Positions 1-59,261 of a DNA stretch of 59,261 nt are shown piece after piece. Position 1 is the stretch's first letter; each line of letters begins with the position of its first letter. This stretch comes from Komagataeibacter nataicola (lineage in GTDB: Bacteria; Pseudomonadota; Alphaproteobacteria; Acetobacterales; Acetobacteraceae). The position numbers and the translations under genes were made by a program. The notes beneath the pieces were generated by a model, which saw only the letters and a list, made by a program, of their open reading frames with translations, ran no database searches and was not told where the DNA came from. The stretch is taken from NCBI RefSeq assembly GCF_003207795.1, contig NZ_NIRT01000019.1, positions 1-59,261 on the forward strand, written 5' to 3'.

Positions 1-99
1 GATACGGCTGGGATCGGTCAAACGGGATGAAGCGGCTCATCGCGACACTCTACAGCCTTACCCCTTCACAGGGTACCCCAACCCGACAGGCTGCTAGAG

Positions 100-250
100 A
101 TTGTTTGAAAACAAATCATTGATAAAAAATAGGAAAATTTTTTGGGGCCGTCGTTTAAAAAAAATGGCGTCTTCTGAAGCTTTTTGAAAAAAGCTTCACC
201 AAAAACTTTTACAATTTCAGGATATTATTGAGCCTGACTTTCAAGCAGCC
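100..250 (+). repeat. Intergenic hairpin repeat, long form
   Basis: AT-rich element with a terminal TTGAAAACAA block, ATTGATAAAAAATA, a degenerate GC hairpin near 146–170, then the AAGCTTTTT…AAAAAGCTT hairpin at about 177–196 and ACCAAAAACTTTT. It continues into a tail (CAGGATATTATTG then GCCTGACTTTC) shared only with the copy at 13642. Plus orientation here means that the GC hairpin precedes the AAGCTT hairpin. Confidence 0.8.
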
Positions 251-275
251 CCTTAGACTGCAGAAAGAGGAGCGA

Positions 276-356
276 TAAACGTTTTTGGTAACGCTTTTTT
301 CGAAAAGTTTTGAAAGCATAATACCCTTTCAAAAAAGACAGCATCCTCAAACTTCG
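276..356 (-). repeat. Intergenic hairpin repeat, degenerate copy
   Basis: Reads AAACGTTTTTGGTAACGC, then a decayed AAGCTT-type hairpin and a run ending in GCATCCTCAAACTTC. This matches the reverse orientation of the family; the GCATCCTCA end is also present at 42710. It lies immediately downstream of the minus-strand gene that stops at 369. Confidence 0.7.
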
Positions 357-368
357 GGAGGCAACCGG

Positions 369-1031
369 TTATTGCGCGGCTTTGCCTACGTTTGAGGGGG
401 GCGGAAGGTCGCTCTCCGCCGCGTTCTGGTTCTGGCCCAGGGCAATGGTCACGTCCACCGTCTCCTGATTGACCAGCGCATCAAACCGGGGGTCGACCAC
501 CGTGTTGCGGGTGGCGGCCGCCATGTCGCCAAAGCGCAGATGCGCCCAGTCAATCCGCGCATCGGCCGCGCGGGTCATGTCAAAGGCCACCATGGGGTGG
601 CGGGAGCTATCGGGGGCGGTATAGAACCAGTCGAAATGACAGCTTGCGGGCGCACCGCGCTGGGTGAACAGCGCGTGCACGAAGCCCGGCGTCACATCAA
701 TCTGCAATGTGTTCATGAGGTAATGCGGGATCTGTTTTTGCAGCGCGGGTGTGACCTGCGTGTTGAACAGCCCTGCCTGAATCATTTCCGGCATGTGGGC
801 CATGAAGATGGACTGGTTGATGGTCATCTCCACCCGGCAGGGCGTGCTCTGGGCAAAACGGGTTTCAATGCCCCAGGCATGGGCCGTGGTCTGCGGCCCC
901 ATGATCGGTGCGGGATAAGCCGGTGCCGCATGGCTTGGAGCTGGCAGCAGGGCCATGGCAAGACAGGCCCCCGCGCCCTGAAGCAGGCGGCGCAGGCGGT
1001 GCGGGTAGGGAAGGCATGCAGGGCGGTGCAA
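369..1031 (-). CDS. Putative exported protein, family not recognised
   Basis: 220 residues. The N terminus has an arginine-rich n-region followed by a hydrophobic stretch and an A-x-A-like site (PSHAAPA near residues 33–39), so Sec export to the periplasm is likely. I recognise no domain. Cysteines are few and the C-terminal tail is Pro/Ser/Ala rich. The reading frame begins at TTG (1031) with a stop only 6 codons upstream. The next in-frame ATG, at 956, would cut away the signal peptide's charged region, so I favour the TTG, although no good ribosome-binding site is visible. The gene ends beside two repeat copies. It is probably monocistronic. Coding status is supported by length, high third-position GC and the coherent signal peptide. 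Confidence 0.6.
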   Translation of the reverse strand: MHRPACLPYPHRLRRLLQGAGACLAMALLPAPSHAAPAYPAPIMGPQTTAHAWGIETRFAQSTPCRVEMTINQSIFMAHMPEMIQAGLFNTQVTPALQKQIPHYLMNTLQIDVTPGFVHALFTQRGAPASCHFDWFYTAPDSSRHPMVAFDMTRAADARIDWAHLRFGDMAAATRNTVVDPRFDALVNQETVDVTIALGQNQNAAESDLPPPSNVGKAAQ

Positions 1032-1520
1032 GGCGTGACCAGTCCGTATTCAGGGTAAAACAGTTCTGCCTCTTTCCTGTCATGAAGAGCGGCTTCATGC
1101 CAGCCCTGCCCGGCAGGCGGGGTATGCTTCATGGCAGGGTTGCATATCAAATCTATGTAATTAAAACGCGTATTTCTGAATTTATTAAAGATATATTATA
1201 TCTTGTATGTATTGTTCCAGTATCGTTTTGTCATGATATAAACTGGCCTTTGAAATGCCATAATAATACACTTTATATCCCTGCCATGAAGTGCTACAGC
1301 ATGCGGCGACACGATACGGCACGGTGTTGCGAAATCGGACGCAAGTGTCTGTAAAAAAATGTTTTTAATAGCCAGTTCGTCGGGCAACCCTTCAGTCCGG
1401 ACCACGTTGGCGCGTTACGACAATAGCAAGAAACAGGCCATGACCGGCATGCGGGTTTTTTCCACCCAAGGGGAAACCGTACGGCGCGCTGGTGCAAAGG
1501 GCCGCTCAGGGCAGGAAGTC
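1032..1520. other. 489-base intergenic stretch, AT-rich centre
   Basis: No convincing gene. Bases 1140–1290 are strongly AT-rich compared with the rest of the window. They include TTGTTC at 1212 and TATAAA at 1237, a poor promoter candidate because the 19-base spacing is long. It could serve the small gene starting at 1521 or be spacer. No repeat copy is present. Confidence 0.4.
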
Positions 1521-1733
1521 ATGTTTGATTCAAAGATTATAGAAGTGGATGGCGTGTTCGTGGGGGCGGCCATCATCACCGGGCTGGCCACGTCGCTGCG
1601 CTTTTATGCCACGCATGAAAGCGTGCGCTCGCTGCATAATGCCATCCTGCCGGACCTTGCGGCGCTGCGGCACCATGTCACGGCTACGTTCCGCCGCATG
1701 GGGCGCGGCAGGGCCTGCCTGCCGCGCGCGTAA
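1521..1733 (+). CDS. Small hypothetical protein
   Basis: 70 residues beginning MFDSKIIEVDG, with a modestly hydrophobic segment (GVFVGAAIITGLATSL) followed by a basic, histidine-containing C-terminal half. I chose ATG 1521 because AGGAAG lies just upstream. The frame is open back to ATG 1359, but that upstream part has weaker coding character. The protein may be a small membrane-associated polypeptide with one short helix. No family is recognised. It is followed by the strong bidirectional terminator at 1791–1832. Confidence 0.4.
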   Translation: MFDSKIIEVDGVFVGAAIITGLATSLRFYATHESVRSLHNAILPDLAALRHHVTATFRRMGRGRACLPRA

Positions 1734-1790
1734 GGCATTCCATTGAAAACAGGATTTTGTGCTGAAGCCTTGTGAACAAAGCCCCGAAAA

Positions 1791-1832
1791 GGGTGCCGCT
1801 TTTTCAAAAAAAGGCGGCACCCGGGCTTTTTT
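1791..1832. terminator. Bidirectional terminator built from repeat core
   Basis: GGGTGCCGC (1791–1799) pairs with GCGGCACCC (1814–1822) around an A/T loop and is followed by CTTTTTT. On the opposite strand the same stem is followed by TTTTC. It sits between the small gene ending at 1733 and ilvD, which stops at 1831, so it can end transcription from both sides. The stem matches the GC hairpin of the intergenic repeat. Confidence 0.8.
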
Positions 1833-3693
1833 AGCGGCTGGTGCGGCGGCCGATCTGGCTTACGTCGCGCACGGCGCCGCGGGCTGCGCTGGTGGTCAGC
1901 GCGCTATAGGCCTGCAGGGCGACCGAGACCGTGCGCGTGCGGTCAGGCTGCCAGGCGCGTTCGCCGCGCTCTTCCATCGCGTCACGGCGTGCGGCCAGCG
2001 TGGCATCGCTTACGGTGGTGCGCAGGATGCGGTTGGGGATGTCGATCTCGATCGTGTCCCCTTCCTTGAGCAGGCCGATGATGCCGCCCTCCGCCGCCTC
2101 GGGCGAGATATGGCCGATCGAAAGCCCCGAACTGCCACCCGAGAAGCGGCCATCGGTAATCAGGGCGCATTTCTCGGCCAGACCCTTCGATTTGAGGTAG
2201 CTGGTGGGGTACAGCATCTCCTGCATGCCCGGGCCGCCCTTGGGGCCTTCGTAGCGGATCACCACCACGTCGCCAGGCACGATCTCGTTGCCCAGAATGG
2301 CCGAGACGGCGGCATCCTGGCTTTCAAAGATGCGGGCAGGCCCGGTGAAGGTGAGCAGGTTGTCGGCCACGCCAGCGGTTTTGACGATGGCGCCGTCTTC
2401 CGCCAAGTTGCCAAACAGCACGGCCAGCCCGCCATCGCGGCTGTAGGCATGTTCCGCATCACGGATCGCGCCATTCGCCCGGTCGGTATCAAGCGCCCTG
2501 TAGCGGCTTGACTGCGAGAACGCCTGCGTGGTGCGCACGCCGCCCGGTGCCGCGCTGAAGAAGATGCGCGCCGCCTCATCCGCCGTTGCGGCGCTGATAT
2601 CCCACTGGCCCAGCGCCGTGCCCAGATCGGCGGAATGCACGCTGGGCACGTCCATGTGCAGAAGCCCCATGCGGGCCAGTTCACCCATGATGGCGGGAAT
2701 GCCGCCCGCGCGGTGCACGTCTTCCATATGGATGTCCATGCGTGAGGGCGAGACCTTGCACAGATTGGGCACCCGGCGTGAGAGGCGGTCGATATCGGCC
2801 ATGGTGAAGGGCACCTTGCCCTCGTGAGCTGCGGCCAGCAGGTGCAGCACGGTGTTGGTCGAGCCGCCCATGGCCACATCGACCGTCATGGCGTTTTCAA
2901 ACGCGGGCTTGGTGGCGATGCCGCGCGGCAGAGCCGTGGCGTCATCATTTTCATACCATCGCTTGGCCAGGGCCACGATGTCGCGGCCCGCGCGCTCGAA
3001 CAGTTCGCGCCGGTCGGTATGGGTGGCGACAAGGCTGCCATTGCCCGGCAGGGCCAGGCCGAGCGCCTCGGTCAGGCAGTTCATGGAGTTGGCGGTGAAC
3101 ATGCCCGAGCACGAGCCGCAGGTGGGGCAGGCGGAGCGTTCGATCGTGGCCGACTGCTCATCGCTGACATCGGTATTGGCCGCCGCCACCATCGACGTGA
3201 TGAGATCGACCTGCTGCTCGGTGCCGTTATTGAGGATCTTGCCCGCTTCCATCGGCCCGCCAGAGACGAAGATGGTGGGAATGTTGAGCCGCATCGCCGC
3301 CATGAGCATGCCCGGCGTGATCTTGTCGCAGTTGCTGATGCACACCAGCGCATCGGCGCAGTGGGCATTGACCATGTATTCCACCGCATCGGCGATCAGC
3401 TCGCGCGAGGGCAGGCTGTACAGCATGCCGCCATGGCCCATGGCGATGCCGTCATCAACCGCAATGGTATTGAACTCGCGGCCAATGCCGCCGGCCCCGG
3501 CTACCGCCTCCGCCACGAGCTGGCCCATATCCTTGAGGTGGACATGGCCGGGCACGAACTGCGTGAACGAGTTGGCGATGGCGATGATCGGCTTGCCAAA
3601 GTCGCCATCCTTCATGCCGGTTGCACGCCACAGGCTGCGCGCACCGGCCATGTTGCGGCCATGGGTCGTCGTGCGGGAACGATAGGCGGGCAT
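1831..3693 (-). CDS. ilvD: Dihydroxy-acid dehydratase
   Basis: Catalyses dehydration of 2,3-dihydroxy-isovalerate and 2,3-dihydroxy-3-methylvalerate to the 2-oxo acids, the third common step of isoleucine and valine synthesis, in the cytosol. 620 residues, the full family length (E. coli about 616). The N terminus [19 protein letters not shown] is the family hallmark and fixes the start at 3693; an ATG further upstream at 3762 would add an unrelated 23-residue tail. Iron–sulfur ligands are seen at NCDKITPGM (residues ~121–129) and [15 protein letters not shown] (~192). The C terminus is intact. The gene stands alone and ends at the bidirectional terminator. A Leu-rich upstream peptide is not evident. 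Confidence 0.97.
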
Positions 3694-3911
3694 GACAGTG
3701 ACCTCTTGCGTCAATCTGGTTAAAGAAGGGGATAAAGTTGCCTGATCGCATACAGGACGCACGCCCCCTGCGCCACCCCAAAGCGCACGGGCCTGAACCA
3801 GCCGTTAACCGGCGGCGTGCAAGGGTGCGGGGGGAATGGGCGCAACTCCACCCCGTAGCCAGTCGTTCATCTGATGGCTGACCCCCATCTGCACAAGGAG
3901 CACCTGCAGCA

Positions 3912-6032
3912 ATGCCTCAACCGGAACCCAAGAACAGCACGGCGCGGCGTGGCGTGCTGGCACAGATACGTTTTCCGGTTCTGGGTGTGCTGGCTGTCGC
4001 GATCATGGCGCTGGTCATCTTCTGGTCATGGGACTGGTTCATTCCCATCGTGGAGCGCCGGGCGGGGGCAGCGCTGGGCCGCAAGGTTACGGTGGCTCAC
4101 CTGCATGTGCATATCGGGCGCGTGATCCGCATCACGGCCGATGGCGTGCGGATTGACGAGCCGGACGGGTTTGAAAAGCTGCCGCCCTTTGCCACCGCCG
4201 ACCACCTGATGGTGGGCCTCAACCTGTGGCACCTGCTTGGCGGCCGGATCGACCTGCCGGTCATCGCCCTCGACAAACCGGTGGTTGAACTCAACGAGCA
4301 GCGCGGGGGGCGGGCCAACTACCAGTTCCCCGCCAGTGGCGACAGTTCTTCGGGTGGTATGCCGCAGATCGGTGAACTCAACATCAATGACGGCCAGCTT
4401 CACCTCGTGCATGCGGGCCTGCGCAGCGACATGCGCGCGCAGGTGCACACCACGCCAGGCAAGGGCGACGTGCAGCCCCGGATCGTGGCGGACGTACGCG
4501 GCACCTATACCGGGCAGGCTATTACCGGGCATTTCTCGGGTGGGGCGCTGGTCTCGCTGGCGGACCGGACAAAGCCCTACCCGGTGGATGTGGACGTGCG
4601 CCACGGCCCCACACGGCTGACGCTGGTGGGCTCGGTGGATGACCCGCTCTCGTTCAGGGGGGCGCGGCTTCGGCTGACGCTGGCGGGGCCGGACATGTCG
4701 CTGCTTTATCCGCTGACCGGCGTGGTGATTCCGCAAACCCCCGCCTATCATGTGGCGGGCGGCCTTGATTATGTCGATGGCCGGGTGCGCTTTCATGAAT
4801 TCGAGGGCACGGTCGGCTCCAGCGACCTTGGCGGCACGATCAGCGTGGACCCGCACCAGGCCGTGACCTTTGTTGATACCGACCTGCATTCACGCCATGT
4901 GGACCTTGCCGATCTGGGTGGTTTCTTTGGCGCGACGCCGGGCGACCACCCTTCAACCGCGCAGCAGGCGGCGGAGCAGAAGGCGCATGAGGCCAGCGGC
5001 GCCGTGCTGCCCACAACGCCGATCAACATGCCCAAGCTCAAGGCCACCAATGTCCATCTCGCCTATCATGGCGACCATATCGAGAACCAGCATGTCCCGC
5101 TCGACAACATCGACGTGCTGGCGGACATTCGCGATGGCACGATCGACGTGCACCACCTGAACTTTGGCGTGGGTAAGGGGCAACTGGCCAGCAGTGGCAC
5201 CTTCGTGCCGCAGGGCAACGGGGTGGATGCGCGCATCCGCATCGACATGGAACGGATCGACCTTGCCCGCCTCATGCAGGCGATGGGCCGCAACCTGCAC
5301 GGGCAGGGCATTATTGGCGGCCATATCATGGTGCATGGTCATGGCCAGTCGCTGGCCCAGATCGTGGGCAGCGGCAATGGCGGCGTGACCGTGGCGCTTG
5401 ATGAAGGCGGCGATATTTCCGCCATCCTGCCCGACCTGCTGGGGCTGGAACTTGGCAAGGCGCTGCTCTCGGCCCTTGGCCTGCCCGCGCGCACCGATCT
5501 CAAATGCCTGATTGCCGACATGCCGCTGGAAAGTGGCGTCTTTCATACCCGCACCATGCTGATGGAAACGGGTGATACCCGCACCGTGGGCAAGGGCGAC
5601 ATCAAGTTCAGCAACAACACCATCGACTATACGCTGCTCACGCATTCGCGGCATTTCGCCATCGCGTCCTTTCCCGGCCCGCTTTACATTACCGGCCCGC
5701 TCAAAAGCCCCAGTATCCGCCCCGGCGCCGAGATTATCGGCCGTGCCGTGGCATCGGTGCTGACGGGCTTCGTGTTCTCGCCCATCGGCCTGCTGCCCAC
5801 CATTGAAGGCGGCGTGGGCAAGAACTCATCCTGCGCCAGCGCGATCCGGGATGTGAACGAGAACCCGGCCGCAGGCATTGCGCCGCATGCCTCGCGCCCG
5901 GTGCGTCATGGGCACCATGCGCGGGCCGGTACCCCGAACGCACCGGCCCCGTCGGTGGGCAGTGGCGGACTGAGTGCTGCCGAACGCGCGCGCATCCGGG
6001 CTGCCTGGGCCAAGAAAATGGCAGCGCATTAA
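3912..6032 (+). CDS. AsmA family protein
   Basis: 706 residues. One N-terminal transmembrane helix (about residues 19–40, VLGVLAVAIMALVIFW) is followed by a long beta-rich periplasmic region. This is the layout of the AsmA/YhdP/TamB group, which is implicated in lipid transport between membranes and outer-membrane assembly. The post-helix pattern (ERRAGAALGRKVTVAHLHV…IRITADGVRIDEPDGF) is typical of AsmA N-terminal domains, and the C-terminal part carries the repeated Gly-x-hydrophobic strands. The last ~60 residues are Pro/Ala/His rich and probably disordered. AAGGAG at ~3895 supports ATG 3912. The gene is divergent from ilvD and monocistronic, and is followed by a repeat copy just after the stop. 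The precise AsmA subfamily is not assigned. Confidence 0.85.
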   Translation: MPQPEPKNSTARRGVLAQIRFPVLGVLAVAIMALVIFWSWDWFIPIVERRAGAALGRKVTVAHLHVHIGRVIRITADGVRIDEPDGFEKLPPFATADHLMVGLNLWHLLGGRIDLPVIALDKPVVELNEQRGGRANYQFPASGDSSSGGMPQIGELNINDGQLHLVHAGLRSDMRAQVHTTPGKGDVQPRIVADVRGTYTGQAITGHFSGGALVSLADRTKPYPVDVDVRHGPTRLTLVGSVDDPLSFRGARLRLTLAGPDMSLLYPLTGVVIPQTPAYHVAGGLDYVDGRVRFHEFEGTVGSSDLGGTISVDPHQAVTFVDTDLHSRHVDLADLGGFFGATPGDHPSTAQQAAEQKAHEASGAVLPTTPINMPKLKATNVHLAYHGDHIENQHVPLDNIDVLADIRDGTIDVHHLNFGVGKGQLASSGTFVPQGNGVDARIRIDMERIDLARLMQAMGRNLHGQGIIGGHIMVHGHGQSLAQIVGSGNGGVTVALDEGGDISAILPDLLGLELGKALLSALGLPARTDLKCLIADMPLESGVFHTRTMLMETGDTRTVGKGDIKFSNNTIDYTLLTHSRHFAIASFPGPLYITGPLKSPSIRPGAEIIGRAVASVLTGFVFSPIGLLPTIEGGVGKNSSCASAIRDVNENPAAGIAPHASRPVRHGHHARAGTPNAPAPSVGSGGLSAAERARIRAAWAKKMAAH

Positions 6033-6040
6033 GGGATGAT

Positions 6041-6148
6041 CTGCAATCAATGTATTGATAATAAATGATAAAACATTTTGGGTGCCGCCTTTTTGAAAAT
6101 AAGGCGGCGTTCCCTGAAGCTTTTTGAAAAACACTTCACCAAAAACTG
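6041..6148 (+). repeat. Intergenic hairpin repeat
   Basis: Nearly complete copy: TATTGATAATAAATGATAAAA, then GCCGCC (6084) pairing with GGCGGC (6103), GTTCCCTGAAGCTTTTTG and CTTCACCAAAAACTG. It begins 9 bases after the AsmA gene stop. Confidence 0.85.
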
Positions 6149-6272
6149 TCTTCTGCTGGCATACTGTTTTCTGCACGGGCTTTTCGTGCAGTTTTCAGCC
6201 CCGCGAATCCCTGCTTGACCGTGCGGGACATTTCGGCAAAAAGGGGAAACACTATGGCAGCAATGCTATAAT

Positions 6273-6347
6273 GCCGGGTTAGCACAGTGGTAGTGCAGCG
6301 GTTTTGTAAACCGAAGGCCGGGGGTTCAAATCCCTCACCCGGCACCA
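6273..6347 (+). tRNA. tRNA-Thr (TGT anticodon), CCA encoded
   Basis: Acceptor arms GCCGGGT and ACCCGGC close around a D-arm (GCAC…GTGC), an anticodon loop TTTGTAA and a T-arm containing GGTTCAAATCC, followed by discriminator A and CCA (6345–6347). The top pair of the anticodon stem appears to be a G·A mismatch. Reads ACA codons. Confidence 0.95.
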
Positions 6348-6361
6348 TTTTCATAAAAATC

Positions 6362-6446
6362 ATGAAAAGTTCCCGGTGAAGCTTTTTTTCCAGAAAGCTT
6401 CGAGAAACGCTGCCTTTTTTAAAATATAAGGCAGCGCTCCGGGTCT
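6362..6446 (-). repeat. Intergenic hairpin repeat
   Basis: Reverse-orientation copy starting 14 bases after tRNA-Thr: CGGTGAAGC…AAAGCTTCG, then AACGCTGCC pairing with GGCAGCG across an A/T core. It may terminate the tRNA transcript and, from the other side, the DsbA-like gene. Confidence 0.85.
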
Positions 6447-6464
6447 TCTGCCCTTTATGGCCGG

Positions 6465-7028
6465 TCAGGCAAAAATACGCGCCATCCATTCTTCCACCGT
6501 ATCGCCGCTGCTGATGGCAGGGTCGATCAGGCCATCGACCATGAAGGTGGGCGAGACGTGGATGCCGTTCTGGCGGGAATATTTGCACTGCCACTTGATG
6601 GCTTTCTGCAATGCGGGCACGGCAAAGGCCGTGGCGAGTTCCAGCCCGCTATAGCGTTCGATCCGGCGGATGATGTCGTTTGGGGTCGCATCCATGTTCG
6701 GGCCGGCGCAGTGGTTGGTGAACTCGAATTCCTCGCGGTGCGCGCCCACGGCTGCCATGACGGCACGCGCGGCGTTCCGCCCGTCTGGCAGGGTTGCGGC
6801 GGCGAGGATGCAGCGCACGATCACGCCCGAGAACATGTGCCACGGCTGCGACTGAAGGCGGATCCTGATGGTGATGCGCTCCGGCCCCGCCGCCGCAAGC
6901 AGTTCGGGCAGCTTGGTGAAGGCCCGGACGGAAAACGGGCAGGTCGGTTCCAGAAACGCCTCGAACACTTTCGGGCCATGGCCCCATACCAGCGGATCGA
7001 CATGCAGGGTATCGGCGGGTGCTGCCAT
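6465..7028 (-). CDS. DsbA-like thioredoxin-fold protein with one active-site cysteine
   Basis: 187 residues with the DsbA/Thioredoxin_4 pattern: EPTCPFSVRAF near residues 28–38 occupies the CxxC position but reads CPFS, so only the N-terminal cysteine remains. A cis-proline segment (VSPTFMVDG near 160) is kept, supporting a true thioredoxin fold. No signal peptide is visible, so it is probably cytosolic. Function is unknown; one-cysteine members are candidates for glutathione-type or monothiol chemistry rather than disulfide formation. Divergent from the 8-oxoguanine deaminase gene with a 136-base shared promoter region. ATG 7028 is supported by GGAG upstream on the coding strand. A dsbB gene exists at 24842, but nothing links the two. 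Confidence 0.75.
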   Translation of the reverse strand: MAAPADTLHVDPLVWGHGPKVFEAFLEPTCPFSVRAFTKLPELLAAAGPERITIRIRLQSQPWHMFSGVIVRCILAAATLPDGRNAARAVMAAVGAHREEFEFTNHCAGPNMDATPNDIIRRIERYSGLELATAFAVPALQKAIKWQCKYSRQNGIHVSPTFMVDGLIDPAISSGDTVEEWMARIFA

Positions 7029-7164
7029 GTTGGGAACTCCTTCAGCATAGGGGACAACGGTTGCAGAATCCTAAAAACCACACCCGTTCGCGTGGTTCCA
7101 TGGGCATGGCACGCAAAATGCGGCATAAGCGTCCGGTTTTTCCGTTTCTGTATGGTGATGGCCC

Positions 7165-8532
7165 ATGGCTCGTACCCTTTTGCTCAAGAATGCACTGCGT
7201 CTCGTCACGATGGATGCCGCCCGGCGCGAGATTGAAGGCGGCTGGGTGCTTGTGCGTGACCGGCAGGTGGCGGCCATTGGCACCGCCACCGACCCGTTGC
7301 CACCCGCCGATGACGTGATGGACATGACCGGCCACATGGTCATGCCCGGCATGGTCAACACCCATCATCACATGTACCAGACGCTGACCCGCGTCATTCC
7401 CGCAGCACAGGATGCCTCGCTGTTCGGGTGGCTGCAGGCCCTCTACCCCATCTGGGCGGGGCTGACGCCAGAGATGATCCGCGTTTCCGCCTGCACGGCC
7501 ATGACCGAGCTGCTGTGGTCAGGCTGCACCACAAGCAGCGACCATCTGTACCTGTTCCCCAACGGCGCGCGGCTTGATGACGAAATCGAGGCGGCACGGC
7601 AGATGGGCCTGCGCTTTCATGCCGCCCGTGGCGCGATGAGCGTGGGTGAAAGCAAAGGCGGCCTGCCCCCTGACAGCGTGGTGGAAGACGAGGAGGCCAT
7701 CCTGGCCGACACCGAGCGCGTGATCGCGGCCTATCATGACCCCGAGCCGCTTGCCATGCAGCGCATTGCGGTTGCGCCGTGCTCGCCGTTTTCGGTCAGC
7801 CGCGACCTCATGCGCAATGCGGCGGCCCTGGCGCGCGCCACCGGCACCATGCTGCACACCCACCTGGCCGAGAATGCGAGCGACATCGCCTACAGCCGCG
7901 AAAAATTCAACATGACACCGGCGGAATATGCCGAGGATACCGGCTGGATCGGCCCCGATGTGTGGCACGCGCACTGCGTGCGGCTTGATGATGCGGGCAT
8001 TCACCGTTTTGGCGCCACCCATACCGGCATGGCGCATTGCCCGTGCTCCAACATGCGCCTTGGCTCGGGCATTGCGCCCGTGCGGCGCATGGTTGCGGCG
8101 GGCATGCGGGTCGGGCTGGGGGTGGATGGCTCGGCATCTAATGATGGCAGCCACATGCTGGGCGAGGCCCGGCAGGCCATGCTGCTCGGCCGCCTGGTCG
8201 AAACGCCGGACGGCCAGCCCATGATGCAGGCGCGTGAAGTGCTGGAACTGGCCACGCGCGGCGGGGCGGCCGTGCTGGGGCGCGATGACATCGGCCATCT
8301 TGCGCCGGGCATGGCGGCGGATATCGTGGCGTTTGACCTGCGCGGCATCGACCATGCGGGCGCGCAGGCCGACCCGGTGGCGGCCCTCGTGTTCTGCACG
8401 CCCCGCCGGGCGGCCTGCACCATTGTCAACGGGCGCGTACTGATCCGTGACGGGCAGTTCACCGAACATGATCCCGATCGCCTGGCCCACCGGCATAATG
8501 AACTGGCGCGCGCGCTGCTGCAGAAGGCCTGA
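7165..8532 (+). CDS. 8-oxoguanine deaminase / amidohydrolase
   Basis: 455 residues of the metal-dependent amidohydrolase superfamily. Metal ligands are seen at NTHHHMYQT (~residue 65), HTHLAEN (~231) and WHAHCVRLDD (~268), with the Asp in GVDGSASND. The segment around the first motif and MAHCPCSNMRLGSG resemble characterised 8-oxoguanine deaminases, which convert 8-oxoguanine to urate. The closely related hydroxyatrazine/AtzB-like enzymes are the main alternative, so substrate is likely but not certain. The enzyme would act in the cytosol in purine salvage or oxidised-base disposal. It is convergent with the SDR gene (14-base gap). XdhC/MocA-type molybdenum cofactor genes lie much further along at 56–57 kb. 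Confidence 0.85.
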   Translation: MARTLLLKNALRLVTMDAARREIEGGWVLVRDRQVAAIGTATDPLPPADDVMDMTGHMVMPGMVNTHHHMYQTLTRVIPAAQDASLFGWLQALYPIWAGLTPEMIRVSACTAMTELLWSGCTTSSDHLYLFPNGARLDDEIEAARQMGLRFHAARGAMSVGESKGGLPPDSVVEDEEAILADTERVIAAYHDPEPLAMQRIAVAPCSPFSVSRDLMRNAAALARATGTMLHTHLAENASDIAYSREKFNMTPAEYAEDTGWIGPDVWHAHCVRLDDAGIHRFGATHTGMAHCPCSNMRLGSGIAPVRRMVAAGMRVGLGVDGSASNDGSHMLGEARQAMLLGRLVETPDGQPMMQAREVLELATRGGAAVLGRDDIGHLAPGMAADIVAFDLRGIDHAGAQADPVAALVFCTPRRAACTIVNGRVLIRDGQFTEHDPDRLAHRHNELARALLQKA

Positions 8533-8546
8533 ACCCGCCCCGTGGG

Positions 8547-9371
8547 TCAGGGCCGGGTGGTGAGGCCGCGCAGATAGCGGCGGTGGCCCCGGCGCCCGAG
8601 CAGTTTCATGATGGGCAGGCTCAGGTTGAGCAGCCGCATGGAGGTGAGGCAGGCGTGGGTGAACAGCTTGTCGAATACGGAACTGAAGATCTCGCGGCTG
8701 CCGCGCTCGCAGCATTCAAGGATGCGCTGCGCCGTGACATCGGGTTCCTGTGGCGGGTCGATGAAGTTGTAGATCGACCCGCCCGCCGCCATTTCCTGGC
8801 TGAGCATGGGGGTGTTGACGCTGGCGGGATAGATGGAAGAAACCTGTATGCGCCGGGGCCGCAGCTCCTGCTCGAGTGCGCGCGCAAACCCGCGCAGGCC
8901 GAATTTGGCCGCCGTATAGACACTGCTGCCCGCAAGCGGAAAAGCCGCCGCCATGGAATTGACGAAAACGATATGCCCCCCGCGCGGCATGATGGGCAGC
9001 AGGGCATTGGTCAGTTCAATCGGTGCGGTCAGGTCAACGGCAATCTGGCTGGCAATCGTGGCGCTGTCGAGTCTGCCCACGGGCTGGGGCGTTATCACGC
9101 CCGCGCAGTGCACCAGCACATCTACTTTTGCGGTACGGGCCGCAATGGTGGCGGCGGCCTGCTTTATGCTCTCGTTATTGGTCAGGTCACACACGACAGT
9201 CGTTATGCCGGAACTATCGGGCCGTGCCTGGCGCGACAGGATGATGATGGCGTAACCCCGCGCGCGCATGCGACGGACGAGAGCCTGCCCGATACCGCCC
9301 GTTGCCCCCGTGACAACGGCAACCCGGCCTTCACCTGCACCGGGTTTTTCGTTTAACGCACTCTTTTCCAA
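8547..9371 (-). CDS. Short-chain dehydrogenase/reductase
   Basis: 274 residues. The NAD(P)-binding TGATGGIGQ motif is at residues 21–29, the NxAG-like segment reads HCAGVI, and the active site is YTAAKFG near residue 152, preceded by a catalytic serine in FVNSMAAAF. The C-terminal ~40 residues are basic and hydrophobic (LLNLSLPIMKLLGRRG), which suggests membrane association, as in SDRs acting on lipid substrates. The substrate cannot be read from sequence. The frame starts at TTG 9371 with AGGGAAG about 16 bases upstream; no in-frame ATG precedes the Rossmann motif. Confidence 0.85.
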   Translation of the reverse strand: MEKSALNEKPGAGEGRVAVVTGATGGIGQALVRRMRARGYAIIILSRQARPDSSGITTVVCDLTNNESIKQAAATIAARTAKVDVLVHCAGVITPQPVGRLDSATIASQIAVDLTAPIELTNALLPIMPRGGHIVFVNSMAAAFPLAGSSVYTAAKFGLRGFARALEQELRPRRIQVSSIYPASVNTPMLSQEMAAGGSIYNFIDPPQEPDVTAQRILECCERGSREIFSSVFDKLFTHACLTSMRLLNLSLPIMKLLGRRGHRRYLRGLTTRP

Positions 9372-9830
9372 TGATCTTCGTACTTCCCTGAGCGCAATAT
9401 CCGTTGCCGCGCCTGATACGCGGCAGACCGGATATTCCGCAAGCTGTTTTGTCGTGCCATGACGGGATCATGTCATTCCCGTGACGGGCAGGAGCCATGC
9501 TATCTGGAATAAAATAATCCGTCGATAAGCCGCAGTCACTCTTTGTTACGAAATGAGCATGCGGATTGATGCGACGGCAGCACATTCGTGCCTGAAAATC
9601 CCGACATCTGAATTACAGATATTTACAGTATTGGACGGTTGGAAATGCCTCGTTACTGCAATAGTCCCGCACGCATCGTCACATCATGCTTTCCGTGCCG
9701 CATGGGGGCGCAATGCTGGCCATTAATCCGGTGATACCAGACTAAGAACACAGGGTCGCGCGTCAGGGCATGCGGCACGATACTCGGCCGCGCGCACAGA
9801 ACTGACTGACTGGATCGGGGAAATCATATG
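9372..9830. other. 459-base intergenic stretch
   Basis: Between the SDR start and tRNA-Ser. I see no gene with convincing codon use, no repeat copy and no clear terminator. The stretch would hold the SDR promoter (toward its left end) and the 3' flank of the tRNA. Confidence 0.4.
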
Positions 9831-9921
9831 TGGCGGAGAGAGTGGGATTCGAACCCACGGTACGCTATTAACGTACACACGCTTTCCAAGCGTGCGCCTT
9901 AAGCCGCTCGGCCATCTCTCC
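9831..9921 (-). tRNA. tRNA-Ser (GGA anticodon), CCA encoded
   Basis: On the minus strand the gene runs from GGAGAGATGG to TCTCTCCGCCA. It has a class II long variable arm (GTACG…CGTAC) and anticodon loop TTGGAAA. The acceptor stem is fully paired and CCA is encoded at 9831–9833. Confidence 0.96.
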
Positions 9922-10066
9922 AGCCGTATCGAAGTCTGGCCATGCCCGTGGGGCGGCTGTATCCGATGGGTGCGGAACATATCACCAAATTCCGTCCGCG
10001 CAAGGGGAAAACGGCATGCCCCGCCCGCCCGCCGCAATTCGGCGTGGCAGGCGGTCGGGACAGGAG

Positions 10067-11872
10067 TTACTGGTCCATCTTGAGGGCTGCGAGGAAGGCG
10101 CTCTGCGGGATCTCGACCTTGCCGAACTGCCGCATGCGCTTTTTGCCTTCCTTCTGCTTTTCGAGCAGTTTGCGCTTGCGCGAGATGTCGCCGCCATAGC
10201 ACTTGGCGGTTACGTCCTTCGACATGGCGCCAATGGTCTCGCGCGCGATGATGCGGCTGCCAATGGCGGCCTGCACTGCGATCTTGAACAACTGGCGGGG
10301 GATCAGTTCCTTGAGCTTGGCGCAGATGGAGCGCCCGCGCGTCTCGGCCGCCGAGCGGTGGGCGATGAAGGACAGCGCATCCACCGGCTCCTGGTTGACA
10401 AGGATGGAGATGCGCACGAGGTCGCTCTCCTCGTAGCCGTCCATCTGGTAGTCAAAGCTGGCATAGCCGCGGGTAACGGATTTCAGGCGGTCATAGAAGT
10501 CGAACACCACCTCGTTGAGCGGCAGGCGATAGACCGCCATGGCGCGGTTGCCCACGTAGGTCAGGTCTTCCTGCACGCCGCGCCGCTCGCTGCACAGGGT
10601 CAGCACCGCGCCCAGATATTCATCGGGCACCATGATGGTGGCCTTGATCCACGGTTCCTCGATTTTCTCGATCAGCGACAGGTCGGGCATGTCGGCGGGG
10701 TTGTGCAGTTCCGCCGTCTCGCCATTGGTCAGCTGCATTTTATAGACCACCGAAGGCGCGGTCGCGATCAGGTCCAGGTCAAATTCGCGGCTCAGCCGCT
10801 CCTGGATGATCTCGAGGTGCAGCAGCCCAAGGAACCCGCAGCGAAAGCCGAAGCCCAGCGCGGCGGAGGTTTCGGCCTCGTAGTGGAAGGAGGCATCATT
10901 GAGCCGCAGCTTGGCCAGGCTGTCACGCAGCTTTTCAAAGTCATCGGCCACGATGGGGTACATGCCGCACCACACCACCGGGATGGAGGGCTTGAAGCCA
11001 GCCAGCGGGGTCTCGGCGGGGCGGCGGTCATCGGTAATGGTGTCGCCCACATTGGTGTCGGCCACGGTCTTGATGGCGGCGTTGATGTAGCCGATCTCGC
11101 CCGGGCCAAGCTCGGCCACGTTGGTCATGCGGGGCGCGAACACGCCCACCTGGTCCACAAGATGCACCACGCCCGATGACATCATGCGGATGCGCATGCC
11201 GCGCCTGAGCCGCCCTTCCTTTACACGCACCAGCGTGATGACGCCCAGATACGGGTCGTACCAGCTATCGACGAGCAGCGCCTTGAGCGGGGCTTCGGCA
11301 TCACCCGTGGGCGGCGGCAGGCGCCTGACCAGCGCCTCGAGCACGGCCTCGATGTTCAGCCCGGTCTTGGCCGAGACCTCGACGGCGTCCTCGGCGTCAA
11401 TGCCCACCACTTCCTCGATCTGTTCCTTGACGCGCGGGCAGTCGGCGGCGGGCAGGTCAACCTTGTTGAGCACCGGCACGATCTCGTGATTGGCGTCGAT
11501 GGCCTGATACACGTTGGCCAGGGTCTGCGCCTCCACCCCCTGCGAGGCATCGACCACGAGCAGCGAACCCTCGCACGCGGCGAGCGAGCGGCTGACCTCA
11601 TAGGCGAAGTCGACATGGCCCGGCGTGTCCATGAGGTTGAGCACGTAGGTCTTGCCATCTTCCGCCGGGTAGGTCAGGCGGACGGTCTGCGCCTTGATGG
11701 TGATGCCGCGTTCACGTTCCAGATCCATGTTGTCCAGAACCTGATTGGTCATTTCCCGCTGGGTCAGCGCGCCGCAGGCCTGAATCAGGCGGTCGGCCAG
11801 GGTCGATTTGCCATGGTCGATATGCGCGATGATCGAGAAATTGCGGATCAGGGAGAGGGGCGTGTCGGTCAT
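10067..11872 (-). CDS. lepA: Elongation factor 4 (LepA), ribosomal back-translocase
   Basis: 601 residues, the normal LepA length. G-domain motifs: HIDHGKST (17–24), RGITIKA (switch I region), DTPGHVDF and NKVD. After the G domain come the EF-G-like domains and the LepA-specific C-terminal domain ending in [15 protein letters not shown]. LepA binds ribosomes and affects elongation and 30S maturation under stress such as ionic or acid conditions. ATG 11872 gives the usual [21 protein letters not shown] start. Monocistronic, with tRNA-Ser downstream. Confidence 0.97.
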
Positions 11873-11960
11873 GCGCGAGACATAGTGTAAAATTGCACGA
11901 AAGTCAGCCGCTACCTGTCATGCCAGGCAGGAAAATATCGGGGCGGCGCAGCGCGCGTGC

Positions 11961-12632
11961 TTACATGCACGCCATCGTGATGCGATGGATGCGCGTGTTG
12001 CCATCCAGAATGATTTCCTGCCCGTCAATGGCGCCGAGGCCGCGGATGCGCACGAGTTCATGTAGCGGGGCGGTAACGGGCGCATCATGCCAGCGTTCGG
12101 TTACATGCCCGCAGCAGGCCATGCCCTGCGCGGTATGGAGCAGCACGCGGTCGCCCACGCGTATGGCCGCCGTGGGCGAGATGATCAGCGTGCCATTGCG
12201 GCGGAAGATCGGCTCCATTGAATCGCAGTCCACATGCACGGCATAGGAATGGTGGTCGGCCATGCCGTGGAAATCCCATTTTTCCCATCGTTCGCCCTCG
12301 GGCAGGCCGGTTTCGTCAAAAAGCTCCGGGTGGGCGAGCTGCGAGAACAGGGCGATCTTGAGGTGGGAATGGTGCACCTTGCCGTCCGCCTCGGGGTCGC
12401 CATGGCCAGCGAGCAGGCGGCTGAACCCCTCAAAGGAGATGCCGGTGGCGCTGAGCGTGCGGGCCAGGCTTTCGGTGCCCGGCCAGCGCGGGCGGCCCGA
12501 GGGGGTGATCCGCTTGGAAGGGTTGAAGGTGGTGCTGTCCAGCCCTGCCGCCCGCGCCAGGCCTGAAGGGGTCAGTCCGCGCTCGGCGGCGAGGCGGTCG
12601 ATTGCGCGCCAGATGTCGGCATGGGTGATCAT
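11961..12632 (-). CDS. HTH regulator with degenerate S24/LexA-type domain
   Basis: 223 residues. The N-terminal ~75 residues form a Cro/C1-like helix-turn-helix (RGLTPSGLARAAGLDSTTF). The C-terminal part is LexA/UmuD-like (peptidase S24): the nucleophile serine is present in CDSMEP (~residue 137), with the following strand pattern NGTLIISP…IRVGDRVLL. The lysine that normally activates this serine, in a VKRL-like strand, is not seen; the matching region reads CGHVTER. The protein may therefore be a non-cleaving sensor or dimerisation version. Its start overlaps the stop of an upstream 72–86 codon gene by ATGA, so the two are translationally coupled. No phage genes surround it, which argues for a chromosomal regulator. 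Target unknown. Confidence 0.8.
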   Translation of the reverse strand: MITHADIWRAIDRLAAERGLTPSGLARAAGLDSTTFNPSKRITPSGRPRWPGTESLARTLSATGISFEGFSRLLAGHGDPEADGKVHHSHLKIALFSQLAHPELFDETGLPEGERWEKWDFHGMADHHSYAVHVDCDSMEPIFRRNGTLIISPTAAIRVGDRVLLHTAQGMACCGHVTERWHDAPVTAPLHELVRIRGLGAIDGQEIILDGNTRIHRITMACM

Positions 12633-12847
12633 GGGGCCAGTTTCAGTATTTCGGTCCGGTGGCGGTCCTGCCCCTGCGCGGTCATGGTGAAGCGGGTCCC
12701 GGCATGCTCATGGGCAAGACCCATGCCCGTGAGCCTGCGCAGGCAGGGATCATCGCGCAGGCCGGCCGGGCGCCCGTTTTCACCACTGAGCTTCAGCCGG
12801 TGCAGGGCCGAGCGGCAGCAGGTTTCAAGGTATGGTTCATTCCACAT
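12629..12847 (-). CDS. Small hypothetical protein coupled to the S24-type regulator
   Basis: 72 residues from ATG 12847 (or 86 from ATG 12889; neither has a good ribosome-binding site). Sequence begins MWNEPYLETCCRSAL and contains RLTGMGLA…GTRFTMTAQGQDRHRTEIL, which reads like a compact folded domain with a winged or beta-hairpin end. The stop codon overlaps the regulator's start (ATGA), a strong sign of an expressed gene. Family not recognised. It could be a partner or co-regulator of the HTH protein. Confidence 0.55.
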   Translation of the reverse strand: MWNEPYLETCCRSALHRLKLSGENGRPAGLRDDPCLRRLTGMGLAHEHAGTRFTMTAQGQDRHRTEILKLAP

Positions 12848-13154
12848 CGCGGCAGGGACCGTTGCAGGCAGGCGGCAGCATTGCCGCAACAGGGGCGGCG
12901 TGGTGCAACCGGGTTAATTCGGGGTAGTATGCGTTTATATGTCACATAGTGCCATTATCGCAGGCTGTCCACCATAGGTATTGGAGGTCATCTGCGTTTG
13001 CAGGGCAGGTGGCATGTGCTGCATGCGCTACGCTTTCAGCGTTTGATTACTATATTCAGGAATGATGACAGTGCATTGTCATGTTTCTGACCGGAATCTG
13101 ACATATGTTTCTGTAAAGTTTCAGGTAGAAACCATTTTGTACAAGGTTCCGTTT

Positions 13155-13637
13155 ATGAAATTTCGTGAATATATGCTTGTGCTGGCAGTTGTCGCGGCAG
13201 GTACGGGTGTTTCCATAACGGCGCGGGCTGCTGATTGCGATAGCAGCCAGACCACCTCCAAATGGGATGTGCTCGGTCGCGTGGCTCAGGCCGGTGACTG
13301 CGCCAACACCCGGCTGCAGGACCGTGAGCAGGCATGGAAGGACAAGCAGCAGAACGTTGAGCAGGGCTATCAGGACCGCAAGGATGCGCTGCGCCAGAAC
13401 ACGGTGGGCCGGTGGGACAGTGCAAAACAGAACCTGACCGATGACCGCGACCGCGTGGACCAGAAGATCCAGAATGGCCGTGACCGGCTTGATGCGATTC
13501 GCAACGCACCCAAAAACCGCCTCGACAAGCTGCGTGATGCAGGCAGCGAGGAACGTCAGCGCTGGGATAACCTGAAAAGCCAGACCGGCTCCGACGTGAG
13601 CAGCCTGTTTGGTGGCAATAGCCAGAACAGCCAGTAA
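13155..13637 (+). CDS. Exported, highly charged helical protein
   Basis: 160 residues. The signal peptide is MKFREYMLVLAVVAAGTGVS followed by ITARAAD, with cleavage probably after ARA. The mature part is rich in Asp, Arg, Gln and Lys with heptad-like spacing (DREQAWKDKQQNVEQGYQDRK…DDRDRVDQKIQNGRDRLD), suggesting an extended coiled coil, and ends in a Gly/Ser/Asn/Gln-rich tail. Two cysteines (DCDSS and GDCAN) could form a disulfide near the mature N terminus. Function unknown; a periplasmic or surface protein. ATG 13155 gives a clean signal peptide, whereas an in-frame ATG at 13062 would bury it. The stop is followed directly by a long repeat copy. Confidence 0.75.
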   Translation: MKFREYMLVLAVVAAGTGVSITARAADCDSSQTTSKWDVLGRVAQAGDCANTRLQDREQAWKDKQQNVEQGYQDRKDALRQNTVGRWDSAKQNLTDDRDRVDQKIQNGRDRLDAIRNAPKNRLDKLRDAGSEERQRWDNLKSQTGSDVSSLFGGNSQNSQ

Positions 13638-13641
13638 AGAA

Positions 13642-13811
13642 CTGTTCAGGAACAGGGTTTAGATAAAAATAATCAAAGTCATCAGGTGCCGCCTTTTTTC
13701 AAAAAGGCGGCGTCTTCTGAAGCTTTTTGGGAAAAGCTTCGCCAAAAACTTTATAATTTCAGGATATTATTGGGCCTGACTTTCCAAACAGCCTCTCAGG
13801 AACCGTTCCTG
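13642..13811 (+). repeat. Intergenic hairpin repeat, longest copy with flanking palindromes
   Basis: The most complete copy. It begins with the dyad CTGTTC-AG-GAACAG (13642–13655), followed by AGATAAAAATAATC, the perfect stem GCCGCC…GGCGGC (13689–13712), the AAGCTTTTTGGGAAAAGCTT hairpin, CGCCAAAAACTTT and the tail CAGGATATTATTG/GCCTGACTTTC shared with the copy at 100. It closes with a second dyad CAGGAAC-C-GTTCCTG (13797–13811). Confidence 0.85.
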
Positions 13812-13935
13812 AAATCCGCAGCCCGGCATCCACCCTGCCGCGCGCTCAGCGGGGAGGGGATGGTTTTGCCCCGGACGCCCTGACAGGACTGGGAGCCTAC
13901 GAAGGGCCATCGTGTTTCATAGCCCTGAAACACAA

Positions 13936-13959
13936 CATGCCCGGACGATGCCGGGCATG
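13936..13959 (-). terminator. Probable terminator of the DEAD-box helicase gene
   Basis: CATGCCCGG (13936–13944) pairs perfectly with CCGGGCATG (13951–13959). On the minus strand the hairpin lies 24 bases past the helicase stop and is followed by TTGTGTTT. Confidence 0.6.
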
Positions 13960-13983
13960 AAGGAAACGTAAGGACGTTGGCGC

Positions 13984-15759
13984 TTATGAACGTGGCGGGC
14001 GCTTGCGCGATGAAGCTGCTCCGCGCGGTCCGCCGCCAAACCCGCCACCGGGGCGACCACCGCCACCACCGGGCTTGCGGGCGAAGGGGCGGCCACCGCG
14101 CGGCGGGCCGCTGCGGCGCGGGCCTGCGCCACCGGCAGGGGCTGCGGCAGGCGAGATCTGCACTTCGTCATTCTCGATCGCGGCAATGCACGAGCGGAAC
14201 TTCTCGGTCGATTCCGGCGTGATCTCGAACAGCGTCTGGCTGTCATTGATGCGGATGGCGCCGATATCCGCCTTGCGCACGCCACCAAGGCGGCAGATCA
14301 GCGGAATCAGCCATTTCGGGTCGGCCTTTTCCTGCCGGCCCACATTCATGGCGAACCACGCGCCCGGCTCGCCGCTGCCATAGCTCTCACGCGGGGGGCG
14401 CGGGCCGTCGCGCTCGGTGCGCTCACGCACGGGGCGCGGGGCGTCAGGCGTGATGTGGCGCACGTTCTCCGGCGCGGGCAGGCGAGCGCGATACATCTGC
14501 AGCAGGGCTGCGGCAAGCTGCTCGCTCGTCCGGCCTTCCACAAGCTGTCCCACCAGTTCGGCATCGGCTTCGGCCACGTCCTGGTTCAGCACGGGGTCGG
14601 CCAGCAGGCGCCTGGCGTCATTGGCGCGGATCTCGGCGGCCGTGGGCACGCCGGACCATGTGGCGGTGATCTTCGCACCCTGCATCAGGCGCTCGGCGCG
14701 GCGGCGCTGTGACATGGGCACCATCAGCACGCACACGCCCTTGCGGCCCGCACGCCCCGTGCGGCCCGAACGGTGCAGCAGGGTGGCCGGGTCGGTCGGC
14801 AGGGTGGCATGCACCACCAGCGCCAGCGCGGGGATGTCGATGCCACGGGCTGCCACGTCGGTGGCCACGCACACGTTGGCCTGACCCTTGCGCAGGCTGT
14901 CGATGGCGCGCGTGCGCTCGTTCTGCCCCAGCTCGCCCGAAAGGGCGACCGAGGAGAAGCCGCGCTCGACCAGGGCCGCCTGCATGTGGCGCACCATCTC
15001 ACGCGTGGCGCAGAACACCATGGTGGTCTGGCTGTCGGTATAGCGCAGCACGTTGACGACGGCGGGGATCAGTTCGCGCGCATCGGCCACGATGGCGCGG
15101 TATTCGATATCGGCATGCTGCTTGGCGCCCGAAAGCGTATCAATGCGCACGGCGTCGTTCTGGTAGCGCCGCGCCAGCGATGCGATTTCCTTGGCGATGG
15201 TGGCCGAGAACAGCAGCGTGCGGCGGGTTTTGGGCATGGCGTCGAGCAACTGCTCGAGTTCATCGCGGAAGCCGAGGTCAAGCATCTCGTCGGCTTCATC
15301 AAGCACGACCACGCGCAGGTCCGACATGTCCAGCCGGCCACGGGACTGGTGGTCGCACAGCCGCCCCGGCGTGCCGACCACGATATGCGCGCCCATCTGG
15401 AGCGCGCGCGCCTCGCGGCGGGCATCCATGCCGCCAATGCATGACACGATGCGCCCGCCCGCGGGGGCATAGAGCCAGGTCAGCTCGCGCGTGACCTGCA
15501 TGGCCAGCTCGCGCGTCGGCGCGATGATGACGGCCAGCGGCGGGCCTGCGGGGCCAAAGCGCTCGGCGCCACCAAGCAGGGTGTCGGCCATGGCGATGCC
15601 GAAGGCAACGGTCTTGCCCGAGCCGGTCTGGGCGGAGACGAGGAGGTCACGCCCCTCGGCTGCGACATCCAGAACTGCTTTCTGGACGGGAGTCGGGTTG
15701 TCGTACCCACGCTCGTCCAGCGCGCGTTGCAGGGCGGGGTGGGTTTCGGGAAACGGCAT
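13984..15759 (-). CDS. DEAD-box ATP-dependent RNA helicase with DbpA-like C-terminal domain
   Basis: 591 residues. The helicase core carries the Q motif (NPTPVQ), SAQTGSGKT, PTRELAM, GTPGR, DEADEML, SAT, ARGIDIP and HRSGRTGRAG. After the core comes a DbpA-type RNA-binding fold (KADPKWLIPLICRLGG…ITPESTEKF). The last ~45 residues are a Gly/Arg/Pro-rich tail that should bind RNA nonspecifically. By family the protein unwinds RNA in ribosome assembly or mRNA decay (DeaD/CsdA/DbpA group). ATG 15759 gives the usual MPFPETHPALQRAL start; ATG 15834 would add 25 unrelated residues. A gene name is not given because DeaD and DbpA cannot be separated safely. Confidence 0.93.
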   Translation of the reverse strand: MPFPETHPALQRALDERGYDNPTPVQKAVLDVAAEGRDLLVSAQTGSGKTVAFGIAMADTLLGGAERFGPAGPPLAVIIAPTRELAMQVTRELTWLYAPAGGRIVSCIGGMDARREARALQMGAHIVVGTPGRLCDHQSRGRLDMSDLRVVVLDEADEMLDLGFRDELEQLLDAMPKTRRTLLFSATIAKEIASLARRYQNDAVRIDTLSGAKQHADIEYRAIVADARELIPAVVNVLRYTDSQTTMVFCATREMVRHMQAALVERGFSSVALSGELGQNERTRAIDSLRKGQANVCVATDVAARGIDIPALALVVHATLPTDPATLLHRSGRTGRAGRKGVCVLMVPMSQRRRAERLMQGAKITATWSGVPTAAEIRANDARRLLADPVLNQDVAEADAELVGQLVEGRTSEQLAAALLQMYRARLPAPENVRHITPDAPRPVRERTERDGPRPPRESYGSGEPGAWFAMNVGRQEKADPKWLIPLICRLGGVRKADIGAIRINDSQTLFEITPESTEKFRSCIAAIENDEVQISPAAAPAGGAGPRRSGPPRGGRPFARKPGGGGGRPGGGFGGGPRGAASSRKRPPRS

Positions 15760-15947
15760 GTATCGGGTAATCCGGACAAAAACATGAAGAACATGGGCGA
15801 CGCAGGAAGGAAACTGGCCGCCGGCCGTGTTCATGCGTCAGGGGAGAAGGCCGGTGCATAAAGAATGATTGCCCCAAAAGCCAGAATTAATAATGGCCGG
15901 GGCGTTTTTGCGCGTGCGCCCGGGCATCTTCAGTGCGGCTCAGGGGA

Positions 15948-16028
15948 CATGAAAAAGGTTTCCGGATGCCGCCTTTGTTTATAAAGCGGCGCTCTTCCGG
16001 GACCTGAAAAACCACACCAGAAACCTTT
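15948..16028 (+). repeat. Intergenic hairpin repeat, diverged
   Basis: GGTTTCCGGATGCCGCC, an A/T core, then GCGGCGCTCTTCC and ACACCAGAAACC. The element abuts the stop codon of the alcohol dehydrogenase gene (16029–16031), so it forms that gene's 3' end on the minus strand. Confidence 0.75.
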
Positions 16029-17015
16029 TTAGGGCACCAGCACGGCAGCGCCTTCAAAGCGGCCGTGGCGCAGGTCATCAAGCGCTTTGTTGGCGTCCTT
16101 CAGCGGATAGGGCGTGGTGGTGGTGCGGATGTCCACGCGCGGCACGAGTTCGAGGAAGTCGATCCCGTCCTGCCGGGTCAGGTTGGCAACCGACATGATC
16201 TGGCGCTCCTCCCACAGCAGGTCGTAGGAAAAGGCCGGGATCTCGCTCATGTGGATGCCCGCGCATACCACGCGCCCCGCCTTGTGCACGGCCTTGAGCG
16301 CTGCGGGCACCAGCGCGCCCACGGGCGCGAAGATGATGGTGGCGTCAAGCTGTTCGGGCGGGGCTTCATCCGAGCCGCCTGCCCATACGCAGCCGAGCGA
16401 GCGGGCGAATTCCTGGGTTTTCGTGTCACCAGGGCGGGTGAAGGCATAGACCTTGCGCCCCTGCCACACGGCCACCTGTGCAATGATATGGGCTGCCGCC
16501 CCAAAGCCATACAGCCCGATGCTCCGGGCCTCCTGGCCCGCCATGACCAGTGAGCGCCAGCCGATCAGCCCCGCGCAGAGCAGCGGAGCCACGGCCACAT
16601 CGTCATCCCCATCAGGCAGGGGAAAGGTGAAATGCGCATCCGCCACCGCTTTCGTGGCGTAGCCGCCATCACGCGTGTAGCCAGTGAACAGCGGGTGGTC
16701 GCACAGGTTCTCGTGGTCGGTCTGGCAGTAGTGGCAGCAGCCACAGGTATGGCCCAGCCACGGAATGCCCACGCGCTGGCCCATGTGCAGCCCCTCCACA
16801 TTGGGGCCGATGGCGTCGATCCGTCCCACGATCTCGTGGCCGGGGGTCAGCGCATGGCCGGGGAAGGGCAGGTCGGCGTCGACCACGTGCAAGTCGGTGC
16901 GGCACACGCCACACGCGCCTACGGTCACGCGGATCTGTCCCGGCCCCGGCTGGGGGTCGGGCAGTTCGGTCCATTGCAGGGCGGTGTGGGGGGCGAGCAG
17001 TCGCATTGCGTACAT
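16029..17015 (-). CDS. Zinc-dependent alcohol dehydrogenase
   Basis: 328 residues of the medium-chain dehydrogenase family, oxidising alcohols or reducing aldehydes with NAD(P). Catalytic zinc ligands: Cys in GACGVCRTDLH (~residue 36) and the His of PGHE. The structural zinc site is CGCCHYCQTDHENLC (~residues 91–105). The nucleotide-binding Rossmann segment is IGLYGFGAAAHII. The sequence most resembles the AdhA/AdhP-like cytosolic enzymes common in acetic acid bacteria; it is not the membrane PQQ-dependent enzyme. The start at 17015 is fixed by AAGGAG 8–13 bases upstream. Monocistronic, ending at a repeat copy. Confidence 0.92.
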   Translation of the reverse strand: MYAMRLLAPHTALQWTELPDPQPGPGQIRVTVGACGVCRTDLHVVDADLPFPGHALTPGHEIVGRIDAIGPNVEGLHMGQRVGIPWLGHTCGCCHYCQTDHENLCDHPLFTGYTRDGGYATKAVADAHFTFPLPDGDDDVAVAPLLCAGLIGWRSLVMAGQEARSIGLYGFGAAAHIIAQVAVWQGRKVYAFTRPGDTKTQEFARSLGCVWAGGSDEAPPEQLDATIIFAPVGALVPAALKAVHKAGRVVCAGIHMSEIPAFSYDLLWEERQIMSVANLTRQDGIDFLELVPRVDIRTTTTPYPLKDANKALDDLRHGRFEGAAVLVP

Positions 17016-17126
17016 TGGGTGCGCTCCTTGGGCTGTCAGGGGCGGCCTGCTGGCCGCTGGTGCCATGATGCACAGGCTAGCATGATGGTGCCCCCCGCGG
17101 CATGACATGCATCATCGCGCTGTTCT

Positions 17127-17163
17127 GCTTTGAAATAAGGCGGCGTTCTCCTGAACGGGTTCC
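17127..17163 (+). repeat. Intergenic hairpin repeat fragment
   Basis: TTTGAAATAAGGCGGCGTTC followed by TCCTGAACGGGTTCC: the distal half of the GC hairpin and following segment only. It abuts the 3' end of the minus-strand gene stopping at 17168. Confidence 0.6.
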
Positions 17164-17167
17164 GCGC

Positions 17168-18322
17168 CTATTCCTCCACGCGGTAGGGGGTCATGGCATC
17201 AAGGGCGGGCAGTTCGGCCCGTATGGCCGCGCGCTCGTGCTGCAGGAATTCGGCCACGGCCTCACGCAGGCCGGGGTGGCTGATCCAGTGAGCGGAATGG
17301 GTCAGGCAGGGGCGGTAGCCGCGTTGCAGCTTGTGCTCGCCCTGCGCACCGGCTTCCACCCGTTTCAGCCCGTGGGCGATGGCGAAGTCGATGGCGCGGT
17401 AATAGCACAGCTCGAAGTGCAGGAACGGCCAGTCCCCATCCCGCCGCCCCCAGTTGCGACCGTACAGCGTATCGCGCCCCATCAGGTTGAGCGCGCCCGC
17501 CACCGGCACGCCGTCCTGCCTGGCAATCATCAGCACCACCCTGTCGCCCAGGCGTTCGGACAGGAGCGGGAAGAAGGCGGGCTGCAGATAGGCGCTGCCC
17601 CATTTGCGGTCCACTGTAGAGAGGTAGAAGTGATGGAAATCATGCCACAGCGCCTCGGTAATTTCCGCGCCGCGATAGGTGTGGAATGTCAGCCCGCAGG
17701 CATTGGCGTCGCGCCGCTCGCGCCTGATGGCCTTGCGCTTGCGGGAGGCCAGCATGCCCAGAAAATCGTCAAAGCTGGCATAATCCTGATTATCCCAATG
17801 GTACTGCACGCCAAGGCGCTGTAGCCAGCCGCTTTCACCCAGCAGTTCATATTCATGCGTGGTGCAGAAGGTGACGTGCGCGGAGGAAAGCTCCATCTCG
17901 CCACAGGCCTGCCGCAGCGCGCGGCCCGCCAGCAGGCGCAGGCTGTCGGCATCGGGGGCAGTAGGGTGAACCAGAAGCCGTGGCCCCGGCACGGGCGAGA
18001 ACGGCACGGCTACCTGCAATTTGGGGTAGTACTGCCCGCCCGCCTGCTCGAAGGCGCGGGCCCAGGCGTGGTCGAACACGTACTCGCCAAAGGAATGACC
18101 CTTGGCGTAAAGCGGGGCGACCGCCAGCAGGTGGCCTTCACCGTTGCGCAGGGCCAGGTGCTGGGGCATCCAGCCGGTCTGGGGGCCAGTGGAGCCGCTG
18201 TCTTCCAGTGCGGAGAGGAAGGCGTGGCTGACAAACGGGTTTTCATCACCCGCGCAGTCATCCCACTGCGCCGCCGGGATCTCGGCAATCCGGCGGTGCA
18301 GGGTCATGGTGGTGCCGGTCAT
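17168..18322 (-). CDS. FemAB/GNAT-like protein (COG3146, DUF482)
   Basis: 384 residues. The whole sequence follows the COG3146 'predicted N-acyltransferase' pattern: ENPFVSHAFLSALEDSGS near the N terminus, a central KRKAIRRERR segment and GRNWG…FLHFELCYYRAIDFAI in the C-terminal GNAT-like half. Members are annotated loosely as peptidoglycan-biosynthesis or GNAT proteins. The actual acyl donor and acceptor are unknown. No signal peptide or membrane segment is seen, so it is cytosolic. Third gene of a minus-strand run after the TSCPD protein and RidA (75-base gap). ATG 18322 is used; ATG 18307 is possible. Confidence 0.85.
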   Translation of the reverse strand: MTGTTMTLHRRIAEIPAAQWDDCAGDENPFVSHAFLSALEDSGSTGPQTGWMPQHLALRNGEGHLLAVAPLYAKGHSFGEYVFDHAWARAFEQAGGQYYPKLQVAVPFSPVPGPRLLVHPTAPDADSLRLLAGRALRQACGEMELSSAHVTFCTTHEYELLGESGWLQRLGVQYHWDNQDYASFDDFLGMLASRKRKAIRRERRDANACGLTFHTYRGAEITEALWHDFHHFYLSTVDRKWGSAYLQPAFFPLLSERLGDRVVLMIARQDGVPVAGALNLMGRDTLYGRNWGRRDGDWPFLHFELCYYRAIDFAIAHGLKRVEAGAQGEHKLQRGYRPCLTHSAHWISHPGLREAVAEFLQHERAAIRAELPALDAMTPYRVEE

Positions 18323-18397
18323 GATGCCTGCGCCGTGGTGCAGGCTGTGCGGGGCGGTGCGGTCATGACAGGCTCCCTTGACGTTGGTGTGGTTACA

Positions 18398-18865
18398 TCA
18401 GCCGATTTCGAACAGGCCCTCGACCTCGACAGCGGAGTCGAGCGGCAGCGAGGGCACGCCTACGGTCGAGCGCGCATGGCGGCCCGCATCACCAAACACG
18501 GCCACCGCGAGGTCGGAGGCCCCGTTCATGACAGCGGCATGCTGCGTGAAGTCGGGCGTGCAGGCGATGAACCCGCCCAGCCGCACCACGCGTTTGACGC
18601 GCGAGAGTTCGCCCACGGCGGCCTTAACCTGCGCGATCACGTTAATCATGCTGTAGCGCGCGGCTTCCACCGCCAGTTCCACCGCCACGGTGCCGCCGAG
18701 CTTGCCGGTGGTCAGCAGCTTGCCATCAACCAGCGGCAACTGGCCTGACACCACCAGCGAGGACCCGCTGATGACGGTGCCCACGTAATTGGCCACGGGG
18801 GTGGCAGGCGTGGGCAGCACGATGCCAAGCTGCCTGAGGCGCTGTTCGGGTGTTGTATCGGGCAT
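18398..18865 (-). CDS. RidA family protein (YjgF/YER057c/UK114)
   Basis: 155 residues. It shows the RidA-like fold pattern: GQLPLVDGKL near the N terminus, a central AARYSMINVIAQVKAAVGEL helix and the C-terminal HARSTVGVPSLPLDSAVEVEG strand with the Arg expected in the enamine-binding site. RidA proteins hydrolyse reactive 2-aminoacrylate and related imines from PLP enzymes; this longer member belongs to the Rid subfamilies whose exact substrate is unsettled. It sits between the TSCPD protein (42-base gap) and the GNAT-like protein in the same direction. ATG 18865 (MPDTTPEQ) is preferred over 18874. A second RidA lies at 55160. Confidence 0.88.
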   Translation of the reverse strand: MPDTTPEQRLRQLGIVLPTPATPVANYVGTVISGSSLVVSGQLPLVDGKLLTTGKLGGTVAVELAVEAARYSMINVIAQVKAAVGELSRVKRVVRLGGFIACTPDFTQHAAVMNGASDLAVAVFGDAGRHARSTVGVPSLPLDSAVEVEGLFEIG

Positions 18866-18907
18866 GGGCAACAATCCTTGTATCAGGCGGCGCAGTGCTG
18901 CGCCGGG

Positions 18908-20503
18908 TTATCCGACCAGCCGCAGCCCGCGCCGCCGGGGCGGCGTGTCATCGCCATCGTCATTGCCGGAGCCGGGCAGGTCGAGCGGCAGCATGGGGGC
19001 GGGGCTTTCGGCCAGTGCGTCCTCATGCGGGGCATCGGGTAGCCTGCGGCCCAGATAGGCATCTGACAGGGCGCGGAAGGCGTAGTCGAGCATGGATGTG
19101 GCGTAGGATGCAACCGGGTCGCCTTCCACCGTGCCAGCGGGGCCGAACTGGGTGTAGGCAAAGGCTTCCACGTAGCTTTCCAGCGGTGCGCCGTATTGCA
19201 GGCCGATGCTCACGGCCTGGCCCAGCGTGTCCATCAGGCCGCGCACCATCGGGCTTTCACGCGTGGGGGTCAGGCTGACCTCTCCTAGCGAGCCATCGGC
19301 ATATTCCCCCGTGCGCAGGAACAGGCGGTGGCCGCCGATGCGGGTTTTCTGCGTAAAGCCGCCATGGCGGGCGGGCAGGTGGCGGCGTACGCCGCGCTCC
19401 AGCCCCGCGCGGGTGGCCAGCGTGTCACGCGTGGCGTCGGGGCGGGCGGGCACGCGGTCCACAAAGCCACTGAGCGCACGGTGCATGGCCTGGTGCGATA
19501 CGGCGCCCGGCAGGGGCAGCACGCTCTCGCCCGCAAGGGTTGCGGCAAAGGCGGCCTCCAGCGTCAGGCCCCGGCTGGCCAGGCGGGCCAGCGTGCTCAT
19601 GGCCAGCCGCCCGTCAGCGCGCAGTGGGGAAAAGACGGGGGCCAGCCCGCACGCTTCCACGCCGAGAAGCGCATCGATGGGGCCGGGGGTGGAAAAGCCG
19701 GTCTCGACACGGGCGGCGGGCTGGTCGGTCTCGACCGCCGCTTCCTGCCACACGCTGCGCGCGATCTGGCTCACGCCGGGCAGGATGCTGCGCACGGGGG
19801 GCAGCGGCATGGCGTCCGCCCCTTCGCCCGCATGGGCGACAAGGGTGGCCAGCGCCACGATGCTGCATGCCGCGTCGCGCCCGGCCTCGCTGTCATAATC
19901 CAGCCCCAGCCCGGCCAGGCAGGCATCGAGGTTGGTCAGCAGCAGCGCGCCCGCAACGGGGGGGCGTTCATGGCTTTCGCCTGCGGTGGGCAGGGCCACG
20001 GCGCGCAGATGTGCCACCGCTCCGCCCTCGGGCTCGGGCAGGGGCAGTTCGCCATTGCGCATGTGCAGCTTCTGGTGCGCAAGGGTGCGCAGCACGCGGG
20101 CCAGCAGGCGCAGGGCTGCCACGAAGTCGCGCGCCATGAAGCTGTTATCAGCCTCGACAAAGGCAGCGAGGTTGACCACGAAGGTGGGCCTGCGGTCATG
20201 ATGGCCATGCCACAGGCTTTCGCCCGGTGCTGCCTGGCGCATGAGCAGCAGGCACGACAGCGTGCGCGCGACCGGGCCAATGACCGGGCCGGATACCTCG
20301 CCCGCGCACAGGTCATCAATCCATCGCGCCGCGAGTTCGGGCAGGTTGGCGGGGCCATGACCGGGAGCCAGCCGGGCCACGGCCTCGGCTGCCGTATCAT
20401 CCCAGTCGGCGGGCAGGGTTACGGAACGCGGCGCGTCGTCTGGGTCCGCTGCGGCTTCAACGGTACGCATACGCACGCCGTTCCAGTGGCTTCGTGCTGT
20501 CAT
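18908..20503 (-). CDS. Free-standing TSCPD-domain protein, apparently a remodelled NrdJ
   Basis: 531 residues. The C-terminal ~130 residues (GGFTQKTRIGGHRLFLRTGEY, DGSLGEVSLTPTRE, SIGLQYGAPLESYVEAF, DYAFRALSDAYLGR) closely follow the TSCPD domain at the end of adenosylcobalamin-dependent class II ribonucleotide reductase. The middle part (LGLDYDSEAGRDAACSIVALATL) resembles NrdJ barrel helices. The catalytic Cys/Glu radical motif and the C-terminal Cys pair of a working reductase are not seen, so it is unlikely to be active alone. No membrane segments. It heads a co-directional run with RidA and a GNAT-like gene. It may be an RNR-derived regulator or nucleotide sensor. Similar standalone TSCPD proteins occur in related bacteria, function unknown. 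Identification of the domain is confident; the role is not. Confidence 0.8.
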   Translation of the reverse strand: MTARSHWNGVRMRTVEAAADPDDAPRSVTLPADWDDTAAEAVARLAPGHGPANLPELAARWIDDLCAGEVSGPVIGPVARTLSCLLLMRQAAPGESLWHGHHDRRPTFVVNLAAFVEADNSFMARDFVAALRLLARVLRTLAHQKLHMRNGELPLPEPEGGAVAHLRAVALPTAGESHERPPVAGALLLTNLDACLAGLGLDYDSEAGRDAACSIVALATLVAHAGEGADAMPLPPVRSILPGVSQIARSVWQEAAVETDQPAARVETGFSTPGPIDALLGVEACGLAPVFSPLRADGRLAMSTLARLASRGLTLEAAFAATLAGESVLPLPGAVSHQAMHRALSGFVDRVPARPDATRDTLATRAGLERGVRRHLPARHGGFTQKTRIGGHRLFLRTGEYADGSLGEVSLTPTRESPMVRGLMDTLGQAVSIGLQYGAPLESYVEAFAYTQFGPAGTVEGDPVASYATSMLDYAFRALSDAYLGRRLPDAPHEDALAESPAPMLPLDLPGSGNDDGDDTPPRRRGLRLVG

Positions 20504-20834
20504 GCTTCCTGTTTACCGGGCAGCCACGGGGCGGCGGAACCCGCTTACAACGGAGTCGCAACTATACATGCCACTGAATACAGTGGATATGGGGGATAAC
20601 TGTGCAGCGGCTTCGCGCGCCGCCATCACCGCGCCGTGAGGCGACTGCTCCGTGCGCCTTAAATATAAAGTTTCCGGACGCCGCTTTTTTTCAAAAAGGC
20701 GGCGTCTGTAAAAAGTGCGGGCAGTCCCGACGCACGCCCCGCGCTGATCTTCCCCATACTGATCCCGCAGATGTGACGGGCGCGCGCGCAGATGCGCGTG
20801 GACCACGCGGTTGCGGGCGGATTAGGCTTGCGGC
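20504..20834. other. Intergenic stretch between divergent TSCPD and NDUFA12 genes
   Basis: 331 bases. It contains one repeat fragment at 20664–20716 and should hold the promoters of both divergent genes. No gene or other strong signal is seen. Confidence 0.5.
20664..20716 (+). repeat. Intergenic hairpin repeat fragment in a divergent promoter region
   Basis: AAAGTTTCCGGACGCCGC, A/T core, then GGCGGCGTCTGTAAAAAG. Only the GC-hairpin half is present. Unusually for this family it lies between two divergent genes rather than after a stop codon. Confidence 0.75.
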
Positions 20835-21203
20835 ATGGCAAATCTAGGCACCCGTATCTATACCCGCTTCAGGGGGCGGCTGGTCGGCAAGGATGCCGAT
20901 GGCCGCTGTTATTATGAGGCCCGCACCCCCAACCGCACCGGCGGCGGGGAAAAGCGCCACGAGCGCTGGGTCATCTATCACAAGGGCGAGGACGCATCCG
21001 CCGTGCCGCCCGAATGGTGGGGCTGGCTGCACCACATGGAGGCCGCCCCCCTGCCCGAAAGCGCGCGCCAGCCGTGGCAGCAGCCCTGGCAGCCCAACCA
21101 GACCGGCACGGCGGATGCCTACCACCCGCCCGGCAGTGACTGCCGGGGCGGCCAGCGGGCTTCAACCACCAGTGATTATGAGGCATGGTACCCCGAGGGA
21201 TGA
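20835..21203 (+). CDS. NDUFA12-type accessory subunit of NADH:ubiquinone oxidoreductase
   Basis: 122 residues of the NDUFA12/B17.2 family, a supernumerary complex I subunit shared by alphaproteobacteria and mitochondria. Hallmarks: LGTRIYTRFRGRLVGKDADG at the start, YYEAR, KRHERWVIYHKGEDASAVPPEWWGWLHH (central, nearly diagnostic) and the C-terminal YEAWYPE. It would sit on the hydrophilic arm of complex I at the cytoplasmic face. It is first in the usual alphaproteobacterial run with MlaD and DUF2155 genes; no nuo genes are in the window. Start at ATG 20835 agrees with family length. Confidence 0.95.
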   Translation: MANLGTRIYTRFRGRLVGKDADGRCYYEARTPNRTGGGEKRHERWVIYHKGEDASAVPPEWWGWLHHMEAAPLPESARQPWQQPWQPNQTGTADAYHPPGSDCRGGQRASTTSDYEAWYPEG

Positions 21204-21262
21204 AACCCGTGGCGTAACCTGCTAGGGTATGCGCCATTGGATATTGGGGAAGCTTTGCCATC

Positions 21263-21799
21263 ATGGTTGCTGCTGTTTCAGGGCGCGCGGGCCGTCAGCC
21301 AGCGGAACTTCTTGCCGGTTTTGCCGTGCTGGCGGGGCTTGCGGGGCTGCTGGCCTATGCCGTGCTCGACAAGGGCCGCCCGCATGAAACCGGCTACCGG
21401 CTCAATGCCGGGTTCACTCATATTGATGGGCTGTCCATTGGCTCGGATGTAAGGCTTGCGGGCATTACGGTGGGGCAGGTGGTCGATGAGCGCGTCGACC
21501 CCAAGACCTATGCGGCGCAGGTCGCCTTTACCGTGCGCCCCGACATCAAGCTGCCCGATGACACGGCGGCCATCATTACCAGCGACAGCCTGCTTGGCGG
21601 CAAATACATCGCCCTCTCACCCGGCGGCGATGACAAGATGCTCGCCCCCGGCGGCACGATTGGCCAGACCCAGGGCGCGATCAGCCTTGAGCAGCTGCTC
21701 AGCAAGTTCATCTTCTCGGTGACCGATACGCTGACCAAGGCCCGGCAGGACAAGGCCAGCCAGGCCGCCGCTCCCGCGCCGGGCGGAGACGCGCCATGA
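21263..21799 (+). CDS. mlaD: MlaD-type MCE-domain protein
   Basis: 178 residues. One N-terminal transmembrane helix (~17–38, LLAGFAVLAGLAGLLAYAV) is followed by an MCE domain (YRLNAGFTHIDGLSIGSDVRLAGITVGQV…LLGGKYIALSPGG), the hexamer-forming phospholipid carrier of the Mla system that moves lipids between the membranes. The short C-terminal tail is Ala/Pro rich. The usual partners MlaF, MlaE and MlaB are not adjacent. The gene ends in a 4-base overlap with the next small gene (ATGA). AGGGTAT…GGGGAAGC precedes ATG 21263. Confidence 0.92.
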   Translation: MVAAVSGRAGRQPAELLAGFAVLAGLAGLLAYAVLDKGRPHETGYRLNAGFTHIDGLSIGSDVRLAGITVGQVVDERVDPKTYAAQVAFTVRPDIKLPDDTAAIITSDSLLGGKYIALSPGGDDKMLAPGGTIGQTQGAISLEQLLSKFIFSVTDTLTKARQDKASQAAAPAPGGDAP

Positions 21800-22014
21800 G
21801 CGGTGCCCACGCCCCGCCTGCTGTCTGGCCGCAGCGTGATGGCACGCCGGTCTCGTGCCGCGACAAACTGCTGGTCCTGCAGGAAAATCATGCGGAAGTG
21901 CAGGGCATCTTGCAAGATGCGTTCGAGGATGCCGTGCTGATGGGCGTGGATGAGGCGGCCATGCGCCAGATCCTGATCGAGGTGGTCAACACCCTGCGGA
22001 GCCCCCACGCATGA
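21796..22014 (+). CDS. Small conserved-looking protein between mlaD and DUF2155 gene
   Basis: 72 residues, mostly helical and acidic in the second half (QENHAEVQGILQDAFEDAVLMGVDEAAMRQILIEVVNTL). Its start overlaps the mlaD stop, and its stop overlaps the next gene's start by ATGA, so it is translationally locked into the operon and certainly meant to be expressed. No signal peptide or membrane helix, so cytosolic. Family not recognised. Possibly an adaptor for the MCE/lipid or complex I neighbours, but that is guesswork. Confidence 0.75.
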   Translation: MSGAHAPPAVWPQRDGTPVSCRDKLLVLQENHAEVQGILQDAFEDAVLMGVDEAAMRQILIEVVNTLRSPHA

Positions 22015-22643
22015 GGCGCGTGCTCCGCTGCCTGCCCGCCCTGCTGCTCGCTGGCCTGCCGGGCCTCGCCCACGCCACCGAATGGCTGGCCTCGCCTGCC
22101 ATGTACCCGCCCGATACGTGGCAGGGGCGCACGGTTGCGGTGGTGCGCGTGCTTGACAAGCTCGATGCCCATGTCGCGCTGCTTAACGTGCCCGTAGGCC
22201 AGGACATGCCTTATAAAAGTCTGACACTGCACGCCACGTCGTGCCTGCAGCGCCCGGCCACCCTGCCTGCCGATAGCGCCGCGTGGCTCGACGTACATGA
22301 CGCGCATGAGGGCATGGCCGCCTTCCAGGGCTGGATGGCGGTGGCCGAACCCGCGACCGGCGTGTTCCAGAACCCGCTTTATGATGTGCAGCTGGTCGGT
22401 TGCGCGGGCGACAGTGTCGCACCCACCCCGCCGCCACTCGCCGCCGTGGCCGTGCCCACGGAAGCCACACCCGGAGCACCCGCCGCTGCCACGCCCGATG
22501 GTCAGCCCGCACCGCCTCAGGCCGGTGGTGTGGGTGCCACGCCAGTCGCCCCCCAGCCTGCGCCGCAGCCGCTTTCCCCGCCGATGCCCGCCATGCCGTC
22601 CGAGCCTGCCGATGAAGGGGCGGCGCCCCTCATGCTGCATTAG
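22011..22643 (+). CDS. DUF2155 exported protein
   Basis: 210 residues. A signal peptide (MRRVLRCLPALLLAGLPGLAHA) is followed by a DUF2155 domain: VAVVRVLDKLDAHVALLNVPVGQ, YKSLTLHATSC, then GWMAVAEPATGVFQNPLYDVQLVGC. Two cysteines (SC and VGC) probably form a disulfide. DUF2155 proteins are periplasmic proteins of unknown function that follow the NDUFA12/MlaD genes in alphaproteobacteria. The last ~65 residues are a Pro/Ala-rich low-complexity extension longer than the family core. Translationally coupled to the upstream small gene. Confidence 0.9.
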   Translation: MRRVLRCLPALLLAGLPGLAHATEWLASPAMYPPDTWQGRTVAVVRVLDKLDAHVALLNVPVGQDMPYKSLTLHATSCLQRPATLPADSAAWLDVHDAHEGMAAFQGWMAVAEPATGVFQNPLYDVQLVGCAGDSVAPTPPPLAAVAVPTEATPGAPAAATPDGQPAPPQAGGVGATPVAPQPAPQPLSPPMPAMPSEPADEGAAPLMLH

Positions 22644-22739
22644 AAAATTATTTAATTTGTGTCGTATAAATGCTGCAGCCCTGTTCAGCACGGTTGTGGG
22701 CTTGCGTATTACCCAGCTTTGCCAGAGGCTAGATCCATC

Positions 22740-23482
22740 ATGAGCAAGACATCCTCCCTCCCTTCGCTCGATCGGCTGCCGCCTCCTGCACGCGCTGCCT
22801 TCCTCCTGGACTTTGACGGCACGCTGGTGGATATCGCGCCTACGCCCGAATCCGTGGTCGTGGCGCCCGGCCTGCGCGATACCCTGCGCCGCCTGCGTGA
22901 TAAATGCGGCAATGCGCTCGCGGTCATTTCGGGCCGCCCCATCGAGCAGATCGACCATTTCCTGCCTGATGTGCCCTATGCCGTGGCGGGCGAGCATGGC
23001 ATCGCCATCCGCCATGCGCCGGGCCAGCCCGTCGAGCGCGCGGCGCTGCCGCCTGTGCCGCAGGCATGGATGGATGAGGCGGAGAAGCTGGCCGCATCCC
23101 ACCCCGGTGTGCGGATCGAACACAAGAAGGCGGGGCTCGTGCTGCATTATCGCGGCGCGCCCGATGCGGGTCCGGCTCTGGGCCAGATCGCGGATGAATG
23201 GGTTAAGGCCACCAACGGCGCGTTTCATGTGCAGGCTGCCAAGATGGCGTGGGAAATCCGCCCCGCCGGCATCGACAAGGGCCATGCGGTTGAAGCGGTG
23301 ATGCAGGGCGCGCCGTTCGCGGGGCGGCTGCCCATCTTCGTGGGCGATGACGTGACCGATGAGGATGGCATGCGCGAAGCGGTCAGGCTTGGAGGGGTGG
23401 GTTTTCGCATTCCCAATGATTTCCCTGATCCGGCGGCTTTCCGTGCATGGCTGGCCGGGTTGGCACAGGGGGGTGATGGCGC

Positions 23483-23495
<13 letters not shown>
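22740..23495 (+). CDS. otsB: Trehalose-6-phosphate phosphatase
   Basis: 251 residues of the HAD superfamily. The nucleophile motif is DFDGTLV (~24–30), the Thr/Ser motif ISGRPIEQID, and the Mg-binding motif GDDVTDEDG (~201). It converts trehalose 6-phosphate to trehalose, an osmoprotectant. The gene overlaps the start of otsA by 13 bases, so the two are coupled; the otsB-before-otsA order matches many proteobacteria. ATG 22740 (MSKTSSLPS) fits family starts; an earlier in-frame ATG at 22659 adds an unrelated cysteine-rich stretch. Confidence 0.96.
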
Positions 23496-24835
<1,340 letters not shown>

Positions 24836-24841
24836 CCGCCC

Positions 24842-25351
24842 ATGCGTTCAACCGCTTTATTGATGGTAATGGCCGGGTGCGCCGCCCTTGGCGTGGCCTG
24901 GTGGAGTGAATATACGCTGGGCCATGTGCCCTGCGGATTATGTTTATGGGAGCGCTGGCCCTATCGGGTGCTGGCGGGGCTGGGACTGCTTGCGGCGGTG
25001 CTGCCACGTGACGCGGCGCGCGGTGCGTTGTGGCTGTGCATGCCGGTGCTGCTGGTGGCGGCGGCCCTTGGCGGGCTGCATGTGGGCGTGGAGCAGGGCT
25101 GGTGGCCCAGCCCGCTGCCCGAATGCCGCGCGCCCACGTTTCATGGCGGCAGTTTCGCGCAGCGTCTGGCGTCCATGCCATCCCGCCCGGCCAAGCCGTG
25201 CGATGCGGCAACCTATCTTGTGCCCGGCGTGCCGCTTTCCATGGCGGCGCTGGGCGGGATCTACGCGCTGGCGCTGATCCCTGTCGTGCGCCGGGGGTTA
25301 CGGATCAGGGCGAAGTTCCGCGGCCGCGGCCGAAAAACAATCCAAGGATGA
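24842..25351 (+). CDS. dsbB: DsbB-type disulfide bond formation protein
   Basis: 169 residues with four predicted membrane helices. The first periplasmic loop carries CGLC (31–34), preceded by the family-typical position after helix 1 and followed by WERWPYR; the second cysteine pair lies at ECRAPTF and KPCDAAT (~96 and ~121). It reoxidises DsbA and passes electrons to ubiquinone in the inner membrane. It begins 6 bases after the otsA stop and is probably co-transcribed. The last ~15 residues overlap the convergent DUF1328 gene by 47 bases. Confidence 0.93.
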   Translation: MRSTALLMVMAGCAALGVAWWSEYTLGHVPCGLCLWERWPYRVLAGLGLLAAVLPRDAARGALWLCMPVLLVAAALGGLHVGVEQGWWPSPLPECRAPTFHGGSFAQRLASMPSRPAKPCDAATYLVPGVPLSMAALGGIYALALIPVVRRGLRIRAKFRGRGRKTIQG

Positions 25352-25481
25352 ACAGCACGATGAAGATGAAGAAGAGCACCTTGCCGAAATAGGCAAACGT
25401 GTCCGAAATGCCGCCGAAGCCAAAAACCGCGGCGATCAGGGCGAGAACAAGGAATGTGATGGTCCAGCGTAACAGGTCCAT
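25305..25481 (-). CDS. DUF1328 small membrane protein (YtjA-like)
   Basis: 58 residues with two hydrophobic helices: MDLLRWTITFLVLALIAAVFG and AYFGKVLFFIFIVLFILGLFFG. The central GFGGIS turn and the arrangement match DUF1328/YtjA membrane proteins, which are of unknown function but widespread, often single and stress-associated. ATG 25481 is preceded by GGAAGG; a longer frame to 25523 adds a non-conserved tail. Its 3' end overlaps the dsbB coding end on the other strand. Confidence 0.88.
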   Translation of the reverse strand: MDLLRWTITFLVLALIAAVFGFGGISDTFAYFGKVLFFIFIVLFILGLFFGRGRGTSP

Positions 25482-25641
25482 GATCCGGTTCCTTCCGATC
25501 GATGTTGTGACAGACGCGGGCATGACATCCGCCCCTTAACAATGCGCCAGAGGGCGACGGGTTCATCGCAATACGTTATTTTGGCCCCGGCGCGGTTACG
25601 ACCCGAGCGGGGTTTCGCGCAGATCAGGCGGGAGGCAGCAC

Positions 25642-27702
<2,061 letters not shown>

Positions 27703-27852
27703 TCCAGATCAATCCTGATTCCGAATTTCTTAACCCATTCCTGACAAATACGGTCCTGAAAGAATGCTTCCTCCGGCCACCGGCAGGGAAGGGGCAGCGG
27801 ATCATCTGCGGCGAGGCCTGTTTCTGCCGCCGTGAGACAAGGAACGGAATGA

Positions 27853-29289
27853 ATGGGATACGTGACCGTAGCCGGTGCCACCGGGCTCACGCTGGGGCTG
27901 AACCAGGACACGACTGCGCTGATGCAGGACATGCAGCAGAATGCGGCGCAGAACGCCCAGAATGCCCTTAATGCCATTAACGAAGGTATCCCCCGGACCG
28001 AAATCACCGCGCTGGAAGGGGATGGCAACAACCCCGCCTGGGGGGCGGTGCTGGCAGCCCAGGCCGTGGGCGTGGTTGCCATTGACGGAGCGCTCAGGGA
28101 GGATTCAGGTGGCAGTATCGAAACGCTGGCCGGAGCAGGCACCTATGATGCCTCGGCCGGCACGGTGGAAATCGGCAGCGAGACGGGCAGCGTGCTTGAC
28201 CAGTCGATCAACATCCAGGGCGGGTCCGGCACGACCAATGTGATGGATGGCGATGCGGGTACGGTGGTCTACGCCGGCGGGTCAGGCAATGTGGATTACT
28301 ATGCCGCTGCGGGTGACACGTTCTTCCTCAGCGGAGCGGGGCAGGATGTCATCCACACCATGGGCGGCACGGACACCATCGTGGCCTATGACAGCACCCC
28401 TACCGTAACAGGCGACTGGACCGCCCCCGGCGCTGCGGGCGCTGCGGCCACGCAGTTCAGCGGCGACGGCAGCATGCTCGATGTGCTCAATGGCGTTGTG
28501 GTGCAGGATACCCAGTTCGATACGGTCAATACCACGGTCCTCGGTGGTTTTTTCAACGGTGAGTCGGGCGGTTCTACCGCCACCATCACGGGCGGCGCGT
28601 ATGACACCATCAACGGCGGCAGTTCGCTGGTGGTGAACAACCTTGATGACAGCACCATCAACGCCAGCAGCGGGCTGACGGTATCAGGTGGCGTGCAGGA
28701 CACGATTTCAGCCAGCCAGTCCGCCACGCTGATCGGCGTGGATCAGGCCAGCATTGTCAGCGTGGCAGGCACGCTGAGCTTCATCAGCGGCAATGGCGCA
28801 TCACCTGTGTCAGATACCGTGACCGGCAGCAACGCCACCATTTTTGGCGCGGCGGGGCTGGACCTGAGCGCAGGCACCAGCGGCACCACCACCTATTATG
28901 CCGGCAGCGGCAACGAAACGCTCGATGGCGGCGCCTCTGGCTCCGTCTATGCCGTGGCAGGCAATGGCAATGATTCGCTTGCTGGCGGTACGGGCAGCAG
29001 CACGCTTGTCGGCGGCATGGGTAACGATACGCTTGCAGGCGGCAAGGGTGCGACCGAATTCGAATTCATCAAGGGCAAGGATAGCGGTACCGACATCATC
29101 CAGGATTTTGGCAAGTCGGCCGGTAACGCCATTCTCCTGTCCGGCTATGATGCGACTCCGGCTTCCATTCAGTCCATGCTCGATCAGGCTACCATTGCCG
29201 GGGGCAATACAACCGTAAGCCTTGATGACCAGACCCAGATTACATTCGTGGGTGTGACCGACCTCAAGGCACAGAATTTCAAAAGCTGA
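27853..29289 (+). CDS. RTX-like, glycine-rich protein, probably type I secreted
   Basis: 478 residues, acidic, rich in Gly, Thr, Ser, Asp and Ala, nearly cysteine- and lysine-free. The N-terminal ~60 residues are helical and Gln/Asn-rich with no signal peptide. Many short GG.G..V/L beta-strand repeats follow, and a block near residues 370–400 has RTX-like nonapeptides (GNGNDSLAGG, GGMGNDTLAGG) that bind calcium. The C-terminal ~80 residues (DIIQDFGKSAGN…VSLDDQTQITFVGVTDL) match the uncleaved secretion end of type I secreted proteins. Similar proteins act as biofilm or surface-layer components. No ABC exporter, membrane-fusion protein or TolC gene is nearby, so secretion would need genes elsewhere. 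Stands alone. Confidence 0.8.
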   Translation: MGYVTVAGATGLTLGLNQDTTALMQDMQQNAAQNAQNALNAINEGIPRTEITALEGDGNNPAWGAVLAAQAVGVVAIDGALREDSGGSIETLAGAGTYDASAGTVEIGSETGSVLDQSINIQGGSGTTNVMDGDAGTVVYAGGSGNVDYYAAAGDTFFLSGAGQDVIHTMGGTDTIVAYDSTPTVTGDWTAPGAAGAAATQFSGDGSMLDVLNGVVVQDTQFDTVNTTVLGGFFNGESGGSTATITGGAYDTINGGSSLVVNNLDDSTINASSGLTVSGGVQDTISASQSATLIGVDQASIVSVAGTLSFISGNGASPVSDTVTGSNATIFGAAGLDLSAGTSGTTTYYAGSGNETLDGGASGSVYAVAGNGNDSLAGGTGSSTLVGGMGNDTLAGGKGATEFEFIKGKDSGTDIIQDFGKSAGNAILLSGYDATPASIQSMLDQATIAGGNTTVSLDDQTQITFVGVTDLKAQNFKS

Positions 29290-29374
29290 CACCGGGGGCG
29301 GAATCGCCCCTCAACCAGTCTGCACGGGCTTTGAAGGCAGCCAGAACAGCCTGCTGATGAGAGCCTGTGCAAAT

Positions 29375-29490
29375 TAAAGAAGTTTCTGGTGAAGCTTTTT
29401 TCAAAAAATCTTCACACAACACGGCCTTTTTTAAAAAAAGAAAATTCCGATAAATTTTTACCGTTTTTTATCAATGGGTTGTTTTTAAAT
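29375..29490 (-). repeat. Intergenic hairpin repeat
   Basis: Reverse-orientation copy: AAGAAGTTTCTGGTGAAGC, AAGCTT-type hairpin with one weak arm, a degenerate GC hairpin, then TTTTTTATCAATGGGTTG and GTTTTTAAAT, the terminal block seen in other copies. Confidence 0.8.
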
Positions 29491-29631
29491 AAACGCGCAA
29501 TGATGCCTGATCGATATGAAGTTTTCATGATGGAATATATCGATGGCCGGGACTGGCATTCTATGAATTCAGCCGGTTATTGCTGCGCATATCATCGATA
29601 ATTTTCATGTGATAACAAAAAATTGCTGGTC

Positions 29632-29651
29632 TAACCTCAATCATCAGGTTA
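29632..29651. promoter_or_regulatory. Inverted repeat upstream of HU gene
   Basis: TAACCT (29632–29637) and AGGTTA (29646–29651) form a perfect 6-base dyad with an 8-base spacer, about 105 bases upstream of the HU start. It may be an operator or a short hairpin; the role is unproven. Confidence 0.3.
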
Positions 29652-29756
29652 CAAGCCGCGACCGTCCGGCCCGGTGGGGCAACTGGCCTGTTTTTCAAGA
29701 CGGGTGCAGGATATTTACGAAATTCATTTCCAGCCCGGAAGGAGCAGACAGTTCCG

Positions 29757-30026
29757 ATGAGTAAGGCCTTCATTGCAGCCGTCATTCAGGATTCGATCGA
29801 TTGCACTGGCGTTGCGGCCAATCAGGCCGCATCTGACCTGATTGCGGCCATTGTCAAGGAACTGAAGCGCGAGGGTGGTTTTACCCTGCCGTCTTTTGGC
29901 ACGTTCACGGTCAAGAAGACCAAGGCCCGCAAGGCGCTTAACCCGCGCACGGGCGAGCCGGTCAAGGTCAAGGCAGGCAAGACGGTGCGTTTCAAGGCCA
30001 GCCCGAACCTGAAGAAGGCCGTCTGA
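29757..30026 (+). CDS. HU-family DNA-binding protein
   Basis: 89 residues, the normal HU size. The N-terminal helical dimerisation part (KAFIAAVIQDSIDCTGVAA) is followed by FTLPSFGTFTVKKTKARKA and the DNA-clamping arm RTGEPVKVKAGKTVRFKASP. HU dimers bend DNA and compact the nucleoid. Unusually, the N-terminal half has a cysteine and the arm lacks the common NPxT spacing (it reads NPRTGEP). AAGGAG lies 12–17 bases before ATG. It is followed by a strong terminator. Confidence 0.95.
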   Translation: MSKAFIAAVIQDSIDCTGVAANQAASDLIAAIVKELKREGGFTLPSFGTFTVKKTKARKALNPRTGEPVKVKAGKTVRFKASPNLKKAV

Positions 30027-30038
30027 TCTTTTGATATC

Positions 30039-30070
30039 CGGCTCCTTCCCATGCGGAAGGAGCCGTTTTT
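30039..30070 (+). terminator. Rho-independent terminator of HU gene
   Basis: CGGCTCCTT (30039–30047) pairs perfectly with AAGGAGCCG (30057–30065), directly followed by TTTTT. It lies between the convergent HU and lutC genes. Confidence 0.92.
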
Positions 30071-30074
30071 GCGT

Positions 30075-30662
30075 TCAGGTAAACCAGACCGAAAGCGAAC
30101 GCACGCCCTGTGCGCCACGGATCAGCACGCCCTGAATATCCGCCGTGGCGGAGGGGCCGCTCATCAGCACGCCGTAGCTGGCGGTCTTGAACTCGGGCCG
30201 CTCCTGATAGGCGGTGTGCATGTTGGCCGTCAGTTCATCAACCGACAGCAGCACTACGATATGCTGGCCCAGATGGGCAAACGAGTTGATGGGCAGCTGG
30301 GCCTCGCTCAGAAAAATCGAGCCCATTTCCGCAATGCCGAAGGGTGCGCGCACCACGGTTACATCGATGGTGGCGGCATCCTGCGGGGTCTTGACCTTCT
30401 CGACCGGCAGCGTGCCCTTCGCTTCGGGCACGTTGGAGCAGATCACCCTGGCATCGGGGTGGCGGCGCAGGATGGCCTGATCCAGCGTTTCACCCTCGAC
30501 CGGCTCAAGCACGTCGCCGCCCAGGATCCTGAGGCTGGTGATGAAGCGCTCGCGGCTGGCATCAAGGTCGCCCAGGGTGGCAACCGGCGGCAGCGGATGG
30601 TTTTCCGGCGTGGGGCGGTTATTGCGCAGGGCCTGCAGGATCTCGTCGCGTGCGGTGCTCAT
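30075..30662 (-). CDS. lutC: Lactate utilization protein C (LUD domain)
   Basis: 195 residues with the LUD (YkgG) fold: the N-terminal DEILQALRNNRP segment, VVRAPFGIAEMGSIFLSEAQ in the centre and the C-terminal GPSATADIQGVLIRGAQGVRSL with its diagnostic GPSxTADIE-like motif (here ADIQ). Works with LutA and LutB to oxidise L-lactate to pyruvate. Last gene of the lutABC run; its start overlaps the lutB stop by 4 bases (ATGA). Followed by the HU terminator region. Confidence 0.93.
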   Translation of the reverse strand: MSTARDEILQALRNNRPTPENHPLPPVATLGDLDASRERFITSLRILGGDVLEPVEGETLDQAILRRHPDARVICSNVPEAKGTLPVEKVKTPQDAATIDVTVVRAPFGIAEMGSIFLSEAQLPINSFAHLGQHIVVLLSVDELTANMHTAYQERPEFKTASYGVLMSGPSATADIQGVLIRGAQGVRSLSVWFT

Positions 30663-32071
30663 TTCTTGGTCTCCGGTGCGGCGGCGGGCTTGGTGGTCTG
30701 GCGGTTCTTGCGATACCAGTCATTAAAGGTCTGCTTGACCGGATGGGGGTTTTCGCGGTGCTTGCCCCACGGGTTGAGCCAGTTATAGAGCACGAAGCGC
30801 GGCATGGTGCCGAGCGAGACCTCGGTGGCCTTGATGGCGGCGCGGTACATCCTGGGCTGGCCCATCAGCTTGCCTGCCATGTGCATGATCTCACGCTTGA
30901 CGAACGGCATCTCATGGTGCTGCACCAGCACGCGGCGCCATTTGTACAACTGCTCGTGGATATTGATCTTGACCGGGCAGACATTGGTGCAGCTGCCGTT
31001 CAGCGTGGAGGCATAGGGCAGGGTGCTGTATTTGCGCTCGTTGAAGGTCGGATCAATGATCGCGCCAATCGGGCCGGAATACACCGCGCCATAGGACAGA
31101 CCGCCCGAGCGGCGATAGACCGGGCAGGTGTTCATGCACGCGCCACAGCGGATGCATTTGAGCGAGGTCCAGAAATCTTCCATGCCCAGGCGTGCGGAAC
31201 GCCCGTTATCAACAAGCACCACATGCATCTCGCCACCCTTCTGCGGGCCACGGAAATGGGTGGTGTACTGCGTTATGGGCGAACCGAGCGCGCTGCGCGA
31301 GAGCAGGCGGATGAACACGCCCATATCGGCCATGCGCGGCACGAGGCGCTCGATGCCGATGGTGGCGATGTGCAGGTTGGGCACCGTGGCACTCAGGTCG
31401 GCATTGCCTTCATTGGTGCAGACCACGAACGTGCCGGTTTCCGCCACCACGAAGTTGCCGCCGGTCATGCCTGCATCGGCATGCAGGATCACGGGGCGGG
31501 CGGCCTGGCGCTGGGCTTCGGCAAGCAGGTGCGGATCGCGGATGTTGGGGTCGGTGTGGTAGTCCTTGGCGAAGATCTTCGCCACGTCCGCGGTCAGCTT
31601 GTGCACTGCCGGCACCACGATGTGGCTGGGCAGCTGGTCATCTAGCTGCTGGATGCGCTCGCCAAGGTCGGTCTCGGTTACGGTTACGCCCTGTTTGGCA
31701 AGATAGGGCCGCATGTCACACTCTTCGGTGACCATGGACTTGCTCTTGATGAGGTTGCGCGCGTTATGGGCCTTGAGGATCTCGCCCACGATGCGGTTAT
31801 GCTCCGCCCCGTCGCGCGCCCAGTGCACGTGAATGCCGTTCTTCTTGGCATTGGTCTCGAACTGCTCAAGATATTCGGGCAGGCGCGAGAGCGTGTGTTC
31901 CTTGATGCGCGAGGCTTCCTCGCGCAGTTCCTGCCACTCGGGCAGGATGTGCATCTGGGCATCGCGCTTCTGGCGCATGTCCCACAGGCGCTCATCATGG
32001 AACTGCAGGTGGGGCGCATCCTCGATGAAGTGCTCCGCCGCCCTGGCGTGATTGACGGGCTTGTCGCTCAT
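30659..32071 (-). CDS. lutB: Lactate utilization iron–sulfur protein LutB
   Basis: 470 residues. An N-terminal LUD domain (VTEECDMRPYLAKQGV…GGNFVVAETGTFV) is followed by two ferredoxin-type 4Fe-4S motifs, CIRCGACMNTCP (~residue 305) and CTNVCPVKI (~360), and a C-terminal PFVKREIMHMAGKLM part. Central electron-transfer subunit of the LutABC L-lactate oxidising complex. ATG 32071 is preceded by GGAG and overlaps the lutA stop (ATGA). An extended frame to 32161 is in the lutA coding region and is not used. Confidence 0.95.
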   Translation of the reverse strand: MSDKPVNHARAAEHFIEDAPHLQFHDERLWDMRQKRDAQMHILPEWQELREEASRIKEHTLSRLPEYLEQFETNAKKNGIHVHWARDGAEHNRIVGEILKAHNARNLIKSKSMVTEECDMRPYLAKQGVTVTETDLGERIQQLDDQLPSHIVVPAVHKLTADVAKIFAKDYHTDPNIRDPHLLAEAQRQAARPVILHADAGMTGGNFVVAETGTFVVCTNEGNADLSATVPNLHIATIGIERLVPRMADMGVFIRLLSRSALGSPITQYTTHFRGPQKGGEMHVVLVDNGRSARLGMEDFWTSLKCIRCGACMNTCPVYRRSGGLSYGAVYSGPIGAIIDPTFNERKYSTLPYASTLNGSCTNVCPVKINIHEQLYKWRRVLVQHHEMPFVKREIMHMAGKLMGQPRMYRAAIKATEVSLGTMPRFVLYNWLNPWGKHRENPHPVKQTFNDWYRKNRQTTKPAAAPETKK

Positions 32072-32811
32072 TGGGATGCTCCGTTGAGGATCTGCGCGAT
32101 GTGAATGAAGCGGATCGGCACGCCCGCGCGCTCGGCGCAGCCCTGCTGATGCATGATGCACGAGGAATCAGCCGAGACGATGTATTCCGCGCCCGCCTGG
32201 TGGTGGTCGCGCACCTTGTCCACGCCCATCTTGGCCGATACCGCCTCTTCCGTAACAGAGAAGGTGCCGCCGAACCCGCAGCATTCGTCCGGCCGCTTGG
32301 GGGTGGCGAAGCGGATGCCCTTGACCTTGCTCAGCAGGTCCATTGGCTTGGAGAAGGGCTTCTCACCCAGTTCCGACATGCTGGCCGTGCGCAGCGCGCG
32401 GAGCGTGCCGCAGCTGTTGTGCAGGCCCACGGTGTGGTTGAACTCGGCCCACGGGAAGGCATCGACCTTCAGGATGTCGTGCAGGAATTCCACCAGTTCA
32501 TAGGTGTTTTCACGCACGTGGCGGACTTCATCCGTCTGGGGAATCGCATCGAAATTGTCACGCACATGGTGCGTGCAGCTACCTGAAGGCATGACGATCT
32601 TGTCGTATTTGGCGAAGTTGCGCACGAACAGGGCTTCAGCCGCCGCGGCATCCGAGTTGCAGCCGGAGTTGCCCATGGGCTGGCCGCAGCAGGTCTGGTC
32701 CAGCGGATATTCGACATCCTGCCCCAGTTTCTCCAGCAGCTCCAGCGTGGCAATCCCGGCATCGGGATAGAATGCGTCGATATAACACGGAATGAACAGG
32801 CCAATTTTCAT
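32068..32811 (-). CDS. lutA: Lactate utilization protein LutA (CCG-domain protein)
   Basis: 247 residues with two cysteine-rich CCG domains that bind iron–sulfur clusters: LDQTCCGQPMGNSGC near the N terminus and DECCGFGGTFSV in the C-terminal half, together with the intermediate SGSCTHHV and HNSCGTLR motifs. First gene of lutABC; the start codon ATG 32811 (MKIGLFIPCYIDAF) agrees with YkgE/LutA families, with GAGGAT upstream. Cytoplasmic side of the membrane. Divergent from a LysR regulator with a 106-base gap. Confidence 0.95.
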   Translation of the reverse strand: MKIGLFIPCYIDAFYPDAGIATLELLEKLGQDVEYPLDQTCCGQPMGNSGCNSDAAAAEALFVRNFAKYDKIVMPSGSCTHHVRDNFDAIPQTDEVRHVRENTYELVEFLHDILKVDAFPWAEFNHTVGLHNSCGTLRALRTASMSELGEKPFSKPMDLLSKVKGIRFATPKRPDECCGFGGTFSVTEEAVSAKMGVDKVRDHHQAGAEYIVSADSSCIMHQQGCAERAGVPIRFIHIAQILNGASQ

Positions 32812-32871
32812 CAGGGGATACTCATCCTCAGCACGGTTGGCGCGAAACGTGGCGCATGGCATGTTATTTCG

Positions 32872-32914
32872 TCAAATATATATTGAAGGACATTGCCATA
32901 TATAATTTATATGG
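32872..32914. promoter_or_regulatory. Two AT-rich dyads between lutA and lysR genes
   Basis: TCAA-N7-TTGA at 32872–32886 and CCATATA-TAATT-TATATGG at 32896–32914 sit in the divergent gap, just before the LysR start. AT-rich dyads of the T-N11-A kind are typical LysR-type operators, so these are candidate sites for self-repression and lut activation. This is inferred from position and symmetry only. Confidence 0.45.
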
Positions 32915-32917
32915 AAT

Positions 32918-33856
32918 ATGGATTTAAGGCATTTACGATATTTCGTGGCGGTTGCCGAGAACGGGAGCTTCACGCGTGCTGCAGAGCAGCTAGGCATGGA
33001 GCAGCCACCTCTGAGCCAGCAGATCAAGCAACTGGAAAACGAACTCGGCGTGCTGCTGTTCCAGCGCCTGACGCGTGGCGTCAGGCTGACCGATATCGGC
33101 CTCGTGCTGCTTGACCAGGCGCGTGCGCTTCTGGGCATGCAGCAGCAGTTTATCGCCACCGCCACGGGGCTGGCGCGGGGCGAGAAGGGGCATATCCGCG
33201 TGGGGCTGGCAGGCGCGGTCTCGCTGCTGCCCATGATTCCGCTGACCGTGCGCCGTTTCCGTGAAATGTGGCCCGACGTGACCATCTACCTCGAGGAAAG
33301 TAACACCCCCGCCCTGCGCAAGGCGCTGCATGACCGCGCGATCGACATCGCCATCGTGCGCCCGCCGGTGCCCGATGGAGCGGGGCTGCTGGTATCACCG
33401 CTGCTGGAGGAGGAAACGGTCGTGGCCCTGCCCAAAGGGCACCCGCTGGCGGTCAACCCGCATCTGGAACTCGAGATGCTGGCCGATGAACCTTTCATCA
33501 TCTTCCCACGGGAGCTGGGGCCGGGTTTTCATGATGCCATCCTGTCCGCCTGCCACAATGCGGGCTTTACGCCGCGCATGGGCCAGCAGGCCCCGCAGAT
33601 CGCCTCAACCGTGCCGCTGGTTGCGGCAGGCCTCGGGGTTTCGGTCGTGCCGCGTTCGCTGCATCAGATCCATTCCGGCGGCGTGACCTATCATTCGCTC
33701 GGCGCCAAGGCGCCGCGGGCGGAACTGGCCATTGCCATGCGCGCGGGCCAGCATGTGCCGCTGCTGTCCAATTTCATCTCGACCCTGCGGGCGTGCTGCC
33801 GTGACATGCATGCGGGTGCGCATGCCATCATGCTGGGTGAGGCTGAAGGGGAATGA
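32918..33856 (+). CDS. LysR family transcriptional regulator
   Basis: 312 residues. The N-terminal winged HTH (MDLRHLRYFVAVAENGSFTRAAEQLGMEQPPLSQQIKQLE, split over residues 1–40) is followed by an inducer-binding domain from ~90. It sits back to back with lutABC, so it probably controls lactate use; in E. coli and Bacillus the corresponding regulators are GntR-type, so a LysR here would be a different solution. It could instead regulate a distant target. The ATG at 32918 is directly after the AT-rich dyads. Confidence 0.92.
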   Translation: MDLRHLRYFVAVAENGSFTRAAEQLGMEQPPLSQQIKQLENELGVLLFQRLTRGVRLTDIGLVLLDQARALLGMQQQFIATATGLARGEKGHIRVGLAGAVSLLPMIPLTVRRFREMWPDVTIYLEESNTPALRKALHDRAIDIAIVRPPVPDGAGLLVSPLLEEETVVALPKGHPLAVNPHLELEMLADEPFIIFPRELGPGFHDAILSACHNAGFTPRMGQQAPQIASTVPLVAAGLGVSVVPRSLHQIHSGGVTYHSLGAKAPRAELAIAMRAGQHVPLLSNFISTLRACCRDMHAGAHAIMLGEAEGE

Positions 33857-33872
33857 TAAAAACCCGCGGGAG

Positions 33873-34934
33873 CTACGCCACCCGGCTGTCGCGGATCAGG
33901 TCGTGGATGAAGGACAGCTTGCGCAGGATGTCGGGCGTGAGCACGAAGGGGTAGAAATCCGGCAGCCCCATGGAGCGGTTGAGGCTGTTGACGGCATAGG
34001 TCAGCGGCAGCCAGCCCTGCGTGATCTCATCGAAAGTCATCTCGGTATAGGGGTCGCGCGTGACACTGGCGCGTAGCGGCGGGGCCTGCGCGCCCCGCGC
34101 GTTGAGCGACATGCCATAGGCCCAGGCGGTCTCGAGTGTCGAGATGATGTGCAGGTAATGCGCCCATGTCTCGGCAAAGTCCTCCCACGGGTGGGAGGTG
34201 GCATACTGGCTGACATATCGCCCCCGCCACGCAGTGCTGGCGGCCGTGGCGTAATAGGCCTCGAGGCTTGCGGCGTAGTCGCGTCGATCATCGCCAAACA
34301 CGGCGCGGCAGGCGGCCTGGCGCGCAGGGCCTGCGTCGCGGATGAGCAGGTTCCAGTAATAATGGCCGATCTCGTGGCGGAAATGGCCGAGCAGGGTGCG
34401 GTAATACTCCCCCATTTCCAGCCGCAGGCGTTCGCGCTGTGCATCATCGGCCTCATGGATGGCGATGGTGATGATGCCATTCATGTGCCCGGTCATGGCG
34501 GGCGTGCCATCGGGCAGGCTGTCGAGAAAGTCGAAAGCCAGCCCGCCCTCGGGGTCCTGCCTGCGGTTGCGCAGCGGCAGGCCCAGCCGCAGCAGGGTAT
34601 AGAACAGCCGATGCTTGGCGACCTCCAGCTTCTGCCACCGCTCGATATTGCCGGGTACCGACAGGTTGGGGATGGTGCGGTTGAAGCTACACGCGATGCA
34701 GTAGGCCTGCCCTGGCTGCGCCAGCCAGTTGCACGCGCTATGGGCGTTGTTGGCGCACAGCGCGCGCGCTTGGTCGGGGGCGGCGAGGGGTTTCCATAAA
34801 TCACCGCCAAGGGCGTCAAGCGCGCTGAGTTCGGTCTGCTCGGGCAGATAGCCCAGCGTGTGGCCACAGCGCTCACAGGCCGTATTCTCGAAAAACAGGA
34901 TCTGACGGCACGACTGGCAGAAAAACAGTTTCAT
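33873..34934 (-). CDS. Zinc-ribbon metallopeptidase-like protein (COG4307)
   Basis: 353 residues. Two zinc-binding cysteine clusters are at the N terminus (C6/C9 with C20/C23, then C60/C68 with C79/C82). A zincin-type active site HEIGH is at residues 187–191, with a downstream FAETWAHYLH that can supply the third ligand. Family members (COG4307) are uncharacterised putative metallopeptidases. No signal peptide, so cytosolic. The start (ATG 34934, MKLFFCQSC) overlaps the stop of the transglutaminase gene by 4 bases, making the two a coupled pair. It may cleave or process the product of the neighbouring ATP-grasp/transglutaminase system. Function is inferred from context only. Confidence 0.85.
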   Translation of the reverse strand: MKLFFCQSCRQILFFENTACERCGHTLGYLPEQTELSALDALGGDLWKPLAAPDQARALCANNAHSACNWLAQPGQAYCIACSFNRTIPNLSVPGNIERWQKLEVAKHRLFYTLLRLGLPLRNRRQDPEGGLAFDFLDSLPDGTPAMTGHMNGIITIAIHEADDAQRERLRLEMGEYYRTLLGHFRHEIGHYYWNLLIRDAGPARQAACRAVFGDDRRDYAASLEAYYATAASTAWRGRYVSQYATSHPWEDFAETWAHYLHIISTLETAWAYGMSLNARGAQAPPLRASVTRDPYTEMTFDEITQGWLPLTYAVNSLNRSMGLPDFYPFVLTPDILRKLSFIHDLIRDSRVA

Positions 34935-35842
34935 GAAGACAGGCTCGACCGCACTGGCCCGCATGCGCCGTGCGCGGGCAGCATGGTGGTCCGCATCGCC
35001 GCCTCGAAGGTCGCCTCGCACTGGTCAAGCAGCCCGCTCACGGGGGCGGCCTGCTGCGGGCGGGGGGCAACGGCCAGCGCCACATGCCCCTGTGCTGCCC
35101 GCAGGCCCGATGTCGTGTCCAGCCCCACCCATCCGGCGCCGGGCACATGCACCTGCGCCCAGGCATGGAGCTCGCAGCCCAGCTGTTCGGGCGCGTCGCG
35201 CTCGGGCTGGAACAGGTAGCCCGACACGAAACGCGCGGCAAAGCCCAGGCGGCGCAGGATGGCAATGAGCAGCCATGCGGTGTCGCGGCACGATCCCGCG
35301 CCGTGGCGCAGGGTTTCCTCGGGCGACCACACTCCGGCTTCGGGGCGGATGCGGTAAGTGATGTCGGCCGCGATGGCGCGTGTCAGGTCCATGAGCAGTT
35401 CGGCCGTGGGGCAGGGCAGGCGCGCGCGCCATTTTTTCACCAGCGCGTCAAGTCGCAGCGTGGGCAGGGCCGGGGCATCGGTGGGGGCGGGCTGCCGGTA
35501 TGCGGCAAGCGACGGGCTGTCATCCACGCTCTGCGCCGTCCAGATCCGGGTGGAGGGCGCCACGGCAAGGGGGCGCGGCGCGATGGGCGTCTGGTCGGTG
35601 GTGAGGGTGACGGTAATATCGAAATGCGTAACACGCTCATCAAATGTAACGCGGGCGACGCGGTTGCCAAACGGGTCGTGGCACCATGCCTGCGTGCTGG
35701 GCGCGGGGCTGATCTCCAGCCCATGAGCAAGCATTGTGGCGCAGCCGGGCAGGGGGTGCAGGCGGATGGTCTGCGGGCCGAGGTGGACAGGCCGGTCGTA
35801 GCGGTAGCGTGTGTGGTGGACCAGCATGGCACGCGCGTTCAT
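34931..35842 (-). CDS. Transglutaminase-like protein (COG1305)
   Basis: 303 residues. The N-terminal ~130 residues form the beta-rich domain seen before bacterial transglutaminase-like folds (HHTRYRYDRPVHLGPQTIRLHP). The papain-like core has its catalytic triad at C185 (GAGSCRDTAW), H226 (LHAWAQV) and D242 (GWVGLDTTSG). Such proteins act as peptidases or amide-bond transferases rather than true cross-linkers. ATG 35842 has AAGGAT upstream. Divergent from the ATP-grasp/alpha-E pair, with which it forms a well-known genomic association in proteobacteria. Confidence 0.92.
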   Translation of the reverse strand: MNARAMLVHHTRYRYDRPVHLGPQTIRLHPLPGCATMLAHGLEISPAPSTQAWCHDPFGNRVARVTFDERVTHFDITVTLTTDQTPIAPRPLAVAPSTRIWTAQSVDDSPSLAAYRQPAPTDAPALPTLRLDALVKKWRARLPCPTAELLMDLTRAIAADITYRIRPEAGVWSPEETLRHGAGSCRDTAWLLIAILRRLGFAARFVSGYLFQPERDAPEQLGCELHAWAQVHVPGAGWVGLDTTSGLRAAQGHVALAVAPRPQQAAPVSGLLDQCEATFEAAMRTTMLPAHGACGPVRSSLSS

Positions 35843-36031
35843 ATAATCCTTAGCCCCGGTAAGCTGTTCCGCATGCCGGCCATCGTGATCCCGGTGCGTG
35901 ATCCCGGCGATGGTTACGGTTCGGACATGGTTGGTATGCCACGCCCACGGTATCAGGATTGGCGGTGGCAGCAATATCGTATTTTTTCGGCATTCTGGCC
36001 CGAAAGGAAAGGGATTGCAGATTCGTTCTTG

Positions 36032-36051
36032 GCAAGAGATGATTTTCTTGC
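36032..36051. promoter_or_regulatory. Inverted repeat in divergent promoter region
   Basis: GCAAGA (36032–36037) and TCTTGC (36046–36051) form a perfect dyad with an 8-base spacer in the gap between the divergent transglutaminase and ATP-grasp genes. A candidate operator for shared control; no regulator is coded next to it. Confidence 0.35.
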
Positions 36052-36140
36052 TCCGCTAGTAACGGATCGAAATGAAACAGCAGGTGGGTGGACATGACTC
36101 CTTCACGCCTGATCCTCCTCCCCGCAAACGGAGGCAGGGC

Positions 36141-37607
36141 ATGAGTGACATGAAGATGGCGGCACAGGCCGCCGGGCTGTTCGCGACGTATGATGTCCCG
36201 GATTTTTTCTGTGAACTGCTCAACCGCAAGGACATCCCGCCCCCCGGGCTGCAACAGGTGCGCGACCGGCTGGCCCGCTTTGACATCGCCGAGCTGCGCA
36301 GGCGCGCCGCAGCCGTCGAGGCGCAGTTCTACCGCCTTGGCATCACCTTTACCGTCTATTCCGACCGCGAGGCGATTGATCGCGTGCTGCCGTTCGATGT
36401 CATTCCCCGCGTGCTGACAGCGCCCGAGTGGGATCATGTCGAGCGCGGCGTGCAGCAGCGCGTCAGGGCCATCAACCTGTTCCTGCACGATATCTATCAC
36501 GAGCGGCGCATATTGCGTGATGGCGTGATTCCCGCGCAGCTGGTGCTGGGCAACGCCAATTACTGCCAGGCCATGGTGGGGCTGGACGTGCCCGGCGGGG
36601 TGTACGTGCACATCAATGGCACCGACCTCGTGCGCGACCGTGATGGCCGCTTTCTGGTGCTGGAGGATAACGCGCGCACCCCTTCAGGCGTGTCGTATGT
36701 GCTCGAGGACCGGCAGATGATGCTGCGCCTCATGCCTGACCTCGCCTCCGGGCTGGACCTGCGCCCGGTGGATGAATACGGCCCCCGCCTGCACCGGGCG
36801 CTGGCGGAGGTCGCGCCCATGGGCGTGGATGACCCGCAGGTGGTCCTGCTCTCGCCGGGTATCTATAACGCCGCCTATTTCGAGCATGTGTTCCTTGCGC
36901 GCGAGATGGGCATTCCGCTGGTGGAAGGGCGCGACCTGACCGTGGAGGACGGACGGGTGTACATGCGCACCGTAGCCGGGCTGCGGCCGGTGCACTCCAT
37001 CTATCGCAGGCTCAATGACGACTTCCTCGACCCGCAGGTGTTCAACCCCGACAGCCTGCTGGGCGTGCCGGGGCTGGTCGATGCCTACCGGCGCGGCAAT
37101 GTCACGCTCGCCAACGCCATCGGCACCGGGGTGGCCGATGACAAGGCGGTCTATGCCTACATGCCGCGCATCATCCGCTATTACCTAGATGAAGAGCCGA
37201 TCCTGACCAATGTGGAGACGCATATCTGCGCCGAGCCCGAAGGGCTGGCCTATACGCTGGCCAACCTTGAGCACCTTGTGGTCAAGCCGGTGGGCGAATC
37301 AGGCGGTTACGGCCTGCTGATCGGCCCGCATGCCACGCAGGCCGAACTGGAGGATTTTCGCGGCAGGCTGCGCGCGGACCCGGCCAATTACATCAGCCAG
37401 CCGGTCATCAGCCTGTCGGTCTCGCCCACGCTGTGCCCCGCTGGCGTCGAGGCGCGGCATGTGGACCTGCGCCCCTTTGCCGTAACCGGGCGGGAGACAT
37501 GGGTGCTGCCCGGCGGCCTGTCGCGCGTGGCGCTGCGCAAGGGGTCGCTTGTGGTCAATTCCTCGCAGGGCGGCGGGGCCAAGGATACATGGGTGCTGGC
37601 GTCATGA
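36141..37607 (+). CDS. Circularly permuted ATP-grasp type 2 protein (DUF404/DUF407)
   Basis: 488 residues. A permuted ATP-grasp ligase with the family signature stretches HINGTDLVRDRDGRFLVLEDNARTPSG (central), QVVLLSPGIYNAAYFEHVFLAREMG and the nucleotide-binding VVKPVGESGGYGLLIGP late in the sequence. These enzymes are predicted to form amide bonds between a peptide or amino acid and a partner using ATP. ATG 36141 has GGAGG upstream. Its stop overlaps the alpha-E gene start (ATGA). Divergent from the transglutaminase and metallopeptidase pair. The substrate is unknown throughout the family. Confidence 0.93.
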   Translation: MSDMKMAAQAAGLFATYDVPDFFCELLNRKDIPPPGLQQVRDRLARFDIAELRRRAAAVEAQFYRLGITFTVYSDREAIDRVLPFDVIPRVLTAPEWDHVERGVQQRVRAINLFLHDIYHERRILRDGVIPAQLVLGNANYCQAMVGLDVPGGVYVHINGTDLVRDRDGRFLVLEDNARTPSGVSYVLEDRQMMLRLMPDLASGLDLRPVDEYGPRLHRALAEVAPMGVDDPQVVLLSPGIYNAAYFEHVFLAREMGIPLVEGRDLTVEDGRVYMRTVAGLRPVHSIYRRLNDDFLDPQVFNPDSLLGVPGLVDAYRRGNVTLANAIGTGVADDKAVYAYMPRIIRYYLDEEPILTNVETHICAEPEGLAYTLANLEHLVVKPVGESGGYGLLIGPHATQAELEDFRGRLRADPANYISQPVISLSVSPTLCPAGVEARHVDLRPFAVTGRETWVLPGGLSRVALRKGSLVVNSSQGGGAKDTWVLAS

Positions 37608-38620
37608 CACAGGTTTCGGTTTTTCCCACCCCGGTGCTGCCGGGCCTGCGCAACCTGCTCTCGCGCTATGCGGAAAGCACGATGTGGCTGGCGCGCTACA
37701 TGGAGCGCATCGAGAACATGGCCCGGCTGATCGAGGTTACGGGCACGTCGGTGCATGCCAGCAACATGGATGCGGGGTGGGACAGCGTCATCCGCATCAA
37801 TGCCGATGAGGATACGTTCTTCCTGCGCCACAAGGTCGCGACCGAGCGCACCGTGGTCGGCTTTTACATCACCGATCCCGATAACCCGGATTCGATCGTA
37901 TCCATGGCGCGGTGCGTGCGCGAGAATGCCCGTGTGCTGCGCCCGCTGATCTCGACCGAGATGTGGATGCACCTCAACGTGTTTACCCGCTGGGCCATGG
38001 ATCTCGGGCCTGATGATGTGGGGGCAGGTTACCTGTCCACGCTGTGCACGCGGCTCAAGCAGGAATGCCAGACCCATTTCGGCATAACCGAGGGCACGCT
38101 GTACCGTGATCAGGCCTGGCTGTTCTACCTGCTGGGCAAGAACCTTGAGCGCGCGGACCAGATCACGCGGCTGATCGACATCAAATATCACACCCTGCTG
38201 CCCAGCGGCGAAGGGGTGGGGTCGGATATCGACCTGAGCCAGTGGACTTCTGTGCTGCGCTCGGCGGCGGCTTACCACGCTTTTCGCCGCGTGCTGCCCG
38301 AGGGCATGACGCCTGCCAATATCGTGGGTTTCCTGCTCAAGAATGACGGGTTTCCCCGTTCGCTCTCCACCAGCCTGCGCTGTGTCTATAGCGTGCTCGG
38401 CTCACTGGCGGGGGAATACCGGCTGCGCCATTGCGGGCCGATCCTGGAGCGGGTGGAGGAACTGCGCGTGACGCTGGTCGAACAGACGGTGGAAGACATC
38501 ATCCTGCGCGGCCTGCATGAATACATGGACTGGATCCAGCGCGAACTGCGGCTGATCCAGAACGAGATCGCAGGTGCCTTCTGGCCGCCCGTGGCGGTGC
38601 AGGCGGCCGGTGGCGAGTAA
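37604..38620 (+). CDS. Alpha-E domain protein (DUF403)
   Basis: 338 residues, almost entirely alpha-helical and rich in Glu, Arg and Leu. The N terminus is LLSRYAESTMWLARYMERIENMARLIEV, the hallmark of the alpha-E family that always accompanies circularly permuted ATP-grasp proteins. Probably a binding or scaffold partner for the ligase. The start codon GTCATGAC overlaps the ATP-grasp stop, so the two are coupled. Followed after 6 bases by a repeat fragment. Confidence 0.92.
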   Translation: MTQVSVFPTPVLPGLRNLLSRYAESTMWLARYMERIENMARLIEVTGTSVHASNMDAGWDSVIRINADEDTFFLRHKVATERTVVGFYITDPDNPDSIVSMARCVRENARVLRPLISTEMWMHLNVFTRWAMDLGPDDVGAGYLSTLCTRLKQECQTHFGITEGTLYRDQAWLFYLLGKNLERADQITRLIDIKYHTLLPSGEGVGSDIDLSQWTSVLRSAAAYHAFRRVLPEGMTPANIVGFLLKNDGFPRSLSTSLRCVYSVLGSLAGEYRLRHCGPILERVEELRVTLVEQTVEDIILRGLHEYMDWIQRELRLIQNEIAGAFWPPVAVQAAGGE

Positions 38621-38625
38621 CGGCA

Positions 38626-38684
38626 GGTAAAGCTCCAGAAGAACGCTGCCTTTTCAGGAAAAGGCAGCACCCGGGCACTTTTAT
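38626..38684 (-). repeat. Intergenic hairpin repeat, partial
   Basis: Partial reverse copy: AGCTCCAGAAGAACGCTGCC pairing with GGCAGC and followed by ACCCGGGCACTTTT. It starts 6 bases after the alpha-E gene stop and probably ends that transcript. Confidence 0.75.
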
Positions 38685-38701
38685 TTCTGACAAAAGGAAA
38701 C

Positions 38702-38776
38702 TGGCTGGGGCGGGAGGGTTCGAACCTCCGCATGGCGGAATCAAAATCCGCTGCCTTACCACTTGGCTACGCCCCA
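38702..38776 (-). tRNA. tRNA-Gln (TTG anticodon), CCA encoded
   Basis: On the minus strand the sequence runs TGGGGCGTAGCC…GGTTCGAACC…CGCCCCAGCCA with anticodon loop TTTTGAT. The acceptor stem pairs fully, and CCA is encoded at 38702–38704. Reads CAA codons. Confidence 0.95.
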
Positions 38777-38872
38777 ACAGGCCAACGCCACGCGATTCGC
38801 GTGGGTGTGATGCTGTTCTAATATCTCAGGCGCGGTTTGAAAAGTCTGCCCCCAAAACATCGTGCCCACCAG

Positions 38873-38993
38873 CAAAGACGTTTTTGGTGAAGCTTTTTTC
38901 AAAAAGCCTCAAAAGAACGCTGCCTTTTTGAAAAAAAAGCAGCCCCCGAAAACTTTTATCCTGTTCTATCAAGGTTTTATTTTTAACAGTAGC
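38873..38993 (-). repeat. Intergenic hairpin repeat
   Basis: Nearly complete reverse copy: AAAGACGTTTTTGGTGAAGC, AAGCTT-type hairpin, AACGCTGCC…GCAGC, CCCGAAAACTTTTATCC and the A/T terminal block. It ends 9 bases before the TetR-like gene's stop. Confidence 0.85.
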
Positions 38994-39002
38994 CCAGATC
39001 CG

Positions 39003-39641
39003 TCAGGCTGAAGGCTCCAGCGGCAGGTCCACCAGCGGGTCGGTGTCGTGGCCATGGCCTGCGGGCACCGTGGGCTCGGCGGTTTCAGGCCCGAAGGAGA
39101 CAAAGCGGCCCGCGCGTTTGAGCGCCTCCTCCAGTGCCGCCATGGTCTGGCCCATGTCGGGGCTGTCATCGCGGTCCCATGTGCGCAGGGTCAGGGTCCA
39201 TACGCCCACCAGTGCCTGCAGGCGCAGCGCCCCGGCCAGACCATTGGTGTCCACGCCCGCGGCGGTGGCGATCCACTTCATGCTCTCCAGCGTCGCACCA
39301 CCGAGCAGCAGGGCCAGCGCGGGGTCGGTGGGCAGGGCGCGCAGCACGCTGCGCACGCCCTCACGGTATTGCTGGAACACATCGAGCCGGCGCATGAGCA
39401 TGTCGAACAGCCTGTCGCGCACGCTGCCTTCCGTCTCGTCTTCCACCAGCGCGGATTCATCGGCCAGACGCCCGAGCGTGAACAGCAGCTTGGTCTTGCA
39501 CGCAAAGCGCTTGCGCGCGGTCTCGAGGCTCAGCCCGGCATCGCGCGCGGCATCAACGACTGTTGTGCGCCGCCATCCGTGCGAACCGGCACGCTCCAGC
39601 GCGGAGCGGAGAAGGGTGGCGTCAAACAGGTCGTTATCCAT
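39003..39641 (-). CDS. TetR-like protein, possibly COQ9-type
   Basis: 212 residues. The N-terminal ~50 residues look like a TetR HTH (RSALERAGSHGWRRTTVVDAARDAGLSLETARKRF). The body is helical with VRDRLFDMLMRRLDVFQQYREGVRSVLRALPTDPA and a STLESMKWIATAAGVDTNGLAG-like central part (here ATLES). COQ9, a lipid-binding ubiquinone-synthesis protein, shares the TetR fold, and the second half is closer to that pattern than to ligand-binding TetR domains. UbiK is coded nearby at 41193, which fits. Either a TetR regulator or COQ9-like; I cannot decide. It follows proC in the same direction (60-base gap). Confidence 0.7.
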   Translation of the reverse strand: MDNDLFDATLLRSALERAGSHGWRRTTVVDAARDAGLSLETARKRFACKTKLLFTLGRLADESALVEDETEGSVRDRLFDMLMRRLDVFQQYREGVRSVLRALPTDPALALLLGGATLESMKWIATAAGVDTNGLAGALRLQALVGVWTLTLRTWDRDDSPDMGQTMAALEEALKRAGRFVSFGPETAEPTVPAGHGHDTDPLVDLPLEPSA

Positions 39642-39701
39642 GGAGGGTCTGATCTTCCGGGTTGGGGGTCGTTAAAATAGGGGCCGTGCGCTGCCGCTGG
39701 G

Positions 39702-40538
39702 TCATGAAACGGGCTGCGGGCCTGACAGTTCGCGCGCGCGCCGCGCGGCGGCGGCAAGGGCGGTATTGAGCGTGGCGGGCCAGGCATCGGGGGCCATCAG
39801 CACCGCAAGGGCGGCCTGCGTCGTGCCGCCGGGGCTGGTCACGTTCTGGCGCAGGGTGGCGGCATCAAGCCCGCTGGCCTGCATGAGCGCGCCGGAGCCT
39901 GCCACTGTCTGGCGCGCGATCTGGCGCGCAAGGGGGGCGGGCAGGCCGTGGTCGATGCCCACCTGCTCGAGCAGTTCGGCAAGCAGGAACACATAGGCCG
40001 GGCCACTGCCTGAAATGGCGGTGACCATGTCCATCTGGTCTTCATGGTCGATCCAGGCCACTTCGCCCACGGCGCTCATCAGCCGCGCGCACAGCCTGCG
40101 ATCGGCTGCGGTGGCGGGTGGCGGGGCGTAGCACACCGTCATGCCCTGCCCGATGGCGCTGGGCGTGTTGGGCATGGCGCGGATCACGGCAGGAGCGCCG
40201 CTGCCCGCAGGCAGGCAGGCGTTCAGTGCCGCGCTCAGGCTCTCCACCGTGCGGCCAGCCAGCACGGACAGCACGGGGGCGTGGGCGGCAAAGGGGGCGA
40301 GGGCGGGCAGCACCGCGTCCACCTTCTGCGGTTTGGTGGCCAGCACGATCATGCCGGGGCGGAAACTGGCGGGAATCGCATCAAGGCTGCGCACGAGCTG
40401 GTGCGGCGGCGGCACCGAGTCGCGATGCCGGTCGACGATGAAGGAGGGGGCGAGCCCCTCCTTCAGCCAGCCATCGAGCATCGCGCCCCCCATCTTGCCG
40501 CAACCCACGAGCAGCAGCGGCGGAAGGAGTTCGGTCAT
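39702..40538 (-). CDS. proC: Pyrroline-5-carboxylate reductase
   Basis: 278 residues. The N-terminal Rossmann fold has LLLVGCGKMGGAMLDGWL (residues 7–24), and the C-terminal dimerisation part has MDMVTAISGSGPAYVFLLAELLEQVGIDHGL and TSPGGTTQAALAVL, the proline-binding signature. It makes proline from pyrroline-5-carboxylate with NAD(P)H. The start codon shares its A with the upstream ybjN stop (TAATG). Another proline gene, proA, lies at 51 kb. Confidence 0.95.
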   Translation of the reverse strand: MTELLPPLLLVGCGKMGGAMLDGWLKEGLAPSFIVDRHRDSVPPPHQLVRSLDAIPASFRPGMIVLATKPQKVDAVLPALAPFAAHAPVLSVLAGRTVESLSAALNACLPAGSGAPAVIRAMPNTPSAIGQGMTVCYAPPPATAADRRLCARLMSAVGEVAWIDHEDQMDMVTAISGSGPAYVFLLAELLEQVGIDHGLPAPLARQIARQTVAGSGALMQASGLDAATLRQNVTSPGGTTQAALAVLMAPDAWPATLNTALAAAARRARELSGPQPVS

Positions 40539-41041
40539 TACGCCATCCCCGCGCAGTCAAGCATGGCGGCCTCGAGGGCTTCCGCCGGTTTTTTGCCGCC
40601 CCACAGCACGAACTGGAAGGCGGGATAGAATCGCTCGCATTCCGTCAGCGCGATGTCGATCATGTCCTCAAGGCTTTCCATCGAGGCCCCGCGCGAGCCG
40701 CGCAGCAGCACCGCATGGCGGAACACGGGCGTGCCGTGCTCAAGGTCCATGCCAAAATGGCCGATCCACAGCCGCTCGTTGGCCAGCGCCACGAGTTCAA
40801 ACAGGTTGCGGCGCTGTTCGGCCGGCACCTTGAGGTCGAACGTGCAGGTGAAGTGCATGGCGTTCACCTCCTCCGACCAGCAGAAGAACAGGCCGTAATC
40901 GCACCATTTTCCCGGTGCCTCGGCTGCCATTTCCGAATCGCTGCGGCGCTCGAAATTCCAGTCGTAGCCGCCCACGATCTGTTCCATCTGGTCGAGCGGG
41001 TTTGTATTACGAGAGGTCGTGATCTGAGTCAGAGCAGGCAT
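40538..41041 (-). CDS. YbjN domain-containing protein
   Basis: 167 residues of the YbjN family: GKWCDYGLFFCWSEEVNAMHFTC near the N terminus and ELVALANERLWIGHFGMDLEHGTPVFRHAVLLRG in the centre. YbjN proteins resemble type III secretion chaperones in fold and affect motility, biofilm and stress when overproduced, but their molecular role is unknown. It is coupled directly to proC, a pairing seen in many alphaproteobacteria. Confidence 0.9.
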   Translation of the reverse strand: MPALTQITTSRNTNPLDQMEQIVGGYDWNFERRSDSEMAAEAPGKWCDYGLFFCWSEEVNAMHFTCTFDLKVPAEQRRNLFELVALANERLWIGHFGMDLEHGTPVFRHAVLLRGSRGASMESLEDMIDIALTECERFYPAFQFVLWGGKKPAEALEAAMLDCAGMA

Positions 41042-41192
41042 GTGGCACTCCCCGAAGCCGTCGTGGAGGAGATCCGGGCATGACGCCGGATTCCGTGTCT
41101 CTGCAACCCGGTCCGTGTCCTGTTACGGGGAATCAGGGCGCGGACCGTCCTGTTACACTATGGCCCGCAGGCACTGGCTGCAAGCCTCGTGC

Positions 41193-41483
41193 TCAGCCGC
41201 CGGTGTGGGGGGCGGGGTTGGTCAGGCTGGCTTCAAGGTCGGAGACGCGCTCTTCAAGGCGTGCGATGCGGTTTTCCATCTCGCCCTGTGCCAGGCGCGC
41301 GCGGGTGGCGACTTCACGCACCACTTCAAATTCATCGCGGCGCACGAGGTTCAGGCTGCCGAGTGTTTCATCCACGCGGGCACGGACCATGGCGCCGATT
41401 TCCTCGCGCACGCCAGCAAGTGCCGAGAACGCGCCGCCGGCCACACCGGCAAGGTCATCAAAAATGCGGGGCCTGTCGGACAT
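41193..41483 (-). CDS. ubiK: UbiK / BMFP-family accessory factor
   Basis: 96 residues. A short N-terminal helical region (DDLAGVAGGAFSALAGVREEIGAMVRARVD) is followed by a trimeric coiled-coil part (DEFEVVREVATRARLAQGEMENRIARLEERVSDLE). Matches the UbiK/BMFP family, which supports assembly of ubiquinone biosynthesis proteins (UbiI/UbiJ-type complexes) and binds membranes. Monocistronic, divergent from hldD. Confidence 0.9.
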   Translation of the reverse strand: MSDRPRIFDDLAGVAGGAFSALAGVREEIGAMVRARVDETLGSLNLVRRDEFEVVREVATRARLAQGEMENRIARLEERVSDLEASLTNPAPHTGG

Positions 41484-41634
41484 AGTGGATACTCCATGAC
41501 GTTCCGCGCGGCAGCCGGAACCCGGCGCGCGCGAAGGGGAAAGGCGCTACTATAGACACATTGCCGCCTCAGGGCTATCCGCACGATTGTGGCGGCCTTC
41601 GGGGCGGCATAACCAATGTGCAGGCAGGAGCGGG

Positions 41635-42624
41635 GTGCGGGCAGTGATCGTGATTACGGGTGGCGCGGGCTTTATTGGCTCGTGCATGCAGCAGGCCCTG
41701 CAGGCGCGCGGGGTTGATACGGTGGTGGTGGACTGGCTGGGCAATGCGGGCAAATGGCGCAACCTGCGCCACCATGCGCCCGTGCAGGTCGTGGCGCCCG
41801 AGGCGCTTGACGGGTGGCTGGCCACGCGGCCCGATGTGTCGGCGGTGGTGCATCTCGGTGCGATCAGCGAGACCACGGCAAGCGATGGTGACCTTGTGTG
41901 GCGCACCAATGTCGACCTGTCATGCCGCCTGGCGGAGTGGTGCGCGCATGAGGGCGTGCGCTTCATCTATGCCTCATCGGCCGCGACCTATGGTGCCGCG
42001 GACAAGGTCGAACAGTTCAGCGATGACCCTGCGGGCCTGAACAGGCTCAGCCCGCTCAACCTGTATGGCTGGTCCAAGCAGGCGTTTGACCAGATCCTGC
42101 ACCACCGGCTGGGGCGCGGCGAACTGTCGGGCCTGTCATGGGCGGGGCTGAAGTTCTTCAATGTCTATGGCCCCAACGAGTACCACAAGGGGCGCATGAT
42201 CTCCGTGGTTAAGGTCAAGTATGACGAGGCGCGGGCAGGCGGACCGCTCACGCTGTTCCGCTCCGACGTGCCGGGCCTGGCCGATGGCGCGCAGGCGCGT
42301 GACTTCATCTGGGTGGGCGATGTGGTCAATGTCATGCTGTGGCTGCTTGACCATACGAATGTGTGCGGGCTGTTCAACTGCGGCACCGGCATTGCGCGCA
42401 CCTATGCCGATCTGGCGCATGCGGTGTGCAATGCTGCGGGCGTTGCGCCCAAAATCGAATTCATCGACATGCCGCAATCGCTGCGCGGGCAGTACCAGTC
42501 CTTCACCTGTGCCGACATGCGCAGGCTGCGCGCGGCGGGCTACAGCCACCCCTTCACCACGCTGGAGGAAGGCGTGCGGCGTTACGTGCACGACTATCTT
42601 GCCACGCCCGACCCCTACCTCTAG
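41635..42624 (+). CDS. hldD: ADP-L-glycero-D-manno-heptose 6-epimerase
   Basis: 329 residues, extended SDR epimerase. The NADP-binding motif is ITGGAGFIG (6–14), the catalytic serine region is ASSAATYG, and the active-site YGWSK is near residue 143. It converts ADP-D-glycero- to ADP-L-glycero-manno-heptose for the lipopolysaccharide inner core. I choose GTG 41635 (VRAVIVITGG) with AGGAG directly upstream; a frame extending to 41587 adds an unconserved stretch. Followed by a repeat copy 16 bases after the stop. Confidence 0.93.
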   Translation: MRAVIVITGGAGFIGSCMQQALQARGVDTVVVDWLGNAGKWRNLRHHAPVQVVAPEALDGWLATRPDVSAVVHLGAISETTASDGDLVWRTNVDLSCRLAEWCAHEGVRFIYASSAATYGAADKVEQFSDDPAGLNRLSPLNLYGWSKQAFDQILHHRLGRGELSGLSWAGLKFFNVYGPNEYHKGRMISVVKVKYDEARAGGPLTLFRSDVPGLADGAQARDFIWVGDVVNVMLWLLDHTNVCGLFNCGTGIARTYADLAHAVCNAAGVAPKIEFIDMPQSLRGQYQSFTCADMRRLRAAGYSHPFTTLEEGVRRYVHDYLATPDPYL

Positions 42625-42639
42625 GCGCCTTGTGAAAAT

Positions 42640-42753
42640 CAGAAAGACGTTTCTGGTAAAGCTTTTTCAGAAAGCTCGGGAGCACGCCGCTTTTTTTGAA
42701 AAAAGGTGGCATCCTCAGACGTCTGTTTTTTCATCAATGAGTTGTTTTCAAGC
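42640..42753 (-). repeat. Intergenic hairpin repeat
   Basis: Full reverse copy: AAAGACGTTTCTGGTAAAGC, AAGCTT-type hairpin, CACGCCGC…GGTGGCATCC, GACGTCTG, then TTTTTTCATCAATGAGTTG and TTTTCAAGCA. It starts 15 bases after hldD. Confidence 0.85.
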
Positions 42754-42773
42754 ACGTTACTGAAAGTCGGCCC

Positions 42774-43637
42774 ATGCTGCCTGTTCTGGTCTTTCCGCAG
42801 TTTGATCCGGTAATGGTCCATTTCGGGCCGTTCGCCATACGCTGGTACGCCATGGCCTATATCGTGGCGCTGGTGGCGGGGTGGCGCATTGCCCGCCGCC
42901 TCGCGGCCCTGCCCCCCCGGGCCGCCACGGCGCTGCAGGTCGATGACTTCCTGACATGGGCCACGCTGGGCGTGGTGCTGGGCGGCCGGCTTGGCTACAT
43001 CCTGTTCTATCAGCCCGGCTATTACCTTTCGCACCCGCTGGCCATCCTGCAGGTGTGGCATGGGGGTATGTCGTTCCATGGCGGGGCGGCGGGGGTAATC
43101 ATTGCGCTGATCGCGTTCACGCGGCTCAACGGGCTGAGCTTCCTTGCCTTTTCCGACCGCATTACCACGGTGGTGCCCATCGGGCTGGGGCTGGGGCGCA
43201 TCGCCAACTTCATCAATGGCGAACTGTGGGGCAGGCCTGCCTCGCCCTCGCTGCCCTGGGCCATGATCTTTCCCGATGCCGGGCCGGAGCCGCGCCATCC
43301 ATCCGAACTTTATGAAGCCTTTGCCGAAGGGCTTTTGCTGTTCACCCTGTTGTGGTGTGTCTCGCGCAGCCTGAAGGTGCGCCAGCACCCCGGCTTCATC
43401 GCGGGGCTGTTCCTGTTTGGCTACGCGGTGGCGCGCACGGTGTGCGAATGCTTCCGCGAGCCCGATGCGTTCATCGGTTTCCTGCCTTTTGGCGTGACCA
43501 TGGGGCAGGTACTGTGCGTGCCCATGGCCATTGGCGGGCTGGGGCTGATGCTCAATGCGTATATGCGCCCCGCGCGCAGCGTGGTGATGGCGGAACCGGC
43601 GGGCGAGACCGCCGGGGATGGCGGGGCTGCAAAATGA
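42774..43637 (+). CDS. lgt: Prolipoprotein diacylglyceryl transferase
   Basis: 287 residues with about seven membrane helices. Signature segments: IRWYAMAYIVALV, GGRLGYILFYQPGYYL, HGGMSFHGGAAG and GLGLGRIANFINGELWGRP (the conserved Lgt signature, ~137–156). It attaches diacylglycerol to the lipobox cysteine of lipoprotein precursors, the first step in lipoprotein maturation. Its stop overlaps the methyltransferase start by ATGA. The lgt–methyltransferase–pgeF order is standard in alphaproteobacteria; a lipoprotein is encoded just downstream at 45563. Confidence 0.96.
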   Translation: MLPVLVFPQFDPVMVHFGPFAIRWYAMAYIVALVAGWRIARRLAALPPRAATALQVDDFLTWATLGVVLGGRLGYILFYQPGYYLSHPLAILQVWHGGMSFHGGAAGVIIALIAFTRLNGLSFLAFSDRITTVVPIGLGLGRIANFINGELWGRPASPSLPWAMIFPDAGPEPRHPSELYEAFAEGLLLFTLLWCVSRSLKVRQHPGFIAGLFLFGYAVARTVCECFREPDAFIGFLPFGVTMGQVLCVPMAIGGLGLMLNAYMRPARSVVMAEPAGETAGDGGAAK

Positions 43638-44674
43638 CCGGGCAGCCCGAACGGCTGGATCACTTCATGGTGCGGGCCAACGCGACCTATTACGCGGGCC
43701 GCGACCCGTTTGCCGATTTCATTACCGCGCCCGAAATCTCGCAGATGTTCGGTGAACTGCTGGGCGCGTGGGTGGCCGTGGTGTGGGGGCAGCTTGGTCG
43801 CCCCGATCCTTTCGTGCTGGCCGAGGCGGGGCCGGGGCGGGGCACGCTCATGGCCGACGCCCTGCGCCTGCTGCGCCGCGTGGCCCCGGCCTGCCATGCG
43901 GCGGCGCGGGTGCACCTGATCGAGACCTCGCCGCGCCTGCGCGCCTGCCAGAACGCGGCCCTGAAGGATGCCACGCCAAACCCGGCAGGCTGGCATGCGG
44001 GTCTTGCCAGCCTGCCGGAGGGGCCGCCGGTGGTCCTGCTGGCCAACGAGTTTGTCGATGCGCTGCCCATCCGCCAGTTTGTCCGCCGGGGGCAGGGCTG
44101 GGCGGAGCGCTTTGTGCAGGCGGGGCGGTTTGTGGAGCAGGCGGCTGCGTTGCCTTCCGGCCACCCGGCATTGGCGCGGCCTGTGCCGGAGGGCAGTGTG
44201 CTTGAAACCTGCCAGCCCGCGCTGGATTTTGTCCATGCGCTGGCTGGCCGCCTGCAACGCGCGCGCGGGGCGGCGCTGCTGATTGATTACGGTTATGATG
44301 CCCCGGCCTGGGGCGACAGCCTGCAGGCGCTTCGTGAGGGCCGACCCGCCGATCCGCTCTGCAATCCCGGCACGGCGGACCTGACCGCCCATGTTGATTT
44401 TGCCAGCATGGCGCAGGCGGCGGGTGGCGTTGATGTATGGGGCAGCGTGAAGCAGGGGGATTTTCTTGCAGCCCTCGGGCTGGGCGCGCGCTGCGAGCAG
44501 CTTGCGCGGGCGGCTCCCGGTCAGGCGCGGGATATAAGAGCGGCAGCCCGGCGGCTGGTGGCGCCCGGGCAGATGGGGCGGCTGTTTCGCGTGCTGGGGC
44601 TGTCGGCAGGTGTGGCGGGCCTGCTGCCGGGTTTTGCGGGGATGCGCGAAGGCAATCCCCCACAGTCAGCATAA
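43634..44674 (+). CDS. NDUFAF7-type SAM-dependent methyltransferase (COG1565)
   Basis: 346 residues. Core: the N-terminal RLDHFMVRANATYYAGRDPFADFITAPEISQMFGELLGAW motif region (split, residues 7–47), FVLAEAGPGRGTLMADALR as the SAM-binding loop, VHLIETSPRLRACQ and ANEFVDALPIRQFV. In mitochondria NDUFAF7 dimethylates an arginine in complex I subunit NDUFS2; in bacteria the target is unproven but plausible. Cytosolic. ATG 43634 overlaps the lgt stop (ATGA). Followed by a repeat copy and pgeF. Confidence 0.92.
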   Translation: MTGQPERLDHFMVRANATYYAGRDPFADFITAPEISQMFGELLGAWVAVVWGQLGRPDPFVLAEAGPGRGTLMADALRLLRRVAPACHAAARVHLIETSPRLRACQNAALKDATPNPAGWHAGLASLPEGPPVVLLANEFVDALPIRQFVRRGQGWAERFVQAGRFVEQAAALPSGHPALARPVPEGSVLETCQPALDFVHALAGRLQRARGAALLIDYGYDAPAWGDSLQALREGRPADPLCNPGTADLTAHVDFASMAQAAGGVDVWGSVKQGDFLAALGLGARCEQLARAAPGQARDIRAAARRLVAPGQMGRLFRVLGLSAGVAGLLPGFAGMREGNPPQSA

Positions 44675-44735
44675 GGACGTTTTTGGTGAAGCTTTTTTCA
44701 AAAAAGGCGACACCCGGAAACTTCTATAAATTGTC
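44674..44735 (-). repeat. Intergenic hairpin repeat with internal deletion
   Basis: Starts at the stop codon of the methyltransferase gene: GACGTTTTTGGTGAAGCTTT, then directly GGCGACACCCGGAAACTTCT. The distal AAGCTT arm and one half of the GC hairpin are deleted, joining the two hairpins. Confidence 0.75.
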
Positions 44736-44759
44736 CTGCTACGGGCAGAGGGGAAAACA

Positions 44760-45554
44760 GTGATGACGGATAGCGCGATCACGGATGCGCAGGTGGTGCG
44801 GGCCCCCGCTCTCGGCAGGGTGGTGCATGGGTTCTTCACACGTCTGGGCGGGGTCTCCACCGGGCCGTATGCCTCGCTCAATGTCTCGACACGCTCGGGG
44901 GATGATCCCGGCGCGCTGCGTGAAAACCGCCGCCGCGTGGCGCAGTATGTGGGTGTTGCGCCTGACCATCTGCTGGGCCTGACCCAGGTGCATGGCGACC
45001 GCGTGCAGACGGCAACTGCTCCCTGGCCTCCGGGTGCCGGGCCGGAGGGGGACGCCCTGGTCACGGCCACGCCCGGCCTGGCGCTGGGCGTGATTACGGC
45101 GGATTGCGCGCCGATTCTGTTCAGCAATGCGCAGGGCACGGTGGTGGGCGCGGCCCATGCTGGCTGGCGGGGCGCGTGTGGCGGCATTATCGAGGCCACG
45201 GTGGCGGCAATGGGCGCGCTGGGCAGCGCGCCCGGCAAGATCACTGCGGTCGTTGGCCCCTGTATCGCGCCCGCCAGCTACGAGGTCGGGCCGGACATGC
45301 GCAGTGCCGTGCTGGCGTGTGATGCGACGGCCCACGCGTTTTTCAGCCCGGCCGCGCGGGCGGGGCACTTCATGTTCGACCTGCCGGGTTACTGTGTCAT
45401 GCGCCTCGAGCGGTGCGGGGTGGGCTCCGCCGTGGCTCTGGGCCTCGATACCCTGCGTGATGAAACGCGGTTTTTCAGTCATCGTCGCCGCACGCTGGCA
45501 GGCGGCGGCCCGATCGGGCACCAGATTTCCGTTATCGCCTGCCGGGCGGTATAA
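44760..45554 (+). CDS. pgeF: Peptidoglycan editing factor / laccase-domain protein
   Basis: 264 residues of the YfiH/PgeF family. Metal-site motifs: HGDRV (~77), DCAPILF (~118) and HAGWRGACGG (~133), with FFSHRR near the end. PgeF hydrolyses misincorporated serine-containing cell-wall precursors and similar proteins have purine nucleoside phosphorylase-like or multicopper oxidase activity; which is true here is not decidable from sequence. Two adjacent ATGs (44760, 44763) both work; AGAGGGG precedes. Third member of the lgt run. Confidence 0.93.
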   Translation: MMTDSAITDAQVVRAPALGRVVHGFFTRLGGVSTGPYASLNVSTRSGDDPGALRENRRRVAQYVGVAPDHLLGLTQVHGDRVQTATAPWPPGAGPEGDALVTATPGLALGVITADCAPILFSNAQGTVVGAAHAGWRGACGGIIEATVAAMGALGSAPGKITAVVGPCIAPASYEVGPDMRSAVLACDATAHAFFSPAARAGHFMFDLPGYCVMRLERCGVGSAVALGLDTLRDETRFFSHRRRTLAGGGPIGHQISVIACRAV

Positions 45555-45562
45555 GGAGCGCC

Positions 45563-46549
45563 ATGATGTCAGACGTTTCTGCCCGCCGGTCGGGCGCGCT
45601 CGCGGCCCTGGTGGGGCTTTCCCTGCTGGGGGGCTGCGTGGATGTGCCGCATCCCTTCCGCCATGATGGTTCCGGCATGCAGCCCCCTACCGCGCGGCTG
45701 GCCGTGCCGGTTTCCACCGCATCCGGCACGGATGAGGCAGGCGCGCAGGCCTGGCAGCATGCCATGGTCGAGGCCATGCTGGCGCAGTCGGTGCCCGCCA
45801 TGGGCCAGCCGGTCAAACCCGGTGACTGGTGGCTGAAAATGACCACCACGGCGCAGGATGACACGGTCATTCCCACCTATGCCGTCATGACCCCCAAGGG
45901 CGAGGAGCGTGGCCATATGAGCGGTGCCGCAGTGCCTGCGGCGCAGTGGCAGGCGGCTGACGGGCAGGCCGAGACCCGCTCGGCGCAGGACGTGGCTCCC
46001 GGCGTTGCCGAACTGCTGACCGGTATCCAGGCTGCCCAGATGCAAAAAGACCCCAACAGCCTCAAGAACCGCCCCGCCCATGTCTATTTCGCGGGCGTGC
46101 AGGGCGCGCCGGGCGATGGCGACCACGCGCTGGCCCGCGCCTTTACCGCGGCCTTCCCCGATGCGCATGAAGACCTGCGCCACGCGGCCACGGGCGCGGA
46201 TTACACGGTGCGCTGCACCGTGGTGCTCAATGATGCGGTGACCACTACCTCGACCACGCCCCAGCAGCATATCGTGCTGACCTGGAAGGTACTCGACGCG
46301 CAGGGGACCGAAGCCGGCGCCGCCACCCAGATTCACGACATCGCGGCCCATTCGCTGGATTCCCGCTGGGGTGACGTGGCCGTGGCCGCCGCTGATGAGG
46401 CGGCCGGTGCCGTGCGGCAGATCATCACCCGTTATTCCGGCCGCGAAAATGCGCCGCTTGCCGCCGATGGCACCCTGCCTACGCCGGGGAGCGCGCCCAC
46501 TCCAGCCCCGGCAGCCAGCACCGCCCCTGCCGCCCCCGCGCAGCCCTGA
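45563..46549 (+). CDS. Putative lipoprotein, family not recognised
   Basis: 328 residues. N-terminal basic region, hydrophobic helix and lipobox LLGGC (Cys at ~25) predict acylation and anchoring in the inner or outer membrane, in line with lgt upstream. The body has no recognised domain; the middle third (RPAHVYFAGVQGAPGDGDHALARAFTAAF) and the Thr-rich VVLNDAVTTTSTTPQQHIVLTWKVLDAQG suggest alternating strand structure. The C-terminal 35 residues are Pro/Ala low-complexity. It begins 8 bases after pgeF and is likely co-transcribed. Confidence 0.75.
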   Translation: MMSDVSARRSGALAALVGLSLLGGCVDVPHPFRHDGSGMQPPTARLAVPVSTASGTDEAGAQAWQHAMVEAMLAQSVPAMGQPVKPGDWWLKMTTTAQDDTVIPTYAVMTPKGEERGHMSGAAVPAAQWQAADGQAETRSAQDVAPGVAELLTGIQAAQMQKDPNSLKNRPAHVYFAGVQGAPGDGDHALARAFTAAFPDAHEDLRHAATGADYTVRCTVVLNDAVTTTSTTPQQHIVLTWKVLDAQGTEAGAATQIHDIAAHSLDSRWGDVAVAAADEAAGAVRQIITRYSGRENAPLAADGTLPTPGSAPTPAPAASTAPAAPAQP

Positions 46550-46908
46550 AACCGGGCGGCCGGGCAGGGGCATGCAGGCCGTTTGATTGTTTAAATGCAT
46601 TTTTTAAAAATAATGCGTTGATAAAAAAGCATAAAAATTTCTGGGCGCAGTGTTTTTGAAATAAGGCGGCGTTGTGGCAGAGCCTGTAGAAAAATACGGC
46701 GCCAAAAGCCATCTTGCTGACTGGCAGGGCATGATGGGCGCAGGCGACAAGGGTGTGACGGATCGGCAACGGGGGGCAGACGTGCAGGTTTGCACACCCT
46801 TAGGCAGGTGACAGGCCATGTGCCGGTTGATAGAACGCCGCACATACACAACGGGGGTGGGAAAAACCGCCCTCCAGCGCCTCTACCGCCGCCCGGGAGC
46901 GTCACACG
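46550..46908. other. Intergenic stretch before prs
   Basis: 359 bases. Holds one repeat copy at 46581–46710 and, after it, about 200 bases of GC-rich leader before prs. No gene, tRNA or clear riboswitch is recognised in it. Confidence 0.5.
46581..46710 (+). repeat. Intergenic hairpin repeat, decayed
   Basis: Plus copy: GTTTGATTGTTTAAATGC, ATGCGTTGATAAAAAAGC, then GGGCGCAG…AAGGCGGCGTTG and a decayed AAGCTT half ending CGCCAAAAGCC. Confidence 0.75.
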
Positions 46909-47898
46909 ATGAAGATTGTCGCCTGTAACAGCAACCTGCCTCTAGCCGAGAAAGTTGCGGCGGAACTGGGCCTACCGCTCTGCAACGCGACCGTGCGGCG
47001 TTTTGCCGACATGGAAATTTTTGTCGAGATCCATGAGAACGTGCGTGGCGAGGATGTGTTCGTCATCCAGAGCACCTGCTCGCCCACCAATGACAACCTT
47101 ATGGAACTGCTGATTATGCTCGATGCCCTGCGCCGGGGTTCGGCGCGGCGCATCACGGCGGTCATGCCGTATTTCGGTTATGCCCGGCAGGACCGCAAAT
47201 CCGGCCCCCGCACGCCAATCAGCGCCAAGCTCGTGGCCAACATCCTGGTCGAGGCCGGTGCGAACCGCGTGCTGACCATGGACCTGCACGCCATGCAGAT
47301 CCAGGGCTTCTTCGACATCCCGGTCGACAACCTTTACGCAGCGCCGCTCTTCACGCGTGATATCCGCGGCCGCATGAAGATCGAGGGCGAGCCCCCGCTG
47401 CCCTATGACGCGCCGCCGATGGACATTCCCGGCGGGCCGCACAACCTCATGATCGTCTCGCCCGATGTGGGTGGCGTGGTGCGCGCCCGCCAGCTTGCGC
47501 AGCGGCTGAACGTGGACCTCGCCATCATCGACAAGCGCCGCGAACGCGCCGGCGTGTCGGAGGTGATGAACGTGATTGGCGACGTGCGGGGGCGCTACTG
47601 CATCCTCGTCGATGATATTGTCGATAGCGGCGGCTCGCTGTGCAACGCGGCCGAAGCGCTGATGAAGCACGGCGCGGCGGCGGTCGAGGCTTACGTGACC
47701 CACGGCGTGCTGACCGGCAGCGCGGTGAGCCGCGTGGGCCAGTCCCCGCTGGGCATGCTGACCCTGACCGACAGCATCAAGGCGACCGAGGCGGTGAAGG
47801 ATGCAGCCAATATCCGCCAGATCAGCACGGCGGCCCTGATTTCACGCGCCATGCAGGCCATCTCGGATGAAAGCTCCGTCTCCTCGCTGTTCGACTGA
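46909..47898 (+). CDS. prs: Ribose-phosphate pyrophosphokinase
   Basis: 329 residues, slightly longer than the usual ~310. PRPP synthetase makes phosphoribosyl pyrophosphate for nucleotide, histidine, tryptophan and NAD synthesis. Motifs: [15 protein letters not shown] (N terminus), the flexible loop [38 protein letters not shown], and the PRPP-binding loop [14 protein letters not shown] (~233). GGGAGCG precedes the ATG. Monocistronic promoter region is likely in the 200 bases upstream. Confidence 0.96.
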
Positions 47899-47979
47899 AC
47901 GCTTTGAGGCAGGACGGGATTGACCGCCTCGCCCGCACGGCGCTACCCCCAAGGGCGTAGCAGAGTGAAGGAACGACGC

Positions 47980-48570
47980 ATGACTGATCTGATGACCCGG
48001 CCATACTGGTACCTGCGCCATGGGGAAACGGACTGGAATGCGCAGGGGCGCTCGCAGGGGCGCACCGATATTCCGCTCAACGCCACGGGTATTGCCCAGG
48101 CCGAGGCCGCGGGCCTGCTGCTGGCGCGGCACTGGCGCGATCATGCGCCGATCGTGCGCATTGTCGCATCCCCGCTGGTGCGGGCGCGGCGCACGGCCGA
48201 GATCGTGGCCGACCAGCTTGCAGCACACGGCGCGCCCCGCCTTGAGGTCGCCCTTGACGACGGGCTGAAGGAAGTCTGCTTCGGGGCGGAAGAAGGCAAG
48301 CCGATGGGTTCGTGGTACGACAGCTGGATTGCTGGCGAGTATACGCCCCCTGATGGCGAAAGCTTCGCCGACCTGCGCGAGCGTGCGGTCTCGGCGGTCA
48401 ATCGCGCGCTTGAACATGATGGCGTGCCGCTGATCGTGTGCCATGGCGCGATGTTCCGCGCCCTGCGTGCGGCCATGCACCTCAAGCCCAACGTGCGCCT
48501 GCCCAACGCCACCCCCATGTGGGCCGAGCCGGGGGCGAGCGGGGTATGGAGTCTCACCGCACTTTCCTGA
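47980..48570 (+). CDS. Histidine phosphatase family protein
   Basis: 196 residues of the phosphoglycerate-mutase-like superfamily: catalytic WYLRHGETDWNAQGRSQGR (~8–26), VASPLVRARRTAE, and the second catalytic histidine in VCHGAMFRALRA. The reaction cannot be stated: members are phosphatases with diverse substrates (sugar phosphates, cobalamin precursors) as often as mutases. ATG 47980 has GAAGGA upstream; an in-frame upstream ATG at 47920 gives an unlikely basic leader. Lies between prs and rplY. Confidence 0.88.
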   Translation: MTDLMTRPYWYLRHGETDWNAQGRSQGRTDIPLNATGIAQAEAAGLLLARHWRDHAPIVRIVASPLVRARRTAEIVADQLAAHGAPRLEVALDDGLKEVCFGAEEGKPMGSWYDSWIAGEYTPPDGESFADLRERAVSAVNRALEHDGVPLIVCHGAMFRALRAAMHLKPNVRLPNATPMWAEPGASGVWSLTALS

Positions 48571-48683
48571 AAAACCGGGGCTGTCCGGGCTTGGTGATTG
48601 CATAAGGCGCGGTTTTCCGTTAAACGCCGCGCACGCGCTGGCACCCCTGGAGGCCCGCGCGCTTGTGTTTCAGGAGCAGACAA

Positions 48684-49304
48684 GTGACCAAATTCACCAA
48701 AATCGAAGTCTCTTCGCGCGCGAAGGCTGGTAAGGGGGCAGCGCGTGCAACGAGGCGTGCCGGCCACGTGCCCGGCGTAATCTATGGCGGCGGCCAGGAA
48801 CCCACCCTGATCGCGCTTGACCCCCGCATCGTGCACCGTGAGCTGCACAAGTCCGGCTGGCGTTCGCGCATCTATGACATCTCCGTTGAAGGTGGTGCTT
48901 CCGTGCACGCCCTGCTGCGCGAGATCCAGCTGCACCCCGTAACCGATGCCCCGATCCATGTGGATTATCAGCGCCTCGCCGCTGGCCACAAGGTGCACGT
49001 GGAAGTGGAAATCCGCTTCACGGGTGAAGAGGTTTCGCCGGGTGTCAAGCGCGGTGGCGTGATGAACATTGTCCGCCACACGGTCGATGTCGTGGTTGAT
49101 CCGGCCGATATTCCGGAATTCTTCACCGCCGACCTGTCCCAGCTCGACTTCCACGACAACGTGCGCTGGGAAGACCTCAAGGGCACGGAAAAAGTGACCC
49201 CCGTGCTGCAGGACAACAACTTCGTCATCGCCAACGTGGCGCCGCCGAGCGTTGATGAAGAGCCCGAAGCCGCTGAAGGCGACGAAGCCGCAGCCGAGGG
49301 CTGA
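48684..49304 (+). CDS. rplY: 50S ribosomal protein L25, CTC-type
   Basis: 206 residues. The N-terminal ~90 residues are the L25 5S-rRNA-binding domain ([30 protein letters not shown]), the rest the CTC-type C-terminal domain ([31 protein letters not shown]…[10 protein letters not shown]). An acidic [15 protein letters not shown] tail ends the protein. I choose GTG 48684 (VTKFTKIEV), which has AGGAG with ideal 7-base spacing; the longer frame to 48663 begins MCFRSRQ and is not family-like. First of the rplY–pth–ychF run. Confidence 0.95.
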
Positions 49305-49345
49305 TTGCCCACCCACCGCCACGAACCCTGACAGGAGACTGAACG

Positions 49346-49918
49346 ATGCTGCTCTGGACCGGTCTTGGTAATCCCGAGACGGGGATGAGCCGGAATCGTC
49401 ATAACGTCGGCTTCATGGCGGTGGACCGGATTGCGCAGCGCCACGGGTTTGGCCCGTGGCGCAAGCGCTTCCGTGGCGAGATTGCCGAAGGCATGGTGGG
49501 GCGGCACAAGGTGCTGCTGCTCAAGCCCATGACCTACATGAACCTCTCGGGAGAGAGCGTTCAGCAGGCGGCTTCCTTCTACAAGCTGCCCGCCGAGGCC
49601 ATTACGGCCTTCCATGACGAACTTGACCTCGAACCCGGCCGCATCCGCGTGAAGCGTGGCGGCGGGGCGGCGGGGCATAACGGCCTGCGGTCGATGGACC
49701 GCATGCTGGGCACGAAAGAATACTGGCGCGTGCGGCTTGGCATCGGGCATCCCGGCAGCCGCGAGCGTGTGACGGGCCATGTGCTGGGCGATTTTTCCCG
49801 CACGGACCGCGAGTGGCTGGACCCGATGCTTGATGCGCTGGCTGATGAAGCCACGCTGCTGGCGGATGGAAAGCCGGAACTGTTCATGACAAGAATGGCC
49901 GCGCAGGCCGGGGAGTAA
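49346..49918 (+). CDS. pth: Peptidyl-tRNA hydrolase
   Basis: 190 residues. Releases peptides from dropped-off peptidyl-tRNAs. Conserved residues: N9 (GLGNP), H19 (RHNVGF), KPMTYMNLSG, and D in FHDELDLEPG (~91), with GGGAAGHNGLRSM for RNA binding. AGGAG precedes ATG 49346. Located between rplY and ychF in a conserved alphaproteobacterial order. Confidence 0.97.
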   Translation: MLLWTGLGNPETGMSRNRHNVGFMAVDRIAQRHGFGPWRKRFRGEIAEGMVGRHKVLLLKPMTYMNLSGESVQQAASFYKLPAEAITAFHDELDLEPGRIRVKRGGGAAGHNGLRSMDRMLGTKEYWRVRLGIGHPGSRERVTGHVLGDFSRTDREWLDPMLDALADEATLLADGKPELFMTRMAAQAGE

Positions 49919-49924
49919 GGGCGT

Positions 49925-51019
49925 ATGGGCTTTAACTGTGGCATCGTGGGCCTGCCCAACGTGGGCAAATCGACGCTGTTCAACGCCCTGACCGAGACCG
50001 CGTCGGCGCAGGCCGCGAACTATCCGTTCTGCACCATCGAGCCCAATGTCGGGCGCGTGGCCGTGCCGGATGCGCGGCTGGCGGAACTGGCGCGGATTGG
50101 CAAATCGCAGAAGATCCTGCCCACCAGCCTTGAGTTCGTGGACATCGCGGGCCTGGTGCGCGGCGCCTCGCGCGGGGAGGGGCTGGGCAACCAGTTCCTG
50201 GCCAATATCCGCGAGGTGGATGCCATCATCCACGTGCTGCGCTGCTTTGAAGATGATGACATCACCCATGTGGAAGGCGGCGTCGACCCCATCCGCGATG
50301 CGGAGATCATCGAGACCGAACTGATGCTGGCCGACCTCGAATCGCTGGAGAAGCGGATCGTGGCGCTGCAGAAAAAGGCGCGCGGCAACGACCGCGAGGC
50401 AGCAGCCCAGGTTGAGCTGATGGAGCCGCTGATTGCGGCCCTGCGTGAGGGCCTGCCCGCGCGCAAGGCCATTCCGGCGGGGCAGGAGGAGGCCGTGCGC
50501 CGCCTGCAGCTCATGACATCGAAGCCCGTGCTGTATGTATGCAACGTGGATGAAGCCTCGGCTGCCACCGGCAACGAATTTTCAGAGCGCGTGCGGGCGC
50601 GGGCGGAAGAGGAGGGGGCGGCGATGGTTGTTGTCTCCGCTGCGATCGAGGCTGAAGTCAGCCAGCTTGGCGCGGAAGACCGGGTCGAGTTCCTTGACGG
50701 GCTGGGCCTGAAGGATAGCGGGCTCGACCGCGTGATTGCCGCAGGCTACCGCCTTCTGGGCCTGAGCACCTACTTTACCGTAGGGCCGAAGGAAACCCGT
50801 GCCTGGACCATTACCGAAGGCACCAGGGCCCCGCAGGCGGCCGCTGTCATCCATAATGATTTCGAGCGGGGCTTCATTGCGTGCGAGACCATTGCATATG
50901 ATGACTACATCGCCTGCAATGGTGAGGCGGGTGCCCGTGAGGCGGGCAAGCTGCGCATCGAAGGGCGGGATTATGTGGTGCAGGATGGTGATGTCCTGCT
51001 GTTCCGCTTCAACGTCTGA
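49925..51019 (+). CDS. ychF: Redox-responsive ATPase YchF (OBG-family P-loop)
   Basis: 364 residues. P-loop at GLPNVGKST (8–16), NYPFCTIEPN and switch II DIAGLVRGASRGEGLGNQFL, then a coiled region and the C-terminal TGS-like domain (GTRAPQAAAVIHNDFERGFIACET). Unlike other OBG proteins YchF prefers ATP; it associates with ribosomes and with oxidative stress responses. ATG 49925 has GGGGAG 7–10 bases upstream, coupling it to pth. Monocistronic after that. Confidence 0.97.
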   Translation: MGFNCGIVGLPNVGKSTLFNALTETASAQAANYPFCTIEPNVGRVAVPDARLAELARIGKSQKILPTSLEFVDIAGLVRGASRGEGLGNQFLANIREVDAIIHVLRCFEDDDITHVEGGVDPIRDAEIIETELMLADLESLEKRIVALQKKARGNDREAAAQVELMEPLIAALREGLPARKAIPAGQEEAVRRLQLMTSKPVLYVCNVDEASAATGNEFSERVRARAEEEGAAMVVVSAAIEAEVSQLGAEDRVEFLDGLGLKDSGLDRVIAAGYRLLGLSTYFTVGPKETRAWTITEGTRAPQAAAVIHNDFERGFIACETIAYDDYIACNGEAGAREAGKLRIEGRDYVVQDGDVLLFRFNV

Positions 51020-51065
51020 TACGGGCACGGTGCCCGTTCACGGATAGATCAGGGAGATACGGATC

Positions 51066-52349
51066 ATGGACCAGGCTGTTGCACCCCCCGCGCGGGCCGA
51101 CGCACCGCAGCCGGACGTGATCCGCGTCATGGCGCTCGCCTCCCGCGTGGCGGCCCGCGTGCTGGCCCGCAGCACGACCGAAACCCGCAACACGGCCCTG
51201 ACCGCCGCCGCCGCCGCCCTGCGCGCGGCCCAGCCGGAGCTGCTTGCGGCCAATGCGCGTGACGTGGCGGCCTTTAGTGGGGCGGCTGCCTTCCGCGACC
51301 GGCTGACCCTCAACCCCGAGCGGGTCGAGGCCATGGCGCAGGGGCTGGAACAGATCGCCGCCCTGCCTGACCCCGTAGGCCATGTCATGGCGGAGTGGGA
51401 CCGGCCCAACGGCCTGCGCATCCGCCGGGTGGCAACGCCTGTGGGCGTCATTGGCATGATTTATGAAAGTCGCCCCAATGTGGGCGCGGATGCCGCTGCC
51501 CTGTGCATCAAGTCCGGCAATGCCGTGATCCTGCGCGGCGGGTCGGACAGCCTGAACAGTGCGCGCGTGATTCATGCGGCCATGCAGGCGGGGCTGAAGG
51601 CGGTGGGGCTGCCGGTTGAATGCGTGCAGATCCCGCCCGATGCCGATCGCGCCCATGTGGCCTCCATGCTGGGTGCCGCCGGGCTGATCGACCTCATCAT
51701 TCCTCGTGGCGGCAAGTCGCTTGTCGAGCGAGTCTGTGCCGAGGCCCGCGTGCCGGTGCTGGCCCATGCCGAAGGGCTTTGCCACACCTACGTGCATGCG
51801 GCAGCAGATCTGGAAATGGCGCGGCGCATCGTGCTCAACGCCAAGCTGCGCCGCCCCGGCATCTGTGGCGCGACCGAGACGCTGCTGGTGGATCAGGCCA
51901 TCGCGCCCAAGATCCTGCCCGGCCTGATCGAGGATCTGGCCACCCGTGGCTGCACCTTCCGCGCCGATGAGCGCGCGCGTGAGACCATTCCCGACCTGCC
52001 TGCCGCCACCGATGCGGATTTCGCCACCGAATGGCTTGATGCCGTGCTCTCGGTTGGCGTGGTGGATGGCGTGGAGGATGCGCTGGCCCATATCGCCCGC
52101 TATGGCAGCGCCCATACCGAAGCCATCGTGACGGAAGATGCCCAGGCGGCTGCCACTTTCCTCAACGGCACGGATAGCGCGGTGGTGATGTGGAATGCCT
52201 CCACCCAGTTCTGTGATGGCGGCGAGTTCGGCTTTGGCGCCGAGATTGGCATTGCCACAGGGCGGTTCCATGCCCGTGGCCCGGTCGGACTCGAGCAGCT
52301 CACCACTTTCCGTTACGAAGTGATCGGCACGGGGCAGGTCCGGCCCTGA
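51066..52349 (+). CDS. proA: Glutamate-5-semialdehyde dehydrogenase (gamma-glutamyl phosphate reductase)
   Basis: 427 residues of the aldehyde dehydrogenase superfamily. Catalytic cysteine in [12 protein letters not shown] (~265), with NAD(P)-binding [36 protein letters not shown] (residues ~130–165). Second step of proline synthesis from glutamate; proC is in this window too but 11 kb away, and proB is not present. Starts 46 bases after ychF; probably co-transcribed with nadD. Confidence 0.96.
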
Positions 52350-52368
52350 TCTGGCCGTGCGCGGTGGC

Positions 52369-53001
52369 ATGGCGCCTGTAATCCCGGCCCATGGGGATGG
52401 ACGGCGCATGCGCGTGGGCCTGCTCGGTGGCTCGTTCAACCCGGTGCATGAAGGGCATGTGCAGCTTGCCTGCCGGGCGTTGCGGCAACTGGGGCTGGAT
52501 CAGGTGTGGTTCCTTGTCTCGCCAGGCAATCCGCTCAAGCCGGTGGCGGGCATGGCCCCGCTGGCGCAGCGGCTGGCAGGCGTGCGGGCACGCATTAATG
52601 GTGTTGCGGGCAGGCGGCTGGTGGCCACCGATATCGAAAGCCGTATCGGCACCCGCTATACGGTTGATACGCTGGCGCGACTGAAGCGGCTTTTTCCGCA
52701 TGTGCGTTTTGTCTGGCTGATGGGGGCCGATGGGCTGGCGCAGATGAACCGGTGGCGGCGGTGGCGCGATATCGTGCATATGACCCCCTTCGCCGTATTG
52801 CCGCGTCCTGGCTATAATCCTGCCGCATTGCACGGCCAGATTGCCCGCAGGCTTGCGCGCTGGCGGCTGCCCGCGCGCAGGGCGGGAACACTGGCAACAT
52901 GCATGCCGCCCGCATGGGTCTTTCTTCCCGCGCCGCAGAACGCTATATCAGCTACAGAAATACGTGCATCGCAGGCCGCCCATGGCCACCGACGGGAGTA
53001 A
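52369..53001 (+). CDS. nadD: Nicotinate-nucleotide adenylyltransferase
   Basis: About 210 residues. Adenylates nicotinate mononucleotide in NAD synthesis. The nucleotidyltransferase HxGH motif is in GGSFNPVHEGH, the ATP-binding ISATEIR near the C-terminal end, and VWLMGADGLAQMNRW in the middle. Start is uncertain: ATG 52369 is given, but GTG 52357 and ATG 52408 (MRVGLLGGSF, the family-typical start) are alternatives; none has a strong ribosome-binding site. The stop at 53001 is 8 bases upstream of a likely rsfS start. Confidence 0.92.
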   Translation: MAPVIPAHGDGRRMRVGLLGGSFNPVHEGHVQLACRALRQLGLDQVWFLVSPGNPLKPVAGMAPLAQRLAGVRARINGVAGRRLVATDIESRIGTRYTVDTLARLKRLFPHVRFVWLMGADGLAQMNRWRRWRDIVHMTPFAVLPRPGYNPAALHGQIARRLARWRLPARRAGTLATCMPPAWVFLPAPQNAISATEIRASQAAHGHRRE

Positions 53002-53006
53002 CAGCC

Positions 53007-53540
53007 ATAACCAGAAAGCCTATAGCCGAGAGTGGCGCCAAGCGCCGTACCGGCAGCCCCCATGCCGCGCCGCGTGCCGTCACGGGTTCACTGGGCAGTG
53101 CCGTGCAGGTGCCGGGCACGCCACGCAAGAAGGCTGCCGTGGCAGGCCCCGCCCGCGCTGAAGCGCGCGAGCCTGACCCGCGCGTGGAACAGTTTCTGGA
53201 GATCATCACCACCAGCCTGGAAGATGACAAGGCTGAGGATATCGTTGTGATCGACCTGACGGGCCGCGCCTCCTTTGCTGACCGCATGGTGATCGCCACC
53301 GGCCTTGCCGACCGGCAGATTGCCGCCATGGCCGCGCATATCGAGCGCAAGCTGGGCGAAGCCGGGCTCAAGCGCGTGCGCACGGAAGGGGCGACCGGCT
53401 CCGACTGGGTGCTGCTGGATGCGGGCGATATCGTGGTGCATCTGTTCAAGGCCGAAGCCCGCGCGCTTTATGGGCTGGAGCGCATGTGGGGTGATGACCT
53501 CGACGTGCCGCCGGAGGCGCCCGCAGGCCCGGTGGCGTAA
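53007..53540 (+). CDS. rsfS: Ribosome silencing factor RsfS
   Basis: Core residues run from about 53180 to the end: EPDPRVEQFLEIITTSLEDDKAEDIVVIDLTGRASFADR and DWVLLDAGDIVVHLF…ALYGLERMWGD, the RsfS/DUF143 signature. RsfS binds L14 and blocks subunit joining under starvation. No ATG lies between the nadD stop and the core, so the start is unclear: the frame stays open to ATG 52899 inside nadD, but GGGAG at 52994–52998 sits 8 bases before ATA 53007 (ITRKPIAES), and GTG 53103/53109 lie further in. I report from 53007 as the most likely ribosome entry; the N-terminal ~60 residues are basic and low-complexity. Coupled to rlmH. Confidence 0.75.
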   Translation: MTRKPIAESGAKRRTGSPHAAPRAVTGSLGSAVQVPGTPRKKAAVAGPARAEAREPDPRVEQFLEIITTSLEDDKAEDIVVIDLTGRASFADRMVIATGLADRQIAAMAAHIERKLGEAGLKRVRTEGATGSDWVLLDAGDIVVHLFKAEARALYGLERMWGDDLDVPPEAPAGPVA

Positions 53541-53543
53541 GCC

Positions 53544-54005
53544 TTGTTTCACCTGATTGCCGTGGGCCGCATGAAGGACCGGGTGGAGCGCGACCTGTTC
53601 GAGCGTTACGCCACCCGGCTTTCGCCCCGCATCAAGCTGGTTGAACTACCTGAAGGGCGCGGTGCGCCCAACGAGATCAAGCGCAGGGAAGGGCAGGCGA
53701 TTCTGGCAGCATTGCCGGATCGCGCTATTGTCGTGGCTATGGATGAAGGCGGCCGCACTTACGACAGCATCGCCTTCGCCCGCGCGGTCGAGCAGTGGAT
53801 CGAGACGCCAAGACCGCTGTGTTTTGTTATTGGTGGGGCGGAAGGGCTTGATGGCCCGGTTGTGCAGCGTGCCGACCATACGCTCTCGCTGGGCAAGATG
53901 ACGTGGCCACACATGCTGGTGCGCGGCATGCTGGCGGAGCAGCTTTATCGCGCCCGCGCCATTTCAGCCGGGCATCCCTATCACCGGGCCGGCCGCCCGG
54001 ACTGA
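53544..54005 (+). CDS. rlmH: 23S rRNA (pseudouridine1915-N3)-methyltransferase RlmH
   Basis: 153 residues, a SPOUT-fold methyltransferase: [11 protein letters not shown] at the N terminus, [44 protein letters not shown] in the C-terminal half with the knot and the conserved YHR at the end. Methylates pseudouridine in helix 69 of 23S rRNA on 70S ribosomes. Starts with TTG 53544 (no in-frame ATG in front), 3 bases after rsfS. Followed at once by a repeat fragment. Confidence 0.95.
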
Positions 54006-54008
54006 AAA

Positions 54009-54060
54009 CACCCCGCCCTGTTTAAAGGCGGTGTTCCGTAAAGCTTTCTGGAGAAAGACC
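54009..54060 (+). repeat. Intergenic hairpin repeat, short decayed copy
   Basis: ACCCCGCCCTGTTTAAAGGC, GGTGTTCCGTAAAGCTTTC and GGAGAAAGACC: both hairpins shortened. It begins 4 bases after the rlmH stop and lies between convergent genes. Confidence 0.65.
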
Positions 54061-54079
54061 TGATGCGGCCTGTGCTGTT

Positions 54080-54838
54080 CTAGCGCAGGGAGCGATTGGG
54101 CGCATCATCCGAATAGGCGAGGGATGAGGATGCACGTCCTGCAATGCCCTCGGGTGCTTCCGCCACTTCCGTGCTGTTGCGGTGGGTGGCGGTGGTGTGC
54201 GCCTGTGCCATGACGGTGGGGTTATGCATGGCCTTCTGGTAAGTGCTCAGCATCATGTGCGAGGTGGTATCGGGCCGGGCATAGATGAAGCCATAGGTGG
54301 GGTAAATGCTGCCAAAAGCGCCGTTGCGGCTGTTAAGCGCCACGCGCACGGCGGACCAGTCATTGTTGGGGGAGACATCGATAACCGGCACATCGCGGCT
54401 GATGCCCCGCTGGCCCCAGTGAGACTGGTCAATGATGATGGTGCGGTTGTTGACGAGCTGGCGCACCACGGCCACATGGCCAAGCGGCATGCGGCGCGTG
54501 CCACGGAAGTTGAGCACGCTGCCTTCCTCCGGTGCGCTGCCGCGTGCGTAACGGCCAGCGGCCTTGTACCACCAGTCTACCGCGTTGCCGCGAATCTCGA
54601 CATCGGATGCCGATTTGGCAAAGGCCACGCACTGGATCACATGCCCGCGCTCACGGGTGCCATGATAGGCAACGTGATGGACAGGCGCATGGTGGGAAAC
54701 GGTGGTGTGCACGGCGGTGGGGTGTACATGGCTGACATGCCGGACGGTATGGGCCTTGCCCTGTTCAGAAAACATGAATCCGAAAGTGGCCGTAAGGACG
54801 GAAAGCAGGACGCCACGCTTCATGTTTCTGATCCGCAT
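54080..54838 (-). CDS. Exported CHAP-domain protein
   Basis: 252 residues. A signal peptide (MRIRNMKRGVLLSVLTATFGFMF…) is followed by a His-rich linker and a CHAP (NlpC/P60-like) domain: VIQCVAFAKSASD with the catalytic Cys, VDWWYKAAGRYARGSAPEEGSVLNF and the catalytic His in MPLGHVAVVRQL, then WGQRG. CHAP enzymes cleave amide bonds in peptidoglycan, so the role is probably cell-wall remodelling in the periplasm. Start at ATG 54838 with GAGAG upstream; GTG 54856 is possible. The His-rich segment (HVSHVHPTAVHTTVSHHAP) is unusual for the family and may bind metal. Confidence 0.85.
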   Translation of the reverse strand: MRIRNMKRGVLLSVLTATFGFMFSEQGKAHTVRHVSHVHPTAVHTTVSHHAPVHHVAYHGTRERGHVIQCVAFAKSASDVEIRGNAVDWWYKAAGRYARGSAPEEGSVLNFRGTRRMPLGHVAVVRQLVNNRTIIIDQSHWGQRGISRDVPVIDVSPNNDWSAVRVALNSRNGAFGSIYPTYGFIYARPDTTSHMMLSTYQKAMHNPTVMAQAHTTATHRNSTEVAEAPEGIAGRASSSLAYSDDAPNRSLR

Positions 54839-55159
54839 TTTTCGCAATCTCTCCACCCCATCCGGGTGATTCTCAAAATGATCCGCTCACATCGCGTTCA
54901 TCGAGTAGCAAGCCCATTGCAAGTCTGACAAGCCTGCGCTGTGGAGGATGAAGAGCAACAAGGCATATTTCCTCCAAAAACAGGCTCAAAATGAAAAAAT
55001 AGGAATATATTCTTTATTCGGACTGTTTGTGCCCTGATTTTCCGTCGCTTATCCCAAGGATTTCAGCGGGGAGAACAGAAGTAGAATGATTCTGGGAAAG
55101 CGGGAAAGTTGCAAAAATGTGACATGTTTCACAGGCTCCCTTCCCGCTGACCTGAAGTC
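54839..55159. other. Intergenic stretch before the CHAP gene and after RidA
   Basis: 321 bases. Contains the CHAP gene's promoter region at its low end and the terminator-like hairpin at 55113 that follows RidA. AT-rich in 54960–55010. No gene seen. Confidence 0.5.
55113..55133 (-). terminator. Possible terminator after RidA gene
   Basis: On the minus strand a short stem TGTGA-AACATG-TCACA is followed by TTTTT, 27 bases past the RidA stop. The stem is only 5 bases, so termination is plausible but not strong. Confidence 0.4.
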
Positions 55160-55510
55160 TTATTTGGTCGCGATGATCATGATTTCGACCAGCACGTCCG
55201 GGTGCGCCATCTTGGCCTCGACACAGGCGCGGGCCGGTGCGCCGCCCTTGGGCAGCCAGGGGCCCCACACGGCATTCAGCGCGTCACGGTCATTGATGTC
55301 CTTCAGCCAGATCTGGGCCTGCAGCAGGCGGGTGTTGTCGGTGCCATGCAGTTCCAGTGCCTCGTCGATCTGGGTCAGCACGTCCTTGGTCTGGGCCGTG
55401 ATGTCGGCGGACAGGTCGCGCGCCACGAATCCCTGCGTGAACAGGAAGCCATGATACTCCACCACCTTGGACAGGATGGGGTTGGGCTCGGTGCGAATGA
55501 TCTTGCTCAT
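55160..55510 (-). CDS. RidA family protein (second copy)
   Basis: 116 residues, a typical-length RidA/YjgF protein: GFLFTQGFVARD, AQTKDVLTQIDEALELHGTDNTRLLQAQIWLKDINDRDALN and a C-terminal ARACVEAKMAHPDVLVEIMII with the conserved Arg and Glu. The variant around the arginine (ARACVEAK) resembles the RutC/other Rid subgroup rather than classical RidA (TR.xVxVxxLP), so activity on 2-aminoacrylate is uncertain. ATG 55510 fits family length. It lies 80 bases downstream of mocA in the same direction; a shared transcript is possible. Confidence 0.88.
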   Translation of the reverse strand: MSKIIRTEPNPILSKVVEYHGFLFTQGFVARDLSADITAQTKDVLTQIDEALELHGTDNTRLLQAQIWLKDINDRDALNAVWGPWLPKGGAPARACVEAKMAHPDVLVEIMIIATK

Positions 55511-55590
55511 GTTACGGGTCCTGGTTGGTTGGTTGGCATGCGGCGCGCCGCATGCGCTGCCTTCCCTCTTTGCGCCGGGCCGGGCTGAGG

Positions 55591-56229
55591 TCAACTCCCC
55601 GCGAAAAGGCGACTGAATTCAGCCAGTCGCTCCGGGGTATCAAAATCAGCCGCAATTTCCGCGCCTGCCGCCACGCGGGGCATGGCGGGGGCATGCTGCG
55701 CCAGCAGGTGGCGCGCGCCGCTATCGCCCCGGCCCGCCAGCAGGGCGGGAAAAACGGCACGGCCCCACAACACCGGGTTGCCACGCCTGCCTTCATGCAT
55801 GGCCAGCACGCCGGGGCAGCCGGGATGGGCCCCGAAGCTGGCCATCATGGTATCGAGCAGGAGGGGGCCTATCAGTGGCATGTCACCAAGGCAGATCAGC
55901 GCGCCTGTTATGGTGGGGTCATCCATGGCCGCCCGCACGCCCGCCGCCAGCGTGCGTGACAGGCCATGCGCATGGTCGGGCGCGGTGATGAAACGGGGGC
56001 GTCTGTTCGGGGGCAGGCCCCGTAACGCTGCCTGCCGGATCTCGGCGGCACGGTGGCCGAGCACAATGAAAACAGGATCGGCCCGGCTGGCTGTGACCGC
56101 GCGCAGGGTGCGGGCGATCATGGGCAGGCCGGTGGCATCGGGGGCGAGCAGCTTATGCGCGGGCGCCGTGCGGCTCGAGGTGCCGCCCGCCAGCACGATG
56201 GCGGCGATGCGCCCGGGGACGGCTGTCAC
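55591..56229 (-). CDS. MocA-like nucleotidyltransferase (molybdenum cofactor type)
   Basis: 212 residues. NTP-transferase fold with an unusual loop: VLAGGTSSRTAPAHKLL (residues ~11–27), where the family consensus has LAAG.S.RMG..K. Also ICLGDMPLIG (Mg-binding) and GRRGNPVLWG later. Probably transfers CMP to molybdopterin to make MCD for xanthine dehydrogenase-type enzymes. It starts with GTG 56229 that overlaps the XdhC gene stop (GTGA). The loop divergence means the substrate is not certain. Confidence 0.85.
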   Translation of the reverse strand: MTAVPGRIAAIVLAGGTSSRTAPAHKLLAPDATGLPMIARTLRAVTASRADPVFIVLGHRAAEIRQAALRGLPPNRRPRFITAPDHAHGLSRTLAAGVRAAMDDPTITGALICLGDMPLIGPLLLDTMMASFGAHPGCPGVLAMHEGRRGNPVLWGRAVFPALLAGRGDSGARHLLAQHAPAMPRVAAGAEIAADFDTPERLAEFSRLFAGS

Positions 56230-57311
56230 GCCCAGCCCGATACCCGCCCCAGTGGCTTGTTGTGCCGCACGGCCACGATCTCGGCCAGGATCGAGAGCGC
56301 GATTTCCGCTGCCCCCACCGCGCCAATGGCAAGGCCTACCGGACCGTGGATGCGCGCGATCTGGCCTGAGCCAAAACCAGTCTCTTGCAGGCGGCCCACG
56401 CGGGAGGCCTGTGTTTTGCGCGAGCCCAGCGCACCGATATAGAAGGCCTCGCTACCCAGGGCGAATTGCAGCGTCGGGTCATCGAGCTTGGCGTCATGCG
56501 TCAGGGTGACAATGGCGGTCTGGTTATCAATGCCCAATCGCTCAAGGGCTTCATCCGGCCAGTCGGTATCCAGCGTGATGCCGGGAAAACGCTCCGGCGT
56601 GGCCAGTTGCGTGCGCGGGTCGATGACCGTGACCGAAAAGCCGGTGCCCTGCGCCATGGGGGCCAGCACCTGCGCAATATGGACCGCCCCTACAATCAGC
56701 AGGCGTGGCGGCATGGGCACGAGATGCAGGAACCATGTCGCCTGTCCGGCTTCATCTTCCAGCCTCAGGCTGCGGCCGGTTTCAAAAACCTCGCGCGCGC
56801 GGGCGGCCAGGCGGGTCTCGAGGTCCGTGGGCGGAGCGGATGTGGCGGGCGCCGTATCATACAGCAGGCGGCATGTGCCGGTGGCGAGTTCGGTGGCCAT
56901 AATCACAGGCATGCGGGCGCGGCGCTTTTCGGCCACGGTTTCCAGCATGGACAGAGGTAGCGTGCCCTGCGGGTGGGTGGGCGTGCTGATCGCCGCCACG
57001 TACACGTCAAGCAGCCCGCCACAGGCCAGCCCAACCGTCCAGGCGTCGTCGCTCGATACGCCATAGGACAGCGCCGCCGGCCTGCCGGTCTGCATGACGG
57101 TGGCGGCTTCCCCGATCACCGCGCCTTCCACGCAGCCGCCGCTGACCGAGCCTTCGATGCGCCCGTTCTCGCACACGGCCATCATGCTGCCCGCGGGCCG
57201 GGGGGAACTGCCCCATGTCGAGGTGACGGTGGCAAGGGCGCAGGGCAGTCCCGCCCGGGCCCATTCGATCAGGAGATCCAGAGGATCGGGCGTGGAAGAA
57301 AGCTTTGTCAT
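56226..57311 (-). CDS. XdhC-family molybdoenzyme maturation protein
   Basis: 361 residues. N-terminal XdhC/CoxI domain (CALATVTSTWGSSPRPAGSMM and SVSGGCVEGAV) and C-terminal XdhC Rossmann domain (RLLIVGAVHIAQVLAPMAQGTGFSVTVID, ALTHDAKLDDPTLQ-like, YIGALGSRKT). XdhC inserts sulfurated cofactor into xanthine dehydrogenase or related hydroxylases. Coupled to mocA by GTGA. No molybdoenzyme structural gene (xdhA/xdhB, aldehyde oxidase) is in the window, so the target is elsewhere. Start ATG 57311. Confidence 0.92.
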   Translation of the reverse strand: MTKLSSTPDPLDLLIEWARAGLPCALATVTSTWGSSPRPAGSMMAVCENGRIEGSVSGGCVEGAVIGEAATVMQTGRPAALSYGVSSDDAWTVGLACGGLLDVYVAAISTPTHPQGTLPLSMLETVAEKRRARMPVIMATELATGTCRLLYDTAPATSAPPTDLETRLAARAREVFETGRSLRLEDEAGQATWFLHLVPMPPRLLIVGAVHIAQVLAPMAQGTGFSVTVIDPRTQLATPERFPGITLDTDWPDEALERLGIDNQTAIVTLTHDAKLDDPTLQFALGSEAFYIGALGSRKTQASRVGRLQETGFGSGQIARIHGPVGLAIGAVGAAEIALSILAEIVAVRHNKPLGRVSGWA

Positions 57312-57440
57312 GGCAGATGTACTTTATCAGCACGCATGCGCGCCTGTCACCCGCTGGACATGCATGCCCGGACACCCCATGTAATGTGATAACACGCGGG
57401 CCACCACAGGGTGGCCCGATGCATGAACGGAGTATTTTAT

Positions 57441-57821
57441 ATGAGCTATGTCGATCCGGTCTGGTATGTTGTGGCCGATAGCATTCACGCCCGCATTCTC
57501 AAGCACGGCGAACACGGTCTGACCACCATCACCCACCTCAAGAGCGACGACGCCAAGGGCATGGACGCCCCGCGTAATGGCGCCTATGGCAAGGTGATTG
57601 CCGAGTTCCTGAACAAGGCCGTCCGTGCGAAGGAAGCGCCGGGCATCGCCCTTGCCGCCCCCGGTGAGGTGATGCACCAGATCCGCGAACATCTGGACGT
57701 GGAAGCCCGCCCGCTGGTGGTGAAGGTGCTCGAGCATGACCTGACCAACACGCCGGACAACAAGCTGGCCCCGCATTTCGATATTCCGGCCACCGGCTGG
57801 CCGCTCGCCAAGGAGCGCTGA
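57441..57821 (+). CDS. Host-attachment-type protein (baeRF-like)
   Basis: 126 residues. MSYVDPVWYVVADSIHARIL at the start, then PRNGAYGKVIAEFLNKAVRAKEAPGIALAAPGEVMHQIREHL, and LVVKVLEHDLTNTPDNKLAPHF at the end. This follows the 'protein required for attachment to host cells' family (COG5622), which belongs to the bacterial release-factor-like baeRF group. Despite the name the molecular role is unproven; a link to translation or RNA is likely from the fold. GGAGTA precedes ATG 57441; divergent from xdhC and followed by a strong terminator. Confidence 0.85.
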   Translation: MSYVDPVWYVVADSIHARILKHGEHGLTTITHLKSDDAKGMDAPRNGAYGKVIAEFLNKAVRAKEAPGIALAAPGEVMHQIREHLDVEARPLVVKVLEHDLTNTPDNKLAPHFDIPATGWPLAKER

Positions 57822-57845
57822 GCCGCGCCTGTGGTTCAGTAACGG

Positions 57846-57877
57846 TGCGCCCTGCGGTAACGTGGGGCGCATTTTTT
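57846..57877 (+). terminator. Rho-independent terminator after host-attachment-type gene
   Basis: TGCGCCC (57846–57852) pairs with GGGCGCA (57865–57871), directly followed by TTTTTT. Confidence 0.9.
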
Positions 57878-57896
57878 GTTTGTAGGGCTTTTCATC

Positions 57897-58556
57897 ATGC
57901 CAACACCCCTGTCACTCGAAGTCGTGCCCGTGACCGCATTCGGGCAGAACTGCTCCATCCTGTGGAACCCCGATACGCATCATGCGGTCGTGGTCGATCC
58001 CGGTGGGGATGTGCCCCGCATCATGGCATCCCTGACAGACAAAGCCCTGACGGTTGACGCCATCTGGCTCACCCACGGTCATCTTGACCACGCAGGCGGT
58101 GCCGATGCCCTGCGGCGCGAACTCTCGGCCCGGCAGGGTGCGCCCGTGCCGGTGCTGGGGCCGGACCGGGCTGATGCGCCCCTGCTTGAAACCATTCCGC
58201 AGCAGGGCGCCCTGTTTGGCCTGAGTGGGGTGGAAAATGTAAAGCCGGACCGTTTTGTAAGGCATGGCGAAAAGCTCGAAGCCCTGGGTCACGGTTTTGA
58301 GGTGCGCCATGTGCCCGGCCACACGCCGGGGCATGTCATCTTTTATGATCCCGACGCCCGCTTCGCCTTTGTGGGCGATACCCTGTTCAGGGGCGGTGTG
58401 GGCCGCACCGATCTGTCCTATGGCGACCACGCGCAGCTGATGGATGCGATCGGGCGGGAATTGCTTACATTGGATGATGATGTCACGATCCTGCCCGGTC
58501 ATGGTCCCGCAACGACAATCGGCGCGGAGCGGAAGGGCAATCCCTTTCTGGCCTGA
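57897..58556 (+). CDS. MBL-fold metallohydrolase (glyoxalase II-like)
   Basis: 219 residues. Metal ligands: THGHLDHAGG (HxHxDH, ~61–66), PGHTPGH, GDTLFRGGVGRTDL (Asp ligand) and PGHGPATTIGAER. The overall layout is that of YcbL/GloB-like hydrolases acting on thioesters such as S-lactoylglutathione, but persulfide dioxygenase and other uses exist in the family. No signal peptide. ATG 57897 chosen; a TTG at 57876 would add seven residues. Sits right after the strong terminator. Confidence 0.9.
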   Translation: MPTPLSLEVVPVTAFGQNCSILWNPDTHHAVVVDPGGDVPRIMASLTDKALTVDAIWLTHGHLDHAGGADALRRELSARQGAPVPVLGPDRADAPLLETIPQQGALFGLSGVENVKPDRFVRHGEKLEALGHGFEVRHVPGHTPGHVIFYDPDARFAFVGDTLFRGGVGRTDLSYGDHAQLMDAIGRELLTLDDDVTILPGHGPATTIGAERKGNPFLA

Positions 58557-58591
58557 CGGATAGATTAAAGGGTGCAGGAGAGTATTTGCTT

Positions 58592-59104
58592 ATGATGTCC
58601 TTCAAGGCGGGCCGGTGGCTGGCCCTGGCCGCATGCATGGCCGCAGTGTCCGTTCCCGCCATGGCGGCGGAGGAGACGGGGGAACCCACCCACGCGCAGG
58701 CTCCGCTGCCCACCGTGCCGCTCACCATCACCACGGCCGATGGCACGAAGCATGTGTTCACGGTGGAAAAGGCCATGACCCCGCGTGAGCAGCAGGTGGG
58801 TGAAATGTTCCGCCCCTCGGTGCCGGCGGATGCCGGCATGATCTTCGTGTGGTCCTACCCGCGCCAGAGCGACATGTGGATGGAGAACACAAAAGCCCCG
58901 CTCGATATCGTCTTTATCGGGGCGGATAACCACATCTCTTCCATTGTCGAGAATGCCGTGCCGCTCAGCCTGGCCCGCATCAGCAGCCACGGCCCCGTGC
59001 GTGCCACGCTGGAATTGCAGGCGGGCATTACCGAAAAGCTGGGAATCGTGGTGGGAGACAAGGTCGATTCTGACGTGCTGGCGAGCAAGCCCGCTGGTAA
59101 GTGA
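58592..59104 (+). CDS. DUF192 exported protein
   Basis: 170 residues. Signal peptide MMSFKAGRWLALAACMAAVSVPAMAA, then a DUF192 domain: VEKAMTPREQQVGEMFR, GMIFVWSYPRQSDMWMENTKAPLDIVFIGADNHISSI and RATLELQAGITEKLGI. DUF192 proteins are small periplasmic beta-barrel proteins of unknown function. The frame extends to TTG 58586; ATG 58592 is preferred, with AGGAG about 15 bases upstream. Followed by a terminator hairpin. Confidence 0.9.
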   Translation: MMSFKAGRWLALAACMAAVSVPAMAAEETGEPTHAQAPLPTVPLTITTADGTKHVFTVEKAMTPREQQVGEMFRPSVPADAGMIFVWSYPRQSDMWMENTKAPLDIVFIGADNHISSIVENAVPLSLARISSHGPVRATLELQAGITEKLGIVVGDKVDSDVLASKPAGK

Positions 59105-59124
59105 TTCTATTATCTGGCTGTTTT

Positions 59125-59157
59125 CCGGGGGGCTGAAGGCACCCCGGAGCATATTTT
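59125..59157 (+). terminator. Probable terminator after DUF192 gene
   Basis: CCGGGG (59125–59130) and CCCCGG (59142–59147) form a stem around an 11-base loop, followed by AGCATATTTTT. Confidence 0.65.
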
Positions 59158-59261
59158 TCACCTTCTGTGCATTTTTCTGATTGACGGTAGATGGTGTGGG
59201 TCCTATATCCCCAATCACCGGCGGCGCTGAGGAAACTTCTTGAGCTTCTTTGGTGGATTTG

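Follow-up and report, generated by a model that had tools for sequence, protein, structure and literature searches.

A palindromic structure at gene 3' ends in Acetobacteraceae and the MITE that encloses it in Komagataeibacter

The window analysed here is a stretch of 59,261 nucleotides from Komagataeibacter nataicola (contig NZ_NIRT01000019.1), in which a preliminary description had listed sixteen copies of an intergenic repeat with two hairpins. Twelve of the listed positions were matched by a covariance model at E<=0.01. The copies are given below, where "core" denotes the conserved 88-nt element and "MITE" the longer unit that carries it.

97-252, minus strand: near full-length MITE, degenerate TIRs at both ends (1-3 mismatches); core at 130-214; ends read off the sequence
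112-124, minus strand: IHF-consensus site WATCAANNNNTTR in an arm of the MITE at 97-252, consensus match
273-360, plus strand: decayed core just past the stop of the minus-strand gene 369-902, E 2.5e-5
1747-1834, plus strand: core in a convergent gap that also overlaps the stop of gene 1831-3693, E 4.1e-6
6066-6154, minus strand: core with a remnant arm; IHF-consensus matches at 6045-6060; E 1.9e-16
6361-6453, plus strand: core flanked by a tRNA gene and by the end of the gene at 6465, E 7.3e-13
13670-13757, minus strand: core in a convergent gap, with a single MITE arm whose TIR GAGGCTGTTTGGAAA lies at about 13781-13795, E 4.3e-20
15950-16032, minus strand: core that overlaps gene 16029-17015 (minus strand) at its TAA stop, E 1.8e-11
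17127-17168, minus strand: remnant, no model match at E<=1; scored copy in the orthologous gap of 3/5 close relatives
20661-20726, no strand assigned: half element consisting of the GC hairpin, between divergent genes; partial 26-28 nt matches on both strands, E 0.016-0.026
29374-29463, plus strand: core with decayed second hairpin, E 1.2e-11
29469-29481, plus strand: match to the IHF consensus, in the tail of the 29374 copy
38597-38686, plus strand: partial core at the point where a gene ends (38620), E 1.6e-4
38872-38961, plus strand: top-scoring core of the window; IHF-consensus match at 38967; E 1.1e-20
42641-42728, plus strand: core of a MITE copy, E 3.2e-16
44671-44729, plus strand: shortened core, its two hairpins fused, with the upstream gene's TAA stop at its edge, E 4.4e-5
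46611-46717, minus strand: decayed copy with an IHF-consensus site at 46611, E 0.5; scored copy in the orthologous gap of 5/6 close relatives
54009-54061, minus strand: possible remnant between convergent genes, the weakest claim; 38-nt, 76% match only, no model match at E<=1

With scores of 55-89 bits for the best eight window cores and copies that recur across the genus, the repeat family is real and not a chance likeness, and the window copies show both orientations and all degrees of decay, as first reported. Outside the twelve matched positions, orthology backs those listed at 17127 and 46581, whereas 20664 is a partial element and 54009 has its short match only. None of the copies is within a gene, as claimed, apart from four (1747, 15950, 38597 and 44671) that extend into the final bases of an adjacent called gene, mostly into its stop codon. 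The second half of the core at 1747 is a terminator-like hairpin, and other species carry different GC hairpins in that gap, as judged by eye. The gap of the core at 38872 holds the element in the opposite orientation in 10/18 relatives, and the MITE copy at 42641 is absent from all 15 relatives compared, whose gap measures 39-60 nt.

The core consists of two hairpins and a 14-bp outer stem, AATAAAAGTTTTT(T)G / C(A)AAAAACTTTTATT, that closes them into a three-way junction. Both hairpins had been recognised at the outset, but not this third stem, and the unit of 110-130 bases then proposed is replaced by the 88-nt core and by full-length copies, mostly of 160-164 bp, with 15-bp TIRs. The K. nataicola genome contains at least 150 copies by covariance-model scoring, and the core is present in 19/19 Komagataeibacter genus genomes, in which a count of 150 copies stands for at least 150. 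Searching the family with the same approach under stricter filters found the core, among the matches listed, in 45/299 sampled genomes and 20/102 genera, at about 76-100 nt and as a palindromic, inverted hairpin pair. Its occurrence in other genera, with no MITE ends observed next to it there, had escaped the earlier reading. The compensatory stem changes which that reading proposed to look for were found: the hairpin stems vary yet remain paired over 13 genera (95.1% vs 79.9±0.7% shuffled), in a set of 33 elements (loci returned for chosen genomes plus five Komagataeibacter copies) that were found and aligned with the covariance model and therefore lean towards pairing. The cross-genus test of element ends covered the 27/33 with parsable ends.

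Four intact copies from the genome outside the window gave fold z-scores of -6.6 to -8.8, two window copies gave -2.7 and -5.0, and a stable DNA fold was computed for intact copies. By energy, 30 cores of the wider family folded as 15 two-hairpin junctions, 14 rods and one otherwise, the junction count leaving out one locus, L353, whose second hairpin sits in the flank; the rod is the form taken in some genera. A rod structure proposed by RNAalifold was not retained, since the junction is what individual intact copies form. Searches against Rfam 15 returned tRNAs only above the gathering score in the window, nothing for six loci from other genera, and two matches at E<=1, neither on the core, for three Komagataeibacter loci; the phage records compared gave no match to the core. 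The core is a palindromic 3'-flank structure shared by many Acetobacteraceae genera.

In Komagataeibacter and Novacetimonas this core is the interior of a MITE with TIRs, an IHF-type site and TNA duplications. Full-length copies are short and non-coding, measure 160-164 bp in 44/55 cases, and carry the 15-bp TIR GAGRCTGTTTGAAAA at both sides; these 55 copies were mostly fetched by exact TIR match, which biases them to intact ends, and some are probably orthologues of each other (for example L009 and L132, both stop-codon cases). The exact TIR was found in 18/19 genus genomes, and a reversed-pattern control gave 0 in all 19. Identical trimers flank 34/55 full-length copies, 31 of the 34 being TNA, as compared with 1-2/55 at outward offsets of 3-12 and a mean of 11.8 (maximum 21 in 2000) when partners were shuffled. 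The IHF consensus occurs in 41/55 (a count made without conditioning, unlike the column table, which presupposed part of the motif), in 40 of them at a distance of 15 nt from the end of the element, and was matched in a mean of 1 in shuffles. This site adjoins one TIR, in the MITE arm and outside the core. The "TTGAAAACAA/ATTGATAAAAA end" of the preliminary description corresponds to the TIR plus the IHF-consensus site, and the suggestion of a MITE-like element is borne out by the TIRs, the 3-bp duplications and the presence or absence of copies between sister species.

The arms are often missing. All three arm motifs, at the mismatch thresholds used, are lacking at 96/159 sites, as they are in 1910/2000 random windows, and pairing is slightly poorer in armless cores (25.8 of 33 pairs) than in cores with arms (27.2). 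In 11 other genera no TIR was found within 70 nt of the core in any of 28 elements (0/28, one checked on one side only).

Positions relative to genes were examined in two samples, with genes called by a simple codon-usage script trained on this genome only and no published gene finder. The first sample (74 places in 459 kb, on contigs known to hold matches, so that density is biased upward) gave 68 sites, 37 convergent (12.7 expected), 28 tandem and 3 divergent (20.4 expected), with 50/68 within 30 nt of a stop (7.2 expected). The replicate (31 places in 400 kb, on two large contigs that also had matches) gave 13/27 convergent, 1 divergent and 20/27 within 30 nt of a stop. The core occupies 34/49 convergent gaps of at least 30 bp in the first sample and 12/33 in the second. 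Tandem sites use both orientations, 17 with the gene strand and 24 against it, and in the 11 other genera 23/28 elements lie within 35 nt of a gene 3' end. One sampled copy was called inside a gene; this copy and the divergent ones (3+1) count against a 3'-end reading.

Exactly at a stop codon lie 14/55 full-length MITEs, a share that exceeds both the 2.1% of all TNA (P 6e-12) and the 8.7% of stop plus intergenic TNA (P 2e-4) that are stops; 10 of the 14 have the identical trimer on both sides and 4/14 lack it on the other side. Stops inside the element are TAA in 16/25 cases vs 24.5% in all called genes, and the core ends are able to provide a TAA stop codon themselves.

Sister species differ in the presence or absence of copies as whole units, and orthologous gaps show in-place inversions and hairpin fusions. 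In a star comparison (42 comparisons in 21 groups, not independent), single changes between orthologues kept pairing in 94/183 cases vs 74.4±5.4 expected, and doubly changed pairs were at expectation (6/15 vs 5.4). An all-pairs version (23/36 double changes paired) was replaced by the star comparison because it counted one inherited change many times.

The TIRs and target sites suggest that an IS5-family, IS1031-group transposase moves the MITE in trans. According to excerpts of PMC12016507, this group prefers TNA targets with a 3-bp repeat and has short TIRs (ISLrh: GAACCTGTCTAG..), as the MITE does; the MITE differs in that it has no transposase gene, no intact parent in the two genomes searched, and, as its interior, a conserved palindromic core, which is also found in other places with no such ends. 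Spread by an outside transposase, as proposed earlier, is consistent with these features, but 58 DDE_Tnp_1 loci in two genomes included no intact IS with matching TIRs at both ends (scanned to 4 mismatches in K. nataicola and to 2 in the second genome). A broken DDE_Tnp_1 locus in K. nataicola, L160, has one TIR-like end with 2 mismatches, followed by TAA; a second such end was looked for there and not found, leaving at best a one-ended relic. Another locus, L205, was rejected as the parental IS, since it is an IS5-type IS that has inserted into a copy of the MITE. A cyanobacterial 914-bp IS encoding DUF4096 and DDE_Tnp_1 shares the TIR at one of its ends and is flanked by TAA on either side; its other end differs from the TIR at 5 of 18 positions.

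A search of the open-licence PMC literature, literal sequence strings included, found no description of the repeat. Among the known systems closest to it are REPINs, which in excerpts of PMC3116915 are high-copy, extragenic, inverted palindrome pairs with a less conserved spacer, compensatory changes and alternative "hairpin" and "clover" folds. The earlier comparison with REP elements stands as to 3'-end position and paired palindromes, but not as to their Y1_Tnp (RAYT) hallmark: the domain (PF01797) had 0 matches in the K. nataicola genome, with 5/14 control genomes positive, and mobilisation by a RAYT was set aside there. Furthermore, the Komagataeibacter element is enclosed in DDE-type TIRs, and its outer tag is AAAAGTTTTTTG, not the GTAG given in excerpts of PMC3733652. 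The same excerpts describe CGTC-tagged REPs as the commonest in Alphaproteobacteria and as missing in Acetobacteraceae; CGTC- and GTAG-tagged REPs are likewise short palindromic repeats, whereas the element here has a long outer stem and another sequence. Correia, ERIC and SPRITE repeats, in excerpts of PMC10969869, are also small and TIR-bearing or terminator-like (Correia elements can invert, ERIC copies at 3' ends have an effect on mRNA, and SPRITE resembles rho-independent terminators), but they occur in different hosts, and the descriptions there mention no covarying two-hairpin core or stop-codon target duplication.

The results establish two layers, the family-wide core and, for Komagataeibacter and Novacetimonas, the MITE around it. 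The best reading, which we consider probable, is that the core is an old, REPIN-like, bidirectional 3'-end structure, carried here by an IS1031-type MITE. An IS1031-group transposase acting in trans would insert the MITE at TNA sites. As TNA includes TAA and TGA (read from the opposite strand, TTA and TCA), a copy inserting at a stop codon would duplicate the stop and leave the gene intact. Copies would survive at stop codons and other 3' flanks, and the arms would erode later while the core stayed. Less certainly, the core would persist as a bidirectional RNA 3'-end structure, acting as a terminator and/or a barrier to 3' exonucleases. The idea that copies were domesticated as 3' ends has very strong positional evidence; a terminator or mRNA-end function is inferred, and two direct tests of it, on separate terminators and on wobble pairs, came out neutral. 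The fuller proposal sees the MITE as a mobile cassette for 3' ends. It would carry a bidirectional three-way-junction terminator or mRNA end, built from a structured element that is family-wide and covaries across genera, and would install it harmlessly at stop codons via TNA duplication; this is possible and is put forward tentatively. As read from the sequence, the outer stem ends in CUUUUAU, with about 10 nt between the GC stem and the U-tract; a U-tract that is short and not directly after the GC stem counts against an intrinsic terminator. Also weighing against the best reading are the lack of an intact parental IS among the loci searched, doubly changed pairs at expectation, the half of the 30 wider-family cores that do not form the junction, and the slightly poorer pairing of armless cores.

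A purely selfish REPIN/MITE-like palindrome with no host function would reach the same places if stops and 3' flanks were safe sites and other insertions were purged, with template-switching at hairpins keeping the palindromes perfect. TNA and stop-codon sites tolerate insertion, and in-place inversions and hairpin fusions are expected from palindrome-driven rearrangement. If the core were a terminator, gaps with it would be expected to have no separate terminators, and little difference was found (gaps with vs without core: 9/34 vs 7/19 convergent, 3/28 vs 10/135 tandem), so clear replacement is lacking. Wobble pairs also have no strand bias: G-U does not outnumber A-C consistently with transcription (RNA=A 53:25, RNA=B 40:63), so the pairs do not demonstrate selection on RNA. 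We nevertheless regard this explanation as less likely, given that 11 other genera have the core at like places with no TIR seen beside it, that the core fills so many convergent gaps in both samples, and that it outlasts the arms with pairing nearly as good.

A role at the DNA level, as a cruciform or a binding site for gyrase, IHF or nucleoid proteins that relieves supercoiling between converging transcription units, would account for the strong preference for convergent gaps, the stable DNA fold of intact copies, the use of both orientations and the IHF consensus in the arm. That IHF-type site is in the MITE arm and not in the core, however, most sites have no arm motifs, and tandem 3' ends are occupied too (28/68), making such a role improbable. 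Still more remote is the view that these are ordinary, unrelated intrinsic terminators that merely look alike: it fits the 3'-end position and the terminator-like hairpin into which the copy at 1747 has turned, but is refuted by the flanks and TIRs that copies share, along with the 88-nt sequence, outer stem and target duplications common to them, and by the coming and going of copies as units between sister species.

In this element gene 3' ends meet REPIN-like palindromes and MITEs derived from an IS, subjects usually treated apart, and stop-codon duplication by a TNA-targeting transposase would be a concrete reason for a mobile element to build up behind genes. In view of its covariation across genera, the core is a candidate new structured class and is testable in cellulose-producing Komagataeibacter, where it may bear on vector design and the choice of terminators.

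The AT-rich islands of the window (GC 64% overall) have one sequence in common. An alignment of 37 copies, eight from the window and 29 from a DNA search elsewhere in the genome, defined an 88-nt common part in which an outer stem, AATAAAAGTTTTTGG / CCCAAAAACTTTTATT, surrounds two hairpins, GAAGCTTTTTTCAAAAAGCTTC and GCCGCCTTTTTGAAAAAAGGCGGC, bearing out the shared design that the preliminary description had ascribed to the window copies. The RNA folds of four intact copies, for one of which both strands were folded, had energies of -38 to -41 kcal/mol (z -6.6 to -8.8), and two decayed window copies gave -23 and -34 kcal/mol (z -2.7 and -5.0). DNA folds agreed with RNA folds for two intact copies, and a clear DNA fold was absent in the one decayed window copy folded. 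Across the alignment, pairing cells reached 90.8%, compared with 89.5±0.3 after shuffling, and 11 pairs had changed on both sides, compared with 5.6±1.6.

A covariance model of this core matched all 19 genomes of the genus, including the genome under study, where there were at least 150 matches. In 459 kb (the window and 20 further stretches) we found 74 distinct places, 68 between two genes called by a simple codon-usage script, five at the ends of stretches and one that fell inside a called gene. The 68 places were 37 convergent, 28 tandem and 3 divergent, whereas random intergenic placement predicts 12.7±3.1 convergent and 20.4±3.8 divergent. Mapped relative to stop codons, as the preliminary description had proposed, 50 of the 68 places lay within 30 nt of a stop (7.2±2.6 expected), and the core occupied 34 of the 49 convergent gaps of 30 bp or more. 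A second sample, of 400 kb, held 31 places, of which 27 were classed: 13 were convergent (3.5±1.7 expected), 1 was divergent (6.8±2.3 expected) and 20 had a stop no more than 30 nt away (4.7±2.0 expected), with the core present in 12 of 33 convergent gaps. Where a neighbouring stop falls inside the element it is TAA in 16 of 25 cases, compared with 24.5% across all called genes, indicating that the ATAAAAG end of the element is often the stop codon itself. Of the window's three tRNA genes, two (6273-6344 and 38705-38776) have copies on both sides.

The arms of some copies end in GAGRCTGTTTGAAAA, a 15-mer present in 18 of the 19 genus genomes, most often in G014, another Komagataeibacter (35+28); its reversed-pattern control was found in none of the 19. 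Pairs of this 15-mer bound short units, 44 of 55 measuring 160-164 bp. The trimers flanking the units are identical in 34 of the 55, with TNA in 31 of these, and identity falls to 1-2 of 55 at outward offsets of 3-12 nt. A passage of PMC12016507 describes the IS1031 group of IS5 as preferring TNA and making a 3-bp repeat. For 14 of the 55 units, one of the flanking trimers ends a coding frame as its stop codon, and in 10 of these the trimers on the two sides are identical; in the sample, stops made up 2.1% of all TNA sites and 8.7% when only stop and intergenic TNA were counted. An IHF consensus, WATCAANNNNTTR, lies in one arm of 41 of the 55 units (shuffles average 1), 15 nt from the unit end in 40, and its six matches in the window, at five places, are all inside family copies; PMC3281130 gives this consensus and reports partial matches to it in IS427-group IS5 elements.

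By its size, TIRs and target duplications the element is a MITE, so that half of the earlier "REP/MITE-like" label stands. As to the other half, the shape resembles that of REPINs, for which a passage of PMC3116915 describes palindromes in inverted arrangement, alternative folds named "hairpin" and "clover", and compensatory changes, but a RAYT domain was undetected in the genome under study, and for this reason we do not file the element as a REPIN. CGTC repeats are given as missing in Acetobacteraceae in a passage of PMC3733652, and six literal sequence strings of the element occurred in none of the open-licence PMC papers searched.

The outside transposase with matching ends that had been suggested did not emerge: no intact parental IS with matching TIRs was found among the DDE_Tnp_1 loci of the genome under study and G014. 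A broken DDE_Tnp_1 frame (L160:569-1062, on contig G000:C48) ends in GCGCCTGTTTGAAAAATC, two mismatches from the MITE TIR, followed by TAA; a second TIR-like end was not found there, and the locus may be a one-ended relic of a related IS. A 914-bp cyanobacterial IS encoding DUF4096 and DDE_Tnp_1 has the MITE TIR at one end and TAA on both sides, its other end differing at 5 of 18 positions. The 15-bp TIR is also common to MITE-like units of different phyla, which measure 116-185 bp and have other interiors and identical TNA flanks:

Units sharing the MITE TIR around other interiors
L219, Afipia
L220, Oscillatoriales (cyanobacterium)
L232, Devosia
L264, Xanthobacter

At L205:990-1973 (G014:C58), a MITE copy has its core interrupted by an IS5-type IS that carries TIRs of its own (GGGCCTGTTGGG..).

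Orthologous gaps, compared in up to 18 relatives and along 140 kb in two to four close relatives, revealed turnover. The copy at 42641 is missing from all 15 relatives compared, whose gap is 39-60 nt, but this is not a clean empty site because this genome lacks some 30 nt that the gap contains in the close relatives. At gap 33857 some species have a copy, which can face either way, and other species have remnants. Gap 38621-39002 has one orientation in seven genomes, the opposite in ten and none in two. At L053:5039-5191 and L052:11104-11196, comparison with the sister species G018 and G016 shows the core turned round between unchanged flanks, which is in-place inversion between the outer-stem repeats. 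Hairpin fusions are recurrent (44671; L055:16873 in G017). At window 1734-1830, sister species have different terminator-like hairpins replacing the copy's second hairpin, and in species further removed that gap contains a plain GC hairpin.

We infer that an IS1031-group transposase would move the MITE in trans and that copies may survive at stop codons because insertion would duplicate the stop, with the arms eroding while the core persists. All three arm motifs are absent at 96 of 159 sites, and armless cores form 25.8 of 33 pairs, compared with 27.2 in armed ones.

Across the family, the model matched (E<=1e-4) 45 of 299 sampled Acetobacteraceae genomes, in 20 of 102 genera. The elements read from genera other than Komagataeibacter share its outer stem and the TTTTTTCAAAAA-like centres of the hairpins, with hairpin stems that often differ (GTTC/GAAC, CTTC/GAAG, CTCCC/GGGAG, GCAGC/GCTGC, GGCCCC/GGGGCC). 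The compensatory stem changes that the preliminary description had suggested looking for are present: in 33 distinct elements from 13 genera, 95.1% of cells are paired (79.9±0.7 shuffled), 24 of 33 pairs have changed on both sides (12.8±1.7 shuffled), and one hairpin position is paired in all 33 elements by four pair types. The bases flanking the conserved stem match copy by copy (score 80 for 27 elements, against 62.8±4.6 for shuffles, of which 1 in 5000 scored as high). At L337, L340, L345, L355 and other loci, bases just beyond the outer stem vary per copy yet pair mutually, a feature unexplained by any mobility model considered. With Komagataeibacter and genus g73 set aside, 25 of 28 elements from 11 genera lie in tandem or convergent gaps and 23 of 28 no further than 35 nt from a 3' end; none of the 28 has the TIR at up to three mismatches within 70 nt on each side (one checked on one side only). 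Because these cores occupy the same 3'-end position without a visible TIR, it is unlikely that the core is a product of the MITE; rather, the MITE carries the core.

Several results do not favour a function of the core at 3' ends. Doubly changed pairs between orthologues are at expectation (6 of 15; 5.4 expected), separate terminators are about equally frequent in gaps with and without the core (convergent, 9/34 vs 7/19; tandem, 3/28 vs 10/135), and no transcribed-strand preference of wobble pairs was seen. Position, covariation and an excess of single changes that preserve pairing between orthologues (94 of 183; 74.4±5.4 expected) speak for such a function, and that the core may act as a bidirectional 3' end is the least certain part of our reading.
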